A stretch of DNA of 64,000 bases, taken from NCBI GenBank assembly GCA_026874595.1, contig CM049311.1, positions 21,694,676-21,758,675 on the forward strand. Direction: 5' to 3'. This document shows positions 1 through 64,000 of the stretch, in pieces; within the stretch, counting starts at the first letter, position 1; each line of letters opens with the position of its first letter. The position numbers and the translations under genes are program-made. Below the pieces are notes generated by a model. It saw only the letters and a program-made list of their open reading frames with translations, was not told the DNA's origin and did no database searches. The stretch is from Sipunculus nudus (lineage: Eukaryota; Annelida; Sipuncula; Golfingiida; Sipunculidae).

Positions 1-560
1 CCATATTTGGTGACAATTCCATAAAACATTAGATTTCTCAAGAACTGGTTCATGGATTGTGCTGGAAATCTAGATATTTAAAATATCGTGTATAGGGATT
101 TCTCTGATTCGAAAACCGATGACCTTACTTGACCTATAAGGGCATATCAGGAATATCGCAGGATTATTATAAACCTCATAATTTTTGAAGTACTGCATAT
201 TTTCTTCTCAGATTTGGTACACAATTTTTTTCAAGCAAGTTCAAGGACCTTGAGTTTAAAGGTCAAATCTGCGGAAATATAGGATTATTATCAACCCAAT
301 AACTTTTGAAGTTCTGCATATTTTCCAATAAAATTTGATACAGTATTTGTTTGAACCAAAATCTTTGACGACTCCAAAGACTGGTGACTTTGACCGTGAT
401 CTTTAAGGTCAAATCTGCGGAAAAGTAGGATTTTTTACTGTGATCCCCATAACTTGTGAAGTACTGCAAATTTCCCCCTGAAATTAGATACAGTATTTGT
501 TTGAACCATGATCTTTGACAAGTTTGAAACTGCTGAAGTTGAACTTGATCTTCTTGAATA
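1..560. repeat. Diverged tandem repeat, GGTCAAATCTGCGGAAA family
   Basis: A unit of roughly 150 bp recurs about three times. Each copy carries AAGGTCAAATCTGCGGAAA, then an AT-rich stretch ending in TTTTGAAGTNCTGCA, then ATTTGATACAGTATTTGTTTGAACC. The copies start near 255 and 408, with a weaker one near 180. A related sequence with TTCGGCAGATTTGACCTTGAAG lies at 15600-15650. I see no coding potential and read this as an old interspersed or tandem repeat. Confidence 0.6.
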
Positions 561-689
561 CCACATGTCTAAGGATTCTATGGCATCTCCGATGCCAGAC
601 ATTTCTAGTGTAATTTAATATTTGCAGTATTTGGAAGGGTCATTCCATTTAAAGCCTGTACCGCAATGCTTGTTTTGTATGACATGACA

Positions 690-860
690 GGGGCAGACCT
701 AGGATTTAGAAAGGGAGGATCAAAACCAGGAGGACTTATGATTAAACCTTAAAAAGGCTCCCCAGGCCCGGAAAAGGGGGTTCAAGGCCGGAAAATTGAT
801 CTGATACCTTAAAAAAATTGCAGAGGCTGAAAACAGGTGGGGTTTCGGAGCTCCTGGGCC
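690..860. repeat. Probable interspersed repeat, purine-rich
   Basis: A G/A-rich stretch containing GGGGCAGACCTAGGATTTAG and runs such as GGAAAAGGGGG. It resembles in style, but does not closely match, the block at 6480-6680 that opens with GGCGGATCCAAGGGTGGGGG. Such purine-rich blocks beginning near a GGATCC-like core look like dispersed repeats. No terminal repeats were defined. Confidence 0.3.
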
Positions 861-1008
861 CTCCTCAGGATCTGCATGACTGAAGCCCTTTGAAATTCGA
901 TGAACACCTTGATGGTCATCAGCTTTGGCACATCAATTGTATATCTGTGTTTAAAGCTAAAAGCAAAGACACAGGTTCCGTCTGAACTGACACTATTTTC
1001 CTTTTCAG

Positions 1009-1120
1009 GGCTTCTAAAATAGGTGATGTTGTTCTGCAAATTGTGGAGAATGATAAGGACAAAGGACAGGTACTGATCGTGTCACCAGATGGCGTACACT
1101 ACAAGAAGAAGGGAAGATAA
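1009..1120 (+). CDS. Candidate 3'-terminal exon, unknown protein
   Basis: A good acceptor (pyrimidine tract then CAG at 1006-1008) is followed by 37 codons ending in TAA at 1118-1120. Entry phase is one leftover base. The peptide begins ASKIGDVVLQIVENDKDKGQ and ends VHYKKKGR: an alternating hydrophobic/polar strand-like segment, then a basic C-terminus. I do not recognise the family. No upstream partner exon is visible, so the rest of the gene would lie left of the window or be cryptic. The short length means chance is possible; the acceptor quality and non-repetitive, protein-like composition are the only support. Confidence 0.35.
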
Positions 1121-4100
1121 GGAAGCTCCTGAAGAAAAAAAGGGCTGCGAAATCATGATTTTTAGCCTTTGTGTATCTGAACGTTTATGTTTTTTACGCA
1201 TTCAAAAAAAAACCTTTGAAGAAATATCATGATGACAAATGACCCGGTGGCAGTACTAAAAGAACATGAGACATTTGCTTCATAGAAATATTCTAATCAA
1301 CTTACAAAATAACAAACTACTTGGTATGAAAATTAAAGTAAAATGAACCCGTGCTTTGCATTTTTTCGTAAAATTCACATGAAATAAGGAATTTAGACGG
1401 CACCATGAGCTTCAAAGCTAAATATTTAATGAATGTCAGTTATTACTCATATTCAACATATTACACTGGTAAATAACCATGACATCAAGTAATGTTGGTA
1501 TAATGCCGTTATACGTTTTGCTTTGTATTTCTAAATCTCCTATTGGCCACGTATCTTCCTCAATTATTTGCTCTGAGGCCTGACTACTTTAATAAGAAGG
1601 CCTTTATGGGCTCATACATCGTAGCAATGAAATTTAGAGATGTCGTGAAACATAGGGGGACTATTTAAATGGTATGACGTCCGCCGAAAGCTTGTTTTTA
1701 TTCTGCTTGGCCATCTGTGAGAAATGTGCTTAAAACAATAGGACAGATTGTCAAGAAATCCTGTTCAAATATTTATGTTTACATGCCTGTAGTTGCTTCC
1801 AAAAACAATTATCATATGATTTTACCTTTATATTTGTGTTTTGTTTACTTGGAATTTCATTTCAGCTATCTATATGCCGTTATGCTTCAGTTAACTAGCA
1901 TATGAATAAAACATGCACTATTTAATGCAAAGTTTTAGGCAAATCGGAATTTATTTCTTAATAAGTCCACATCAAACAGTTTCAAAACCTTAATTTCTTT
2001 GTAGATTTTTACTCTTTCTTTTAGTAGTAAATGTCCAGAGAGAACTGTTATCCTTTATCCTTCTGATGGAACTATGATCGTCAGACAACAAAACAACTTT
2101 TTTTTCTTTAAAAGTGTAAAAAATAAGCAAAAATTTCACTTTTACCTTCCTATCACCATGCAAAATTTGAACATAATTATCTAAACCAGTTCTTAAGAAT
2201 GTTCATAGACAGAAGATTAAACTGTTTAAATGGAGCTAGTTTTGTATTTATTCTTAACCTTAAGTTCTTAATCTTAAGTTCCTGAAAGTGCATATTGTGC
2301 TTGACATTTATGTCAGTGGCTGCTCCCTTAACCATAATTCTTTAGATATGTTAAAATGCTTTGTCGTAGTTCATGTTTAGCGATTAATTAATGAATGATG
2401 CACGTATTATTCTGTATAAGTGCAGTATTAATACAAGTTTGTGCAATTGTGAATGCACATTGTAAATGACAAACGAGGTATGATTAAATCAACTCCTGTG
2501 TATACATGTTGTGGGTCGAATCCTTTCTGCAGCTAAAATTATATTAAACATGATTTTACAGATTATGTGTTTAACATAAATTAGATAATTACTTATAGTC
2601 ATAACTTTTTAATAGAAAGAATTTCTTTTCCATTTTCATAAGTTTAAAATTACAAATTTGTAAATTGGTATCACGGATGATACCAGGTTTCTTGACCAGG
2701 ATAGGCGGCGAATCAAAATATGGAAGTATATGTTCTTTATTGTCAGATTAAATTCACGTAAGCACCATAGGTGCAATCTTTTTGCACCGACGTAATCAAA
2801 CATTAAAAGTGTGGTAAAAAAATATCTCAGGCCTCTCTTATATTTTAGATCGGCTGAATGAACTGCCTCTTTACCAATAAAAGAGTGGTGGTTCCCACAA
2901 AGACCCATTCGGTACCAACAAAGGACTCCTCCCCCCCCCCCCCCATGTCAGTAGCCCGGTATGGAGGGAAACCTTATCAGATGTCTACGAGGGTATGTGC
3001 CCATATTTCCAGCGAACTAAATATTTATCTATAACATTCACTAAACATCAGGCTGCCTTTCCATACACGCTGGTATTTGTCCGTCCCCGTATGTAGGGAG
3101 ACTCTTCACATATGTGCGGATGACCAATTTTTTATGGTTAACCCATGCACTAATAATCATAATTTCTTAAAATTTACTGTATTATTTGATCCAGTTTAAA
3201 CATTTATACAAGCAAGACAAGGCTTGAGGCGGGTATATCTCACCAGCCAGGCTTAGATGGAGGCTATCTCCTGCCACAGGTTACCTAGAGTTGGCTTTCG
3301 GGCAAGATCTCGTTGAAAACTTGTCGTATATTCTTTTATCTAGGCCTAAACCACTGTCAGCTCTTTATCTTTTCCAAAGACAAAAAATACCAGCAACTTA
3401 AATACCGCAGGCGGCATCCTCATGCGAGCCCCCACAGAAATCGAACACTGCTGGATCGGCATGCGGTACCTGCACGTATGGAAAGGGGACAAAGATAATA
3501 CATTTGTTGAATTTTTCCCGCGGTTATGGTTAGACACCCTTTAAAGGCTATTGGGCTATTGGTACAGCAAAGGAAATATGCGACTAGGAACATTTTTTGT
3601 GTTCCCCGACAAAGCTTCGGAGAAGAAAATCTATGGCATATAATATGCTGTACAAGCCTGTATCTATAATAGGCGGAACTGTATTATAATGCTACAGGGG
3701 CGTCGGCTGTTTAGTTGTTGTAAGTGCATTAACTCATAAGTGCCTTGAGAATGTATATTTAGCAGAGTTTTTTGTGTGTTGTTTTTGGGGGATGGGGAAG
3801 GGCGGTTGGGGTAGTTAAGTCATGAAATGTGTGTGGAATGCACGTTCAAGTCTCTTTGGTTGCAGCATAAAGAACTTTATTATACGAACTACTAACAAAG
3901 GGAATGCAAAGCCCCACGCTGAGGGTCTTAAGTTCCTAACAGACTTCCTACACAAAGTACGTAATACAATAAACTTCATTCAAAAAGAGTGAGCCAATCA
4001 AGAATTTATTTCAAGTTTCTAAAGAAAAAATAAAATAAAAATAAACAGGGTAGGCGTACACGTAAGGCCAATGAAGACGCGATTAGACTGAACTTAACAG

Positions 4101-4374
4101 CAACGTATAATCTACCATGCACAAAAGTAAATGATTATGTGAGCGCCCGACAGCCCATCTAAGGTAAACCTGAATTCTTGAATTTAATTTCCTGTTAACA
4201 ATGGCTATGCATGTCATAACAAATCATCTTATCTTATGGATACCTTCATCATCATTCAATAGACAGTTCCACCAACAGCCATGGACCTGTCCTGAAGAAA
4301 AAAAAAACCGATGGCTTTGAAAACCCTTTTTCTTATTCTATATCGACTCTTGCGGATCCTTGGTGTATGTGTCG
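1121..4374. other. Non-coding, mostly unique AT-rich sequence
   Basis: No convincing exon is seen on either strand. If the 1009-1120 exon is real, the first kilobase or so would be its 3' untranslated region (an AATAAA lies near 1904). The stretch also holds a C-homopolymer (2931-2944). Around 3200-3490 there is a G/C-richer patch with CCCCACAGAAATCGAACACTG that looks like a degraded repeat. Confidence 0.5.
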
Positions 4375-4476
4375 CCTGATGATCAATCATAACACCGATG
4401 AACCTGCGAAAGGCGGTGTGTGAAAGTCGACTGTGGGGCATAGTCTCGCCTGTGAGCCTGTAGAGCACTCACCCTT
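4375..4476 (-). repeat. Degraded fragment of the tRNA-headed SINE
   Basis: The stretch with ACACCGATGAACCTGCGAAAGG, a gap, then GTGAGCCTGTAGAGCACTCACCC aligns with the body of the two full SINEs at 36208-36605 and 41597-41956 (CCACCGAGGAACCCCCGAAAG ... AAGCCTGCAGAGCGCTCACCC in the second). The tRNA-like head and tail are missing, so this is an old, partial copy. Confidence 0.6.
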
Positions 4477-4479
4477 ATA

Positions 4480-7037
4480 GCTTGGACTATATTACGGACA
4501 GATAAGACAAGAAAAGTGAGGTGTTCGTTTTACAAAAAAAAAAAAAACTAGATAGTGACCGCTAAATCACCAGATGCGGAATGTTAGCAGGACGCTGTTC
4601 TAATTTTGGGGTGTAATATGTACAGGAAATAATAAAAAATGCATCGCAGTTCAACAACTAGATGGTTGCACAGCAAGTAAGCTCTGCGTTGTAGAACAAA
4701 GGTGGCATCTCATACCAGTGAATAACGACAGCCTCTTCCCCGAACAAGAATACCTTTTACCCTTTTTTACAATGGCAAATTAGATATATTAAATACCTAT
4801 ATTAAATGTAAAAAATATATCAACACAAATCAGACAGTGTCTTTTTCACAAAGAACACCTAATTTTTCAAATCCTGTTTGTAGTCTCTTTGGCGGAAAGG
4901 AAAGATGACGTGTTAACAGTCCTTGGGACATGATTCTGAACTCCTATCCGGTGGCTCACGTTAACTTGCCTTCATTGTTATTTGCTGATGTCCAATAGCC
5001 CCCAGAGAAGTGACGGATGACCTGAATATTCTCTTGGATATGAAAGAAAAAAACTGATTGAGTACATAAAGATAAATTACAAACATAATCATTGCATTTC
5101 TTCCGAAATATATCATTATGTAGACACTGGGGCATTTTTTAACGAAATCCTTTTAGCATGGGAAGACATAAACTGATTCTACTCGTTGTTTCTAAGAGAT
5201 CGTGTTAAATTGGCAAAGCATTGAAAATTTATTTGATTAGAAGACACCAGAAATACAAAAAAATACTACAGAAAATATAAAATACATTAAGCGAAAGGGT
5301 CCTTGTTGACTGTATTGTGATAAAAGGTAATACACACACTCTCTCACACACACGTTGCTAAGTATTAATATAATTAAATATAAGTTACTATGTTACTAAA
5401 TTTTCAATACTGACCGTTGACGTATATATATAATATTCACACAGAGAGAGAGAGAGTATCCTTAAAAATTTGTTTCGTAAAAAAAGATAAGTTACTAGGT
5501 AATAATGTAAATAAATATATATGTTACTGCGTTATGTGTTGATAAGTATTTAATCTTGTCCGTCGAGTTACATATGTTACAGTGAATGTGCAAAATCAGT
5601 CAATTTAAAAATGTCTGATATTTCTAGTCAATTGTCAAAGTGCTTTATTCATGACTGAAAATCAGTTCATTTGACAGATTGAGTGAATCATTATGGAATA
5701 GTCTTTTGTTTCACATATCTCATTATCGTAAAACGGACATTGCAAAATACTATAACCAGTTAGCTGTTTCTTCTTCTTGAACATTTTTGAAGAATACCAA
5801 TCAAATATTGAAATACAAAAACAACTGAGGGGTTACCAGAATCATTAGTTGAAATGTGCACACTGTTATAACATAATTAGACATCCGTACCAGAATCAAG
5901 TCAAATGCAAGCTTTTGATTAAGTTAAACATTCAAATGTGAAATAATATGTAAAATGTATGATGAAGAACGGTAGAGAATAACCACATTTACATAGCTGC
6001 TAATATCATACACATGATAACGAGTTATAAAGGCTTCGGATTGATCAAAATGATCGACTGTATTTGTTACTTTGGATGAGTTTGCCGTCTTCATTCTTTG
6101 AGTGGCACCAAACTTTGATTGCCTAGAATGTTAAGCAGTTAATTTTTCCAACAATAGTTGACATTGCATAATATCTCCACCCACCCCCACCCCCATATTG
6201 TCATATAAAAGAATGCAATTTTGCAAAAAAAGATAAACCCTAATTTCAATCCGTAAAAAGTTGAGTTAATTACAAAATGCTTGACAGTTTCCTCAAATAT
6301 TAATTGAGTGTAGTCTTTCAGAAATGACTTAACTTAAAACGATGACTAATCATAAGACATGATTGACTAGTTTCCATGACATTGTGGAACCCAGGTTTTA
6401 AAGCACATATTAAATAATTCATGCAGATTACGAGAAATCATACCAAGAATCCACAATAAGTTTCATTGTGAAATAAACAGCGGCGGATCCAAGGGTGGGG
6501 GATAGAGGGTGTTCTCAGAGGACGTTTGCCCCCTAAGTATTTGTAAGGGCAAAAACTTTTATATGATGATTTGTTTCTGAGGCGAGAATATTCCTTGTTA
6601 TTTAGTACCAAAATTGCTGAAATTTTGAAAAAGGGGGATACCTGGCCCACACCGACTCCTGAAGTGCAAAAGGGAACTGCCCTCCTGTGACAATAAAATA
6701 TTTTCATCATATGATTACATAATTATTTCTGCAAGATCCAGAATTAAGCCAAATGGATGCTTTTGATTATATAAAATAATGCAATAATATGCGGTAGTAT
6801 TTGGTAAGACTGAGATACATAAAATAAATGAAAAGTCATTCAAATCTTTCATATTGTATAAGTATACAATAAAGTATTTCATTCTTTTTACATTTATGTC
6901 AATGTGACATATAAACTGACTGTTTTTCAGTCAACTCGTAAAATGCCTAGAAACTTAATTTAATAAATTGCCTAAGTGAACCAGGCAATATGTGAATTGC
7001 CTGAAAGTTTCAGGTAATGTACAAATTGCCTGATTGT
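4480..7037. other. Non-coding, small microsatellites only
   Basis: No gene is seen. Short simple repeats occur at 5332-5353 (AC/TC) and 5441-5457 (AG). A purine-rich probable repeat lies at 6480-6680 (GGCGGATCCAAGGGTGGGGG). The remainder is AT-rich sequence without long open frames or clear splice-bounded exons. Confidence 0.5.
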
Positions 7038-7067
7038 ACACACACACACACACACACACATATATAT
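7038..7067. repeat. (CA)n(TA)n microsatellite
   Basis: About 12 CA units followed directly by a short TA run. It would be Z-DNA prone and a useful polymorphic marker. No gene overlaps it. Confidence 0.95.
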
Positions 7068-7789
7068 GAAGAGAGGTATTCTAAAAACAAAGAATATTCC
7101 TTAAATTTTTTTTCCGTACAAAAAAAGAAAGTTTTCATGGGTCTTTTTTTTATCTGACTGATGTACTGATTGGATTTTGCTATCAACTGACCAGGACAAA
7201 AGAACAGCATGAATTTTAACCGATACGTGATGAAATAGACGAACTTGTCTGTATTCAGCAATAAAAGTATGATGGACCTCTACTTATGGCGAGATGTCTC
7301 ATTTACATTAAACAAATGAAAATGCAATTATGCAAATTAGGATGAAATTGTCTGGTTTACATAGACTAAAAAAGGGTGTAAAAAATGTATGACAATTAAG
7401 GCAAGATGATATATAGAGGCAAGATAATTTGATAATGTGGTTATTTATCACAATGCACAACGGCTGCCTCAATACTTCCTATAACAACAGAAAGATGTTT
7501 TACCCATAGACACCTTGCGGTATCCGAAGATGGTTTTGCGCCATCACATGTTAAGCCAGATCAGCAGACGCACTGCTAGTTTGTATCATGCATTTCAGAG
7601 GCAGTAACTATCCCATTATTTAATTAAGCTTATCTAACACATTTCTATGATTGGTATTGGGTTTTTGTGTAAATGCGTTTTTATATAAAGCAATGAATCA
7701 AGATCTGCAGTGCGCACTTACTGACGGTTACTTTTATATTTACAGGTCGTTATTTTAATGATATGTCCAAAGATATGTAAACGAACAAA

Positions 7790-8405
7790 GAAACAAGTGG
7801 AGTCATTTCCAAAGAAAAGGTCCCGGGATGGTTATTTCCAGAGACAGGTGGTAATATGGGAGGGGATTCCTAAGACAGGTGGTCAGGTGGTAGCGATTTC
7901 CTAAATAGACAGACAAAGGATGGTTATTCAAAAGACAGGTTGTCAAGGGGTAGCGATTTCCACAGAGATGTTTTCAAGGGGTAGCGATTTCCAAAGACAG
8001 GTGGACAAGGGGTAACGATTTCCGATATTAGGTGGTCAAGGGAGAGCAATTCCCGCAGAGGGGTGGTCAAGGAGTAACGATTTCCAAATACAGGTGGTCA
8101 AGGGGAGCGATTTCCGAAGTTAGGTGGTCAAGGGATTGCGATTCCCGCAGAGGGGTGGTCAAGGGGTAACGATTTCCACAGACAGGTGTTCAAGGGTTAG
8201 CGATTTACAAAGAACGGGAGCAAGAGGTAGTAATTTTCAAATATCAGGGCTAAGGGTACATAATTCTAAAGAGAGGTAGGGAGGGTGATTTCCAAAGAAC
8301 GGTGGAAGGGGGTAGTGATTTCCAAAAACAGTAGACAAGGATAGCCATTTCCAAACACAGAGGGTCAAAGGGTACTGATTTCTCAAAACAGATGGCAGGG
8401 GTAGT
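7790..8405. repeat. Minisatellite, ~30-bp unit
   Basis: About 20 degenerate copies of a unit reading roughly GATTTCCAAAGACAGGTGG then TCAAGGGGTAGC. Spacing varies from about 28 to 36 bp. It stops about 20 bp short of the splice donor of the lectin exon at 8427-8639, so it occupies the first part of that exon's downstream intron on the minus strand. Its frames on either strand are chance readings of the repeat. Confidence 0.9.
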
Positions 8406-8426
8406 GATAGAATACATAATTATTAC

Positions 8427-8639
8427 CTTTTGTTTGAAGACTCGGATTGCTTTCAATGACACGCTTAATGTGTTCCCCCTCGAGATCTGATTCATTGCTG
8501 ACAAGAGCCGAATCGATTCTCTGACACTCCGCCGCCGCTTTGCGTACATTCCTTCTTGGTTTCGGAATGAAATGGTAGCTACTTGTTCCATAACGAATGT
8601 GGGCAAACATGTGCCCGAATAAACCCTGACATGACCGTC
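8427..8639 (-). CDS. Orphan C-type lectin-like domain exon (N-terminal half)
   Basis: On the minus strand an acceptor (TACATGTTTCAG) opens a 213-nt exon with 2-nt entry and 1-nt exit phase, ending at a donor AAAG/GTAATA. The peptide contains SCQGLFGHMF, then SSYHFIPKPRRNVRKAAAEC, then ALVSNESDLEGEHIKRVIES. This is the CTLD start: a Cys-x-Phe/Tyr strand, the helix ending in AAxEC, and a (L/V)xSxExxxE helix. The first cysteine of the usual SCY motif is replaced (SSY). The partner C-terminal exon should lie below 8427, but a 30-bp minisatellite fills the adjoining intron and no YWTSG-like exon is found in the window, so this is an exon fragment or a broken gene. The exon phases are identical to those of the lectin exon at 23102-23317. 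Confidence 0.72.
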
Positions 8640-8819
8640 CTGAAACATGTAAGGTAATTTATTTTTATGTTGTTTTACTCATTACATTCTCATTAAAAGG
8701 ACAGATATATTACCTATTTATCTGACAGTTAACAGACAATTTCTCGAAAACTCGAAATCCTGGGATATGAAATTGGTCTTCAGGTCGGCGGTGTTCGGTT
8801 TTTACGTCAAGTGCAGCAG

Positions 8820-8824
<5 letters not shown>

Positions 8825-8890
<66 letters not shown>

Positions 8891-8895
8891 GGGGG
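8825..8895. repeat. (AT)n(AG)n(G)n compound microsatellite
   Basis: About 16 AT units, then about 12 AG units, then about 16 consecutive G. The mirror-ordered (CT)n(AT)n tract lies about 330 bp downstream (9222-9321). Confidence 0.95.
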
Positions 8896-9221
8896 TGGGG
8901 TTATTTAGGTTGCATTCATGACCTCCAGAGAATAATATCCTGCAAGAAACAACTGCTACACTTTGGAACCAGAGCTGCATTGTTATACAAATAAAGCGGA
9001 ATAAACTTTTGTCAGACATATGTTCCAACACGTAATTTTGTCTTACTCATCAGGTTAAACGTACCTGATAATCTGTTACTGTTATGCAATCAAGGATTAC
9101 CCATACAACAGACTACCCAAATGTTTACCGTTATAAACCAAAACAGTTCAACCATCAGGCATTCTTACCTCGAGTGCAACATGTTGCACGAAACTACGTA
9201 ACATGCTTGACTAAATTGATT

Positions 9222-9229
9222 CCTCTCTC

Positions 9230-9321
<92 letters not shown>
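9222..9321. repeat. (CT)n(AT)n compound microsatellite
   Basis: About 22 CT units followed by about 26 AT units. Read on the other strand it is (AT)n(AG)n, so it is inverted relative to the tract at 8825-8895. Confidence 0.95.
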
Positions 9322-9325
<4 letters not shown>

Positions 9326-10977
9326 GATGGGAAAATAGTGTTTTGTCCATACTTACTGCGTGTCTGCGTGAAAGGCGAAGTGATAGATGATATTTGTCCA
9401 GTCGAACTGTTTTCTCTTACTTCTTTTGGGACCTGACTTCTTGTCATGATTATTTTCCCTGTCATTGTTTTATTTTCTCTGGCCTTTACGTTTTATTTTC
9501 TGGCCTTTCCTTTATTTTTTTCTAGCCTTTCTTTGCAGGCGACAAATTAAGCTTTTAGATACTCATCCTCTAGTGACTTGCTAGAAGAGTCAGTACATTC
9601 AGCCCAGGCCAGAGTTTGCATTTTCCCATCGTCAGTCTATTTTCTTATGGGAACGGCTGCTCGAATATCTATTGGGAAAAGGAAAGCTCGGTAAATACAA
9701 ACATGCAGGTTTTCTTTTACATATTGGCCTATCCTGTGCCTGTATTATTTCACCAAACGTCGGATTTACAAATCACCTAATCTACAAATAATCTAACAGC
9801 GCTTCCGAAAACATAAGCCTTTTTTATACATACCTTCAACATGAATTAAAACATATATTGTAATTATGATCGCCAGAAAAGGTCCATGTTGCTACTCTAT
9901 ATCAATACATTTACAGTCAACTTTTCAGATGATCAACATTTTTCATCTGGCGTTTTAATTTTCCTGTTTTGGTTGGTTTTGCAGAGATAATTTCTACCAG
10001 ATATAACTAAAGGATTGAACAAACCTCAGAGCAATGACACGATTGTAAATACTGAACCAATGCCACTGGAACAAGAGGTTTCAATTAACTTTAATGAGCC
10101 ATCTGTCATATTGATTAATATATATCTTTAAAAAACTAGACCAAAAGCTGGCAGATATGTTCATACTTTGAAACCTTTGTATAAATGGTTTTACTCATAC
10201 GTTCGAATTGTTGCCACTCAAGACTTGTCACCTATTTTTCAAATTTCTATAGAGGTAATTGACGGCACAAACGTTTATGGATCCTGTTTAACAGATGAGA
10301 GGAAAAGAATTTATACATAATCTGTCACTTTTTGCTATTTCTTTGTCCCACTGTCATTAATTTTATCAGCAGTTTTTCTTAAACTTTTTTTTCATGAGTT
10401 AACTAAGGATTTGACAAAAATTCTAATATGATTTCTAGTCTCATTTAATGACAACAGTATATTTGGGGATGCTTTCCTGGTATCTTTTTCTCAAAGACGA
10501 CAAAACTATTAGCATCTAGGCCACAGTGACCTAATTTCCGAAATTTAAGACGATTTTCCAATTACTTTTATGGACATTACGTTATTTATGGGTCACTAGC
10601 CGAATTGCTTACGATTTGAGCCCGGTTTTTACGGTCAGCCGACCGGAACGATGGCGGACAAAGCGTGATCGCTGCATGTCAGATTGAAACCCAGAAATTC
10701 TGATAGAAAGATTTCATTAATTTTCTTTACCTTGGCTTAGTAAAGCCAGACAGTCTCAACAGGTAATAAAATTTGAGATCCTAGGACATACTTCATGAGT
10801 AGTCAAGCTTGTGGAATTTAAACATGAATTCTACGAATTATTGCCAAAACCGGTTTAAAAAAGGAATGTTCATACAGGATAATTTACTCATGAATTTCCA
10901 ATAATACCTTTATAAACATTCCATGTCTGATTTTGATAACATTTGCAGTTATACCAACGATGGATAACATTTCTTTG
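9322..10977. other. Non-coding; remnants of a local duplication
   Basis: No exon is visible. Short islands resemble sequence about 1.8-2.0 kb downstream. TTTTCTTATGGG...GCTCGAAT at 9637-9668 matches 11427-11460. CATGTCTGATTTTG near 10922 matches CATATCTGATTTTGG near 12895. This fits an old tandem duplication that also carried the lectin exon (decayed copy 10978-11345, intact copy 13031-13488). Confidence 0.45.
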
Positions 10978-11345
10978 TTTACCATTAGTTTGTTGATCAA
11001 GTCAAAGAACTTTGATGAGATCCAAGGCTCCAGGGATTTCTATCTCCCAGACGAATGGGCACGACAGATACACGAAACAGCTTTATGTCCAGTATTTTGG
11101 ATTGTATCATCAGTCTTGTTTAATTTAACGGCAACTCTGAGAGTTTCATTTATCAAAAAGTTTCAGTTTTACACTTCTCTGGAACTCTTCGGACGCCTCC
11201 CGTCTGAAAAAAAATTTGCACCATTTCAACCATAGAGTCTCTCAGTTTCGTAAACGTGTCCAGGAAAACTGTTAGTACCTTACAGCTCGTCGTATTTGCT
11301 CTGACACTCCCTTGCAGGCAGCAGGTGTAGCCCCGGCTACAAGTG
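10978..11345 (-). pseudogene. Decayed C-type lectin-like exon
   Basis: On the minus strand this is a degraded relative of the exon at 13031-13488. Its plus-strand text holds GATCCAAGGCTCCAGGG, CCAGACGAATGGG and TGTCCAGTATTTTGGAT, matching GTCCAAGGCTAAAGGG, CTCAGACGG and TGTCCAGTATTTTAGAT of the intact copy in the same order. The opening half can be read as GYTC ... TTSCKV, against GYVC ... YSCYK in the intact exon, followed by sequence that no longer fits the family. A possible acceptor (CACTTGTAG) lies at the expected place. Frames are disrupted and motifs are lost, so it is most likely a pseudogene. Confidence 0.6.
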
Positions 11346-13030
11346 CTCATCCACCAGAAATTTGTGACAGGACGCCAGAGATCATGTCATTTGGATAAAT
11401 ATTTTCGTTTTTCAGTTTTCAGCCATTTCTCTTATGGGTTTTGCATGCTCGAATTTCTATTCACAGAAACAATACTCACTAAAAGAGTCCTTTTTGTGTC
11501 TGGAAATTGTTTGGGGGTAAAATGACGTCACTTCAGCATCTTTTTGTTGAAGGCCTGCTCGATCAACTATACAAATATATTAGTCTGTCAGTTAGCGCAT
11601 ATACGCGCACATGGAAACACACCTATTTTTTCACGCATATACGCGCACATGGAAACATACCTTAACACTCTATATCATGTTTTTTTTTCATGCTTCACTG
11701 TCCCCGGTGTCCAGCATCCAGGATACTTGGGGTGCATTAACAAGTATAGCAGGAACAAGGAAAAACCTGGAGGAACTTGGCAATAATGTAGTAAATCCAG
11801 CAAAAGCTAAAATAATATTTATGTTTTTTCTTTTACATTGGCATTCCTTATGTATGGGCCACGAGAATAACACTTTGAAACAGGTACCATCGCTCGCCTC
11901 TGAGTGGGACATGTTGAATTTTATAGGTCGATGTGGAGGACAATGTATCGAAAAGTACCACTTTTTCTTGGTTGGCTTCCTCTTGTTCTGAATCATGAAT
12001 ACACGTCTACAACTAGGTTTTTGTCTGACGTAATTTTTTATACTTTTATCTGGAATTTTGCATGGATAATTCTAGCACCGTTATACGTCTTTTCATATAA
12101 TACCGCTGTTTTTTTCTTGAACAATACATTTGTGAAGAATTATTGAATTATATGTATTGGTTACAGGACATCAACGTCCATGCACACGGATAAATATATT
12201 TTTAGGGAAGGTTTTTTTTTTAAGTGGGTGTCACAAACATCTGGAGAGAGAAAAGCACATCCCTTGGAAATAACTTTCCAGGTAGCTAAAAAATATCACC
12301 ATTAATCATTTCCGGCTTTCAGAGCCCGTGATCGAAATATGCAGCCAGTACACGATGACTACCTTCCTTTGGATTTCAACTTACCCCTAACTGGACATAT
12401 GGTTAATTCAACGTAATTAAAGCACCATTACAAAGTTGCCGCATTTTGTAACGTTACAATCAGCGTAAATTATTTTGAAAGTAGTCATGCAGATTTTGCA
12501 GATCACATAAAAACACAGAATACGATATTTGAAAGAGATATCCATTTTAAACAGCGCCTTGGTGTTACTTCTTTTCGTGACGGATGACATCCCAGGAGCC
12601 GATTTCGGTGTGACAGACTTTTCTGCACATGGACTTTATATGTTCAGGGTATGTTTCACGTGATTTTATGATGAAAATCTACGGTATATGATGATATATG
12701 CCCCGTGTGCAGTATGAACAATTAACCATGTAGTTTTTGCTGAGGCGAGAGACACCTGCCGAAGCTAGATGTCGAATTATATAAGTTTTGGAGGATTTAT
12801 ACGTATCAAAACTATATTGAAAGTCGACTTGGAAATATTTCTTGAGAAATATTCTTTGGGATACATATGTTCGATATTGTTTTTCTGAATACTCCATATC
12901 TGATTTTGGTAACTCTCGCAATTACGGCATCCATGTTCCTGAACACAGACATTGAAATCTTTAAGATACAAATTCCCTTGCCATATTATTCTTTTGCTGC
13001 ATTTTATCCATGAAATATTTGTTGATCAGC
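11346..13030. other. Non-coding between lectin copies; one 36-bp duplication
   Basis: No exon is confidently seen. A 36-bp step duplicates GCATATACGCGCACATGGAA at about 11598 and 11634. A minus-strand frame of about 100 residues over 11688-11996 has no recognisable domain and no splice context. A plus-strand LVLLLF-type hydrophobic stretch near 12556 lacks a start codon. Confidence 0.45.
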
Positions 13031-13488
13031 TCAAACACGAGTGGCTATTCTCTCGCAGATTACACCGAAGTTCCGGATCGTCATAGTGTAAGACAACAGA
13101 AATCTAAATTTCCTTGATAAATAAAGACAAGTATGAAAAGGTCCAAGGCTAAAGGGTTCGTTAACTCTCAGACGGTTGAAGTTAATCTCCTCTCCGGTAG
13201 CACACCAGATCCACGAACCATTCTTACGTCCCGATGTCCAGTATTTTAGATAGGAAACCCTACCGGATTTTCTTGAAACTCCGAAATGTTCCCTGTCTAT
13301 TCTTTCCATTATCTGCTTTACATGTTCAATCTCCTCAGGTGTTTCTAGGCTAATAAGTTTTGAACCGAGCCGATCACAGAGCTTTTCAGCTTCATACAAA
13401 TTTGTATGTTGTTGCTGAAAGATTTTATAACAACTGTAGTCGTTGTCTTTAGAAAACATGTTCCCAAAGGAGCTGTCACATACATATC
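13031..13488 (-). CDS. C-type lectin-like domain, complete in one exon
   Basis: A minus-strand acceptor (TTTTGCAG) opens a 458-nt terminal exon (2-nt entry phase, 152 codons, TGA stop). Order of elements: YVCDSSFGNMF, then SCYKIFQQQHTNLYEAEKLC (strand 1 and helix 1), then LISLETPEEIEHVKQIMERI (helix 2), then KYWTSGRKNGSWIWCATGEE (core, equivalent to the WIGL region), then FGVICE (final strand). The helix-1 Cys and the final Cys can form the conserved disulphide. The EPN/QPD and WND motifs are absent, so calcium-dependent sugar binding is doubtful. A Cys in FHTC has no obvious partner. A signal peptide or first exon must lie above 13488 and was not found. Unlike the plus-strand gene, the domain is not split by an intron, although its entry phase is the same. 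Family role: secreted or membrane recognition proteins, often immune in molluscs (inference). Confidence 0.85.
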
Positions 13489-14029
13489 CTGCAAAATAGC
13501 AATGTTGTCATTGTAAATTATTACATCGCTTGTAAATAGATGATCTGGAATTATTTAAATGCTACAGAAAGATTACTATTCATGAAATGCCCCTATAGAA
13601 AAGATCTTACATTTTCAAAGTTCCCCTTATTACTAAGAATTGATCAGAATAAATGAAGCCTTAAATACCTTCTGACGTTGGAATTTTAAATTCTTAAGAT
13701 TATATTATCCTTGATATTTAATTGAATAAAAATTGTTTAATAATCCTGAATCAATGCTTCGATGTTAACTGATGATATTGACCTTTGACATACTGGATTC
13801 TAAACTTGATATTTCTGGGGATTTGCTCAAATTGCCGACGATCTCTGTGAAGTACTGGGGATCCAGACACTGACTGGGCGTTTAAACAGATTCCGTTTGG
13901 TCTACTTGTTGACCCTTTTCTGTCAACCCGAGTATATCTTCCATGCTGCCAAAAGCTGAAATAACTGATTAAATACTGGTATAAACTTGTATGTCTATTT
14001 CAATTTGCTTAAGTTAGTGAAAGTCAACG
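13489..14029. other. Upstream/intron of the minus-strand lectin exon
   Basis: AT-rich, with no exon recognised. The missing 5' exon of the 13031-13488 gene (signal peptide, Cys-rich leader) would be expected here or beyond. Confidence 0.4.
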
Positions 14030-14260
14030 ACGACCAGGCGGATTTTAAATTCGCCTAGACGATATTGTGACCATTTTCTCGCAAAGACGGATTTTAAACT
14101 CGCCTAGAAAAGTTTGGAATCGCAATCTCGCTTATGCGAGATCAAAATTCATCACAGTGCAGACCAGGATTTTAATCTTGGCAAATCGAGTCTAAAATCC
14201 CCCTGGTATCATCCAGACGAGTTTAAAAAACTGCCTAGGCGTGATTGGAATTGTGATGAG
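14030..14260. repeat. CGCCTAG-rich fold-back repeat, copy 1
   Basis: A diverged copy of the palindromic family seen at 15880-16100 and 16270-16440. It has GGCGGATTTTAAATTCGCC, GATTTTAAACTCGCCTAG, AATCGCAATCTCGCTTATGC and CTGCCTAGGCGTGATTGG. The motifs occur in both orientations, so the unit can fold on itself. With 15880-16100 it could bracket an AT-rich interior as one element. Confidence 0.6.
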
Positions 14261-15486
14261 ATGGTATTTCTGAATACATTGTGCATTGTAAATGACATGA
14301 ATGATGTTTTTTCAGTTGTATACTGAATATAAAGAGCTCTGCCAATTTTTGACATTAATGGTTACCATTATGTATAGACTGAGATATTACTTGCATGTTT
14401 GGGGTCTTACAATCTTATAGCATTTAATAAATGTCTGATGAAGTCCATAGGAAATATCATTACTATTCTTTACACTAAAATTATTGATAAAATAATTAAC
14501 ATTAATTTTGGAACTTTTTTGTTTTTGAACAATTTTTGTATCATTAACATGTATTTGTACATAACTTGCACCTTTTTTTGTATTCTGTGTGGTTTACAAC
14601 AATCATCTCATTTAATGTTTTGCTTAAAGTTAATGTATTGATTAAATGTCCTATGCTTAAGGGCAGTTTAAATTTGGCACAACAAGAAATGTGGACATGC
14701 ATTCATTTTGTTTATGTAAATTCATAATTTGAAAGTAGCAACTTATTCACTGTCATCTGAACTTAACAAAAAGTGTAATAACTCTACATCTTTTTTTCAG
14801 CTTTCCATGAACTGTTGAGTATTTTACCATAAAAATCAACAATAATATATGAAAATTCATTATATATAATTTATTATGTATAGAAATTTTAGAGCAACAG
14901 TTATAAAATATATTTATCAACATTTCTATGATATCATTAAAGACGGGTCATCTTTAATATGAAACTGTAAATACCAGAGGAAATTTGAGATATTTTATAT
15001 CAATGATAAATTGCTTATATATATTACTTTTGAAAATGTATCAATATTTAGGTAAATACTAGTACAATATCACTGCCATGTTTTCCTTTTAAATTTAGGT
15101 TTAAAATTTAAGTTGTGCATATTTTTTTATGGGTGTGCATGTCTTCCTAAAATACTACAGTTACTAATATCAATTAATTCACTTATTAATATTAACAATA
15201 TCTATTTTTAATAATTATGCAGCTTTTTGTAAAAATAATCAAAGTAAACCACAATACGTAAAGAATATTAAACTTTCAAAGAATGCCACAGCCTAAATAT
15301 TTAAAAAATGCCAGATAAATTGCCCTATTCATCATATAATTAGCGGCAAATTCAAAACAGGCAAGAAATCAGAACTAGAATGGCTTTGTTTTTGCAGCGC
15401 AAACAGTTATATGTCTCCCCCTTTGGCCCATCCCACTAGGGGTAAAATATGCACTATCACAAAACAATGATTCTAGATTTCAACAG
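14261..15486. other. Very AT-rich non-coding stretch
   Basis: No gene and no splice-bounded exon. It lies between two copies of the CGCCTAG repeat and may be the interior of a non-autonomous element. Confidence 0.4.
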
Positions 15487-15760
15487 GTTAAACCTTGAAG
15501 GTCAAGGTCACCACTTTTCGAACTCAAATCAGATTTCGGCAGAAAGAACCGGTGTGTTACATTTGAGGGAAATACTTCAAAAGTTATGAGGTTTACAAAA
15601 ATTTCGGCAGATTTGACCTTGAAGATTAAGGTCAAAGTCACCTAGTTTCTTACTTTCCGAGATTTTTGGATGAACAATGAGTGTTTAAAATTTAGGAGGG
15701 AAGTATGCAGCCCTTCAAATGTTATCGCGTTCACAAGATTTCCATATAAATAGTTATATA
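15487..15760. repeat. GACCTTGAAGGTCAAGGTCA-type repeat
   Basis: Contains ACCTTGAAGGTCAAGGTCAC and, about 130 bp on, TTGACCTTGAAGATTAAGGTCAAAGTCACC, both in the style of the repeats at 1-560 and 44580-45370. TCAAGGTCA is the extended nuclear-receptor half-site form. Confidence 0.5.
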
Positions 15761-15879
15761 AAATACCTATTGGAGCTTTGCCAGTTTCTGGTTAAAAATA
15801 TTACTGAAAACATCATTCATATGTAATCTACAATGCCCAATATATAAGAAATACCATCAGACCAATATTTTTTTTCTCG

Positions 15880-16098
15880 CCAAGGGCAATTTTAAACTTG
15901 CCTGGATGATATCAGGCGGATTTTAAACTCACCTTGATGATTCCATAATGGATTTTGATCTCGCCTAGGCGGGACTGCGACTGCAATCTCGTCTAGGCGA
16001 GTTTAAAATGCGTCAAGGCGAGATCACAATCGCAATCTCGCCTAGGCGAAATAACAATCGCAATCTCGTCTAGACAAATTTGGATTTCAATCTCTTTG

Positions 16099-16157
<59 letters not shown>

Positions 16158-16160
16158 AAG
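15880..16160. repeat. CGCCTAG fold-back repeat, copy 2, with (AC)n(AT)n
   Basis: Several CTCGCCTAGGCGA-like sites in both orientations, including a perfect 12-bp palindrome TCGCCTAGGCGA at 16038-16049. The block is followed by an (AC)n(AT)n microsatellite (16100-16153). The whole unit is tandemly duplicated at 16220-16530. Confidence 0.8.
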
Positions 16161-16219
16161 GTGGAGGTATTCTTTATTTATCATTTTAATTACCTGACAA
16201 TTAATAGAAATAACATCAT

Positions 16220-16446
16220 TCATATGTAATCTACAATGCCCAATAAATAAGAAATACCATCAGACCAATATTAATATATCTCGCCTAGGCTAATTTTAAA
16301 CTCGTCTGGATGATATCAGGCGGATTTTAATCTCGCCTAGGCGGGATTGCGATTTCAATCTCGTCTAGGCGAGTTTAAAATGCGTCAAGGCGAGATCAAA
16401 ATCGCAAGCTCTAGGCAAATTTGGATTTCAATCTCTTTGTCACACA

Positions 16447-16502
<56 letters not shown>

Positions 16503-16530
16503 GTATATATATATATATATATATATAATT
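16220..16530. repeat. CGCCTAG fold-back repeat, copy 3 (tandem duplicate)
   Basis: Repeats the preceding unit, sharing ATATGTAATCTACAATGCCC (also at 15820), ATCAGGCGGATTTTAA, AATCTCGTCTAGGCGAG, CAATCTCTTTG and the following AT microsatellite (16449-16496 and 16503-16527). The shared flanks show that the duplication included sequence outside the palindromic core. Confidence 0.8.
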
Positions 16531-16539
16531 CTAAGGTAG

Positions 16540-18830
16540 AGGTATTCTTTATTTATCCTTTTAATTACCTGACAATTAATGGAAATAACTGAATTAACAA
16601 GTGACTTACCCAGAGCATACTTTATAAAGGCGAAGAGATTCATTATTTTTGCTCGGGCAGGAACATTGTACAGCTATACCTTATACATGATGGTGATTTT
16701 TGTTCGATCTTAAATAGAAGACAAATTCGGTTTGTTTACTGAGCCTAAGACAATCGATATTTTTCCCTTGTCAGTTTGTTAAAGCGCTGAAGGTTAAATC
16801 TGTTTATAACTGCCACAATGTCTAATTTAGTTGATGTCCTTAATATTGTTAATAATGTAGTTAATATTTGTCTATAAATTCAGGGTAGCTTTTTAATCAA
16901 ACCCAGGTTAGTGTCTGTTAATTGTCAATTAAAGATATAAATAGGGTCAAGAGCTCTTGAGTGAATAGCATTAAATGCAAACCGCATAAACATTGAAATC
17001 TGTCCAAATTGCCTAGAATTCTGAATGATGTAACTCAACCCCAAACGAGGAATAAAGTTTCTTGAACATGTACACTGAAGTATATCAAAGATGCGTTCTT
17101 TTCTAAATAAATTCTTTCATTTCAAGGCACAGATGATCAACGTCACAGCAAAAAAAAATAATAATAATAAATAAAAAAATAACAACTGATAAGAGAGGTG
17201 CAAGAAATATAAAGGTTTCAGATTTTGTTCGCAAAATTTTGCTTTAACGTTTTTTTCTTTGTTCTCCCTTGAGAATGACTGATATTTTTAGAATCAGTTG
17301 GATCAAATATTTCCAGCTTTAATGTCAAATTGAAAAAGCATTATTAAATATTCGAACCATCATACGCAGCTTTTGACAAAACTATGTAAAATCATTAGGA
17401 AGCCCAAAACAAATGTGTTTCAAGGTCTAAAGCCAGCAATTTGCTTAACTTTTCCGTAAAATTTATGCAAAATATGGCCTGCTCTGCATATGTATTAACG
17501 AACTGTAGGTAATTATTGTTATAATTCTTATAACACCGCCGTGACGGATGAAGGAGCTTGTTTATCCACAAGCTGTTAGAGAACATGGTACGTCCATCAA
17601 CATTGACAAACAGAAAATAACATGAAACCTATGGTGGTTGGTTGCATAAGTGAAGAAGATGAAAGGTCATTTGTTGCAAAGAACCTTTGCAAAGCTATGG
17701 ATCGTCTTACTCGCCGCCAGATGTCCTTGTTTTTTCATTATTATTGTTCGGTGGTCTGCATTAATTGGCTAATTTTTATAATAGATTAAATGATTATCTT
17801 TAGTTAACAGACGTCACATATCGGAATAGGCCCCTTTTATGGTTAACATTTGTTTTTATCATGTAAGCCGTTATAAACATTGAACCTGCGCTACTGTTAG
17901 TGGCACCGTATGCAACACATTTAGCTGATTTAAGCTGAAAAAAATACCACGACATTAATATACAATACCGGTCCTAGTGTAGATATTCTTGAGGCACTCC
18001 AATATACGATACTCTCGGTCTGACAGTGATGTCATCGTGATGTTAAATTTGTGTGGCATGCTAACAACACAAATTAGACATAAATGAATAATTTCATTAC
18101 TTGATCTTTTATTTTTTTCTTAAATACATTGCTAAAAATCCTTAAATTCACCTATGCTGACCTTTACCTTTAAAACAGAACAGTCATTTAATTATAAAAT
18201 TGGACTGTAAACCGAGGTAATAGAAAGAAGTGTTGACGCTTTTGTGTTCACTTTTTTTTGTAATAATTCCTTTAGCTCCATAGATTAATTGAGCAAAATA
18301 CATTTCCCCTTTATATATCCAGACACTAACATATACGAAATATATACAAAATAAAATACTATAAACTCATTGGGTCCCTTAGGCCAAATTGTTCATGATG
18401 TATAGTGTATTACGTTTTAAGGGTGTTTAATTTACTAGGGTATATTAGTCTGTCTCAGATCGAAGTGTTCTGCATTGGCATATATCCAACCATGGAATTT
18501 TAGTTGGTAATTATTTGTTAATACTGAAAACAACGAAGCAGCTAATAGTCTGGTTCTGTCAGTAAAACAGTCAAATAATTACTGAAAACAAATGCTTTTA
18601 ACATGAGACGAACCGTTTCAACATTTCATGTTTGTCTAAAATAAACGCTTTATAGTCAACAACGGTCCTTGGTCTACTATTAAAGAACAGTTAATGACAA
18701 TTAATTCCTCTTAATCGGAGTAAAGTACCCCATTAAAAGAAACGTTATGCGTGTTTCAGCTTTTGCATTTTGACGTATTAAACATATTGACAAATATTTT
18801 AATACGTCAAATTGACTGTCCAGTATATTC
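16540..18830. other. Non-coding, no feature recognised
   Basis: AT-rich, with A-rich simple sequence near 17148-17180. The 18690-18760 segment (GTTAATGACAATTAATTCC ... AGTAAAGTACCCCATTA) resembles 26985-27045, the left flank of the TTAA-flanked element, so this flank is itself duplicated. Confidence 0.45.
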
Positions 18831-18834
18831 ATGC

Positions 18835-19215
18835 ATATCCATGTACCAGGGTGTTGGCGAATGGTACTTGTACCTTTACCTGAACTGTACCTAAGTATTT
18901 ACTTCAGAGTAACTATACTTGGAGGTCAGTACTTGTGCTTGGATGTCTATACCTGCAGCAGGATGTTCCTGTACCTGGGACTGATGTATCCATATCGTAT
19001 AATGTACCTTACAATGTACAAATGTTTGTTTGATACTGGAGTTAGGCGTGTCGGCTTGCATATAGGCGAAAAAGTTTTCTCAAGAAAAGCAATTTTTATT
19101 TGTTCGAATGTTTTGAACTGATTTAAAAGTATCTGTATCCGTACACAGGTTTTTCTAAAGTACCTAGATCTTTACCTGGGTAATCTTTGATAGTCCCTTA
19201 CCTGTGCCTGGACAA
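18835..19215. repeat. Degenerate TACCTG repeat
   Basis: Many loosely spaced copies of (G)TACCTG/TACTTG, such as GTACCTTTACCTGAACTGTACC and TTCCTGTACCTGGGACTG. This looks like an old minisatellite with a 10-20-bp unit. The open frame of about 96 codons over it is read as a by-product. Confidence 0.5.
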
Positions 19216-20102
19216 TTACTCATTGGTACACTTGTTTCTATCTGCTATGTCCATATAGACGTTGTGATACTGGCAAGAGGGGAATCCTAAAAACATATCT
19301 AATATTAGTCAATATGTTGTGACTGGTATACTGTCTCATTGTTCGCTTTCTTAATCATGCTGCGGACGTTCCACTATCTAAAACGAAAGACGAGCTCTAC
19401 CCCTGGCTTCCCAGCAGGAAACCAAGAAGCTTTATCAGAGGCCTCATTTGGTCCAACATTGATAAAATTCAACATACAGGATCTTAATAAAAAGAGTAGA
19501 TATATAGTGACACACGTCATCTGCAAGTTGTTTTATCTCGGCTGACTGCAAGTCATCTGAGCAATAGCGATCACACTTGTCCTTCGTGGTCTGCCTGGAA
19601 ACCTGGTCTATTTTCTGTGAGATTTGAAACATGATTTTGAAAAAATATATGTAGGTCGGACAGGGTACAAATCTTTGGAATCGTAAGTAAAATATGATTG
19701 CTTAATATCCAGGTAGGTAAAAAATTGTAACCACTGGGCCTGAAAACTTACTTCTTAAAATCCAGGTCTTTGTTAGATGCTCTGTTGGAACATGAAATTA
19801 TGTCATGTGACCCACATGCTAGGAGCTAGGAAATGAAGCATGATTTGAGCACCCGGAAAGTCAGATGGGCACACATTTTAACCATTAGACCAAGAAACTT
19901 GTAACAGGGAGGTCAATTTAAATTTGTTTGTCCACTGAAAGTAGGTGACTGTGACCTATATTCTGTTGACAATAAAGAGTATTTTAGTACCCTGAAGGTC
20001 ACAGAGAACACATACACATACACACACACATACACATATATACACTATCATGCCAGTACCCAGACATTATATCCGGTGTATACATATATAATTAATTATC
20101 TA

Positions 20103-20151
<49 letters not shown>

Positions 20152-20854
20152 TATCTTCAAGCTTTATTAATGATGCGGTTTATTGTACATTTGGCATATA
20201 TATCATTCTCATTTATATAATTATTGTTGTGATTTACCCCTATTGTAATTTTTGATAAATTTATAAAATATTGTCAACTACTTAAGTGTAGTCTAGTATT
20301 ACTATATGACGATAAGCGAATCGTTATACTAATTGAAATAAAATTTATTAAGTTGCATTATTGTTACGGTGTGTTTATTTATTTGTAATTTGGGTGATAA
20401 CTTTCTAATGACATATTTATAACAGATTTCCATTTTTAAAATGTTTGGTTTGTCTCAACTGAATCTTGGGTTACATTGGTATTAATATGGTGCATATATA
20501 AATATTTATGAGAAAAACGTTATTGTATGATTAAAATGTTAATATCTAGAAAATTGCAATGCATAATGAAGTCTTCTTTCAAGTCAATTTTTCCTGCTCA
20601 ACCCGAGGATATCTGTGTTTAATAGAGTGAAGAATAATCGTTTCCAATTTCTGGTACAAGGAACTCGGGATCAGGAACCTGAACTCCTTAGGAAAAAAAA
20701 ATGGAAATATAAATGTCACCGCCAAGAGAATTATGTGCTCCTTGGTAAATGGCTCCACGCCCCTGATTCAATTGCATTGTTCCAAATAATAAATCAATAT
20801 TTTAGTGTCCTCGGTATTAGTAATTAAGCTAGGCATGTAAAGCAGAAAACAAAA
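19216..20854. other. Non-coding with one large microsatellite
   Basis: An AC/AT compound microsatellite lies at about 20008-20045 and a pure AT tract at 20106-20145. A minus-strand stretch near 19500-19620 reads DKCDRYCSDDLQSAEIKQLA in a short frame after a possible acceptor; it is not recognised and left uncalled. Confidence 0.4.
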
Positions 20855-22811
20855 CATGAACAAGGAAGTTAATAAGCTGAAAAGAAACAGCGCTTAGAAG
20901 GAAATCTCGCTATATATCTATTTTTGTAAATATCAGATCATATGATTCATGTGAAAACGCGTCTTAACTCAAATGTGCTGAATCACCTGTCTCATAAACT
21001 TTTTTGCATGAGTGAATGCATCAGTTTTTATCATTAATTACATCCATTTTAGCTGCAATATATGTAATGTACCTGTAATAATATCAGGAGATAATTGACA
21101 TTGTAAATTAAGTAAAGGTCACCAACACTGGGCCACAGTGATTAAACCGAAGTAAATTACGTCCCCGGTAAGAATTAATATAATCGAATAATAAGTGGCA
21201 GAATTCTAGTGATAATAACTAGACTTCTTGCAATTCTCATGAGACAGTCACGAATCTTCATCTACCCCACTCCTGATTCTCCACTGTTTGGTATTCCTAT
21301 GAATTTAACATTTTTTTATCTATTTCTAATTGTTTGAAAAAATCTGTAATACAAAACATGACATTTGATCATTTCTTCCTGAGTTTTCACAGAGGAGAAG
21401 CAAATGGTGACGTCATGTTTCATAATTTGCAAATTATTAAAGAATAAATAAAGAAATCATGACCAAACCTTGCACTGCATTTTTTGTGATGTAAAATATC
21501 TTTTCATATAGGAGTTATAAAGTTCCGGGTCCAGCAGCTAGGATGAAAAGACCGGAAGAGATATATTCTAAAGGGTGCAGATGCTAATTAAAAACTGATA
21601 AGAGTCAATAAAGAGATGTTCCCTTCTGAAGTGAAAATCATTGTATAAAATTTATTTTAAAAAAATATTAAAGAGAGATGAACATTTACAGTTTGTTCTT
21701 TTGACATCTACTGTGACCTTAGCTCACGTCTTCCTAATTTGCCTATCGTTGAAAAATTATCAAAGATATCTCTATCAAACATGCCCCTGCACCCCTCCAT
21801 CGTAAATGGCCCGTTTGTCAAGGATTTGGCAATGGTGTTTTCAGTGGTTTTTTATTAACTAAAGGTGCTGGATCATAAGTTTCCGTATAAGCGAGTTAAA
21901 AATTTCGGTCATTGAAATGTTGGGAAGCAGATTTTATAAAGGCATATTTTGTCCCCATTATTTTCAGTACCAGTTATAGATAAGTAAAATTCGACATTGA
22001 AAATCTTTAAACAAATCTAACTTTTTGAGCCCTGTGACCTTGAAACTGGGTCAAATAAATTGGACTATAGTACGGTACATACTGGGTAAGAAGCAATGAA
22101 AAATGACGAATAAGTGGCAGAATAAGAAGAATAACGGGATAAGGGATAGGCGGATGGAAGAAAAGGAAAAAAAATTCCCGGCAACAGAACCCCTCAAACC
22201 CTATACAAAGGAACACATATGTATATTAGGTGTCTGGTGTAGGTCTATCAAAATGTCAGGCAAATGCTTTGAAAATGTTGTCAAGATGTCTTTCTTTTAA
22301 GAAAAGAATGTATTTTGTACATTTCCTGTCGACTCGAGTGGTCTATGGGCCTATTAAGACCAATTTATGGCCATCGATTTCCTTTCATTGAAAAGCGATG
22401 AAAAATTAAAATGTGTTGTTTTAAGGGGGCCTGTCCATTAGTCTTTTTGCTACAAACACAAATAAATAAACCCAGGGCAGAAGTTTATGTCTCCTGGTTT
22501 ACAAAAATGGAATTATTAAGGCAGATCTCTATGAAAATATTTTAATTGAACCAAGGAATAATGAACCTGGCATTATGTGGTCTCCTGGTCCATGTTTTGT
22601 GTATGTACATTAACATTTGATACATTACAACATTGAACCGCACTGTCGACGACATCCAAAGGATAAAAAAAAATTGTCCATCAAATTTGTGTTATGTTCT
22701 CTAGTGGTCATTATGGTTCGAAAAAAATTCATTAGGAATACAATAATCACCGAAATATTGTTCAGGTTATACCTGAGTTTCTGACAGAAGTTTGTCTTTT
22801 TACGCTTGTAG

Positions 22812-22976
22812 GCAGAACATCTGCAGCCAAAGAAAGAAAACAAGTAATGAGAGAGGATGTTCGTGACAGACTGACTGATGGAAAATATATGTGTTTTGGA
22901 ATTCCTCCATGCCGGGATAATAACATCTTCATGAACATAGCACTTACCTGTCGTAATGCGTCACCGAAGGGTTGTC
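22812..22976 (+). CDS. C-type lectin-like gene, Cys-rich N-terminal exon
   Basis: Acceptor TTACGCTTGTAG and a strong donor C/GTAAGTATT bound a 165-nt exon (2-nt entry, 1-nt exit). The peptide starts RTSAARERKQVMREDVRD (RTSAAKERKQ in this copy) and continues KYMCFGIPPC ... LTCRNASPKGC. Four cysteines and no strong hydrophobic stretch suggest a small disulphide-bonded module before the lectin domain; I cannot assign it to a family. The final C plus the GT of the next exon give an Arg codon, so it joins cleanly to 23102-23317. The paralogous exon at 33466-33630 has the same length and is still open, which argues that the exon is real and has been under constraint. The signal-peptide exon upstream was not found. 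Confidence 0.8.
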
Positions 22977-23101
22977 GTAAGTATTATATCGAAATATCTC
23001 TTAAACCTGATCACATCTAAAGGTAAGACACTGTTTTCATTAGTTCTCATGCACGTCAGTGAAAAGATGCAGGGCGATGCAGTATATTTCTTTTCTTAAA
23101 G

Positions 23102-23317
23102 GTTACGCATGTACTGAACCATTTGGCTACTTGTTCACTGGAGATGCTTATCACAACGCCAGTTGCTACCTGTTCTTACCGGAAGCAAGAAGCAGTTTCC
23201 AGAAAGGAGAGTCAATTTGTGAAAGTTCGGATTCGAAACTTGTCAGCATTGAAACATGGGAGGAGATGCAACATCTGAAGAATGTCGTCCAAAACGACTC
23301 AAGTCTTATTGTGCCAG
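23102..23317 (+). CDS. C-type lectin-like gene, CTLD exon 1
   Basis: Acceptor TTTCTTAAAG and donor CCAG/GTCATA bound 216 nt with 2-nt entry and 1-nt exit, the same phases as 8427-8639. Peptide elements: YACTEPFGYLF, ASCYLFLPEARSSFQKGESIC (first strand and helix 1 ending in the conserved Cys) and KLVSIETWEEMQHLKNVV (second helix). The helix-1 Cys is expected to bond with the Cys of GVLCE in the last exon. The frame runs on past the donor for about 36 codons into the intron, so an unspliced reading would give a truncated protein. A 1.18-kb intron separates it from the last exon. Confidence 0.87.
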
Positions 23318-24495
23318 GTCATAATTTACCACAGACCCTTAACGCAATATTTGAGTATGTGGATAATAACAGAAGTCTTATACGCTCCACTGTTACATCT
23401 CACACGTTAACACGTTTCCTTGCTTAAGAATAATAGTAAGCACTCCAAAGGTTGCTAAGCAGATCATTTTTTTTAACATAGACAACAGAAAGCAAAAACA
23501 TCAGTTACACCTTATATGGATAAAATGCGTGTTAACAACTTACTTTGAATTCTTTTTAATTTCCCTTCATAGATTGTGATTGCTAAACCTGTGGGATTGT
23601 GTGACCACTGTGACCAAAGAGAGAGCCATAAACATAGTGGCGACAGTACAACGGTCAATTTTAGATAAGGACATAATGTAATTGAAGGGACAAAACATAG
23701 AGATTGTTCACTGAACTAACAATAAATATGCTGTAATATCATCACTTATATCTTTACGTCATATTACAGTGCTACCTAACTTTGAAATAACAAAAAATTA
23801 TTACATACATTTTTCTTGTTTTACTAAAATACAATACATTGTCAGAGACAACATATAGACCACCGTCAGGATCCTTGGCAAAGTTTAGTGGGTTCTACTT
23901 GATATATTAAAAAAAAAACAAAAAAAAACATGTTAATCTAATTCTGATGAAGAACCATCTTTTAATGAACCATTGCACCTGAAAACTCATTTATTGAGTC
24001 CAGTTATATTAAATCCATCATATTTTTGGACAGAAGATACATTTTGAGTGGGGAGATATGAAAAGTTACTAGCTAATTTTTAACCAATCCACTAAACAGT
24101 TAGGTGTAAAGTGTATATATAGGCCCCGTTTGAATTGCGACTTTTAAGTAAAACGTGTTTGAGCGATGCCGGCATTTCTAATAAGGAACATATACTTCTG
24201 TATAATTTTGTTTTAATGTTTATTACTAATATAAGCTAACGCAATATTTCATCATTGAAAATCTAATAATACAGTTAATATCTCCTAGAGATGACCACAA
24301 CTTACAAGTATTCTTAAACTGTGCATGCACTGGAGCAAGAGGCGGATAGAGAGACATAAGCACAAATACGACTAAATTTATTTGAACCTATTTATGATTT
24401 TGGGTATATGACTCGTTTTAAAACATTGTTGTCAGCAACTCTGGTTTAAAGAAATATAGAACAGTGGAGTACCTCTGTTTTTGGTTATATTGCAG

Positions 24496-24743
24496 ATTTA
24501 TTTTTGTCCCTGGGTAATAATGCATACTGGACATCGGGGACGGACAAACATGAGAAAAATGCATGGATATGGAGTGCAACTGGACGGAAGATAGATTTTC
24601 GCCAGCTGAGGACAAGAGTGTTCGCCCTATTTGACTTTCACAATTATCTTTCATTTGCCCCACAAGAGAGTGTCGTATGGGCTCCCAGCCTCCCCTTTAA
24701 GAAACTGGGTGTTTTGTGTGAGAAGAGTCCTCCCTGTGAATAA
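24496..24743 (+). CDS. C-type lectin-like gene, terminal CTLD exon
   Basis: Acceptor TATATTGCAG opens 248 nt (2-nt entry, 82 codons, TAA at 24741-24743). Elements: NAYWTSGTDKHEKNAWIWSA (core strand region, YWTSG in place of WIGL), TGRKIDFRQL, then KKLGVLCEK and the tail SPPCE. The calcium/sugar motifs EPN or QPD and WND are absent, and so is the second disulphide pair of a canonical CTLD. Sugar binding is therefore doubtful, and a protein-ligand or divergent role is more likely (inference). The AATAAA overlapping the stop codon is unlikely to be the real poly(A) signal. Neighbouring 3' sequence is shared with the pseudogene copy to about 25012. Confidence 0.87.
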
Positions 24744-25012
24744 ATGAGGATCTGATGAACCTCTGTCCACTGTCTTCGTGAGAGACGTACTGGAATTGTA
24801 AATACCGTTGGTGACACCTATCATGGGAAACATAAATTGTATCGATAATCCTGTGGTCCACTTTTTCGCGGAATCCTTTCTGTGTATTCCCTACACAGAA
24901 CCGGCACCTCGACTCCCTTGCGTGGAATTTGTATAGGAGTAATCAGACTGCTCCATTTTCTTTATCAAATAGTTGTCTTTGCCACGCAGAATAATTCCTT
25001 CTCCCTGACTCA

Positions 25013-26017
25013 ATTTCATAAATATTCATTTCAGAAACAGCCGTGTCATTGAAGAAAAAACGATCGATTGAACTATAGATCTAATCTTGAACGATCAAAC
25101 AGACTTTATGACACCATATATTATCTTTATCTCATGGGTATTTTATCGGTATTCCTCCTATAACATCTTAAGTTACAGCCTGATTGGTTTTACTTATAGG
25201 TGCCCAGTTCTTGTTTATCTTATCTATCCTATAAATGAAGCTATCTGTTCTAATTTCGGCGCCGAGTGTATATATATATAATATATATATATATATGTGG
25301 CACATACATAAGGTGCTTTTAGTTCACTTTCTCAAATGATATAGTGTTATTTGAACATATTTATTTGTTTATATTTTGTTGTGATATCGTATTTCATTCT
25401 TATAAAAATTAAAATTAGGAGATACGATAAAGATTAAAGTTACTGATTCACCTACCTTTTAGAAAAGCATTTGTGTGAATCCTGGCATCCTCTCTGTATA
25501 TATTAATGATGTAAGGGTATTTCTGGTTATGAAAAGTTCTTAAACGCCTCTGTGAAAGATATGTGAACCTATTTAACAACATCATTTTGTAAACACAGCA
25601 CTGTTGATATACGGGGAAAACATGTTACCTAAGGTGGTAGGTTGTATATATGTGGTGATAAAAAAAAATCACTTGTTGCAGAACGTCATTTATAAAGCCC
25701 TTGCTTACCTGACTTTGTTGAATTTGTTCTGATTACCTTGGCAGGCTTCAACATATTATAAAACACGTTGATATAAACACAAAAGACGCAGCCTATGAGC
25801 AGTGAGATCCATGTTTCATGGCCTATATTTATTAAAGCCCCAAGGCATTACCTTAAGTTAAGAAAAGCCAGAAGGGCGATTAGGCCCCTTTCAAGGAGAG
25901 GAATTAAAAAATAACTGTTTTCTTTTGATTGCTATTGCCCGTCTTATATCATACATGGTGTCTCAAACATCATACAAAGTCTATCTTATATCATATAAAT
26001 TTTATACATCTGAATTT
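25013..26017. other. Non-coding downstream of the lectin gene
   Basis: Holds a short AT microsatellite (25269-25297) and AT-rich unique sequence. No exon seen. Confidence 0.5.
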
Positions 26018-26815
26018 CTCGTCGTCGTGAAGGGAGGGTGAATGTTTCAGGAAGGGATTCTGTCGTTGTCGTGAAGGGAGGGTGAATGTTATAGGAAGGG
26101 AATCCGTCATTGTTGTGAAGGGAGGGTGAATTAAAGCAGGAAGGGACTCCCTTGTTGTCGTGAAGAGTGGGTGAATTGTAGTAGGAAGGGATTCCCTCGT
26201 TGTCGTGGAGGGAGGATAACTATGGCAGGAAGTGATTCCCTCGTTGGCGTGAAGGGAGGATAAATGTGGCAGAAAGGGATTTCGTCGTTGTCGTGAAGCC
26301 AGGGTGAATGTTGCAGGAAGTGATTTCGTCGTTGTCACGAAGGGAGGGTGAATGTGGCAGAATGGGATTTCGTCGTCTTGAAGGGAGGGTGAATGTGGCA
26401 GGAAGGGATTTCGTCGTCTTGAAGGGAGGGTGAATGTGGCAGGAAGGGATTTCGTCGTCATGAAGGGAGGATGGATTGAAGCAGGAAAGGATTCCATCGT
26501 TGTCGTGGAGGGAGGGTAATTTTGGCAGGAAGGGATCCCCTTGTTGTCGTAAAGAGCGGAGGAATTGTGGCATGAATGGATTCCCACGTTGTCGTAAAAG
26601 AGGGTGAATTGTGATAGGAAGGGATGCCCCCTTTGTCGTGAAGAGAGTGTAAGTTGAAGCAGGAAGTGAATCCCTCGTTGTCGTGAAGGAATGGTGAATT
26701 GTAGCATGAAGGGATTCCCTAGTCGTGAAGGGAGGGTGATTTTGGCGGGACGGATTCCCTCGTTGTCGTGAAGATAGGTTGAATTGTGGCAGGTCGGTAT
26801 TCTGAGAAATGTCCT
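26018..26815 (-). repeat. 45-bp minisatellite, ~18 units, open on the minus strand
   Basis: The unit is about TCGTTGTCGTGAAGGGAGGG then TGAATTGTGGCAGGAAGGGATTCCC, usually 45 bp, with some units shortened by 3 or 4 bp. Because 45 is a multiple of three, a minus-strand frame of 293 codons (26872 down to 25991) and a second overlapping frame (26573-26220) stay open. The peptide would be 15-residue repeats rich in Pro, Ser, Thr and Arg, with words such as TLPSRQRGNPF. There is no signal peptide, known domain or splice context. I treat it as a minisatellite with incidental coding capacity, though a repeat protein cannot be excluded. Confidence 0.85.
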
Positions 26816-27059
26816 TTTTGATTCAGTGTGCGATCGTTGTCCCGGGGAGCCTAAACATTTTGAAGAGTACATGGCACTTAGTCACTACCGCTGCTTAAAA
26901 TAAAACATTACATTTAATGAATTTTTGGAGGGTTTCCCTGTCTAGAAAAAATTTAAACGAATTATAGTCCCACGGTATTAACAAACATGGTAAATGACAA
27001 TTGATTTCTTTTAATTGCAGTAAAGCATCCCATTATAGGAAAACCTATTGATTCTTTAA

Positions 27060-27564
27060 AGGGACCCAATCACCTTTAAAGCATGTTGAATTAACTTAAA
27101 ATATAGCTGCTTTCCTTTAAAATAAATCTGTACCTGCAAAAATATTGCCTTGAAGCCGATTGCTTACTCCTTTAAACAAGTGTTAAAAACTGGGGACCGG
27201 GCGCGGTGACAGGTCTTAACATAAACACAGAACGTGGAGCCGTGTGCATCGCTGAGCCACAACACGTGTATATCAGGAGATACCCCGACTAACTTGGCCC
27301 AAAAATCTAATACATGTTCCCGTTGGCTGAAACATCGCGTTTTGGGGTTAAAATTGGACTTCAGTTCACGCGGCCTGGTTATGGTAAACATACACAAATG
27401 GACCGTGTTTACCAACACGCAGAGCCATAAAAAGGTGTTAAACAGTGGTATGCCAGGTACTGAGGTTGGTTACTGGGATAGTTATGCTGGTATACTTTGG
27501 TATAAAGCAAACTTAACTGACAGTGTGAAAGAATAGGCATAATATTACTCCTGATCATGTCCCT
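27060..27564. mobile_element. MITE with TTAA target duplication
   Basis: The element begins AGGGACCCAATCACC and ends GATCATGTCCCT, giving short terminal inverted repeats AGGGAC/GTCCCT, and is flanked on both sides by TTAA (27056-27059 and 27565-27568). Length is 505 bp. TTAA duplication with such termini fits the Kolobok or piggyBac groups of cut-and-paste elements. No transposase is present, so it is non-autonomous. Open frames of 84-100 codons inside it have no recognisable domain. Confidence 0.65.
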
Positions 27565-27568
27565 TTAA

Positions 27569-29529
27569 GAGTAGCGGTTATTCTTAGGTATAAATATATG
27601 TACTGCAAACAGGACAGAATCACGGCTACAGAGGGCTTTCTTCTTATGGGATGGGGCAGATGACTACTTGTGCCTGAATTGTCCCAAATTTTCAACTTGA
27701 GTGAACCTTTACCTGGGATATAATCATATATGTGGTATAATTTATCAAATGTATTTTACAAGTATTTGTGTGATTCTTGAAATAGAGATGTAAGTTTGAA
27801 TTTTGGCAAAAAGTTTGCATTTATTATTATTTGTGCAGATGTTTTCGAAATATATTAAACATATTAAAATTGCATGTAAAAAATAAGTTATATATACCAT
27901 TCATATAACCATCTTCATTGTTATCCTGAATCATTTTCTTACAGCTGAACATCAGTAACAAAGTGACCTGCAAATAGTGTACAGATGCTCTTTTGAAATT
28001 ACAGACGATTCTGTTGAGTAAAACGAGCTGACTAAAAACTCTTGCTTATTCAATTATAATTCTGTGAATAATGAACACATGTTACAAAATAAATGTACAC
28101 TAAAAAATACCTGACAGATTACTGAGGATCATACGTGCTTAAGATAAGGCTGAGGGCGTCTAAGCATTACTTCTTTAAATTACAAAGTGACTGTTCGAAA
28201 CTGAATTACTGTTGCTTGTTAAGGTACCTGAAAACAATGTTCCACTACTACACACCATATCTGCTCAAAGCTTGCCAAGGTGCAAGATGTATCTAACACT
28301 TGACTATTCGTCGGTTTACTTCTTTTAACTGCCAACACATTGCTTGAAAGGAATAGACTTACTGTTGGAACAGGTCGCCTAAGACAATGTTCCTGGAAGA
28401 GATTCAGTAACTGACAAACATCTCTGGGATAATTTAAATACAGTTCAAGTACACAGCAGGAAGAAGCTTCTCCCAACTAGTCCAGCGCCATTTAAGACAC
28501 ATATTTCTATACATATCTCCAACTACGACTGCTGATCTCAAATCTTCATTAACATAGATAAAGAAGATGAAAAGGCTCAGCTCCCTCAGCAGACTTGAAT
28601 GTGTTGTTTCCAGTAACATCCGCCTGGTTAGAAAAAATGAATAAATTATATATATGAGCTAACAGTAGGCAAATTTTGTAGAATAACTGATATTTTCAAA
28701 ATAACAAATTTACATGCCAACATGTTCCAGCTACAACTTGTGTCATAAATCAGATGGAGCTTATCCAAGGTCAACATGGATACCAAGTTTCAATTTAATC
28801 AGTGCATGAGGCATTAGGATCCGTAAAGTAAAAGGGCTAAATTAGATGAAAGGATAGTGGAATAATTCCCATTAAAACACTCTATGAACAATTTATGCAT
28901 ATCAAGTATCAGGAGAGCATATAAACCCTGATTTTACAAAATGACATGCCTGCTGTAACCAGGCAGTTACCAGCAAAAGTGCATAAAAATTAAAAAGTGA
29001 CACAGTTTGTCTTGTTTATCAAACTAATCATGACTAATACACAATCACAGTTCTAATTATGAAAAAAGATAACGCCCCTGCTTAGAAACTGACACCTATG
29101 ATTTAATTTTGCAGTATAAAAAGTAGTAATAATAAATGCATTTAACAAATAATTAAATATGTTTCCTTACTTATCTTGTACTTATCCATGGCACTGCTAC
29201 CTCACTTCTTGAAAACATTATTTAAACATTATATTGAGCTCTTCTTCAATGTGGAAGATATCAATATTAGTTCATGAAATGGGTTTTAAATGTTCTTTCA
29301 ATCTTCAGTGAACTCTAGACATTCTACGATATGATAAATAAGCTCAGCCAAATAACCTAATGAGAACATTTTTACAGGGAAATATTAATTATTATTATAG
29401 CACATATGAAATGGATCAAGTTTGACTTTGAATGGTAATCACTGCCATAATACAAATCACTTATTTGAAATCTGGCCATATCCTGAAATATCCACCACAG
29501 CTGTATTAATTAACCCCATCCCCCTCGCC
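27569..29529. other. Non-coding, no feature recognised
   Basis: AT-rich. Minus-strand frames at 28219-28476 and 28434-28619 lack known motifs, repeat content or good splice context. I see nothing else to call. Confidence 0.45.
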
Positions 29530-29615
29530 AGTCCATCTCTTGACCATTGTGTTCCATGATACACCTGATGGACCCATCAGGTCTAACATAGGACACAAGG
29601 GTCCAGAGATGGACT
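29530..29615. repeat. Imperfect hairpin, 42-bp arms
   Basis: The left arm 29530-29571 (AGTCCATCTCTTGACC ... CACCTGATGG) and right arm 29574-29615 are complementary at 36 of 42 positions with a 2-nt centre. A C run and CA microsatellite follow (29617-29644). It may be a tiny fold-back element or an RNA hairpin; the 2-nt loop argues against a standard microRNA precursor. Confidence 0.75.
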
Positions 29616-29927
29616 ACCCCCCCCCCCCCCCACACACACACACAATGCTGAAGCAATAAGAAAAAGCCATATTTTAATGAACGATTTCATAATTGATACC
29701 GACCTCTCAGACGTTTCCAAATAGATAAAAACTCGAACTTCTCTTTGGCCCATGATATTACATCGTCTAGAGAAGAGTGGCTGTTGATCCGGTTGACGTC
29801 AGATTTTTTTAGTAGCAGATTACGGCATTTTCATTTGGAATGCTTCTGCTTGCTCAGACTTAAATTCAGGTGACGAAATATTACACCCAAAAGGCCAAAC
29901 ATTGAGCCCTTGAAATATATGAATACT

Positions 29928-31720
29928 TTAAACCGGTTTCAAACATGTCTCAGACATGTCTTGGTGTTTCAACGAGCGTTCATCGGGAAAAAATTGATGA
30001 CACATGTAAAAGACGTGTCTGCCAGAAAACATGTCACAAATTGAAACATGTATGAGAGAGAAGCGGCACTTTATACAGTGACATACACCTATGTTATAAA
30101 ACCCATCTTTAAGATCTGCTGTAACTAACAAATCATTGTGCTCTGTTTGTTCAGACACTGTATCAATACCTTCTGACCGGAACTTAGGAACAACAATATT
30201 TTGATTTAACAGTCTGAGGTCTATGATTAACCGGTACTCCCTACCTTTTTTTAGGTACACCCTTTAATGGAAATATACACAATGGGTCCTCACCTACATG
30301 ACATTTCGTACTACACCTTGGCCAAGTAACTTAAGTAATTTAGCATCAACACGCTTTCTTTGTGACCCAGACAAGGAGTTATTTTGTAACCTTAAACCAA
30401 ACTGGACCTCCTTAAAAACCAAAGGTACACCATTAGTTACCAAATCAAATATGTTATCACTGGCATTAATGTTTATCGAAGCATCTGTTTGTCGAGCCAG
30501 GGGATTTATATATGTGAATAATAAAACCTTATATACATGCAAAAAAAAAAAACAAAAAAAAAAAAACATGCATCATGTTGACACTGAATAGACCATTCAC
30601 AATACACAGTTCACCTTCATCCCACAAAGTGGCACTAGTCCATAGAAATGTCCGGTCCGTCTGGACGTCCACTCCGACCACGGTTGAATGGAAAACCTCT
30701 GTTGCTAGTGAATGAGCGGAATACATCTGATGATTGTTGCCTGTCACTGAAGCCACGTCCGCCTCCACGGCCAAAACCAACTGTACGACGCCAACCATGG
30801 CCACGGCGCTGTGATTGTTGGTGCTGCTCCCTAGCGGCGGATATTGCAACACAATTACGCAAGGTATCAAGTGAAGCTGCAGGGAAGGCTCCCGCGTGAC
30901 GCTGCATACAACGATATACGCTAGCTGTTTCTGGACCTACGTTTCCCTGCACCAAACGTAGAGCATACTTCTCTTCTAATAACGTAATGCAGCAAATGAT
31001 ATTACAAATATACCATGTAAATCAAGTTCAGTTACGGAACCAGATTCGATTTCTGATATCACCATATATAGGCCTAATGTCTCAAAATATTAACCAGTTC
31101 TAGAAATGATACTGAATACTGGCAGATCTGCTCTACGTATCCCTGTTCTACCGGATTCACTAATCATTTGGAAGTCTAGTACAGCGTACCCCGTCTTCAA
31201 TAGTTCTGTTCAATAGGAACTCTGTATCAAAACGAGAGTAAACGAGGGCGCCCTGAACACTTGATGAACCTTCGGCTGGATTACATCAAAGGCGAACAAA
31301 ATTACTGTCCATGTGACAATTGGCACCGGCAATAATTGCGGGATTTTCTATACTGGGGCTGTGGTACTCGCCCATTGATTCTGGCAAATAACGCCACTGA
31401 TCACGAAAGTTTGACCGACCGCTTTCATGCGACACATCAAGTTGGGGGTCACTGGGTGCATTCGCAGACAGATTTCTGCAATCGCAAACAGATTTCTGTG
31501 TTAGTGTGTAGCTGTTTGATATGGCGCCAGTAACGCTAGTTCCCGGAGCATTAATTTAGAGCGTTAACCGCCTCGGTACGTGATTCCTGACCAATGCTCC
31601 GTTCAATTATATTTACCCTAGACGATAACTGTCCAACTGACGCATTTGGACTCTTTAAACAAACTAATATTTTGTCCAATGTAGCATTTTCCTCCGATTC
31701 GTTTGTCTGATTCGCCATAT
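29928..31720 (-). pseudogene. DIRS-like retrotransposon remnant (gag and RT)
   Basis: Minus strand, 5' to 3': a gag-like start MANQTNESEENATLDKIL (from about 31720) that soon hits a stop; a stretch of Gly/Arg-rich nucleic-acid-binding type (words RGHGWRRTVGFGRGGGRGF) around 30700-30800; then a reverse transcriptase N-terminal part with KLLGQGVVRNV, KKGREYRLIIDLRLLNQ, VPKFRSEGIDTV and LVTADLKDGFY. The RxIxDLRxLN and (V)xxDLKDGF words are RT motifs, and the F-x-x-EGI word is typical of DIRS/tyrosine-recombinase retroelements. Two stops interrupt RT near 30265-30295. The YxDD active site, RNase H and recombinase are not found downstream, so the element is broken and 3' truncated. It abuts the start of duplicated block B. 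Confidence 0.65.
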
Positions 31721-31939
31721 CCCACCGCGGAGGGTGACACAAAGCGGAGAATGAATAGAATGGGTGGCGATATATTGATGTCCCCACGTATGGCAATGAC
31801 CTGACAGTTAATATTGGTTCGGGTGATAGACAAACAAGGAAGTTAATAAGCTGAAAAGAACCAGCGCCTGGAAGGCAATTTCACTGTATAACTCGACTTC
31901 TTGTAACTGTTATACGACAGTCAGGGATTTACACCAACG

Positions 31940-32105
31940 GTGATGGTAAGAATATTAATGCAGTCTAATGGTAAGATTACCGACTGTTTACCATTGTATT
32001 GATGCAGTTTAAAGGTAAGAGTACGGAATGTTAACCCATTATACTGACGCAGTCTTATGGTAAGAGTACATACTGTTTACCATTGTTTTGGCGCAGTTTT
32101 ATGGA
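31940..32105. repeat. Short tandem repeat, ~60-bp unit, about 3 copies
   Basis: Repeats of GCAGTCTAATGGTAAGATTACC / GCAGTTTAAAGGTAAGAGTAC / GCAGTCTTATGGTAAGAGTAC, each followed by CTGTTTACCATTGT or a variant. It lies in the part of copy B with no match in copy A. Confidence 0.7.
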
Positions 32106-32259
32106 TGGTGGTTGCAGTGCGTTTTCGCCTACGACTAGACTTGTGTTGCGACGTACACACAGACTTACAAGCCTAATTAGTCGTGTGTACAACTATAGCT
32201 GCTGCTGAGTAACTACATCCGACATCGTCATCGGTAAAGTAAGAGGCAGTAGAAACAGA

Positions 32260-32448
32260 ATGTCGGCAGCAATTGGCGACGATACCAATGTATCGTTTCC
32301 GGATTTTTTTGTAATCTGTCTCTTAACATGTACGTTTTCTATATATATATTGATGTATTCCCCTGATTCATCTGTTCCAATTTTTCATCTTGCACCTCTA
32401 ATTGTTGATGAAGCACTTCCATCATTCCTGCCCTTATGGTGGAAATAA
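32260..32448 (+). CDS. Possible small membrane protein, weak
   Basis: A 62-codon frame opening MSAAIGDDTNVSFPDFFVIC, with a hydrophobic stretch (residues ~13-32, containing FFVICLLTC and FSIYIL). AATAAA overlaps the stop codon. It lies in a part of copy B missing from copy A, next to tandem repeats. There is no recognised domain, and upstream sequence does not show a clear promoter. It may be chance or part of an inserted repeat. Confidence 0.15.
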   Translation: MSAAIGDDTNVSFPDFFVICLLTCTFSIYILMYSPDSSVPIFHLAPLIVDEALPSFLPLWWK

Positions 32449-33465
32449 ATTGTAGATTTGTAGAAGAAGAATTTCGAAGTAGATTTGAACAAAATTATGT
32501 GACAGGGTAAAACAGAATGTCAGGCAGCAGAAAGCCACAACTGATATTTTATCCACAACTGATATTGCGATAGCCAACTGTTATTAGCTTTAAATAGAAT
32601 AGATCCATGGAGATTGCTAGTTGCTAACAGAGGAATGGGTTCTACTTAATAATGCGATATAATTGTTTTTATGGACTTTAGACCAAAAATATTCTAAAGT
32701 TAGCAGGTTTTATTAGCTTCATATTTTATGTAATTTCACATTACAACTCAAATAACATATTTTTTCCCAAATCAACAGCAACTTTATTAATCGAATTGAT
32801 GCTGAGTAGGATTTTCCTGTTAAAGAAACGGCAACAGAACTCCTCAAAACCTCTCCTGTTGAGAGTATAAAGTACATATGGTTATAAAATGACTGGTGAA
32901 GGTCTATCAATATATCAAGCAAATGCTTTAAAAATGTTGCCGAAATGTATTTTTATTAGAAGAGAGAGGATTTGTACATTTCATGTCCACTGGAGTGATT
33001 TATTGGATTTATTAAGACCAATTAAAGCAATTGATTTTTTAAATGGAAAAGCGGTGTAGAATAAAAATGTTATTTTCGAGGGGGGCTATTAGTCTTTAGC
33101 ATTTATCTTTTGCTACAAACACAAATAAATTAAACAAGGGCAGTAGGCTTTTGTGTCCTGGTTTAAAAAGGAGAAATATTGAGGCAGAAGATGTTTAAAT
33201 TGAAATAAGGAAAAATGAATCTAGCTTTATGTGGTTTCCTGGTCCAGGCTTTATGTGTGTATACTTCTATTTTTTGATATACTACAACACTGAACCGCAC
33301 TGGCGACGACATCCGACGACAAAAATTTGTCCATCCAATTCTTGTTATGTTTCCTAGTGCTCATTATGGTTCGAAATATGTTAATTAGAAATACAATTAT
33401 TACTGAGTTATTGTTTAGGTTGTACTTGAGTCTCTGATAGAAGTTGGGTCTTTTTATGCTAGTAG

Positions 33466-33630
33466 ATAGAACATCTGCAGCCAGAGAAAGAAAACACGTA
33501 ATGAGAGAAGATGTTCGTGACAGACTGATTGATGTTAAATATATGTGTTTTGGAATTCCTCCAAGCCAGGATCATAACATCTTCATGGACATAGCACTTA
33601 CCTGCCGTACTGCGTCACCGAAGGGTTGTC
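33466..33630 (+). pseudogene. Lectin pseudogene, exon 1 (still open)
   Basis: The paralogue of 22812-22976: same 165-nt length, acceptor (ATGCTAGTAG) and donor (C/GTAAGTATT) kept, frame open. The peptide has RTSAARERKHVMREDVRD and KYMCFGIPPSQDHN; the fourth-position Cys of FGIPPC is changed to Ser, which would unpair a disulphide. It is called a pseudogene because the next two exons are destroyed. Confidence 0.8.
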
Positions 33631-33730
33631 GTAAGTATTATAATTTATATATATCGAAAAATCTCTTAACCCTGATCGTACCTAAGGGTATGACACTGTT
33701 TGCATTGGTTCTCATGCACGTCAATGAAAA

Positions 33731-34671
33731 GAATAAGACAGGCCTTATTCCAGTCCCCGGGAGTGGAAAAAAGGAATGCTTATTTCCACTCCCCCCCCCC
33801 CCCTTATGATAAACCATGATACAGTCTTGAGTATTTTGGCAGTTAAAATGACCAAAACTTGGTGTTCATTCTTTCCAGTGATAAAGGTAGTGTAATAACT
33901 GGTTTTCTATACAAAATCCTCTCTCAAGTACTTCTTTAGACGCAGTAGGGACAGACAGTTACACATTTCTAAACAAACAGGTTTTAAGATTTTCTGTTGA
34001 AATGTTATTCATTTAAATGCATTTAACATCAATTTTTCAAGCATTAATGATTTGCATAAAAACCCCTGACAATTATCATTTATATTTATAAAAAATAAAT
34101 AAATTTTATTAAAATAATTTTTTTTATTATAAAATGTTTAAACATTTATAAAAAAAAATCAAAGACATGTAGATTAATATTTTTCTGCAGTGCCAAATAA
34201 ATTTTGTTGGTCTAATTGTTTAATCGTTTTGAAAATTTATATGTTGATCATGAGAACTAACTTAAAGTAGCGCATGAAGGGTGAGGAAGATTTCGACACT
34301 ACTTGATAACTGGCTGAGATACCTTATCAGTAGACTGTTGGCACCTCATTAGTGAGCTCTGGTTTTGTGTCCATATGCTCAGACTGGTGCTATCAGCTCT
34401 TGGCTCAGAATACCAGGTAAAGCCCAGACAGTTTAACTGGACTGGCACCTGAACCCTGGTAGGTTGTTTCACTAATTTACACTACCACTGACTCCATCTT
34501 GAACATTTTCAATGACGTTACTGTGGTGTCAAAATAGGTGAAAATTACTAGAATTGTGATTAAAAGAAAAATTAAAACTTTAATGTAACATAGGATGATT
34601 TAAGACCAATGTCACTATAATGATTAGATAGACATGCATCTCAAAGGTAAGCCCAATAACATTCATCTATT

Positions 34672-34721
<50 letters not shown>

Positions 34722-35458
34722 GTATAATGTTATATAATATATTATTATATATGCATGATATATTATATTATAAATATAATATATAATATTATCCTATAGA
34801 GCTGCTGTAAACTAGATATTTCTTGGCACCGCAGGTGCAATAGTATCACCAGACAATTACCGCCACCCCCCCCCCCCCCAGCCTCGAAGAATAGGATCCC
34901 ATCTTGAATTCAGATGCAGAGACTGACACTTGGCAAGCCACCATGGTTTCTTTTCAAATTTGACCTAGCCGTTTGGTGACTGTACCTCAACTTCTTACAA
35001 AGTTATTCCGTTTAAACATCAGTTTAGCAAGAAAACAACAAAAGGTGGCGCCATCTATCTTCTGCGGAAAACAATGCTATCAAAGATCTTATGTAAATTT
35101 GATTTTTGGACCAATCCACGCATCCCTCAGTGAGATATTAAAGTTAAGATCATTTCAGCGTTATCTCTCTGACCTTGAAAAATGCATCAAGGTCATCCAT
35201 ATTCGAACTTGGTCTAGCCCTTAATAAGATGCATCTAAACTGTAGGTTTGGTGACTGTACCACAAATACTTTTTGCGTTATTGCCCTAATATTATTTTAG
35301 CATAATCGCTGCTGTGACCTTGAAAAAATGCATCAAGGTCATCTTTGTTCGAACTTGACCTAGCCGTTGATAAGATGCATCAAACCTGTGGGTTTGGTGA
35401 CTGTACCTCAAATTCTTACAAAGTTATTGCGTTAACATCATTTTAACAAGAAAACAGC
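33731..35458. repeat. Insertion/replacement in pseudogene: repeats
   Basis: Homology to copy A stops after CACGTCAATGAAAAG (33730) and resumes at about 35459 inside exon 2, so about 1.73 kb replaces the intron end and the first half of that exon. Contents: C runs (33791-33803, 34866-34879), (TAT)n(AT)n (about 34668-34719), and two to three ~180-bp repeats at about 34950-35450 with TTTGGTGACTGTACC, ACAAAGTTATT and TGCATCAAGGTCAT. The exact ends of any mobile element were not identified. Confidence 0.65.
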
Positions 35459-35549
35459 TCGCATTCGAAAATTGTCAGCATTGAAACATGGGAGGAGCTG
35501 CACCAGCTGTAGAATGTCGTCCAAAACGACTCAAGTCATACTGTACAAG
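35459..35549 (+). pseudogene. Lectin pseudogene, exon 2 remnant
   Basis: Matches the last ~90 nt of the 23102-23317 exon (ATTGTCAGCATTGAAACATGG ... AATGTCGTCCAAAACGACTC), including the donor (ACAAG/GTCATA). The first ~128 nt, carrying the SCY strand and helix 1, are gone. An in-frame TAG at 35510-35512 replaces a Lys codon. Confidence 0.85.
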
Positions 35550-36207
35550 GTCATAATTTACCACAGACCCTTAACGCCATATTTTCAGTATGTGGATGAA
35601 AACAGAAGCCACATATGCCACTCCCACAGCTCACATGTTAACACGTTTCCTCGCTTAAGAATTATAGTAATTCTGAAAGTAGTCCGAAATTTGCTAAGCA
35701 AAATTTTTTTTAACATGGACAACCGATAGCATTACATCAAGTACACCTTGTATGGACAAAATTAACAACTAAATTTTAATTCAGTTCAATATCATGACAT
35801 GGTATTGTCATGCCATATTACAGTGCTACCCCAGTTTGATATAACATAAAAATAATACATACATTAATACTTTTAGTATTATTAAAATACAACAACAAAA
35901 ATTGACAGATACTATGTACAGACCTCCGCCAGGATCCTGAGCAATGTTGACTGGGTTCTTCTAAGATATAATTAACAAACCAGGTTATTATAACTATGGA
36001 AAAACCATATTTTAATGATTTCATTGCACGTGAAACGTCATATTTTTGGACAGAAGATACATTTTAAGTGAGGAGATATGAAAAGTTGTTTGCTAATTTT
36101 TCGCCCACCTTACTAAATTAGTCTGTAAATTCATTGCGTAAAGCGTGAAAGCCTCGTTTCATTTGTGGATTTACCAGGAAATACGTGTTTGAGTACTGCG
36201 AACATTT

Positions 36208-36605
36208 TTTTTTTTTTTTTTTTTTTATTTTTTTGTTGGAGGTAACTGCCTCCATTTTTTTTAATGCTAGCTAAGTATATGTACATCTGCAGATTTCCAT
36301 TCCGGTTTCGGACTACTTGATAGGGCAGTATCACACGCTTCCTCTCATTTTATATCCTGGCGTTAACCAGGCCCGGTGACTCCTGCACCTGCGGGCCCTG
36401 GGTTGGTAATCATACCACCGAGGACCCCCGAAAGGCGCACTCGTTTGTGAGTGAAACACGGCCGTTGGGCACGACCTTCCCATTAAGCCTGCAGAGCCTG
36501 GGTTGGGGCCGACCGTGGAAAACCTCACCGCCTCGGCTGAGATTCGAACTCACGATCTCCCGGCTTTGAGTCCTACGCTCTACCCCTGAGCCACAGAAGC
36601 CGGTT
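36208..36605 (-). mobile_element. tRNA-derived SINE with 14-bp target duplication
   Basis: On the minus strand the head starts CCGGCTTCTGTGGCTCAGGG. It has an A box TGGCTCAGGGG (plus coordinates 36583-36593) and B box GAGTTCGAATC (36541-36551), 31 bp between the boxes, as in Pol III promoters. The body follows, and a long A tail (T run 36205-36227) ends it. The insertion is flanked by perfect 14-bp repeats TACTGCGAACATTT at 36194-36207 and 36606-36619. The equivalent intron site in copy A (around 24157-24177) is empty, so insertion followed the duplication. A second copy is at 41597-41956. Confidence 0.92.
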
Positions 36606-36661
36606 TACTGCGAACATTTCTTATTGTATGACCTTTATTTTCTGTCTAAATTGGTTATAAA

Positions 36662-38330
36662 TCGTGGTGGGAGTCGGTTCCTTTTTCATAATCGATGATC
36701 GATTTGAGCAAACCGATCGACGATCGATTATTAATCGGTTCAGACAAATATAAAGAAATATGCAATCATCTGTGAAACTGTACTCTCTTGACCCAGCCCG
36801 CATGTTTAATAATTCTCTTTTATGAAAAGAAGTTTTTTTCCTTTTTAAAATTTTCCTAATATTGCTAAGATATGCTATTCAAAGTTTCATTTTAATTAAT
36901 TATAATAATCAAAACATCTACTTGCTAGCCCTCATGAATACTCCCGCGTATTATTTTAACTTCACCACCAGCAAGGACTTTCATTTTTTAACAATTATGA
37001 CGATTGTCGACATGCATATATAATTTTTTTTTGGTAAAAATTAAAAAAGTTATAGAAAGCAAGATATATAAATAATCACGTATAACGACCAAAGGCTTGG
37101 GGGTAATTATTTCTATTTGTTTTTGGTTTGAAAAGCTGGTCACTTTTGTTTGATTTTCAGTGCCATTTATCAGCTTGATCATAATTAAAAACTGTCGCAG
37201 ACATCGACTATTTGCATCTGACGGGTCATACTCTGATATATATACCAGCAGTTGTGTTAAATTTATGACCATACTATTATTTGTAATATTACCAAAGGCA
37301 TTTAAGCTTATTTTTCATTTTTTTTCAGTCTATTGTCACTTTCTTCATTTTTGAAATAAAACTTTTGTAAATAACGTACCAGCAAAATGCACTAGAAAAA
37401 ATTAACGACAGCCACGGTGCCTATAATGCTGAACATATTTTATTTTTCTGTAATTAATGACTGAGCGAGCAGTATTGATCGCTATCTTGTCTACATCCTA
37501 AATCGGTCATTTGACAGCAAGAACCTCGGGATAACTTTTGTTTAAAGTAACAGCAAGGAACTTCCGCTTTATTTGTAATCAAATGGGACCATTTTCAATC
37601 GCTCATTTTTAGGGTGTTTCGCCCGATTAACCAAACTGGGTAGCGTTTTCCCGGCAGTTATTCTCCTTTGCGCACGAGTGTACCGACCCCTCCACGTATA
37701 TTGGCACAATCAAACAAATTTAAGGCTCAATGAAATGATCGGCAACGTCGGGTAATATCTTTCATTATGGCAATTATGAGCATTTAAGAATGTTGGGCCT
37801 ATAGAGTCGCTGTTTTCTAGCACATGAAGGCAGATTTTTTACAGCCCCGGTGCGCTTGCAGCAGATCATACAAAAAAATTAATTAGCAGACTAATTTTTT
37901 AATGGATGGCCTAAACAGCGTCAGCGATTATTTCTAAGAGAATCTCGCAAAATTGGCATAGACCTGGAGAAGTATGCAGCATTTTAACGCCATACCGCCC
38001 ATATTTTGCAATGAACATCTCGTTAGAAAACTCTCCGCTAATTCTGCAGCTCCCTGCCAGTTCACCGACATTTTAATAAGACCTCCGTTCTCGCATCTAC
38101 CCTGTCATACTCAGTAACATACGGAAGTTATTTGGGAACACAGACTCATTATATGAAGCGCGGAATATTGAAAAATTGTAAGAATGATTTTTGCCTATAA
38201 CAGAAAGACATTCTGGAAAAAAAACAATTATGAGTATGATATAACCAATAGTTGCCTTTGGCAATTGAGGGCTTGAAGGGGCAGCAAACCGACTGACACT
38301 CGATAAAACTCGATGATCGGCCCATCACTA
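36662..38330. mobile_element. Non-autonomous hAT-type DNA transposon
   Basis: The left end TCGTGGTGGGAGTCGG and right end, read inward, TAGTGATGGGCCGATCATCG form imperfect terminal inverted repeats of the TAGTGATGGG kind seen in hAT elements. The flanks are GTTATAAA (36654-36661) and GTTTTAAA (38331-38338), an 8-bp target duplication with one mismatch, as hAT makes. Just inside the left end are overlapping CGATGATCGATT / CGATCGACGATCGATT words, candidate transposase-binding sites. No transposase reading frame was found in its 1669 bp. It interrupts sequence that is continuous in copy A near 24200-24230. Confidence 0.72.
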
Positions 38331-38595
38331 GTTTTAAAGTAGTTAATATTAAATTAGATATAAAATAGCACGCTGTGGAAAAGACCACATCTGACAAGTA
38401 TTCATAAAATGTGCATGCCCTGGAGCAATAGGCGGGTAGAGACTCATAAAAACAAATACAAAAAACGACCACTTATCCAATATGATAAACCTGTTTCTTA
38501 TTTCGGGTATATGACGCGCTCTCTAAAACATGGTTAATGACAGCTCTGGTTAAAAAAGGGATATTGGAGTACCTCTGTTTCATGTTATATTGCAG

Positions 38596-38841
38596 ATTCA
38601 AATTGGTTCACTGGTCGGCCTGCATACTGGATATCGGGGAGGACGGACGAACATGGGAAACATGATGGAGTGCAACTGGATGGATGATAAGTTTCGCACG
38701 CTTGAGGATAACGTATAAAGTTAACAATCGTACTGATGTTTAAAATTATCTTTCATTTGCACCACAGAAGAGTGTCAAATGGTCTCCCGTGCTTCCCGTC
38801 AACGAACTGGTAGTTTTGTGTGAGAAGAGTTCTCCCTGTGA
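38596..38841 (+). pseudogene. Lectin pseudogene, exon 3 remnant
   Basis: Homologous to 24496-24743, with the acceptor TATATTGCAG kept and the words PAYWISGRTDEHGKH readable. A small deletion in the NAWIW region then shifts the frame and a TGA follows at about 38685. Later parts match the exon again (KKS/KRVS-type text then VLCEKSSPCE in another frame), and the original stop TAA has become TGG. No functional lectin domain can be made from this copy. Confidence 0.88.
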
Positions 38842-39003
38842 ATGGACTATGCTTTACCTGATGAACGCTATGTAACGGAGCTTCGCTGTGTCTATGACAG
38901 AGACGCACTAAACACAGGCTCTGCCACACTTAAAGGTGTAATCAGACAGCTTCAATTTCTTTATCAAATAGTTGTGTTTGCCACGCAGAACTCTCCCTGA
39001 CTA

Positions 39004-39508
39004 TCACACCCCCGAAGGTATGGTCTTTTAAACGGTGTGCAAAACAAGCTGAAACTCCCATATACCCTCAAAAAGAGGATAAATATGTCTGAAACAAGAA
39101 AATTAAAAGTGTAATAAAATCAAACTAACAATTCTCTGGAGAAGTGTTCCTAATGATCCTTAGAGTCATTATGATTACACAAATTCACGGAGCCCTGATT
39201 AATCTTGACACTCGCCGTAAGCATAGATAACACGCCGCTGGTCACATGATCACAGTGCACGTGATTTAGGTTTGTACCCCTGGGACTCTAGGCCGTTTAA
39301 AACTATACACACGACTCACTAGCGGTTCTCGCCGCAAATCAACACTGGCTTGACACAGTTCCCTGCCCTGACGTACTCGCTTCTCTGAATCACTGATAGA
39401 TAGGCTTACAATCTTCTCTGTTACATCATTCAAACAATGTCTGTTATTGCAGTACTTCTCTGTACCCGAATATGCCACTGCGGACGACAATATTCGTTGA
39501 CAATCACG
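39004..39508. other. Non-coding gap upstream of a possible secreted-protein frame
   Basis: No exon or repeat was recognised. It may hold a promoter or 5' untranslated region for the frame at 39509, but no TATA box or initiator could be singled out. Confidence 0.4.
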
Positions 39509-40082
39509 ATGCTCAGCGTATCAACTGTCCTGGTCTGTATTCTGGTCTTCACCACGGCAGAAACACATCGGCTGCTAACAAATCCTTCTGTAAACACAAC
39601 TCACAAGTCCTTTAGTGAGATTTACGTTGGTCGCCCACAGACTCTGACGTACAATACATCGGGAAATCGTACCTCCGCTGATCAGTTCACAGACTTCTCG
39701 GACCCTCCTCTGGACTGTAACATTACCAGACTACGTCATCTGGCTCGCTGCCCTTGGAGTTTTTCTTTACTTTCCGTTTCCAGCAATATATACAGATGCT
39801 TACGTCTCAGATCCTGACCGCTCTTTGCCTATAGCCTTACACTATTATGCGGCCTGTCGTTCGATTCATGTATACAATAGGGGGCACGCCCCCAGAAACA
39901 AATGTATGGGAAAAATCAAGCATGCAGGTGCGTTGCCTTTGAAGTCTACAGTAAAATTGCTACTACAGGACTCGTCTAGACAGAAAAAAACGGCAAGAAC
40001 CGATTCTCAAGGAATTACAAATTTACTGAAACCAATTTCAAATAAAACACCTGGGGTCACTAAACCTACGTCCCCACGCTAA
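39509..40082 (+). CDS. Possible secreted IL-17-like protein, frame broken or spliced
   Basis: Starting from the ATG at 39509, the frame opens MLSVSTVLVCILVFTTAET, a good signal peptide. It is followed by a secreted-type region with several N-glycosylation sites (NTT, NTS, NRT, NIT) and CNITRLRHLARCPWSF. A Cys-Pro-Trp word in the middle of a small secreted protein is typical of interleukin-17 family cytokines, which are numerous in bivalves (inference). The frame stops near 39815. A shifted frame from about 39803 reads IYTDAYVSDPDRS and runs to 40080 with a Lys/Arg/Thr-rich tail. A pyrimidine tract plus CAG (ending at 39782) could be an acceptor, or a 1-2-nt indel has broken the gene. The full IL-17 Cys pattern is not seen, so the family call is weak. 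Confidence 0.35.
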
Positions 40083-40284
40083 CATCAAAACATGATACCG
40101 GATACCACTATACAATCCTTGATTGAATGTTGATGTTAATTTGATGCAGATGTTAAAATACGCTATTTTTAATGCACTTCAATTCTTTTTTACCCATTGC
40201 TATAGCAACGGATGGTGGTCCAGTAGAGTTGGCGCCGTCCTATTACACGAGTTACCGGACGGTGAAGAAATACCAATCCAGTCC

Positions 40285-41500
40285 ACGATGATGGAGAGGC
40301 ATCTTCTGACCTCCCAGTAAGCAACAGCGTAAAACAGCACCGCGTTCTACCTCCAACACTGTTCAGCATGATGTTTTAACAAAGGTGATCCTGGAGTCGG
40401 TGTTAGATACCGCACCGACGGGAAGCTCCTCAATTGAAGAAGACTGTATGCTGTCACGAAAGTCAGGACAACCATTATCCGTGACCTGCTCCTTGCTGTC
40501 GACTGCGCCCTAAATGCATCTTAAGAATCAGACATGCAGCACAACACTGACCAGTTTTCCCGTGCATGTGATAACTGCGGGCTTACCATCAGCATTAAGA
40601 AGACTGAAGTGATGTATCAACCAGTATCAGGAAAGCAATATGATGAACTTTCCATCATGGCGCATGGATCAAATGTTAAGCTGGTGGACAAATTCACATA
40701 TCTGAGGAGCTTATTGTCAAAAACGGCAAACATAGATGACGAGGTCAACAGCAGGGTAGCAAAAGCCAGCATTGCTTTTGGTAGACTCCGCTTCAACATC
40801 TGGAAGCGTAGAGGCACCCATCTTGAAACCAAGATCCAGGTCTACAAGGCAGCGGTAATCATTACTCTGTTGTATAGCTGTGAGACATTGACTGCCGTTG
40901 TATAGCTGTGAGACATTGACTCCTATGCAAGACATACCAAACAACTGAACCACTTTCACCTGACTGTTAAACATAAGATGGCAAGACAAAGTTCCAAACA
41001 CTGAGGTCCTAACATGTGCCAACCTCCCGTCAATCTACACCTTTTGCATCGATCCCCTGTTCGATAGGCAAGTCACGTTTGCTGCATGAAAGACACAATA
41101 CTCCCAAAACAACTTTTGTATGGAGAGCTAGTGTCTGGTAAAAGATCCATCGGAGGTCAGCGGAGGCACTGCAAGGACAGTATAAAAGCATCACTGAGAA
41201 AAAACTATCCATCAATACAGATACATGTGAGATAGCACAATATAGCAGAGACCATGCGGAAATATGACGTTCGCAATTCTAGGATGCCAACTACCTCAAC
41301 AGCAAGCAACGAACACAAGTGTCCAACATGTTGGAGGTTCTTCCGTGCCCGGATTGGCCTGACAAGTCTTCTCCAGACACCCAAATTTAGATCACCTACA
41401 AAACCTTGATCATCATGGTCATCTTCACAAAGCGATGGACGAGCATCATGCTGGGTTTCGGAAAGATCGGTCCAAGTCACTCAGAGCAGTTCTCTGGAAA
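40285..41500 (+). pseudogene. Non-LTR retrotransposon RT fragment, inactive
   Basis: Translated text in changing frames follows a non-LTR (LINE) reverse transcriptase: VSNSVKQHRVLPPTLFSMMF, GVRYRTDGKLLN, then LLAVDCALNA where the active-site F/YADD is expected, then CDNCGLTISIKKTEVM (40570-40617), KFTYLRSLLSK, NSRVAKASIAFGRL, IITLLYSCET, and further on LPSIYTF-like and LLYGELVSGK text. Stops and frameshifts interrupt it (for instance after SMMF), and the catalytic Asp pair is lost. It is a dead 5'-truncated copy. Relatives elsewhere have this same order of words (established for invertebrate LINEs). Confidence 0.85.
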
Positions 41501-41590
41501 CGAACGCCGCGGCGGCGTCCGGCAGAAAACATAGTATCAACAAACTCTGTTTTGGCTGATACAATCAATGATCAATTAGTGTCCAACCCG
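41500..41590. repeat. CGGCGGCGTCCG plus GTATC hairpin module
   Basis: GGAAACGAACGCCGCGGCGG then GAAAACATAGTATCAACAAA ... TTTTGGCTGATAC. The same module ends the large GGCGCC elements at 47455-47555, 54795-54900 and 63850-63937. Here it stands alone, just after the LINE fragment. Confidence 0.75.
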
Positions 41591-41596
41591 TAACTT

Positions 41597-41956
41597 TTTT
41601 GGTGGAGGTAACCGCCTAAATTTTGTAATGCAAACTTAATAACGTATATGTACAACTGTAGAAATCCGTTCCGGTTTCGGACTACGTGACAGGGCAGTAT
41701 CACACGCTTCCTCTCATTTTATAGCCTGGCTTCAACCAGACCCGGTGACTACTGCACCTGCTGCGCCCTGGGTGCGTAATCGTCCCCATTGTTGGGTCAT
41801 ACCACCGAGGAACCCCCGAAAGGCTTCCCATTAAGCCTGCAGAGCGCTCACCCTGGGAGGGGGCCAACCGTGAAAAATCTCACCGCCTCGGCTGTGATTC
41901 GAACTCAGGATCTCCCGGCTTTGAGTTCTGTACTCTACCCCTGAGCCACAGAAGCC
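41597..41956 (-). mobile_element. tRNA-derived SINE, second full copy
   Basis: The same family as 36208-36605: B box GAGTTCGAATC (plus coordinates 41896-41906), A box TGGCTCAGGGG (41938-41948), the same body, and a short T run marking the tail. GTAACTT (41590-41596 and 41957-41963) flanks it as a short target duplication, possibly extended by CC that is shared with the head. Compared with the first copy it has an extra TCGTCCCCATTGTTGGG and lacks about 30 bp elsewhere in the body. Confidence 0.9.
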
Positions 41957-41963
41957 GTAACTT

Positions 41964-43800
41964 GCAAACAGTTAAACACAGATAAATTTTATTTACAGTT
42001 AGATCTTAATAATCAGTTGCATATCTGCTGCTGATTGAACTTAAGAAGTGGAGTAGGGTTGAATGATTACAAGCAGTAAGTCGGACATTAAAGCGTGACT
42101 AAGATCTTGGTGCCTTTTCTCATGTCTTGGTCAAAATAAAATATTTTTCTTGTGCCACCCGTAACAGGTTGTGCTGCACTGTGATGCGGTACATATAACT
42201 CGAGGATATCAATACCAATGTTTCATCTGAAAAGGTAGATATCTTCAACCTAAAACGTCCCATCAGTAACAGTGGACTATAAAATTTAGGACAAAACTAG
42301 ACGACCGAGAGATCGGGCGCTAGCCAGAAGTATAAATAAGACAGCCTAACATTCAGACAACAGACAGGGAAACATTTGGAATTGGTAAAATGAATCACGA
42401 ATATTCTAGGGGAAGCAGAAACAAATAAAGGTTTAATAAGTTATGCTGATTTTCAAAAGTCACAGACGAGCAGTCAGATTCAGACACCAGGTTCAGGCCA
42501 TGTACTCATGTCACAGAGAATGGAAAGTCGAAAGAAAGAAACATTGTATTCAAATATAAATCTCCATATTTTGACCTTCAAGAAGTGTGACATAAAATAG
42601 GTCTCCATGGTAACGGCAGAATATGCTCTACAAGGATAAGCCTATTAAATATAGTTTCAGATGCTGCAATCAAAGTTGTGACACTGTTTGTAGTTTTAGA
42701 GATATATGGCATAATAATGATAATGTGTAGTATTAAGGCAGCAGTGACCTCTGTTGGCTAGTTTCCAAAACAAGTTAGGAGATTTTTGAAAGGGGCCACG
42801 GCGAAAATCACAGGAGTGAGCTTCACGGACCACCAAACATGCCCACCACACCCAACTGAGACCACTTACGGTCTTGGCTATAGGTTGTTTAATCATCATT
42901 TGAGGAAAAACGATGCAAGATTTGTCGAGGCTTGCAATATAATCACTTAATGTGATTTTGAATGTCTAACATTATAAAATACTGAAGACTATAGGTCTTC
43001 TCATCAGCCAAAAAAAAAAAAAAAATGACAGGAATATAGGTATTTGTTGAATCGACCCACATTCTCGTTTGAGAGCAAATGGTGCGTAATAGGAAGAGAC
43101 TTGCAATTATATCTCTAAAATCTAAATAAATACTTCCAGAACGATAAAACCTAAACATCTTTAGCATAAAAATGACACAGAAGTAGACAATTGTTCGAAA
43201 TCTCGAATAATCTTGTTTAGTGGGAAACGATGCGAGATTTGATGAGACTTGCAATCGTGTCACTTAAAACTTTGAATTTGTCAATATAAAGGATAATTTT
43301 TCAAGTTATTCATTAGAATGATGGTCCTGTGGCCTTAACCAATGACTTTGTGACCAAAACATCTGAGAACTTATTATCCTTGAACTTGCAGCATTTAGGT
43401 TTCTGTAAAAATCTTTTTAAACAAGGGACCCATGGATCACTGTGTTCAGCTGAAGTTGTCCTTGAAGGTAAAAATCTAAAATAATATCAAATGGAGACAA
43501 AGTCTAAGAGGAAAAGGTAATTTAGGCCATGGCTGGTTGACATGATTGGTTTGTACTGAGTAAGATATTGTTGCAAATAATATTTTGTGACCAGACCATG
43601 CCTTTCCTAATATTAAAATTGAAGCATGTGAGCAGTTCGTGAGTATAAGATTAATATTATTACCACGATCAGTGGTTTGCCTTTTTTATAAATTGTTGAC
43701 AGTTTACACATTTGTTCAATTGGATCTATTTCTCTAAAATATATATTATTAGATATGTATTTTGTTTTATTTTATAAAAATCTATACAGTTGAAATATAA
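41964..43800. other. Non-coding; one ~310-bp spaced direct repeat
   Basis: No gene seen. AAACGATGCAAGATTTGTCGAGGCTTGCAAT (split here as AAACGATGCAAGATTTG and GAGGCTTGCAAT) at about 42907 recurs as AAACGATGCGAGATTTG ... GAGACTTGCAAT at about 43226, both followed by a TCACTTAA word. The repeats are about 310 bp apart. Confidence 0.5.
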
Positions 43801-44158
43801 CTTATGACCCCCGTCCACAGGTGCAAGAACATGGTGGTGGTGGGGCGGGGGGGGGGGGGGCTTTAATGATAGGAGTTACAACACCTCTGTATTATTATAG
43901 TGTATAAAAAAATTAATTCACTATTACTTAATATTTAAAAAGGGACAGACTGGTAGACAAACAAAGCTGATAAAATTTGAAGTTTCAATTATTTCTTATA
44001 TTTTTAATTATATCAATTTTTTTTATAGTTTAACATCTTCAATATTAAACAACTAAATATATAAGTTGCTTTCAAATTTCAGACTTTAATAGCTTTAATT
44101 CATCCAAATACAGCATATGAAAGTTATTTCAACAGTGCTAATAGGAAAAATTTCATAA

Positions 44159-44210
<52 letters not shown>

Positions 44211-44460
44211 GATAACGGACAAATTTTGGACAGACAGAGCTGATAACTTTATGTTCCATTCTCCTAAGGCAAGAATATGTTTCAATTAGATCTTATATTT
44301 TTCTAATCCAAATAGTTATTAAATTGAATAAATTTTACACATTTACAATTTAACTAATGTCCAAGTGCATAGGTGCTAAGGAATCAATGGCAGTAGAGTG
44401 GTGCGGGGGAGGGGGGGGGGGGGTGGATGGTGGGATTTACAACACTTCTTCATAGTCATA
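43800..44460. repeat. Two-copy repeat with G runs and AT microsatellite
   Basis: GTCCACAGGTGCAAGAAC...G(13) near 43815-43860 and GTCCAAGTGCATAGGTGCTAAGG...G(13) near 44360-44423 share order and follow-on text (TTACAACACCTCT / TTACAACACTTCT). A GGACAGACTGG / GGACAGACAGAGCTGATAA segment lies between them, as does an AT tract at 44162-44207. Both G runs (43848-43860 and 44411-44423) could form quadruplexes. Confidence 0.65.
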
Positions 44461-44579
44461 CAGGGCAAGCAAAGCCTGATCTCCAATTCTGCTGAAGCCG
44501 GAAAATAATGAAAAAATGGTTGTATTAGATTCCCATTTTTTCCCAGTTTGATTTACAGAACATCCACAATCTTTTTAAA

Positions 44580-45370
44580 GTTGTAGCTCCTGTGACCTTC
44601 ACCCTTGACCTCTGGACCCTGAAAATAAAAATGTTTCTTACTTAAGTGGAGGGTCATAAATACATAAAGTTTGATGCCAATCTGTCTCTCCAAATGAGAA
44701 TTATCATTCTACTAATTTATGAATGCATGGGCCTGTGACCTTTACCTTTGCCCCAACGACCCTAAAATCATTAAGAATCTTCCCCAATTAGAAAGTGAGC
44801 AATATTCTGAAGATAATTTTGTAATGAAAAGTTTGGCTTGAAATGCATACAAATTCCTTTGAAAGAAATGGGTCCTGTGACCTTGACATTTGAGTTTTGG
44901 ACCTTAAAACCCAAAAATCGACAGGGTTCTTACTTTAGTGGTGAGCTATATTTAAGTTAGGTTTGAAAACCAATATGTCAAACTAAACTCGAGTTATCAT
45001 CTGGATATTAATTTGCGATCAGATGGCCCCTGTGACCTTGACCTTTGACCTTGTGACCCCAAATTCATTTATGCCCTCCCAGTACTGGCAAGTCTGCTTA
45101 ATGCGCAAGATGAAAAGCTTGGCTTAAAATGCAGCCATACTCTTTTTACATTTTACATAAGTGAATCCTGTGACCTTGACCTTTGACCGTAAAATCATAT
45201 TTTCTTGCTTTAGTGGTGGGTCATATGTAAGCCAAGTTTAAAATCCAAATGTCAATCCAGTCTGGAGTTATCATCTGGAAACAAATTTGTGTGGATGGAC
45301 GGATGGACAGGCAGACAGACAGACAAACAGACAGGTTGATTACTATAGGGCATCCGCTTGTGATCAATAA
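44580..45370. repeat. ~145-bp repeat with TGACCT half-sites, GGAC-rich terminus
   Basis: CCTGTGACCTT(G/C/T)ACC recurs with its TGACC at 44593, 44736, 44878, 45033 and 45171, spacing 143, 142, 155 and 138 bp. Copies four and five carry TGACCTTGACCTTTGACC. The block ends with GGATGGACGGATGGACAGGC, a run of CAGACAGA, and ACTATAGGGCATCCGCTTGT. The same kind of terminus (CACTATAGGGCACCGCTTGT) ends the satellite at 52736-52805, so these are probably the same class of element. Confidence 0.8.
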
Positions 45371-45431
45371 ACACACCAGGTTTTTGGGCACTAGTTGAAA
45401 TCACAGCTTAGAAACTGACATGCTTGTTGTT

Positions 45432-48400
45432 ATTTGATAGTAAAACAAGGCCTACAGGCCTAATGCGAACCTGTGAAATGAGATTACACCAGGCATAATG
45501 CTTCAATGCTGGACCATTACTTTTCAAGAACATGTGTAACATGTATATGAACAATGCAAGTACAAAAACATAGAACAAGAAACAATTAAACAAACATCAC
45601 CGCTGAAATTCTGGCATGGGTGCACACAACACAAAAACTAGAATACGAGTAATCAACAGGCGCCTACGTGTATCCGCCAAAATCAGGATGGGACGGGTGA
45701 AGTGAGGCATGGATTGAGTGGCAAGGGGAAATAGAGTGAGGTGTGTTGCATAATAGCCTGGATGTCTGCAGCTGAAATGTGTATGTAGGTTGCGCCACCT
45801 GTCATAAAATGGTGGCAGGTGGCGGCACAAATTTTGTGTATGATTAAGAGCTATGTGAGATCTATACACATGCAAAATTTGAGGGGGATATGTAAAACAA
45901 GTCCTGAGATATAAGCCTGAATGTCTGCAGCGTATACATAAATGTAGGTGGCGCCACCTGCCACAAAATCCAGAAAGCTATCCAAGATGTATATCCCTGC
46001 AAAATTTTAGGCAGATATGTCAAACCACTGCCGAGATATAAGTGATTTTATCCCAAGGCAGATGAACAAAAGTACGCTGTGCAAAAATGGTGGCAGGTTG
46101 CGCCACCAGTTTTGCGTATGATGAAATGCTATGTGAGATCTATACACATGCAAAATTTCAGGGGATATGTCAAACCAGTCCTGAGATATAAGCCTGAATG
46201 TCTGCAGCATATACATAAATGTAGGTGGCGCCACCTGCCACAAAATCCAGAAAGCTATGCAAGATGTATAAACCTGCAAATTTTAGGCAGATATGTCAAA
46301 CCACTGCCGAGATATAAGTGATTTTATCCCACGGCAAACAAACAGACGGACGCTGTGCAAAAATGGTGGCAGGTGGCTCCACAAGTTTTGCGTATGATAA
46401 AGAGCTATGTGAGATCTATAAACATGCAACATTTTTGCCCCATCCGTCAAATGGTTCCCGAGATATGAGCCTGGATGTCTGCAGCTGAAATGTGTACGTA
46501 GGTTGCGACACCTACCACAAAATCCAGAAAGCTGTCCAAGTTGTATACATATGCAAAATTTTAGGCAGATAATTCAAACCACTACTTGTATATGAGTGAT
46601 TTTATCCCACAGCAGACAAACAGAAGGACGTTGTGCAAAAATGGTGGCAGGTGGCGGCACAAATTTTGTGTATGATTAAGAGCTACGTGAGATCTATACA
46701 CATGCAAAATTTCAGGGGGATATGTAAAACAAGTCCTGAGATATAAGCTAGCCTGAATGTCTGCAGCGTATACATAAATGTAGGTGGCGCCACCTGCCAC
46801 AAAATCCAGAAAGCTATCCAAGATGTATAAACCTGCAAAATTTAAGGCAGATATGTCAAACCACTGCCGAGATATAAGTGATTTTATCCAATGGCAAACA
46901 AACAGACGGACGCTGTGCAAAAATGGTTGCAGGTGGCGCCACAAGTTTTGCGTATGATAAAGAGCTATGTGAGATCTATATACATGCAAAATTTTTGCCC
47001 AATCGGTCAAACTGTTCCCGAGATATGAGCTTGGATGTCTGCAGCATAAATGTGAATGTAGGTGGCGCCACCTGTCATAAATCAAGAAAGCTGTCAAGGA
47101 TGTATACACATGCAAAATTTCAGGTGGATAAGTCCAACCAATGAAGAGATATGAGTAATTTTATCCCAAGGCAGATGAACAGATGGACGCTGTGCAAAAT
47201 TGGTTGCAGATGGCGGCACCATTTTTAGTGTATGTTATAAGGTTATCTAAGGGGTACATATGTACAAAATGTTTAGTCTGATTGGTCAAACGGTTCCAAG
47301 TATATGTGGGTTTATGTTTGGAAACAGACGTACAAATGGACGCAGGGCAGAGAGGTAAGCTCAGAGGTCAACCAAAAATGAGGGCACAGAAGTTCACATG
47401 TGACCCGATCATAATTCCTAATTTAAAAAAAATTTCTGCCCAGTGGTAACGGAGGAGTTCTCGGGAAACCTATGCGGCAGTGGCGGTCGCAGCGGCAGCG
47501 GCGTCCGACTGAAAACATAGTTTTCACAAAACTTTGTTTTGGCAGATACTATGATTGTAGCTGGCACCACCAGTCTTGTATAAAACGAAGAGATATATAC
47601 ATATGCCCAATGTTAGACTGATATGTCAAACCCCTCCTGTGAAATAAGCAGGGCCATTCACTGTGCAAAAATTATTGTAGGTGGCGCAGTCTTGTACACT
47701 TTAAAGCTACCCAATATGTATAAACATGCTAAATTTTACGCTGATGTATCAAATTCCTCTGTAGAAATAAGCAGGCGCATGCACTGCAAAAGTCAATGAA
47801 GGTGGCACCACCTGTCTTGCAAATGAGAATACCATCAAAGACGCATAGACAGGTCAAATATCAGGCCAATACATTAAACTTTCCCAGAGTTTGATGCACT
47901 GGGCTGACAAGGCTTAGGTGAGTAAGGTAGTTGCCTACGAGTTAATGCGACAAATTGCTGCCTCAAGCTACTGCACTGAGTGAACTCTTGACCTGCACCT
48001 TGCCAGACTGAGTGAACATTAGACCTGTACTTGGCTGCACTGAGAAAACCCTTGACCTGTTGCATCTCACACAATTGGCAGTCTGCCAAAGATATAAATA
48101 GAATGCAGCTACTGCACTGAGTGAACTCTTGACCTTTACCTGGCTGCACTTCTTCCAATCCAGGCAGTGTGACAAAACCATTTGTAGAGCTGACATCATC
48201 TTGGCTAATGGCCAACATCAAGGCACTGGCAATCTGCCATTGGTAAACCAAATGCTGCCATCTGTACACAAAAGTGGTCCCTACTTGAAATAACATTGAA
48301 ATTAATTTTCCCAATACAAAATGCTTTACAGCTGACTTTTTATAAAAAAAATCAGGAATACATGTAAAATTATTACAGATGCATACTGAATGCAAAATAA

Positions 48401-49720
48401 AAATACAGATATATCTCATTGATGGCAAATTCTTGAATTAAGTTAAGTAGGGATACCAATTATTTATAATCCATGTACAGTTGTATTTATATAGCCACGA
48501 AAAACTGTATATCCATGAATATCCCATTGCCTGGTATGATGAATAACTCAAATCATAAATCTAATTTTTTTAATAGCTTTTAAAAAATTTTCTTGTCAAT
48601 ATTTACCAAAAACCTGAAATCTAAATGTCTAGTGGCATGATGTAATAGATGCTGATAAACTGGTGCCAGGGTAGATGTAACAGCATCACACAGCTAACAT
48701 ATATGGTAAAATGACTCAATTCAATCTCCATAATTCAGCCAAAAAATCATTCATATGGAACCATTAATGACAATTATTATAAAAATTATTGTAGGGATTA
48801 TTCTTGTAAAATATTTAACAAACTGGCTTCAGTGGCAACAGTCGAAAACGTTTCGCAGGTTTACTCATATAGGAAGATACAGCAAACTGGCTAAGTTCAG
48901 CTTCCCGTAACAAGAAGCACTGAACCAAAACCACTTGAACAAACTTGAATTATCAACATCTGAGGATAATTAATGTGTGAGATTTAAGAAATTGGAGCCA
49001 CTGAACAAAAATGGGCTTTTATGGCATATGACTAAATTCAGCTTCCCATAACATAGCCAAAAGTCACTGAACAGAGACCATTGGACCAAATTTCAGAAAG
49101 TCCTAACCTAGGATCATTTCTGTGCGATATTAAACATTTTGGCCATGTGGTTTCAGAGAAGAAGTTTTTTTGTAGCCCTGAGTGTGATACAGGCACTGAT
49201 GACCCCGTACAAAAAACCGATGCAGGTGGCGCCACCAATACCTCATTTTCAGATATGACCAATGTGACCAACGTTGGGATAAAATTTGGTGATGATAGCT
49301 CCAGCCATTTCTGAGATTTAAATCTTAATATGCTTTTTTGGACAGATGACAAAGTTCAACCTCCTGTAACTCGGCCAAAAATCTCCAGACTGGAACCATT
49401 CGAACAAACTTGAGTGAGACTGTTCCAGGGATCTTTTCTGTGAAATATAGGACAATATGGCTGGACAGTTTCGGAGAAGAAGATTTTTAAAGCTTTTTTA
49501 GCTTTTTCCCTTTAAAATTAAGAAAAAGTAGTTAGAAAAAAATAAACAAAATCCGATATAGTTTTTTGGATGAATGATTATTTGCAAAATATTTGGTGAT
49601 GCTAGCTCCTGCCGTTTTTGAGATAGCTTTGGTTAACGTACAGACGACGCACGACGTACGACGCACGACACACGATGGACAACGGACGACGCCGCACCAT
49701 CGCATAAGCTCACAGGTTCG
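45432..49720. mobile_element. Large GGTGGCGCCACC element, copy 1
   Basis: Left-end text AACAAGGCCTACAGGCCTAA and about 4.2 kb of following sequence recur at 53506-57140. Internal order: a single-copy left part; an array of ~135-bp alternating units (about 275-bp dimers, 45780-47280), each with AGGTGGCGCCACC or a near variant and CGCTGTGCAAAAATGG or GAGATATAAG words; the CGGCGGCGTCCG plus GTTTTGGCAGATAC hairpin module (47455-47555); a second tandem region; a unique-looking part; and a GGACGAC-rich end (about 49640-49700). No transposase or replicase was found. Long frames over the array (for instance 177 codons on the minus strand at 46582-47115) follow from its composition. Probably non-autonomous; its class is unproven. 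Confidence 0.7.
45780..47280. repeat. GGCGCC dimer tandem array, copy 1
   Basis: Two alternating units. One has GCCACAAAATCCAGAAAGCT ... ATATAAGTGATTTTATCCCA. The other has TTTTGCGTATGATAAAGAGC ... GAGATATAAGCCTGAATG. The junctions carry the 12-bp palindrome GGTGGCGCCACC or a variant. About 5-6 dimers are present, against about 3 in the second element (53820-54650). Confidence 0.85.
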
Positions 49721-50640
49721 CTAAAAAATGAAAATTATTCGTAAAAATAAGAAAAATACATGTGGCGCCACCACTTTTCTTGAACTGACAAACCAAGTCA
49801 AGGTCAATATCCAAGGCAAGATTCATGACAATCCAGGCATTAATTATCAAGATACTGAAGGTTTTGAATCACATGTTTGATTATACGGAGGCGGGGGGGG
49901 GGGGGGGGGGTTACTTACAAGCTTCATAGCCTGACGGCCTGACTGAATTGGGACAAAGTGCCATGACTTACAGACAGCTGAGCCAAAGAAACAAGGGACC
50001 CATGGGTGAAAGTGCTCAGCCGATTTTTTTTAAATTCTAGCAAAAGATAAGATGAAATGGCCGTGCTATTTGGTGATAATCAAGTACTAAATGTAGGATT
50101 GTAAAATTAATACTCTGACAAAATTACCGGATAGATGGACAGAAATACTGATCACTTTATTTCACTTTCTGCAATAATGGGCAATAATGCTTTTTAAGTT
50201 CATATTAAATCCTATTTTTTCAGAATATTCATTTGGGCAGGAAATGTTTTATTTAAAGAATATTTGTTTTAATTTCACAAAATAAAAAATCTGAAATATA
50301 AATTCATTAAGAATTATTTACATCATCATTTATCTTTAGTTTGGCTCATGTCATGTAACTTTAGCATACACATTTTATTTTTCAATCATTTAAATACTGA
50401 ATTTAAAAGAAAACTTAATGTGGTCGGACAATGGTCCTCAGAGGGCCCCGCGTTTCTGCTAGTGCTGGACTGGTTTACATATTGGTGAAAAATTAAGTTA
50501 AATTTGAATATGCATGAGGGAAAAAATCATTCTGGACTAAATGATATTAAAGAAGATATGACTGGAATAATGTTTGCTATAGAAAATCACCGAATGTAGT
50601 CTGTTAGCCATATTTGATTTTGAATTCAATAGGTCTGGAG
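49721..50640. other. Spacer between repeat elements
   Basis: AT-rich with a G run (49893-49910) and a lone GTGGCGCCACC near 49762. The 50090-50170 part (GGATAGATGGACAGAAATACTG) resembles repeat termini. No gene seen. Confidence 0.45.
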
Positions 50641-52735
50641 CCCTCATAGGCACCAATGTCCCTGTGAAATTGGATAAGCTGCATTAGGTTTTTGTTGAGT
50701 TATCGCGTGCGAAAGAAAATCAGCGATTTGGCTGTGGCGGCCATATTTGAATTCCGACAGGTCTGTTATTCAACAGGTCTGGAGCCCTCACAGGTACCAA
50801 CCATCCCTGTGAATTTGGGAAAAAGCTACAGTATGTTGTTGTTGAGTTACTGCGCGCGAAAGAAAATCAGCGACCGGGCTGTGGCGGCCATATTGGAATT
50901 CCGACAGGTCTGTTATTTGATAGGTCTGGAGCCCTCATAGGTGCCAATCATCCCTGTGAATTTCGGAAAGCTGCAGAATGTTGTTGAGTTATTGCGTGCG
51001 AAAGAAAATCAGCGATTTGGCTGTGGCGGCCATATTTGAACTCCGACAAGTCTGTTATTCGATAGGTCTGGAGCCCTTATAGGTATTAATCATTCCTGTG
51101 AATTTGGGAAGGCTACAGTAGATTGTTGTTGAGTTACTGCGCGCGAAAGAAAATCAGCGACCGGGCTGTGGCGGCCATATTGGAATTCCGACAGGTCTGT
51201 TATTTGACAGGTCTGGAGCCCTCATAGGTGCCAATCATCCCTGTGAATTTCGGAAAGCTGCAGAATGTTGTTGAGGTATTGCGTTCGAAAGAAAATCAGC
51301 GATTGGACTGTGGCGACCATATTTGAATCCCAACAAGTCTGTAATTCAATAGGTCTGGAGCCCTTATAGGTACCAATCATCCCTGTTAATTTGGGAAAGC
51401 TGCATAGGTTTTTGTTGAGTTATCGCGTGCGAAAGAAAATCAGCGATTTGGCTGTGGCGGCCATATTTGAATTCCGACAGGTCTGTAATTCAACAGGTCT
51501 GGAGCCCTCACAGGTACCAACCATCCCTGTGAATTTGGGAAAGCTACAGTATGTTGTTGTTGAGTTACTGCGCGCGAAAGAAAATCAGCGACCGGGCTGT
51601 GGCGGCCATATTGGAATTCCGACAAGTCTGTTATTCAATAGGTCTGGAGCCCTTATAGGTATTAATCATTCCTGTGAATTTGGGAAGGCTACAGTAGATT
51701 GTTGTTGAGATACTGCGCGCGAAAGAAAATCAGCGACCGGGCTGTGGCGGCCATATTGGAATTCCGACAGGTCTGTTATTTGACAGGTCTTGAGCCCTCA
51801 TAGGTGCCAATCATCCCTGTGAATTTCGGAAAGCTGCAGAATGTTGTTGAGTTATTGCGTTCGAAAGAAAATCAGCGATTGGACTGTGGCGACCATATTT
51901 GAATCCCAACAAGTCTGTAATTCAATAGGTCTGGAGCCCTAATAGGTACCAATCATCCCTGTTAATTTGGGAAAGCTGCATAGGTTTTTGTTGAGTTATC
52001 GCGTGCGAAAGAAAATCAGCGATTTGGCTGTGGCGGCCATATTTGAATTCCGACAGGTCTGTAATTCAACAGGTCTGGAGCCTCACAGGTACCAACCATC
52101 CCTGTGAATTTGGGAAAGCTACAGTATGTTGTTGTTGAGTTACTGCGCGCGAAAGAAAATCAGCGACCGGGCTGTGGCGGCCATATTGGAATTCCGACAG
52201 GTCTGTTATTTGACAGGTCTGGAGCCCTCATAGGTGCCAATCATCCCTGTGAATTTCGGAAAGCTGCAGAATGTTGTTGAGTTATTGCGTGCGAAAGAAA
52301 ATCAGCGATTTGGCTGTGGCGGCCATTTTTGAATTCCGACAAGTCTGTTATTCGATAGGTCTGGAGCCCATATAGGTATTAATCATTCCTGTGAATTTGG
52401 GAAGGCTACAGTAGATTGTTGTTGAGTTACTGCGCGCGAAAGAAAATCAGCGACCGGGCTGTGGCGGCCATATTGGAATTCCGACAGGTCTGTTATTTGA
52501 CAGGTCTTGAGCCCTCATAGGTGCCAATCATCCCTGTGAATTTCGGAAAGCTGCAGAATGTTGTTGAGTTATTGCGTTCGAAAGAAAATCAGCGATTGGA
52601 CAGTGGCGACCATATTTGAATTCCAACAAGTCTGTAATTCAACAGGTCTGGAGCCCTTATAGGTACCAATCATCCCTGTTAATTTGGGAAAGCTGAAGTA
52701 TGTTGTTGTTGAGTTATCGCGCGCGAAAGAAAGTG
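50640..52735. repeat. ~144-bp satellite with five-monomer higher-order repeat
   Basis: Fourteen monomers, each with GAAAGAAAATCAGCG at 50711, 50858, 51000, 51145, 51287, 51431, 51576, 51721, 51863, 52007, 52151, 52293, 52438 and 52580, and a fifteenth partial at 52725. Three types: GATTTGGCTGTGGCGGCC (A), GACCGGGCTGTGGCGGCC (B) and GATTGGACTGTGGCGACC (C; the last copy has GGACAGTGG). The order is A B A B C, A B B C, A B A B C, so the higher-order unit is about 720 bp (720, 576, 718), with one A missing from the middle unit. Frames of 80-105 codons over it are by-products. Confidence 0.93.
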
Positions 52736-52805
52736 TCACTGACGGAAGGACGGACTGACACGGTGATCACTATAGGGCACCGCTTGTCAAGCGGGGCCCT
52801 AATTA
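52736..52805. other. Helitron-like 3' terminus of the satellite element
   Basis: After GGAAGGACGGACTGACACGG comes CACTATAGGGCACCGCTTGT, which folds with CAAGCGGGGCCCT: AGGGCACCGCTT pairs with AAGCGGGGCCCT with one mismatch. It ends CTAA followed by T. A hairpin directly before CTRR and insertion at A/T is the Helitron signature, but here the spacing between hairpin and CTAA is very short. Helentron/HINE-type elements with internal tandem repeats are the closest known class (inference). Confidence 0.5.
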
Positions 52806-53505
52806 GTATATAAAGATAAATCACTAAAAAATCATATTCCGACGACATGGCATCTTCTTGAGTATACCTTGGATCACAATTCCAAAAACGTTTTGCATTG
52901 GAGTTTTCAGTTTAATGTATATGCTTTATTTTTCTAACTAAAATTAAAGATTAAGTACAACTTAATAAACTAGACTACCAGCAAAAGCTGACAAAGCCCT
53001 CAGCCAAAAGAACTATGTTTATCGGTGGTAACAGTTACAAGTATGAAATATTTGTTCTCACATGGGTGTATATATATGTAAATTTGTTTCTTCAAGTTAT
53101 AAATTTAAACTACAGAGGTATGTGGTTCCTTTGCAAGTCTAGAACCCACAAACTCAAGCAGCACTTCGAGATCATCAAGGCAATTGACTATACCATGTTT
53201 CATAACAATCCACCCAGCGGTTCCTGAAAAATAAGCTCTCTGACCCTGAAAAGTAGGCCAAGGTCACCCACCTTCAAACTTAATCGAGATTTTGTTGATT
53301 TGCATCAGCAATGAAGAAATGAAGTTCCTGTGTTGAATACTTTGATAAAAATTTATTAAAAATCAGAAATTGTAGGTGGCTCCCCCAAACTTGTGCAGCA
53401 GGTACAAACCATCAATCCCAATGATCATGGTGCGTTTTGTGAAAATCCACCCACTGGTTCCTGAGAAATAAGCTTCTAAGTGTTTTTTATCAGCTCTTAA
53501 ACGTA
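52806..53505. other. Non-coding spacer
   Basis: No gene. Contains repeat-like words (TCTCTGACCCTGAAAAGTAGG, GAAAATCCACCCACTGGTTCC) that recall the GACCTT repeats. Confidence 0.4.
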
Positions 53506-56500
53506 GAACAAGGCCTACAGGCCTAATGCGAACCTGTGCAATGAGATTACACCAGGTATAATGCTTCAATGCTGGACCATTACTTTTCAAGAACATGTGT
53601 AACATGTATATGAACAATGCAAGTACTAAACACTTAGAACAAGAAACAATTAAACAAACATCACTGCTGAAATTCTGGCATGGGTGCACACAATACAAAA
53701 ACTAGAATACGAGTTATCAACAAGCGACTACGTGTATCCGCCAAAATCAGGGTGGGACGGGTGAAGTGAGGCATGGATTGAGTGGCAAGGGGAAATAGAG
53801 TGAGGTGTGTTGCATAATAGCCTGGATGTCTGCAGCTGAAATGTGTATGCAGGTATGTAGGTTGTGCCACCTACCACAAAACCAAAAAGCTGTCCAAGTT
53901 GTATACAAATGCAAAATTTTAGGCAGATAATTCAAACCACTACAATATGAGTGATTTTATTCCCACAGCAGACAAACAGAAGGACGCTGTGCAAAAATGG
54001 TGGCAGGTGGCGCCACCAAATTTTGTGTATGATTAAGAGCTATGTGAGATCTATACACATGTTAAAATTTCAGGGGGATATGTCAAACCAGTCCTGAGAT
54101 ATAAGCCTGAATGTCTGCAGCGTATACATAAATGTAGGTGGCGCCACCTGCCACAAAACCAGAAAGCTGTCCAAGTTGTATACATATGCAAAATTTAAGG
54201 CAGATAAGTGAAAGCACTGCCGAGATATGATTAATTTTATCCCAAGGCAGATGAACAAATGGACGCTGTGCAAAAATGGTTGCAGGTGGCGCCACCTTTT
54301 TTGCGTCTGATAAAGAGCTATGGGAGATCTATACACAGGCAAAATTTTGGCCAATCTGGTCAAACGGTTCCCGAGATATGAGCTTGGATGTCTGAAGCTT
54401 AAACGTGAATATAGTAGGTGTCATAAAATCAAGAAAGCTGTCCAGGATGTATACTCATGGAAAATTTCAGATGGATAAGTCCAACTTATGCAGAGATATG
54501 AGTGATTTTATCCCAAGTCAGATGAACAGATGGACGAAGTGCAAAAATGGTAGCAGGTGGCACCACCATTTTGAGTGTATGTTATAAAGCTATCCAAGGG
54601 GTACATATGTACAAAATTTTTAGCCTGATCGGTCAAACGGTTCCCGAGATATGTGGTTTTTTTGTTTGGAAACAGACGCACAAATGGACGCGGGGCAGAG
54701 AGGAACCAAAAATGAGGTCAACCAAAAATGAGGGCGCAGCAGTTCACATGTGACCAGATCATTATTCCGAATTTTAAAAAAATTCTGCCCAGTGGTAACG
54801 GAGGAGTTCTTGGGAAACCTATGCGGCAGTGGCGGTCGCAGCGGCAGCGGCGTCCGACTGAAAACATAGTATCCAAAAAACTCTGTTTTGGCGGATACAA
54901 TGATTGCAGCTGGCACCACCAGTCTTGTCTACAACGAAGAGATATATACATATGCCCAATGTCAGACTGATATTGCAGACCCCTCCTGTGAAATAAGCAG
55001 GGCCATTCACTGTGCAAAAATTATTGTAGGTGGCGCCACCAGTCTTGTACACTATAAAGCCATCTGATATGTATATACATGCCCAATTTTACGCTGATGT
55101 ATCAAATTCCTCTGTAGAAATAAGCAGGCGAATACATTGCAAAAGTCAATGTAGGTGGCACCACCTGTCCTGTAAATGAGAATGCCATCAAAGACGCATA
55201 GACAGGTCAAAATATCAGGCCAATACATCAAACTTCCCCAGAGTTTGATGCACTGGGCTGACGAGGCTTAGGTGAGTAAGGCAGTTGCCTACGAGTGAAC
55301 TGTGACAAATTGCTGCCTCAAGCTATTGAACTAAGTGAACTCTTGATCTGCACCTGGCTAGACTGAGTGAACTTTTGACCTGTACTTGGCTGCACTGAGG
55401 AAACCCTTGACCTGTTGCATAATCTGACACAGCTGGTAGTCTGCCAAAGCTATAAATAGATCCAGGCTGAACTTTGGTGCCAAATCTGATGCAGTGAGCA
55501 GTCTGCCATAGCTGTAAACAGAATGTGGCTACTGCACTGAATGAACTCCTGACCTATATCTGCACTTCTTCCAATCTAGGCAGTGTGACAAAACCATTTG
55601 TAGAGCTGACATCATCCTGGCTAATGGCCAACAGCAAGGCACTGGCAATCTGCCAATGGTAAACCAAGTGCTGGAATCTGTACATAAAAGTGGTCCCTAC
55701 TTGAAATAACTTTGAATTTAATTTTCCCAATACAAAATGCTTTACAGCTGACTTTTTATTAAAAAAAATCAGGAATACATTTAAAATTATTACAGATGCA
55801 TACTGAATGCAAACTTAAAATACAGATATATCTCATTGATGACAAATTCTTAAATTAAGTTGAGTAGGGATACCAATAATTTTTAATTCATGTACAGTTG
55901 TATTTATATAGCCACAGCGAGCTGAATATCCACGAATATCCCACTGCCTGGTATGATGAATAACTTAAATCATAAATCTAATTTTTTTTTTAAAACTTAA
56001 AAAAAAACTTTCTTGCCAACGTTATCCAAAGATAACCTGAAATCTAAATGTCTAGTGGCATGATGTAATAGATGCTGATAAACTAGTGCCAGGCTAGATG
56101 TAACAGCATCACACAGCTAACATATATGGTAAAATGACTCAATTCAATCTCCATGATTCAGCCAAAAATCATTCATGTGGAATCATTGATGACAATTATT
56201 AAAAGAATTATTTTTGGGATTATCTTGTAAAATATCTAACAAACTGGCTTCAGTGGCAACAGTTTAAACACGTTTCGCAGGTTTACTCCTCATATAGGAA
56301 GATACAGGAAACTGGCTAAGTTCAGCTTCCCGTAACCCAGCCAAAAACACTGAACCAAAACCACTTGAACAAACTTGAATTATCAACATCTGAGGATAAT
56401 TAATGTGTGACCATAATGAATTTGGCTCAGTTCTTTTTTAGAAGATCTTTGTAGCAGCTGAGCTTTAATGGGCTGTTATGGCATATGACTTAATTAAACT

Positions 56501-57140
56501 TCCCATAACTCGGCCAAAAGTCACTGAACAGAGACCTTTTGAACATACTTCAGAAAGCACTACCCTAGGATCATTTCTGTGCGATATTAAACAATTTGGC
56601 CACATGGTTTCAGAGAAGAAGTTCTTTTGTAGCTCTCAGTGTGATACGGGCACTGATGACCCCGTACAAAAACGGCAGATGCAGGTGGCGCCACCATTAC
56701 CTTGATTTCAGATATGACTCAGGTGACCAACATTTGCATAAAATTTGGTGATGATAACTCAGCCGTTTCTGATATTGTAAATTTAGTATGCTTTTTTTAT
56801 CGATGACTAAGTCCCACTTCCTGTAATTCGGTAAAAAATCACCGAACTGGAACCATTTGAACATACTTGAGATTGTTTCTGTGATTATTTCTGTGAAATA
56901 TTGGACAATTTGGCTGGACAGTTTTTGAGAAGGTTTTTAAAGGTTTTAAAGCTTTTTCCCTATACAATCGAAGTTAATGCAGATACCTAAAAAATAAGTT
57001 CAATCTGATATAGTTTGACACGTGACGGATTTGTACAAGCAATTTAGAGCGGTTAGCTCCGATGGTTTCTGCGATAGCATGGGTAAACGTACGGACGAAG
57101 ATGGACGGCGGACGGACAAAGCTGCGCCATTGCAGAAGGT
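53506..57140. mobile_element. Large GGTGGCGCCACC element, copy 2
   Basis: The same order as 45432-49720 with a shorter dimer array (53820-54650) and the hairpin module at 54795-54900 (GTATCCAAAAAACTCTGTTT then TGGCGGATAC). Shared single-copy anchors include TGCACTGGGCTGAC (47895 / 55249), ATGTCTAGTGGCATGATGTA (48625 / 56048) and TTCTGTGCGATATTAAACA (49119 / 56575). Frames seen over copy 1 (e.g. a 184-codon minus frame at 47874-48428) are not kept here, which argues against a conserved protein. Confidence 0.7.
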
Positions 57141-57259
57141 CCGCTAATAAACCAATTGTTTAATACAGTGTAGAAATATACCCGAATTCCATATATTTTG
57201 GTTGAGAAAAAATTATTGAAAGATACTTGTTTGATAAAAAACATTTATTCACATAACAT

Positions 57260-57445
57260 AATTGATCCATAGAGTGTACACATTCCATGGTTTAGCCATT
57301 CTATATTCTATCCTTTCTATATTTTATGGCTTGAATCGTCGAAAGAACACATTCTATGACTTTACACATGGAATGTACACATTCTATAACCTTTATCCAT
57401 TAAAAATGTATACATTCCATGGTTTGCCCATGGAATGTATACATT
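57260..57445. repeat. ATTCCATGG palindromic repeats
   Basis: GTACACATTCCATGG / CATGGAATGTACAC / GTATACATTCCATGG words recur in both orientations. A perfect hairpin has 15-bp arms at 57408-57422 and 57428-57442 with loop TTTGC. Confidence 0.85.
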
Positions 57446-57537
57446 CTACAGTAAGGTAAAATCTTTACGACACGTATATGTATATAAATATAAATACGTG
57501 CTTTTATGTATGTATGCATTCGCAGAATAGGTATGTA

Positions 57538-57540
<3 letters not shown>

Positions 57541-57586
<46 letters not shown>

Positions 57587-57662
57587 GGGGTGTTTGTTTT
57601 TATGTACCTGTGCTTGACAGTTTAGGATATTAATGCATATATATATACACACACACACACAC
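57541..57662. repeat. AT and AC microsatellites
   Basis: AT tract about 57541-57583, then G(6), and AC tract about 57643-57662. No gene seen between the surrounding repeats. Confidence 0.9.
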
Positions 57663-57754
57663 GAGCGTGTCTGTGTGTTTATACAAACACCAGCCTTTGG
57701 ACTTGGCTGTGTAATATAAAGCAACAAGACTTTTCATGTTATTTTATGTGTGGT

Positions 57755-59165
57755 ATGTTGGCCTTATCGGCCTAATAGGACTTAGGCCTACGTACAGGTC
57801 ATTCCCTTTAACGTCCATAATCATAGTTATGTCTCTCCAGAGGTTTTTTTGTAGCTGGAAGTCTTTGTAATCAACCTGAGACGAATCATAGAGGCATAAA
57901 CGGTTCCTCACCAGCTATATCAGCTTTTCATACTGGTGAGTGCTGAACTTCATGGCCACGTTCTTGAAGTCACTCAAACGCGGGAAGGGATATTCTAAAA
58001 TCCAGTGACGTCATTAAGGAATTCCCTAGCAAACTCTATAAAAGCCGCGCAGTCATGCGTATAAAAATCGCTTCACCTAGCGATTTTTGTCTGCGCGGTC
58101 TTTGTCCGCGCGGTTAAAAGTCGCCCCATGGAAACGCCACTACATAATGTAGTGTGAGCGAATTTTTTATACGCCGCGCAGACAAAAGCCACGCGTACTA
58201 CGCGCGTAAACTGCCCCTAAAACACGCGCCATGGCGTATTTTTACTGCGCGTATTTTTACCGCGCGTGTTTTTAAAGTCGCGCCGATAACCTATTTCCAT
58301 GAGGCGTTTGTCAAAAAAAAAAAAAAAAAACGCGCTTGGACACGCAGACTTCCAAAATATGGCGGATCCAGGAAGGCACCAACAAGACTTTTCATGTGTG
58401 GTATGTAGGCTTTATAACAGCACTTACGTATTTTATGTGTGGTATGTAGGCCTTATAATTGCACTTACGTATTTTATGTGTGGTATGTAGGCCTTATAAT
58501 TGCACTTATATACGTATTTTATGTGTGGTGTGTATAGGCCTTATAATTGCACTTACGCATTTTATGTGTGGTATGTAGGCCTTATAATTGCACTTATATA
58601 CGTATTTTATGTGTGGTGTGTAGGCCTTATAATTGCACTTTAGTATTCTATGTGTGGTATGTAGGCCTTATAATAGCACTTACGTACAGATAATTCCCTT
58701 CACGTCCATAATCTTACTTATGTCACTGCAGATTTTTTTTTTTTGGTAGCTCGAAGTCTTTGTATTCAGACTGAGACGAATCATCATACGGACATGGCCG
58801 GTTCCTCACAAGTTCTATCGGCTTTTCATACTGGTCAGTGCAGAACTTCATGGCCACGTTGCTGAAGTCACTCAAACGCGTGAAGGGATATTCTAAATCC
58901 AATGACGTCATTAAGGGATTCCTGGGCAAACTCAATAAAAAAACTTATAAAAGCCGAGCAGTCACGCGTTTAAAAATCGCTTCACCTAGCGATTTTTGTC
59001 TGCGCGGTCTTTGTCCGCGCGGTCTTTGTCCGCGCGGTAAAATGTCGCCCCATGGAAACGCCACTACATAATGTAGTTTGAGCGAATTTTTTATACGCCG
59101 CTCAGACAAAAGCCGCGCGTACTACGCGCGTAAACTGCCCCTAAAACACACGCCATGGAAAAAGG
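57755..59165. repeat. Tandem duplication (~890-900 bp) with CG-rich fold-back
   Basis: 57755-58240 recurs at 58660-59160 (e.g. CGTACAGGTCATTCCC / CGTACAGATAATTCCC, CATGGCCACGTT, CGCTTCACCTAGCGATTTTT). Each copy ends in a nested palindrome. CACTACATAATGTAGTG (58138-58154 in copy 1) is the centre. TTTTGTCTGCGCGG at 58085-58098 pairs with CCGCGCAGACAAAA at 58174-58187. AAAATCGCT/AGCGATTTT forms a smaller hairpin outside. It looks like a CG-rich fold-back MITE caught in a larger tandem duplication. Confidence 0.85.
58397..58690. repeat. ~42-bp minisatellite, about 7 units
   Basis: Units of GTGGTATGTAGGCCTTATAA then TTGCACTTACGTATTTTATGT, some with an extra TATA. It lies between the two copies of the tandem duplication and its unit begins inside the duplicated segment. 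Confidence 0.9.
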
Positions 59166-59560
59166 CCTTAGGGTGCTTTTCCATGTACGCGTTTTGCAAG
59201 CGTTTGCCGCGCGCAGCTGCCGCGCGGCGAAAATCCAACCAGTTAAAAAGCCATGTGCTATTTCCATGTATGCGATTGCCGCGCGGCAAACGCACGCGTC
59301 AGTTTTGGAATCCAGCAGTGCTGGATTTATGCGTTTACAGCGCGGCAAACGCATGGGAATTCCGCCTTAATGACGTCACATGTGGGATTTCCCCGTACTC
59401 GTATGTTGAAGTCCGTTCAGCTGTGTCAGGAAGGCATGCGATTGCCGCGCGGCAAACGCATACGAAACGCTCACATGGAAAAGGACTGGCCGCGCGGCAA
59501 ACGCATGCGTTTGACGCACGGCAGTTTCTGTGGCGCACATAAAGCCACTTGTGGGCAGGA
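59166..59560. repeat. CCGCGCGGCAAACGC-rich island
   Basis: GCCGCGCGGCAAACGCA or its reverse occurs five to six times (about 59218, 59279, 59339, 59443, 59490), often in palindromic pairs with GCGTTTGCCGCGCG. It is the most CG-dense part of the window. Open frames of 70-154 codons on both strands follow from this repeat content and are not called as genes. Confidence 0.8.
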
Positions 59561-61177
59561 ATTAGCCAATGGAGACTAGTTTTTAGATGCTGCAATAGCA
59601 ATTGCATGTAATATAGTAAAAAAAAATTAGATTAGCAAATTATCAGCAAATCTGATATTTCTCCTTATTTTAAGATGAAAGAAAGTTCCCATCAAACATA
59701 ACTTGGTACAAGAGAGGTGGGACAGATTATGACTTTGTAAAAATGAATTGAGCATGGAGCTGGAAACTTTCTTTAAAAATAATATATCAAAATATGAGCC
59801 TGCATGATATATACATCAGGGTTCTTGCGCTTTTCAATTTAAAAAAGTAAGATCTTTTTAAGACTTTGTTAGACCTTTTTTTCGCGAAAAAAAGACCATT
59901 TTCCCAAGGTTATTAGAAACCTGATATACATAGACCTTATTTATATTCGTTTTCATACCAATCCAAATTACAAATGACACATAAATAAATAAATAGGCCT
60001 TCATTCAAATGCCCGTATATTCTCTACTTTTGCCGTATACTTATACAGATATGTCGTTACGATCAAAGGTCATTCCCATAGGCTTATATTATACATGGCA
60101 AAGCATGCATCTTTTTTTCCATAAATCTGTCAATTAAATTTACCATATCTATAAACACCGTTTACCCCTAAAACGGTAATGTTGTAACTTGATTGCTGCA
60201 GCCCAGCGATCGCTAGGCCTCACTTCTCCCTGTGCAACTTCATTTTCCCGCCAAAATCAAAGAACATGTGCAAGCCAGTCCTCAGGTACAAACATTTTCA
60301 TGGACATGTTCGGATAACTTCCTTTACTCTAGCACACACCGATATATGCTCCTTCCGCGTCGCATACGCGGGCACAATACGTAATTTAAAATGTTCTAAT
60401 TCGAATGCATTTATTGGCATACAGAAGGTAGATGTGCATCTGAGGAGCAATTATAGCCCGTTATTTCATGCAATGCTCAAATATTTCAAACATATTTTAC
60501 ACGCAGACTTGTATCTTGCTATATATATATATGCAGTGTAAGATCGCCGATCTAGGCCTATACACAAAATGGTAACACCGTTGAACTTTCCCGCGCTAAA
60601 CTTTTTCGAAGCAGCCTGAACTAGCTCGTACGTTAATGCCATAAATTTGACAAAATGTGATTCATTGTAACTGATTTGATTCATTTTAACAGTGATCCAT
60701 TAACTGAATTAATTATGAATTGTACAATGGTCATATGTGCCCGAAAAGATGTCCTCGACCAAAAAGGAGGTAAATTTGTCAACGTGATATTTCACAGACC
60801 TATCGACGTAAAAACTCAAATGTATTAACTTCTATAGGGACAAACTTTCAAAACCCATCGATATCGTACCTGGAAAAATTCAGCTCACAGGTTTGTCGAC
60901 GAGCAGGACGAGCCTAAATCATGCTGAGTTACAGAAAACGCACGTCAGTTCATTCTGGCAAACAGGGTTATATAAAAGCTGGCTGGTTTATAAATCACTG
61001 AAATATCTTCTGCACACCGACTAACACACAAACATTTATTTCAACTTCCAGTTTCAAGCACGTGTCCAAATATACCTGTCATGCTTTCAAACACCTTTTA
61101 ATGGTAAGAGCCCTGCTATGCTGATGTGCCTGAGTCAAGCAAAATAATTATCTTTTTAAGTGCTGTCAACATTCATA
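59561..61177. other. Non-coding; palindrome and E2F-like sites
   Basis: A 20-bp perfect palindrome (CTTTTTTT-CGCG-AAAAAAAG) lies at 59875-59894. TTTTCCCGCCAAAA near 60244-60257 fits the E2F consensus TTTSSCGC on both strands, and TTTCCCGCGC occurs near 60586. The latter two could mark a promoter region, but no exon is recognised nearby; the 91-codon frame from 60266 has no domain. Confidence 0.4.
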
Positions 61178-61179
61178 CA

Positions 61180-63125
61180 TGCATATGTTGGAGCCCGTTT
61201 GCGGATCTGGTCCATCTGCCGATGGGCTTGGCCAATATGAGGATCCGTTATTGGGCTGCCCATCTGCAGATGGGCAGCCCAATAACGGATTTGATACCAT
61301 GCACTTTCTGGCCCATCTGCTAATGGGCTTGGCCCAATAACAAATTTTAGTTTTTGTTAGTAATACGTTATTATTTCATTATCTTGATGACTTTTGTACT
61401 CAGACAAACATTTCTCAGAAGTTAATGTGTTAATTGAAACATAAATCACTATCACAGCCTTAAATCAATAATTTTATCATCAAAATTACATAGATGTGTA
61501 TAGAAAACTACATAGATGTGCATGCAGTGTTACAATACCCTATTAAATAACCCTTTACACACAATTCTTAATTAGTCTACATTGCATTCGTGTGAGGTTA
61601 AGAGTTTAATGAGGTTCACTTTTTACCAAAGAGTAATTACAGCTGTTGCGAAAAAAATTCATTTACATTACCACATAGATGTGACTTCCACGGTACATAC
61701 AATTTACTATAGAGAAATTATATGTGGTACAAATCAGTTTCTCATATTCATTTTTAATATCCACATATATATCAAGGTTACCACATATTTGACAATAGAA
61801 TAGTGTAATATATGTAGCAAACACTCTCTCATGAGTCATTTGATCTCAGAGTCAATCACAATCATGCACTTTCACCACAATAACACATCTTGATACAGTT
61901 TCTTTTGGAGAAGTGTCTTATTGATAAGCTCTCTACTTAGCATTCGTACAGAATTGTTGGCGTCCTGGTGATGAGAGCAGCAGGGAAGTCGGACAGTACT
62001 CCTTTTTTTCAGGTTATCACAGAGATGATGCCGAGGTTAAATGTAGTTTTGGCTGCAGGGGTCATTGCCGGAGAGTAGTGTCTTTGCAAAGGCCAGGGCA
62101 AAAACGCCACAAAATAAATTTAAACAAAACGATAAGGTTATGTTTTACATATCTTTCACAGTAACATAGTAAAGTTTATTTTATTTTTAATATATAACAA
62201 TTTATGAGATATAACTGATAAATAACTAGATCTCTGAAACAAGCAATCATCACGATGTTTAATATATAAATTTGTTTTAATATATAAAATATAAATATAA
62301 ATATAAAATTTAAATTGTGACAAGACTCCTTATAAACCATTTTGGATAAATATAATTATACTTTATACTCAGAAGATAAATAATGAAGAGATAAAATTTA
62401 TACGATAAAACTACCAAAATTCGTAGTTAATACTTGCAATAATTTCGGTCTGTGTGGGATACTGTTATCGAGTAAAAATTTAGCTCAGCTTACTATAAAA
62501 ACTATTCTAAACTCATTTATAGACCCTGTTTGGATTCGGGACAAAAAACATATATGTAAAATAAATCTATATTATATAAATTGAATGAATTATGATAATA
62601 CGGTGGTTTAAATGGCACACTTTTTTGATAGGGTTGTACCTTTTTTTTCTAAAAGGCCATACACTATTTCATGTCATATAACCGAGTGTACTTTCATTGG
62701 TACGTATACAGGCGGTGGCGGATGCATGTGCTCTGTGAGTGCTTTCTAGTTAACTTGGTTGTCACTAACACTATAATAACATTTAAGGGTAAACGCATTT
62801 AGGTATGACCAATTCACCAACTTAATATCGGATACACCTTACATGATAAATGAAGCACTAACATGAGCAAAGGTCTTTCGATATCCTGCATGGTCCACCT
62901 CCCTCTCGCGGATGTTCTTGGCGATTAAAACAGAATATCAACACGGACTACCCGTAAATACTTGCTGACCTCTTCTCCGAGCTTGGCTTCAAGAGGGAAT
63001 AACAAGTGTGTTGGACACCCCAAGAGCAGGCAGATGGGCAGCCCAATAACGGATCCTCATATGGGCCAAGCCCATCGGTAGATGGGCCAGATCCGCAGAC
63101 AGGCTCCAACACATATACATGAACT
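61180..63125. mobile_element. Element or fold-back bounded by ~95-bp inverted repeats
   Basis: 61187-61285 (TGTTGGAGCCCGTTTGCGGA ... GGATCCGTTATTGGGCTGCCC) matches the complement of 63030-63115 with few mismatches (GTTGGAGCCTGTCTGCGGA there). The left side adds a 48-bp perfect palindrome centred between CATCTG and CAGATG (about 61240-61287), whose arms are CCGTTATTGGGCTGCC and its complement. The interior, about 1.7 kb, is AT-rich, with no transposase or gene seen. No target duplication was established. Confidence 0.6.
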
Positions 63126-63179
63126 TGCATATCAAGCATGAAACTGAACTAGATGTGTCGGAACGACACGAATGCCTCC

Positions 63180-64000
63180 GCCTGGAGCAAATCAGAACTA
63201 GAATATTGGTAGTCGACAAGCGACTACGTGTATCCGCCAAAATCAGAGAAGGACGGGGAAGTGAGGCATGGATTGAGTGGCAAGGGGAAATAGAGTTACA
63301 TGTGTTACATATTAGAATGGATGTCTGCCACGTAAACATGATTGTAGGTGGCGCCACCTGTCATAAAATCAAGAACGCTATCCAGGATGTATACGCATGC
63401 CGAATTACAGGTAATTTGGTCAAACCACTGCAGAGATATGAGTGATTTTAACCCAAGGCAGTCAAACAGATGGACGCTGTGCAAAAATGGCTGCAGGTGG
63501 CGCCACCATTTTTGTGTACCTTATAAAGCTATCCAAGGGCTACATTTGTGTAATTTTTTTCCTAATTAGTCAAACGGTTCCCGAGATATGAACTTGGATG
63601 TCTGCAGCGTGAACGTGAATGTAGGTGGCGCCACCATTTTTGTGTATGTTATAAAGCTATCCAAGGGCTACATTTGTACAAGATATTTTCCCTGATCGGT
63701 CCCGAGATATTTGGGTTTATGTGTGGAAACAGACGCACAAACGTACGCTGGGCAGAGAGGAAAGGTCAGAGGTCAAGGCTAAATGGTTTGGCACCAGTTC
63801 ATATGTGACCCGATAATTGGTGTAAGTTTCGGAAAATCCGTCCAGTAGTCTCAGAGGAGTTCTCCGGAAACGAACGCGGCGGCGGCGGAACCCGGTCAAA
63901 AACATAGTATCCGCAAAATTTCGTTTTGGCGGATACAAATATTTGTCAAACTTTGTAAAATTTTCTATGTTCAGGAGCAGTCATACGGTCAAAAGTAGGT
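63180..64000. mobile_element. GGTGGCGCCACC element, copy 3 (partial)
   Basis: CAAGCGACTACGTGTATCCG and ATGGATTGAGTGGCAAGGGG (63219, 63268) match the left part of copies 1 and 2. The dimer array is reduced to about two units (GGTGGCGCCACC near 63347, 63496 and 63624). The hairpin module GTATCCGCAAAATTTCG then TTTTGGCGGATAC is at 63907-63937. The copy lacks the 3' half seen in copies 1 and 2. A 108-codon frame at 63119-63445 crosses its start and is not conserved in the other copies. Confidence 0.75.

Follow-up and report, generated by a model that had tools for sequence, protein, structure and literature searches.

A cluster of C-type lectin-like domains (CTLDs) on both strands of the Sipunculus nudus genome belongs to a large family in which, as read from exon phases, a split between two CTLD halves is the rule in the genome. 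From sequence evidence we consider it likely that these genes encode secreted recognition proteins, probably not classically Ca-dependent, that come from a large expansion of C-type lectins (CTLs) as in bivalves. For one copy, situated at 13 kb, we conclude from the gene models and trees that the intron between the halves was lost and not gained.

The window, i.e. the whole 64-kb stretch of DNA analysed, is C6:21694676-21758675; the genome searched comprises 1.43 Gb in 153 contigs. A muscle-myosin exon taken from this genome had a squid chain as its best PDB match (194.1 bits), narrowly ahead of mammalian myosin-6 (193.0) and scallop (192.8), margins that are compatible with a mollusc and no proof of one. 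The CTLD pieces in the window were found by tblastn, family HMMs and Pfam together, and are listed here with their upstream exons and the evidence for each feature.

4830..5032, minus strand: probable decayed second CTLD exon with in-frame stops (tblastn, sequence)
8427..8639, minus strand: first CTLD exon (orphan half-domain), entering with 2 bases and exiting with 1 (tblastn, family HMM)
11666..11722, minus strand: 58-bp remnant of a second CTLD exon (blastn)
13031..13488, minus strand: one-exon CTLD with stop codon, internal intron absent (Pfam, sequence, upstream scan)
22561..22600, plus strand: signal-peptide-like first coding exon of the split gene, MNLALCGLLVHVL, exiting with 1 base (5-copy alignment)
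22812..22976, plus strand: orphan 55-codon cysteine-bearing exon of the split gene (genome search)
23102..23317, plus strand: first CTLD exon of the split gene, entering with 2 bases and exiting with 1 (tblastn, family HMM)
24496..24743, plus strand: second CTLD exon of the split gene, including the stop codon (tblastn, family HMM)
33215..33254, plus strand: signal-peptide-like exon of the pseudogene unit (5-copy alignment)
33466..33630, plus strand: orphan exon in the pseudogene unit; the frame remains open and one cysteine has been replaced (83% identity)
35446..35545, plus strand: truncated first CTLD exon of the pseudogene unit, with a stop (tblastn, family HMM)
38596..38842, plus strand: decayed second CTLD exon of the pseudogene unit (tblastn, family HMM)

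Loci of the window and their exons

The first-pass annotation had placed five CTLD loci in the span 8427..38841 (a half-domain, a decayed exon, a one-exon domain, a split gene and its pseudogene). All five were confirmed, the decayed minus-strand exon being most likely the 58-bp remnant at 11666-11722; three of the five are broken or partial. The exon-phase plan proposed for them also held: in all three copies that keep the start of the first CTLD exon (at 8.4, 13 and 23 kb) this exon enters with 2 bases, and both split first exons (8.4 and 23 kb) exit with 1 base. So did the intron difference inside the cluster, the CTLD at 13 kb being unsplit and its relative split.

The expectation that the Pfam profile Lectin_C would score these exons was borne out in part. 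It found the one-exon domain (13031-13507, minus strand; E = 6.4e-5, 24.1 bits) and the spliced split gene (E = 3e-5, 25.1 bits, profile positions 3-60 of 107) above the curated cut-off of 22.6 bits, which places both in the C-type-lectin-like superfamily. Single exons stayed below the cut-off or went unmatched: the first CTLD exon of the split gene alone gave E = 0.0023, under the cut-off, and there was no Lectin_C match at E <= 1 for its second CTLD exon alone, for the half-domain at 8.4 kb or for the pseudogene piece at 35 kb. An intact sister copy of the split gene scored 21.2 bits, just below the cut-off. The family HMMs built here recognized the second exon of the split gene (E = 7.9e-23), the 8.4-kb half-domain (E = 4.3e-21) and the pseudogene pieces (E = 5.6e-5 and 1.2e-10). 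PDB matches of the CTLD include solved CTLDs such as mosquito mosGCTL-1 (E = 3.2e-5).

In the 8.4-kb half-domain the nearly invariant cysteine of SCY is replaced. Its probable decayed partner exon, at 4830-5032 on the minus strand, lies outside the span given in the first-pass annotation, which had missed it. Evidence for this exon is modest, since it was reported by tblastn (E = 0.004 and 0.012) and not by the family HMM; its order and phase fit the half-domain. Because of this partner we read the 8.4-kb locus as a pseudogene. The remnant at 11666-11722 is 79% identical (blastn, E = 5e-6) to an intact second half located ∼2 Mb away on C6.

The split gene at 23 kb is complete on paper, with four exons, 222 codons and all introns in one phase. 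Two of its exons, the signal-peptide-like exon and the orphan exon, had been omitted previously. The orphan exon carries several cysteines and lies 125 bases upstream of the first CTLD exon. A genome search with it (six candidates scored) gave five places, all on C6; one belongs to the split gene, one to the pseudogene unit, and the other three precede CTLD genes at C6:19.53-19.55 Mb. In all five aligned upstream regions a start codon, a hydrophobic run and a donor site are kept, and we take this conserved exon, judged by eye, to be a putative signal-peptide exon. The three genes at C6:19.53-19.55 Mb, ∼2 Mb off, have the same four exons, 222 codons and open frames, and stand in repeated units of ∼9-10 kb. 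Alignment of the four intact copies has just two indels, each of two codons and both in the second half; no membrane span was seen by eye. A minisatellite 3' of the split gene (26018-26793, units of 44 and 89 bases) is also found 3' of gene copies at C6:19.53-19.55 Mb and therefore travels with the duplicated unit.

For the orphan exon there was no Pfam match at E <= 10 (two copies searched; HMMER filters drop most weak matches) and nothing credible in PDB (best E = 1.5). Its identification as half of a known domain, which we had presumed might be the sea-urchin-egg-lectin domain, was dropped given the lack of a Pfam or a credible PDB match. In the pseudogene unit, two copies of a 146-base tandem repeat (35170-35445) replace the front of the first CTLD exon.

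Elsewhere in the window, tRNA and Rfam scans of the 64 kb gave no match, and Pfam searches of 34 other ORFs gave a single weak match to reverse transcriptase (29928-30263, minus strand, E = 0.0017, under the Pfam cut-off), likely a decayed retroelement. Tandem arrays occupy 45806-47234 (units of ∼277 bases), 50624-52732 (142/287) and 53855-54572 (277); the 277-base arrays may be related to each other, and no gene was found under the long arrays at 45806-54572.

The family in the genome and the intron of the 13-kb copy

It had been suggested that the cluster may be a lineage-specific non-sugar-binding recognition family. As a self-contained family it is at odds with three results. Genome-wide, at least 150 matches were found for each half-domain query (150 of 773 candidates scored for the first half and 150 of 1114 for the second, all of them matching; E-values are for a six-frame search, and the matches were not each confirmed as members of the split family). 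True numbers are probably above 150 per half. The 8.4-kb half-domain is closest to a copy on chromosome 12 (46% identity, E = 3e-9, versus 37%, E = 1.6e-5, for the window's own split gene). The first half of the one-exon copy, taken alone, does not join the C6 group. The one-exon protein as a query gave at least 107 genome matches at E <= 0.01, itself included.

Exon phases were read for 39 distinct second-half exons, including those of the window's split gene (L020) and of four other C6 genes; L001-L009 and L017 had been set aside before the count. Entry with 2 bases was seen in 38 of the 39. A first half was located nearby for 30 (for the other nine there was none within the fetched stretch), and of these 28 exit with 1 base and 28 enter with 2, the halves being separated by 148 to 1308 bases. 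A simple score served to choose the splice sites, and the phase misses (L019, L050 and L066) may be wrongly picked sites.

More split CTLD exons are located ∼0.3 Mb from the window (C6:21999489-22017302), with stops in three of the four first-half matches. Lectin_C matches that are almost identical to each other, several dozen in all, are also scattered across most large contigs in open frames of ∼330-440 codons, often two or three in succession; their appearance is that of a CTLD within a mobile element.

The one-exon copy at 13 kb has a frame open across 158 codons, and nothing convincing as its first exon was found in the 6 kb upstream. The first-pass annotation had proposed that an intron was gained or lost within the cluster. 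Loss in the 13-kb copy stood; gain was not borne out by the tree, by the AU test or by the phase count of 38 in 39. On a tree of 40 rows, including eight canonical unsplit CTLDs of the same genome, the one-exon copy is placed inside the split family (fork 100/99), in the starred group with C6 genes and next to a split gene at C6:22.01 Mb (87/71). This nesting argues that the intron was lost. A constraint joining the one-exon copy to the eight canonical unsplit CTLDs was rejected (AU test, P = 0.0103). In a tree of first halves, which has few columns, the rows nearest to the one-exon copy are again split genes, the nearest being a chromosome-3 copy.

Its lack of the internal intron could be explained in another way, if the one-exon copy had arisen as a processed copy, or as a chimera that joins halves of two family members. 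Between helix 2 and YWTSG its linker has 19 residues, compared by eye with 17 in the split gene; this would fit such an origin, as would the discord between the first half alone (nearest to chromosome 3) and both halves together (with the C6 group). Yet a good acceptor is kept right before the one-exon domain and no poly-A tract follows its stop codon (both by eye), which speaks against a processed copy, and the half-domain tree with its few columns gives the copy no firm place. We regard such an origin as very improbable and retain intron loss; the copy offers a clean intron-loss case, datable through orthologues.

Motifs, selection and predicted function

The sugar-binding motifs EPN/QPD and WND had been described as missing from the window copies, and they are indeed absent from all readable second halves there (where EPN would stand, the 13-kb copy reads EPF). 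Their absence is not a mark of the family: among the 39 second halves read genome-wide EPN is present in 14, QPD in 3 and WxD in 28, with WND in none. In 36 of the 39 the loop has at most one cysteine, a count in which the last cysteine of rows ending in CE is included, such rows still having fewer than two. The 36 of 39 point to loss of the loop cysteine pair as a family trait; loss of the sugar motifs looks like a later step in the window's group. The one-exon copy has a single loop cysteine, at the C2 place only. Both this copy and the split gene have, in sequence, the cysteines of a predicted outer disulphide (C1-C4) and of the N-terminal pair. The missing loop pair counts against a 'canonical CTLD' and not against a 'CTLD', because the domain class has known variants. 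An AlphaFold2 model of the one-exon protein (four-row alignment with three other window peptides) was unusable, with pLDDT 40.

Selection was estimated on the four intact copies as six non-independent pairs. The dN/dS ratio was 0.09-0.43 in the first CTLD half, 0.78-1.23 in the second and 0.79-1.16 in the orphan exon. The second half showed more amino-acid change than the first (P between 1.5e-5 and 0.35, four of six pairs below 0.05), while silent change did not differ between the halves (P from 0.11 to 1.0). When the second half was cut back to begin at YWTSG the ratio became 0.81-2.09, on few silent changes. The dN of the second half is of the same order as intron divergence; relaxed constraint and diversification are therefore indistinguishable here. 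A faster second half as a rule of the family was considered and rejected: in nine pairs outside the C6 group the dN/dS ratio of the second half was higher in four, lower in three and equal in two.

The working unit would be a gene of four exons whose introns all share one phase, comprising, in order, a signal-peptide-like exon, the 55-codon N-terminal module (on C6 only), a scaffold half and a loop half. The first CTLD half would act as the conserved scaffold and the second as the more variable loop half. The protein is probably secreted and predicted to bind its ligand through the second half, most likely in the absence of a classical calcium/sugar site and of the loop disulphide. The cluster would have grown by duplication of ∼9-10 kb units, with copies lost by decay and with loss of the intron between the halves in the 13-kb copy. 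The sequence shows the anatomy of the genes on paper, their copies and phases, where the one-exon copy belongs and which motifs are missing; splicing as drawn, secretion, ligand binding and a role in recognition or immunity are what we infer, as is non-sugar-binding by the window copies. In favour of secreted recognition proteins we count the Lectin_C scores above the cut-off, the solved CTLDs among the PDB matches, the four 222-codon copies with the same exons, found through the orphan exon at its five places, the constraint on the first half, the two-codon indels confined to the second half, the shared splice phases, the nesting of the one-exon copy in the split family and the published bivalve CTL expansions with mucosal expression (PMC10140915). 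Against it we count an intact copy just under the Lectin_C cut-off, the unusable structure model, a signal exon judged by eye, the first-half placement of the one-exon copy, and the near-neutral second half and orphan exon, which are compatible with a fading function.

That same near-neutrality is the core of a rival reading, in which the cluster consists mostly of dead or dying relics, the 23-kb gene and the one-exon copy are fading too and the near-neutral parts reflect relaxed constraint. Several observations would agree with it: dN/dS is ∼1 for the second half as well as for the orphan exon, the second half has a dN close to that of intron divergence, three of the five loci are broken or partial, and no first exon was found for the one-exon copy. 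However, four copies keep 222-codon open frames and splice sites, as the neighbouring pseudogene does not; their indels are only of two codons, and the first-half ratio of 0.09-0.43 is low, so we hold general decay to be unlikely. A bolder reading of the C6 group we put forward tentatively: having lost the loop disulphide and the calcium/sugar site and gained the orphan N-terminal module, its proteins could have turned to non-sugar recognition by diversifying the second half on a fixed first half, with the intron as the border between scaffold and variable part.

Our preferred reading remains that of secreted recognition proteins from a large CTL expansion. Lineage-specific recognition families are a source of variety in animals that have no antibodies, and a fixed intron between scaffold and loop, together with a loop pair missing in 36 of 39 second halves, makes this family a case for how far a CTLD can be stripped.

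Comparison with known CTLD families

Bivalve CTL repertoires are described as numbering ∼200 genes and reaching 300-500, with many of the genes in lineage-specific subfamilies, and a bivalve-wide mussel CTL subfamily as expressed mainly in gill and digestive gland (PMC10140915). The family described here resembles the expansions in that account in its hundreds of CTLD genes, lineage-specific subfamilies and small, probably secreted single-CTLD proteins (PMC10140915). The fixed internal intron, the missing loop pair and the orphan N-terminal exon set it apart; the main text of PMC10140915 contains none of the words intron, disulfide and motif. Among the titles and abstracts listed by literature searches none names this split or a missing loop pair in a mollusc family, which at that level argues only weakly for absence.

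Codakine, a bivalve CTL whose structure is known, is described as a secreted CTLD, as predicted for the window copies. It retains the loop disulphide together with a calcium site for sugar, unlike the window copies, which lack the loop pair and EPN/WND (PMC12842671). Interruption by introns is also described for the fish antifreeze-like and the group VII and XII CTLDs, with introns upstream of C1 and downstream of WIGL and, in the antifreeze proteins, an additional intron between C2 and C3 (PMC514892). In contrast to the introns so described, the internal intron of the present family is located before YWTSG, its equivalent of WIGL.

The canonical unsplit CTLDs of the same genome (eight loci, mostly on C17) likewise have the CTLD fold by sequence; unlike the split family they have one exon and the loop cysteines, and they form a separate clade (100/99).
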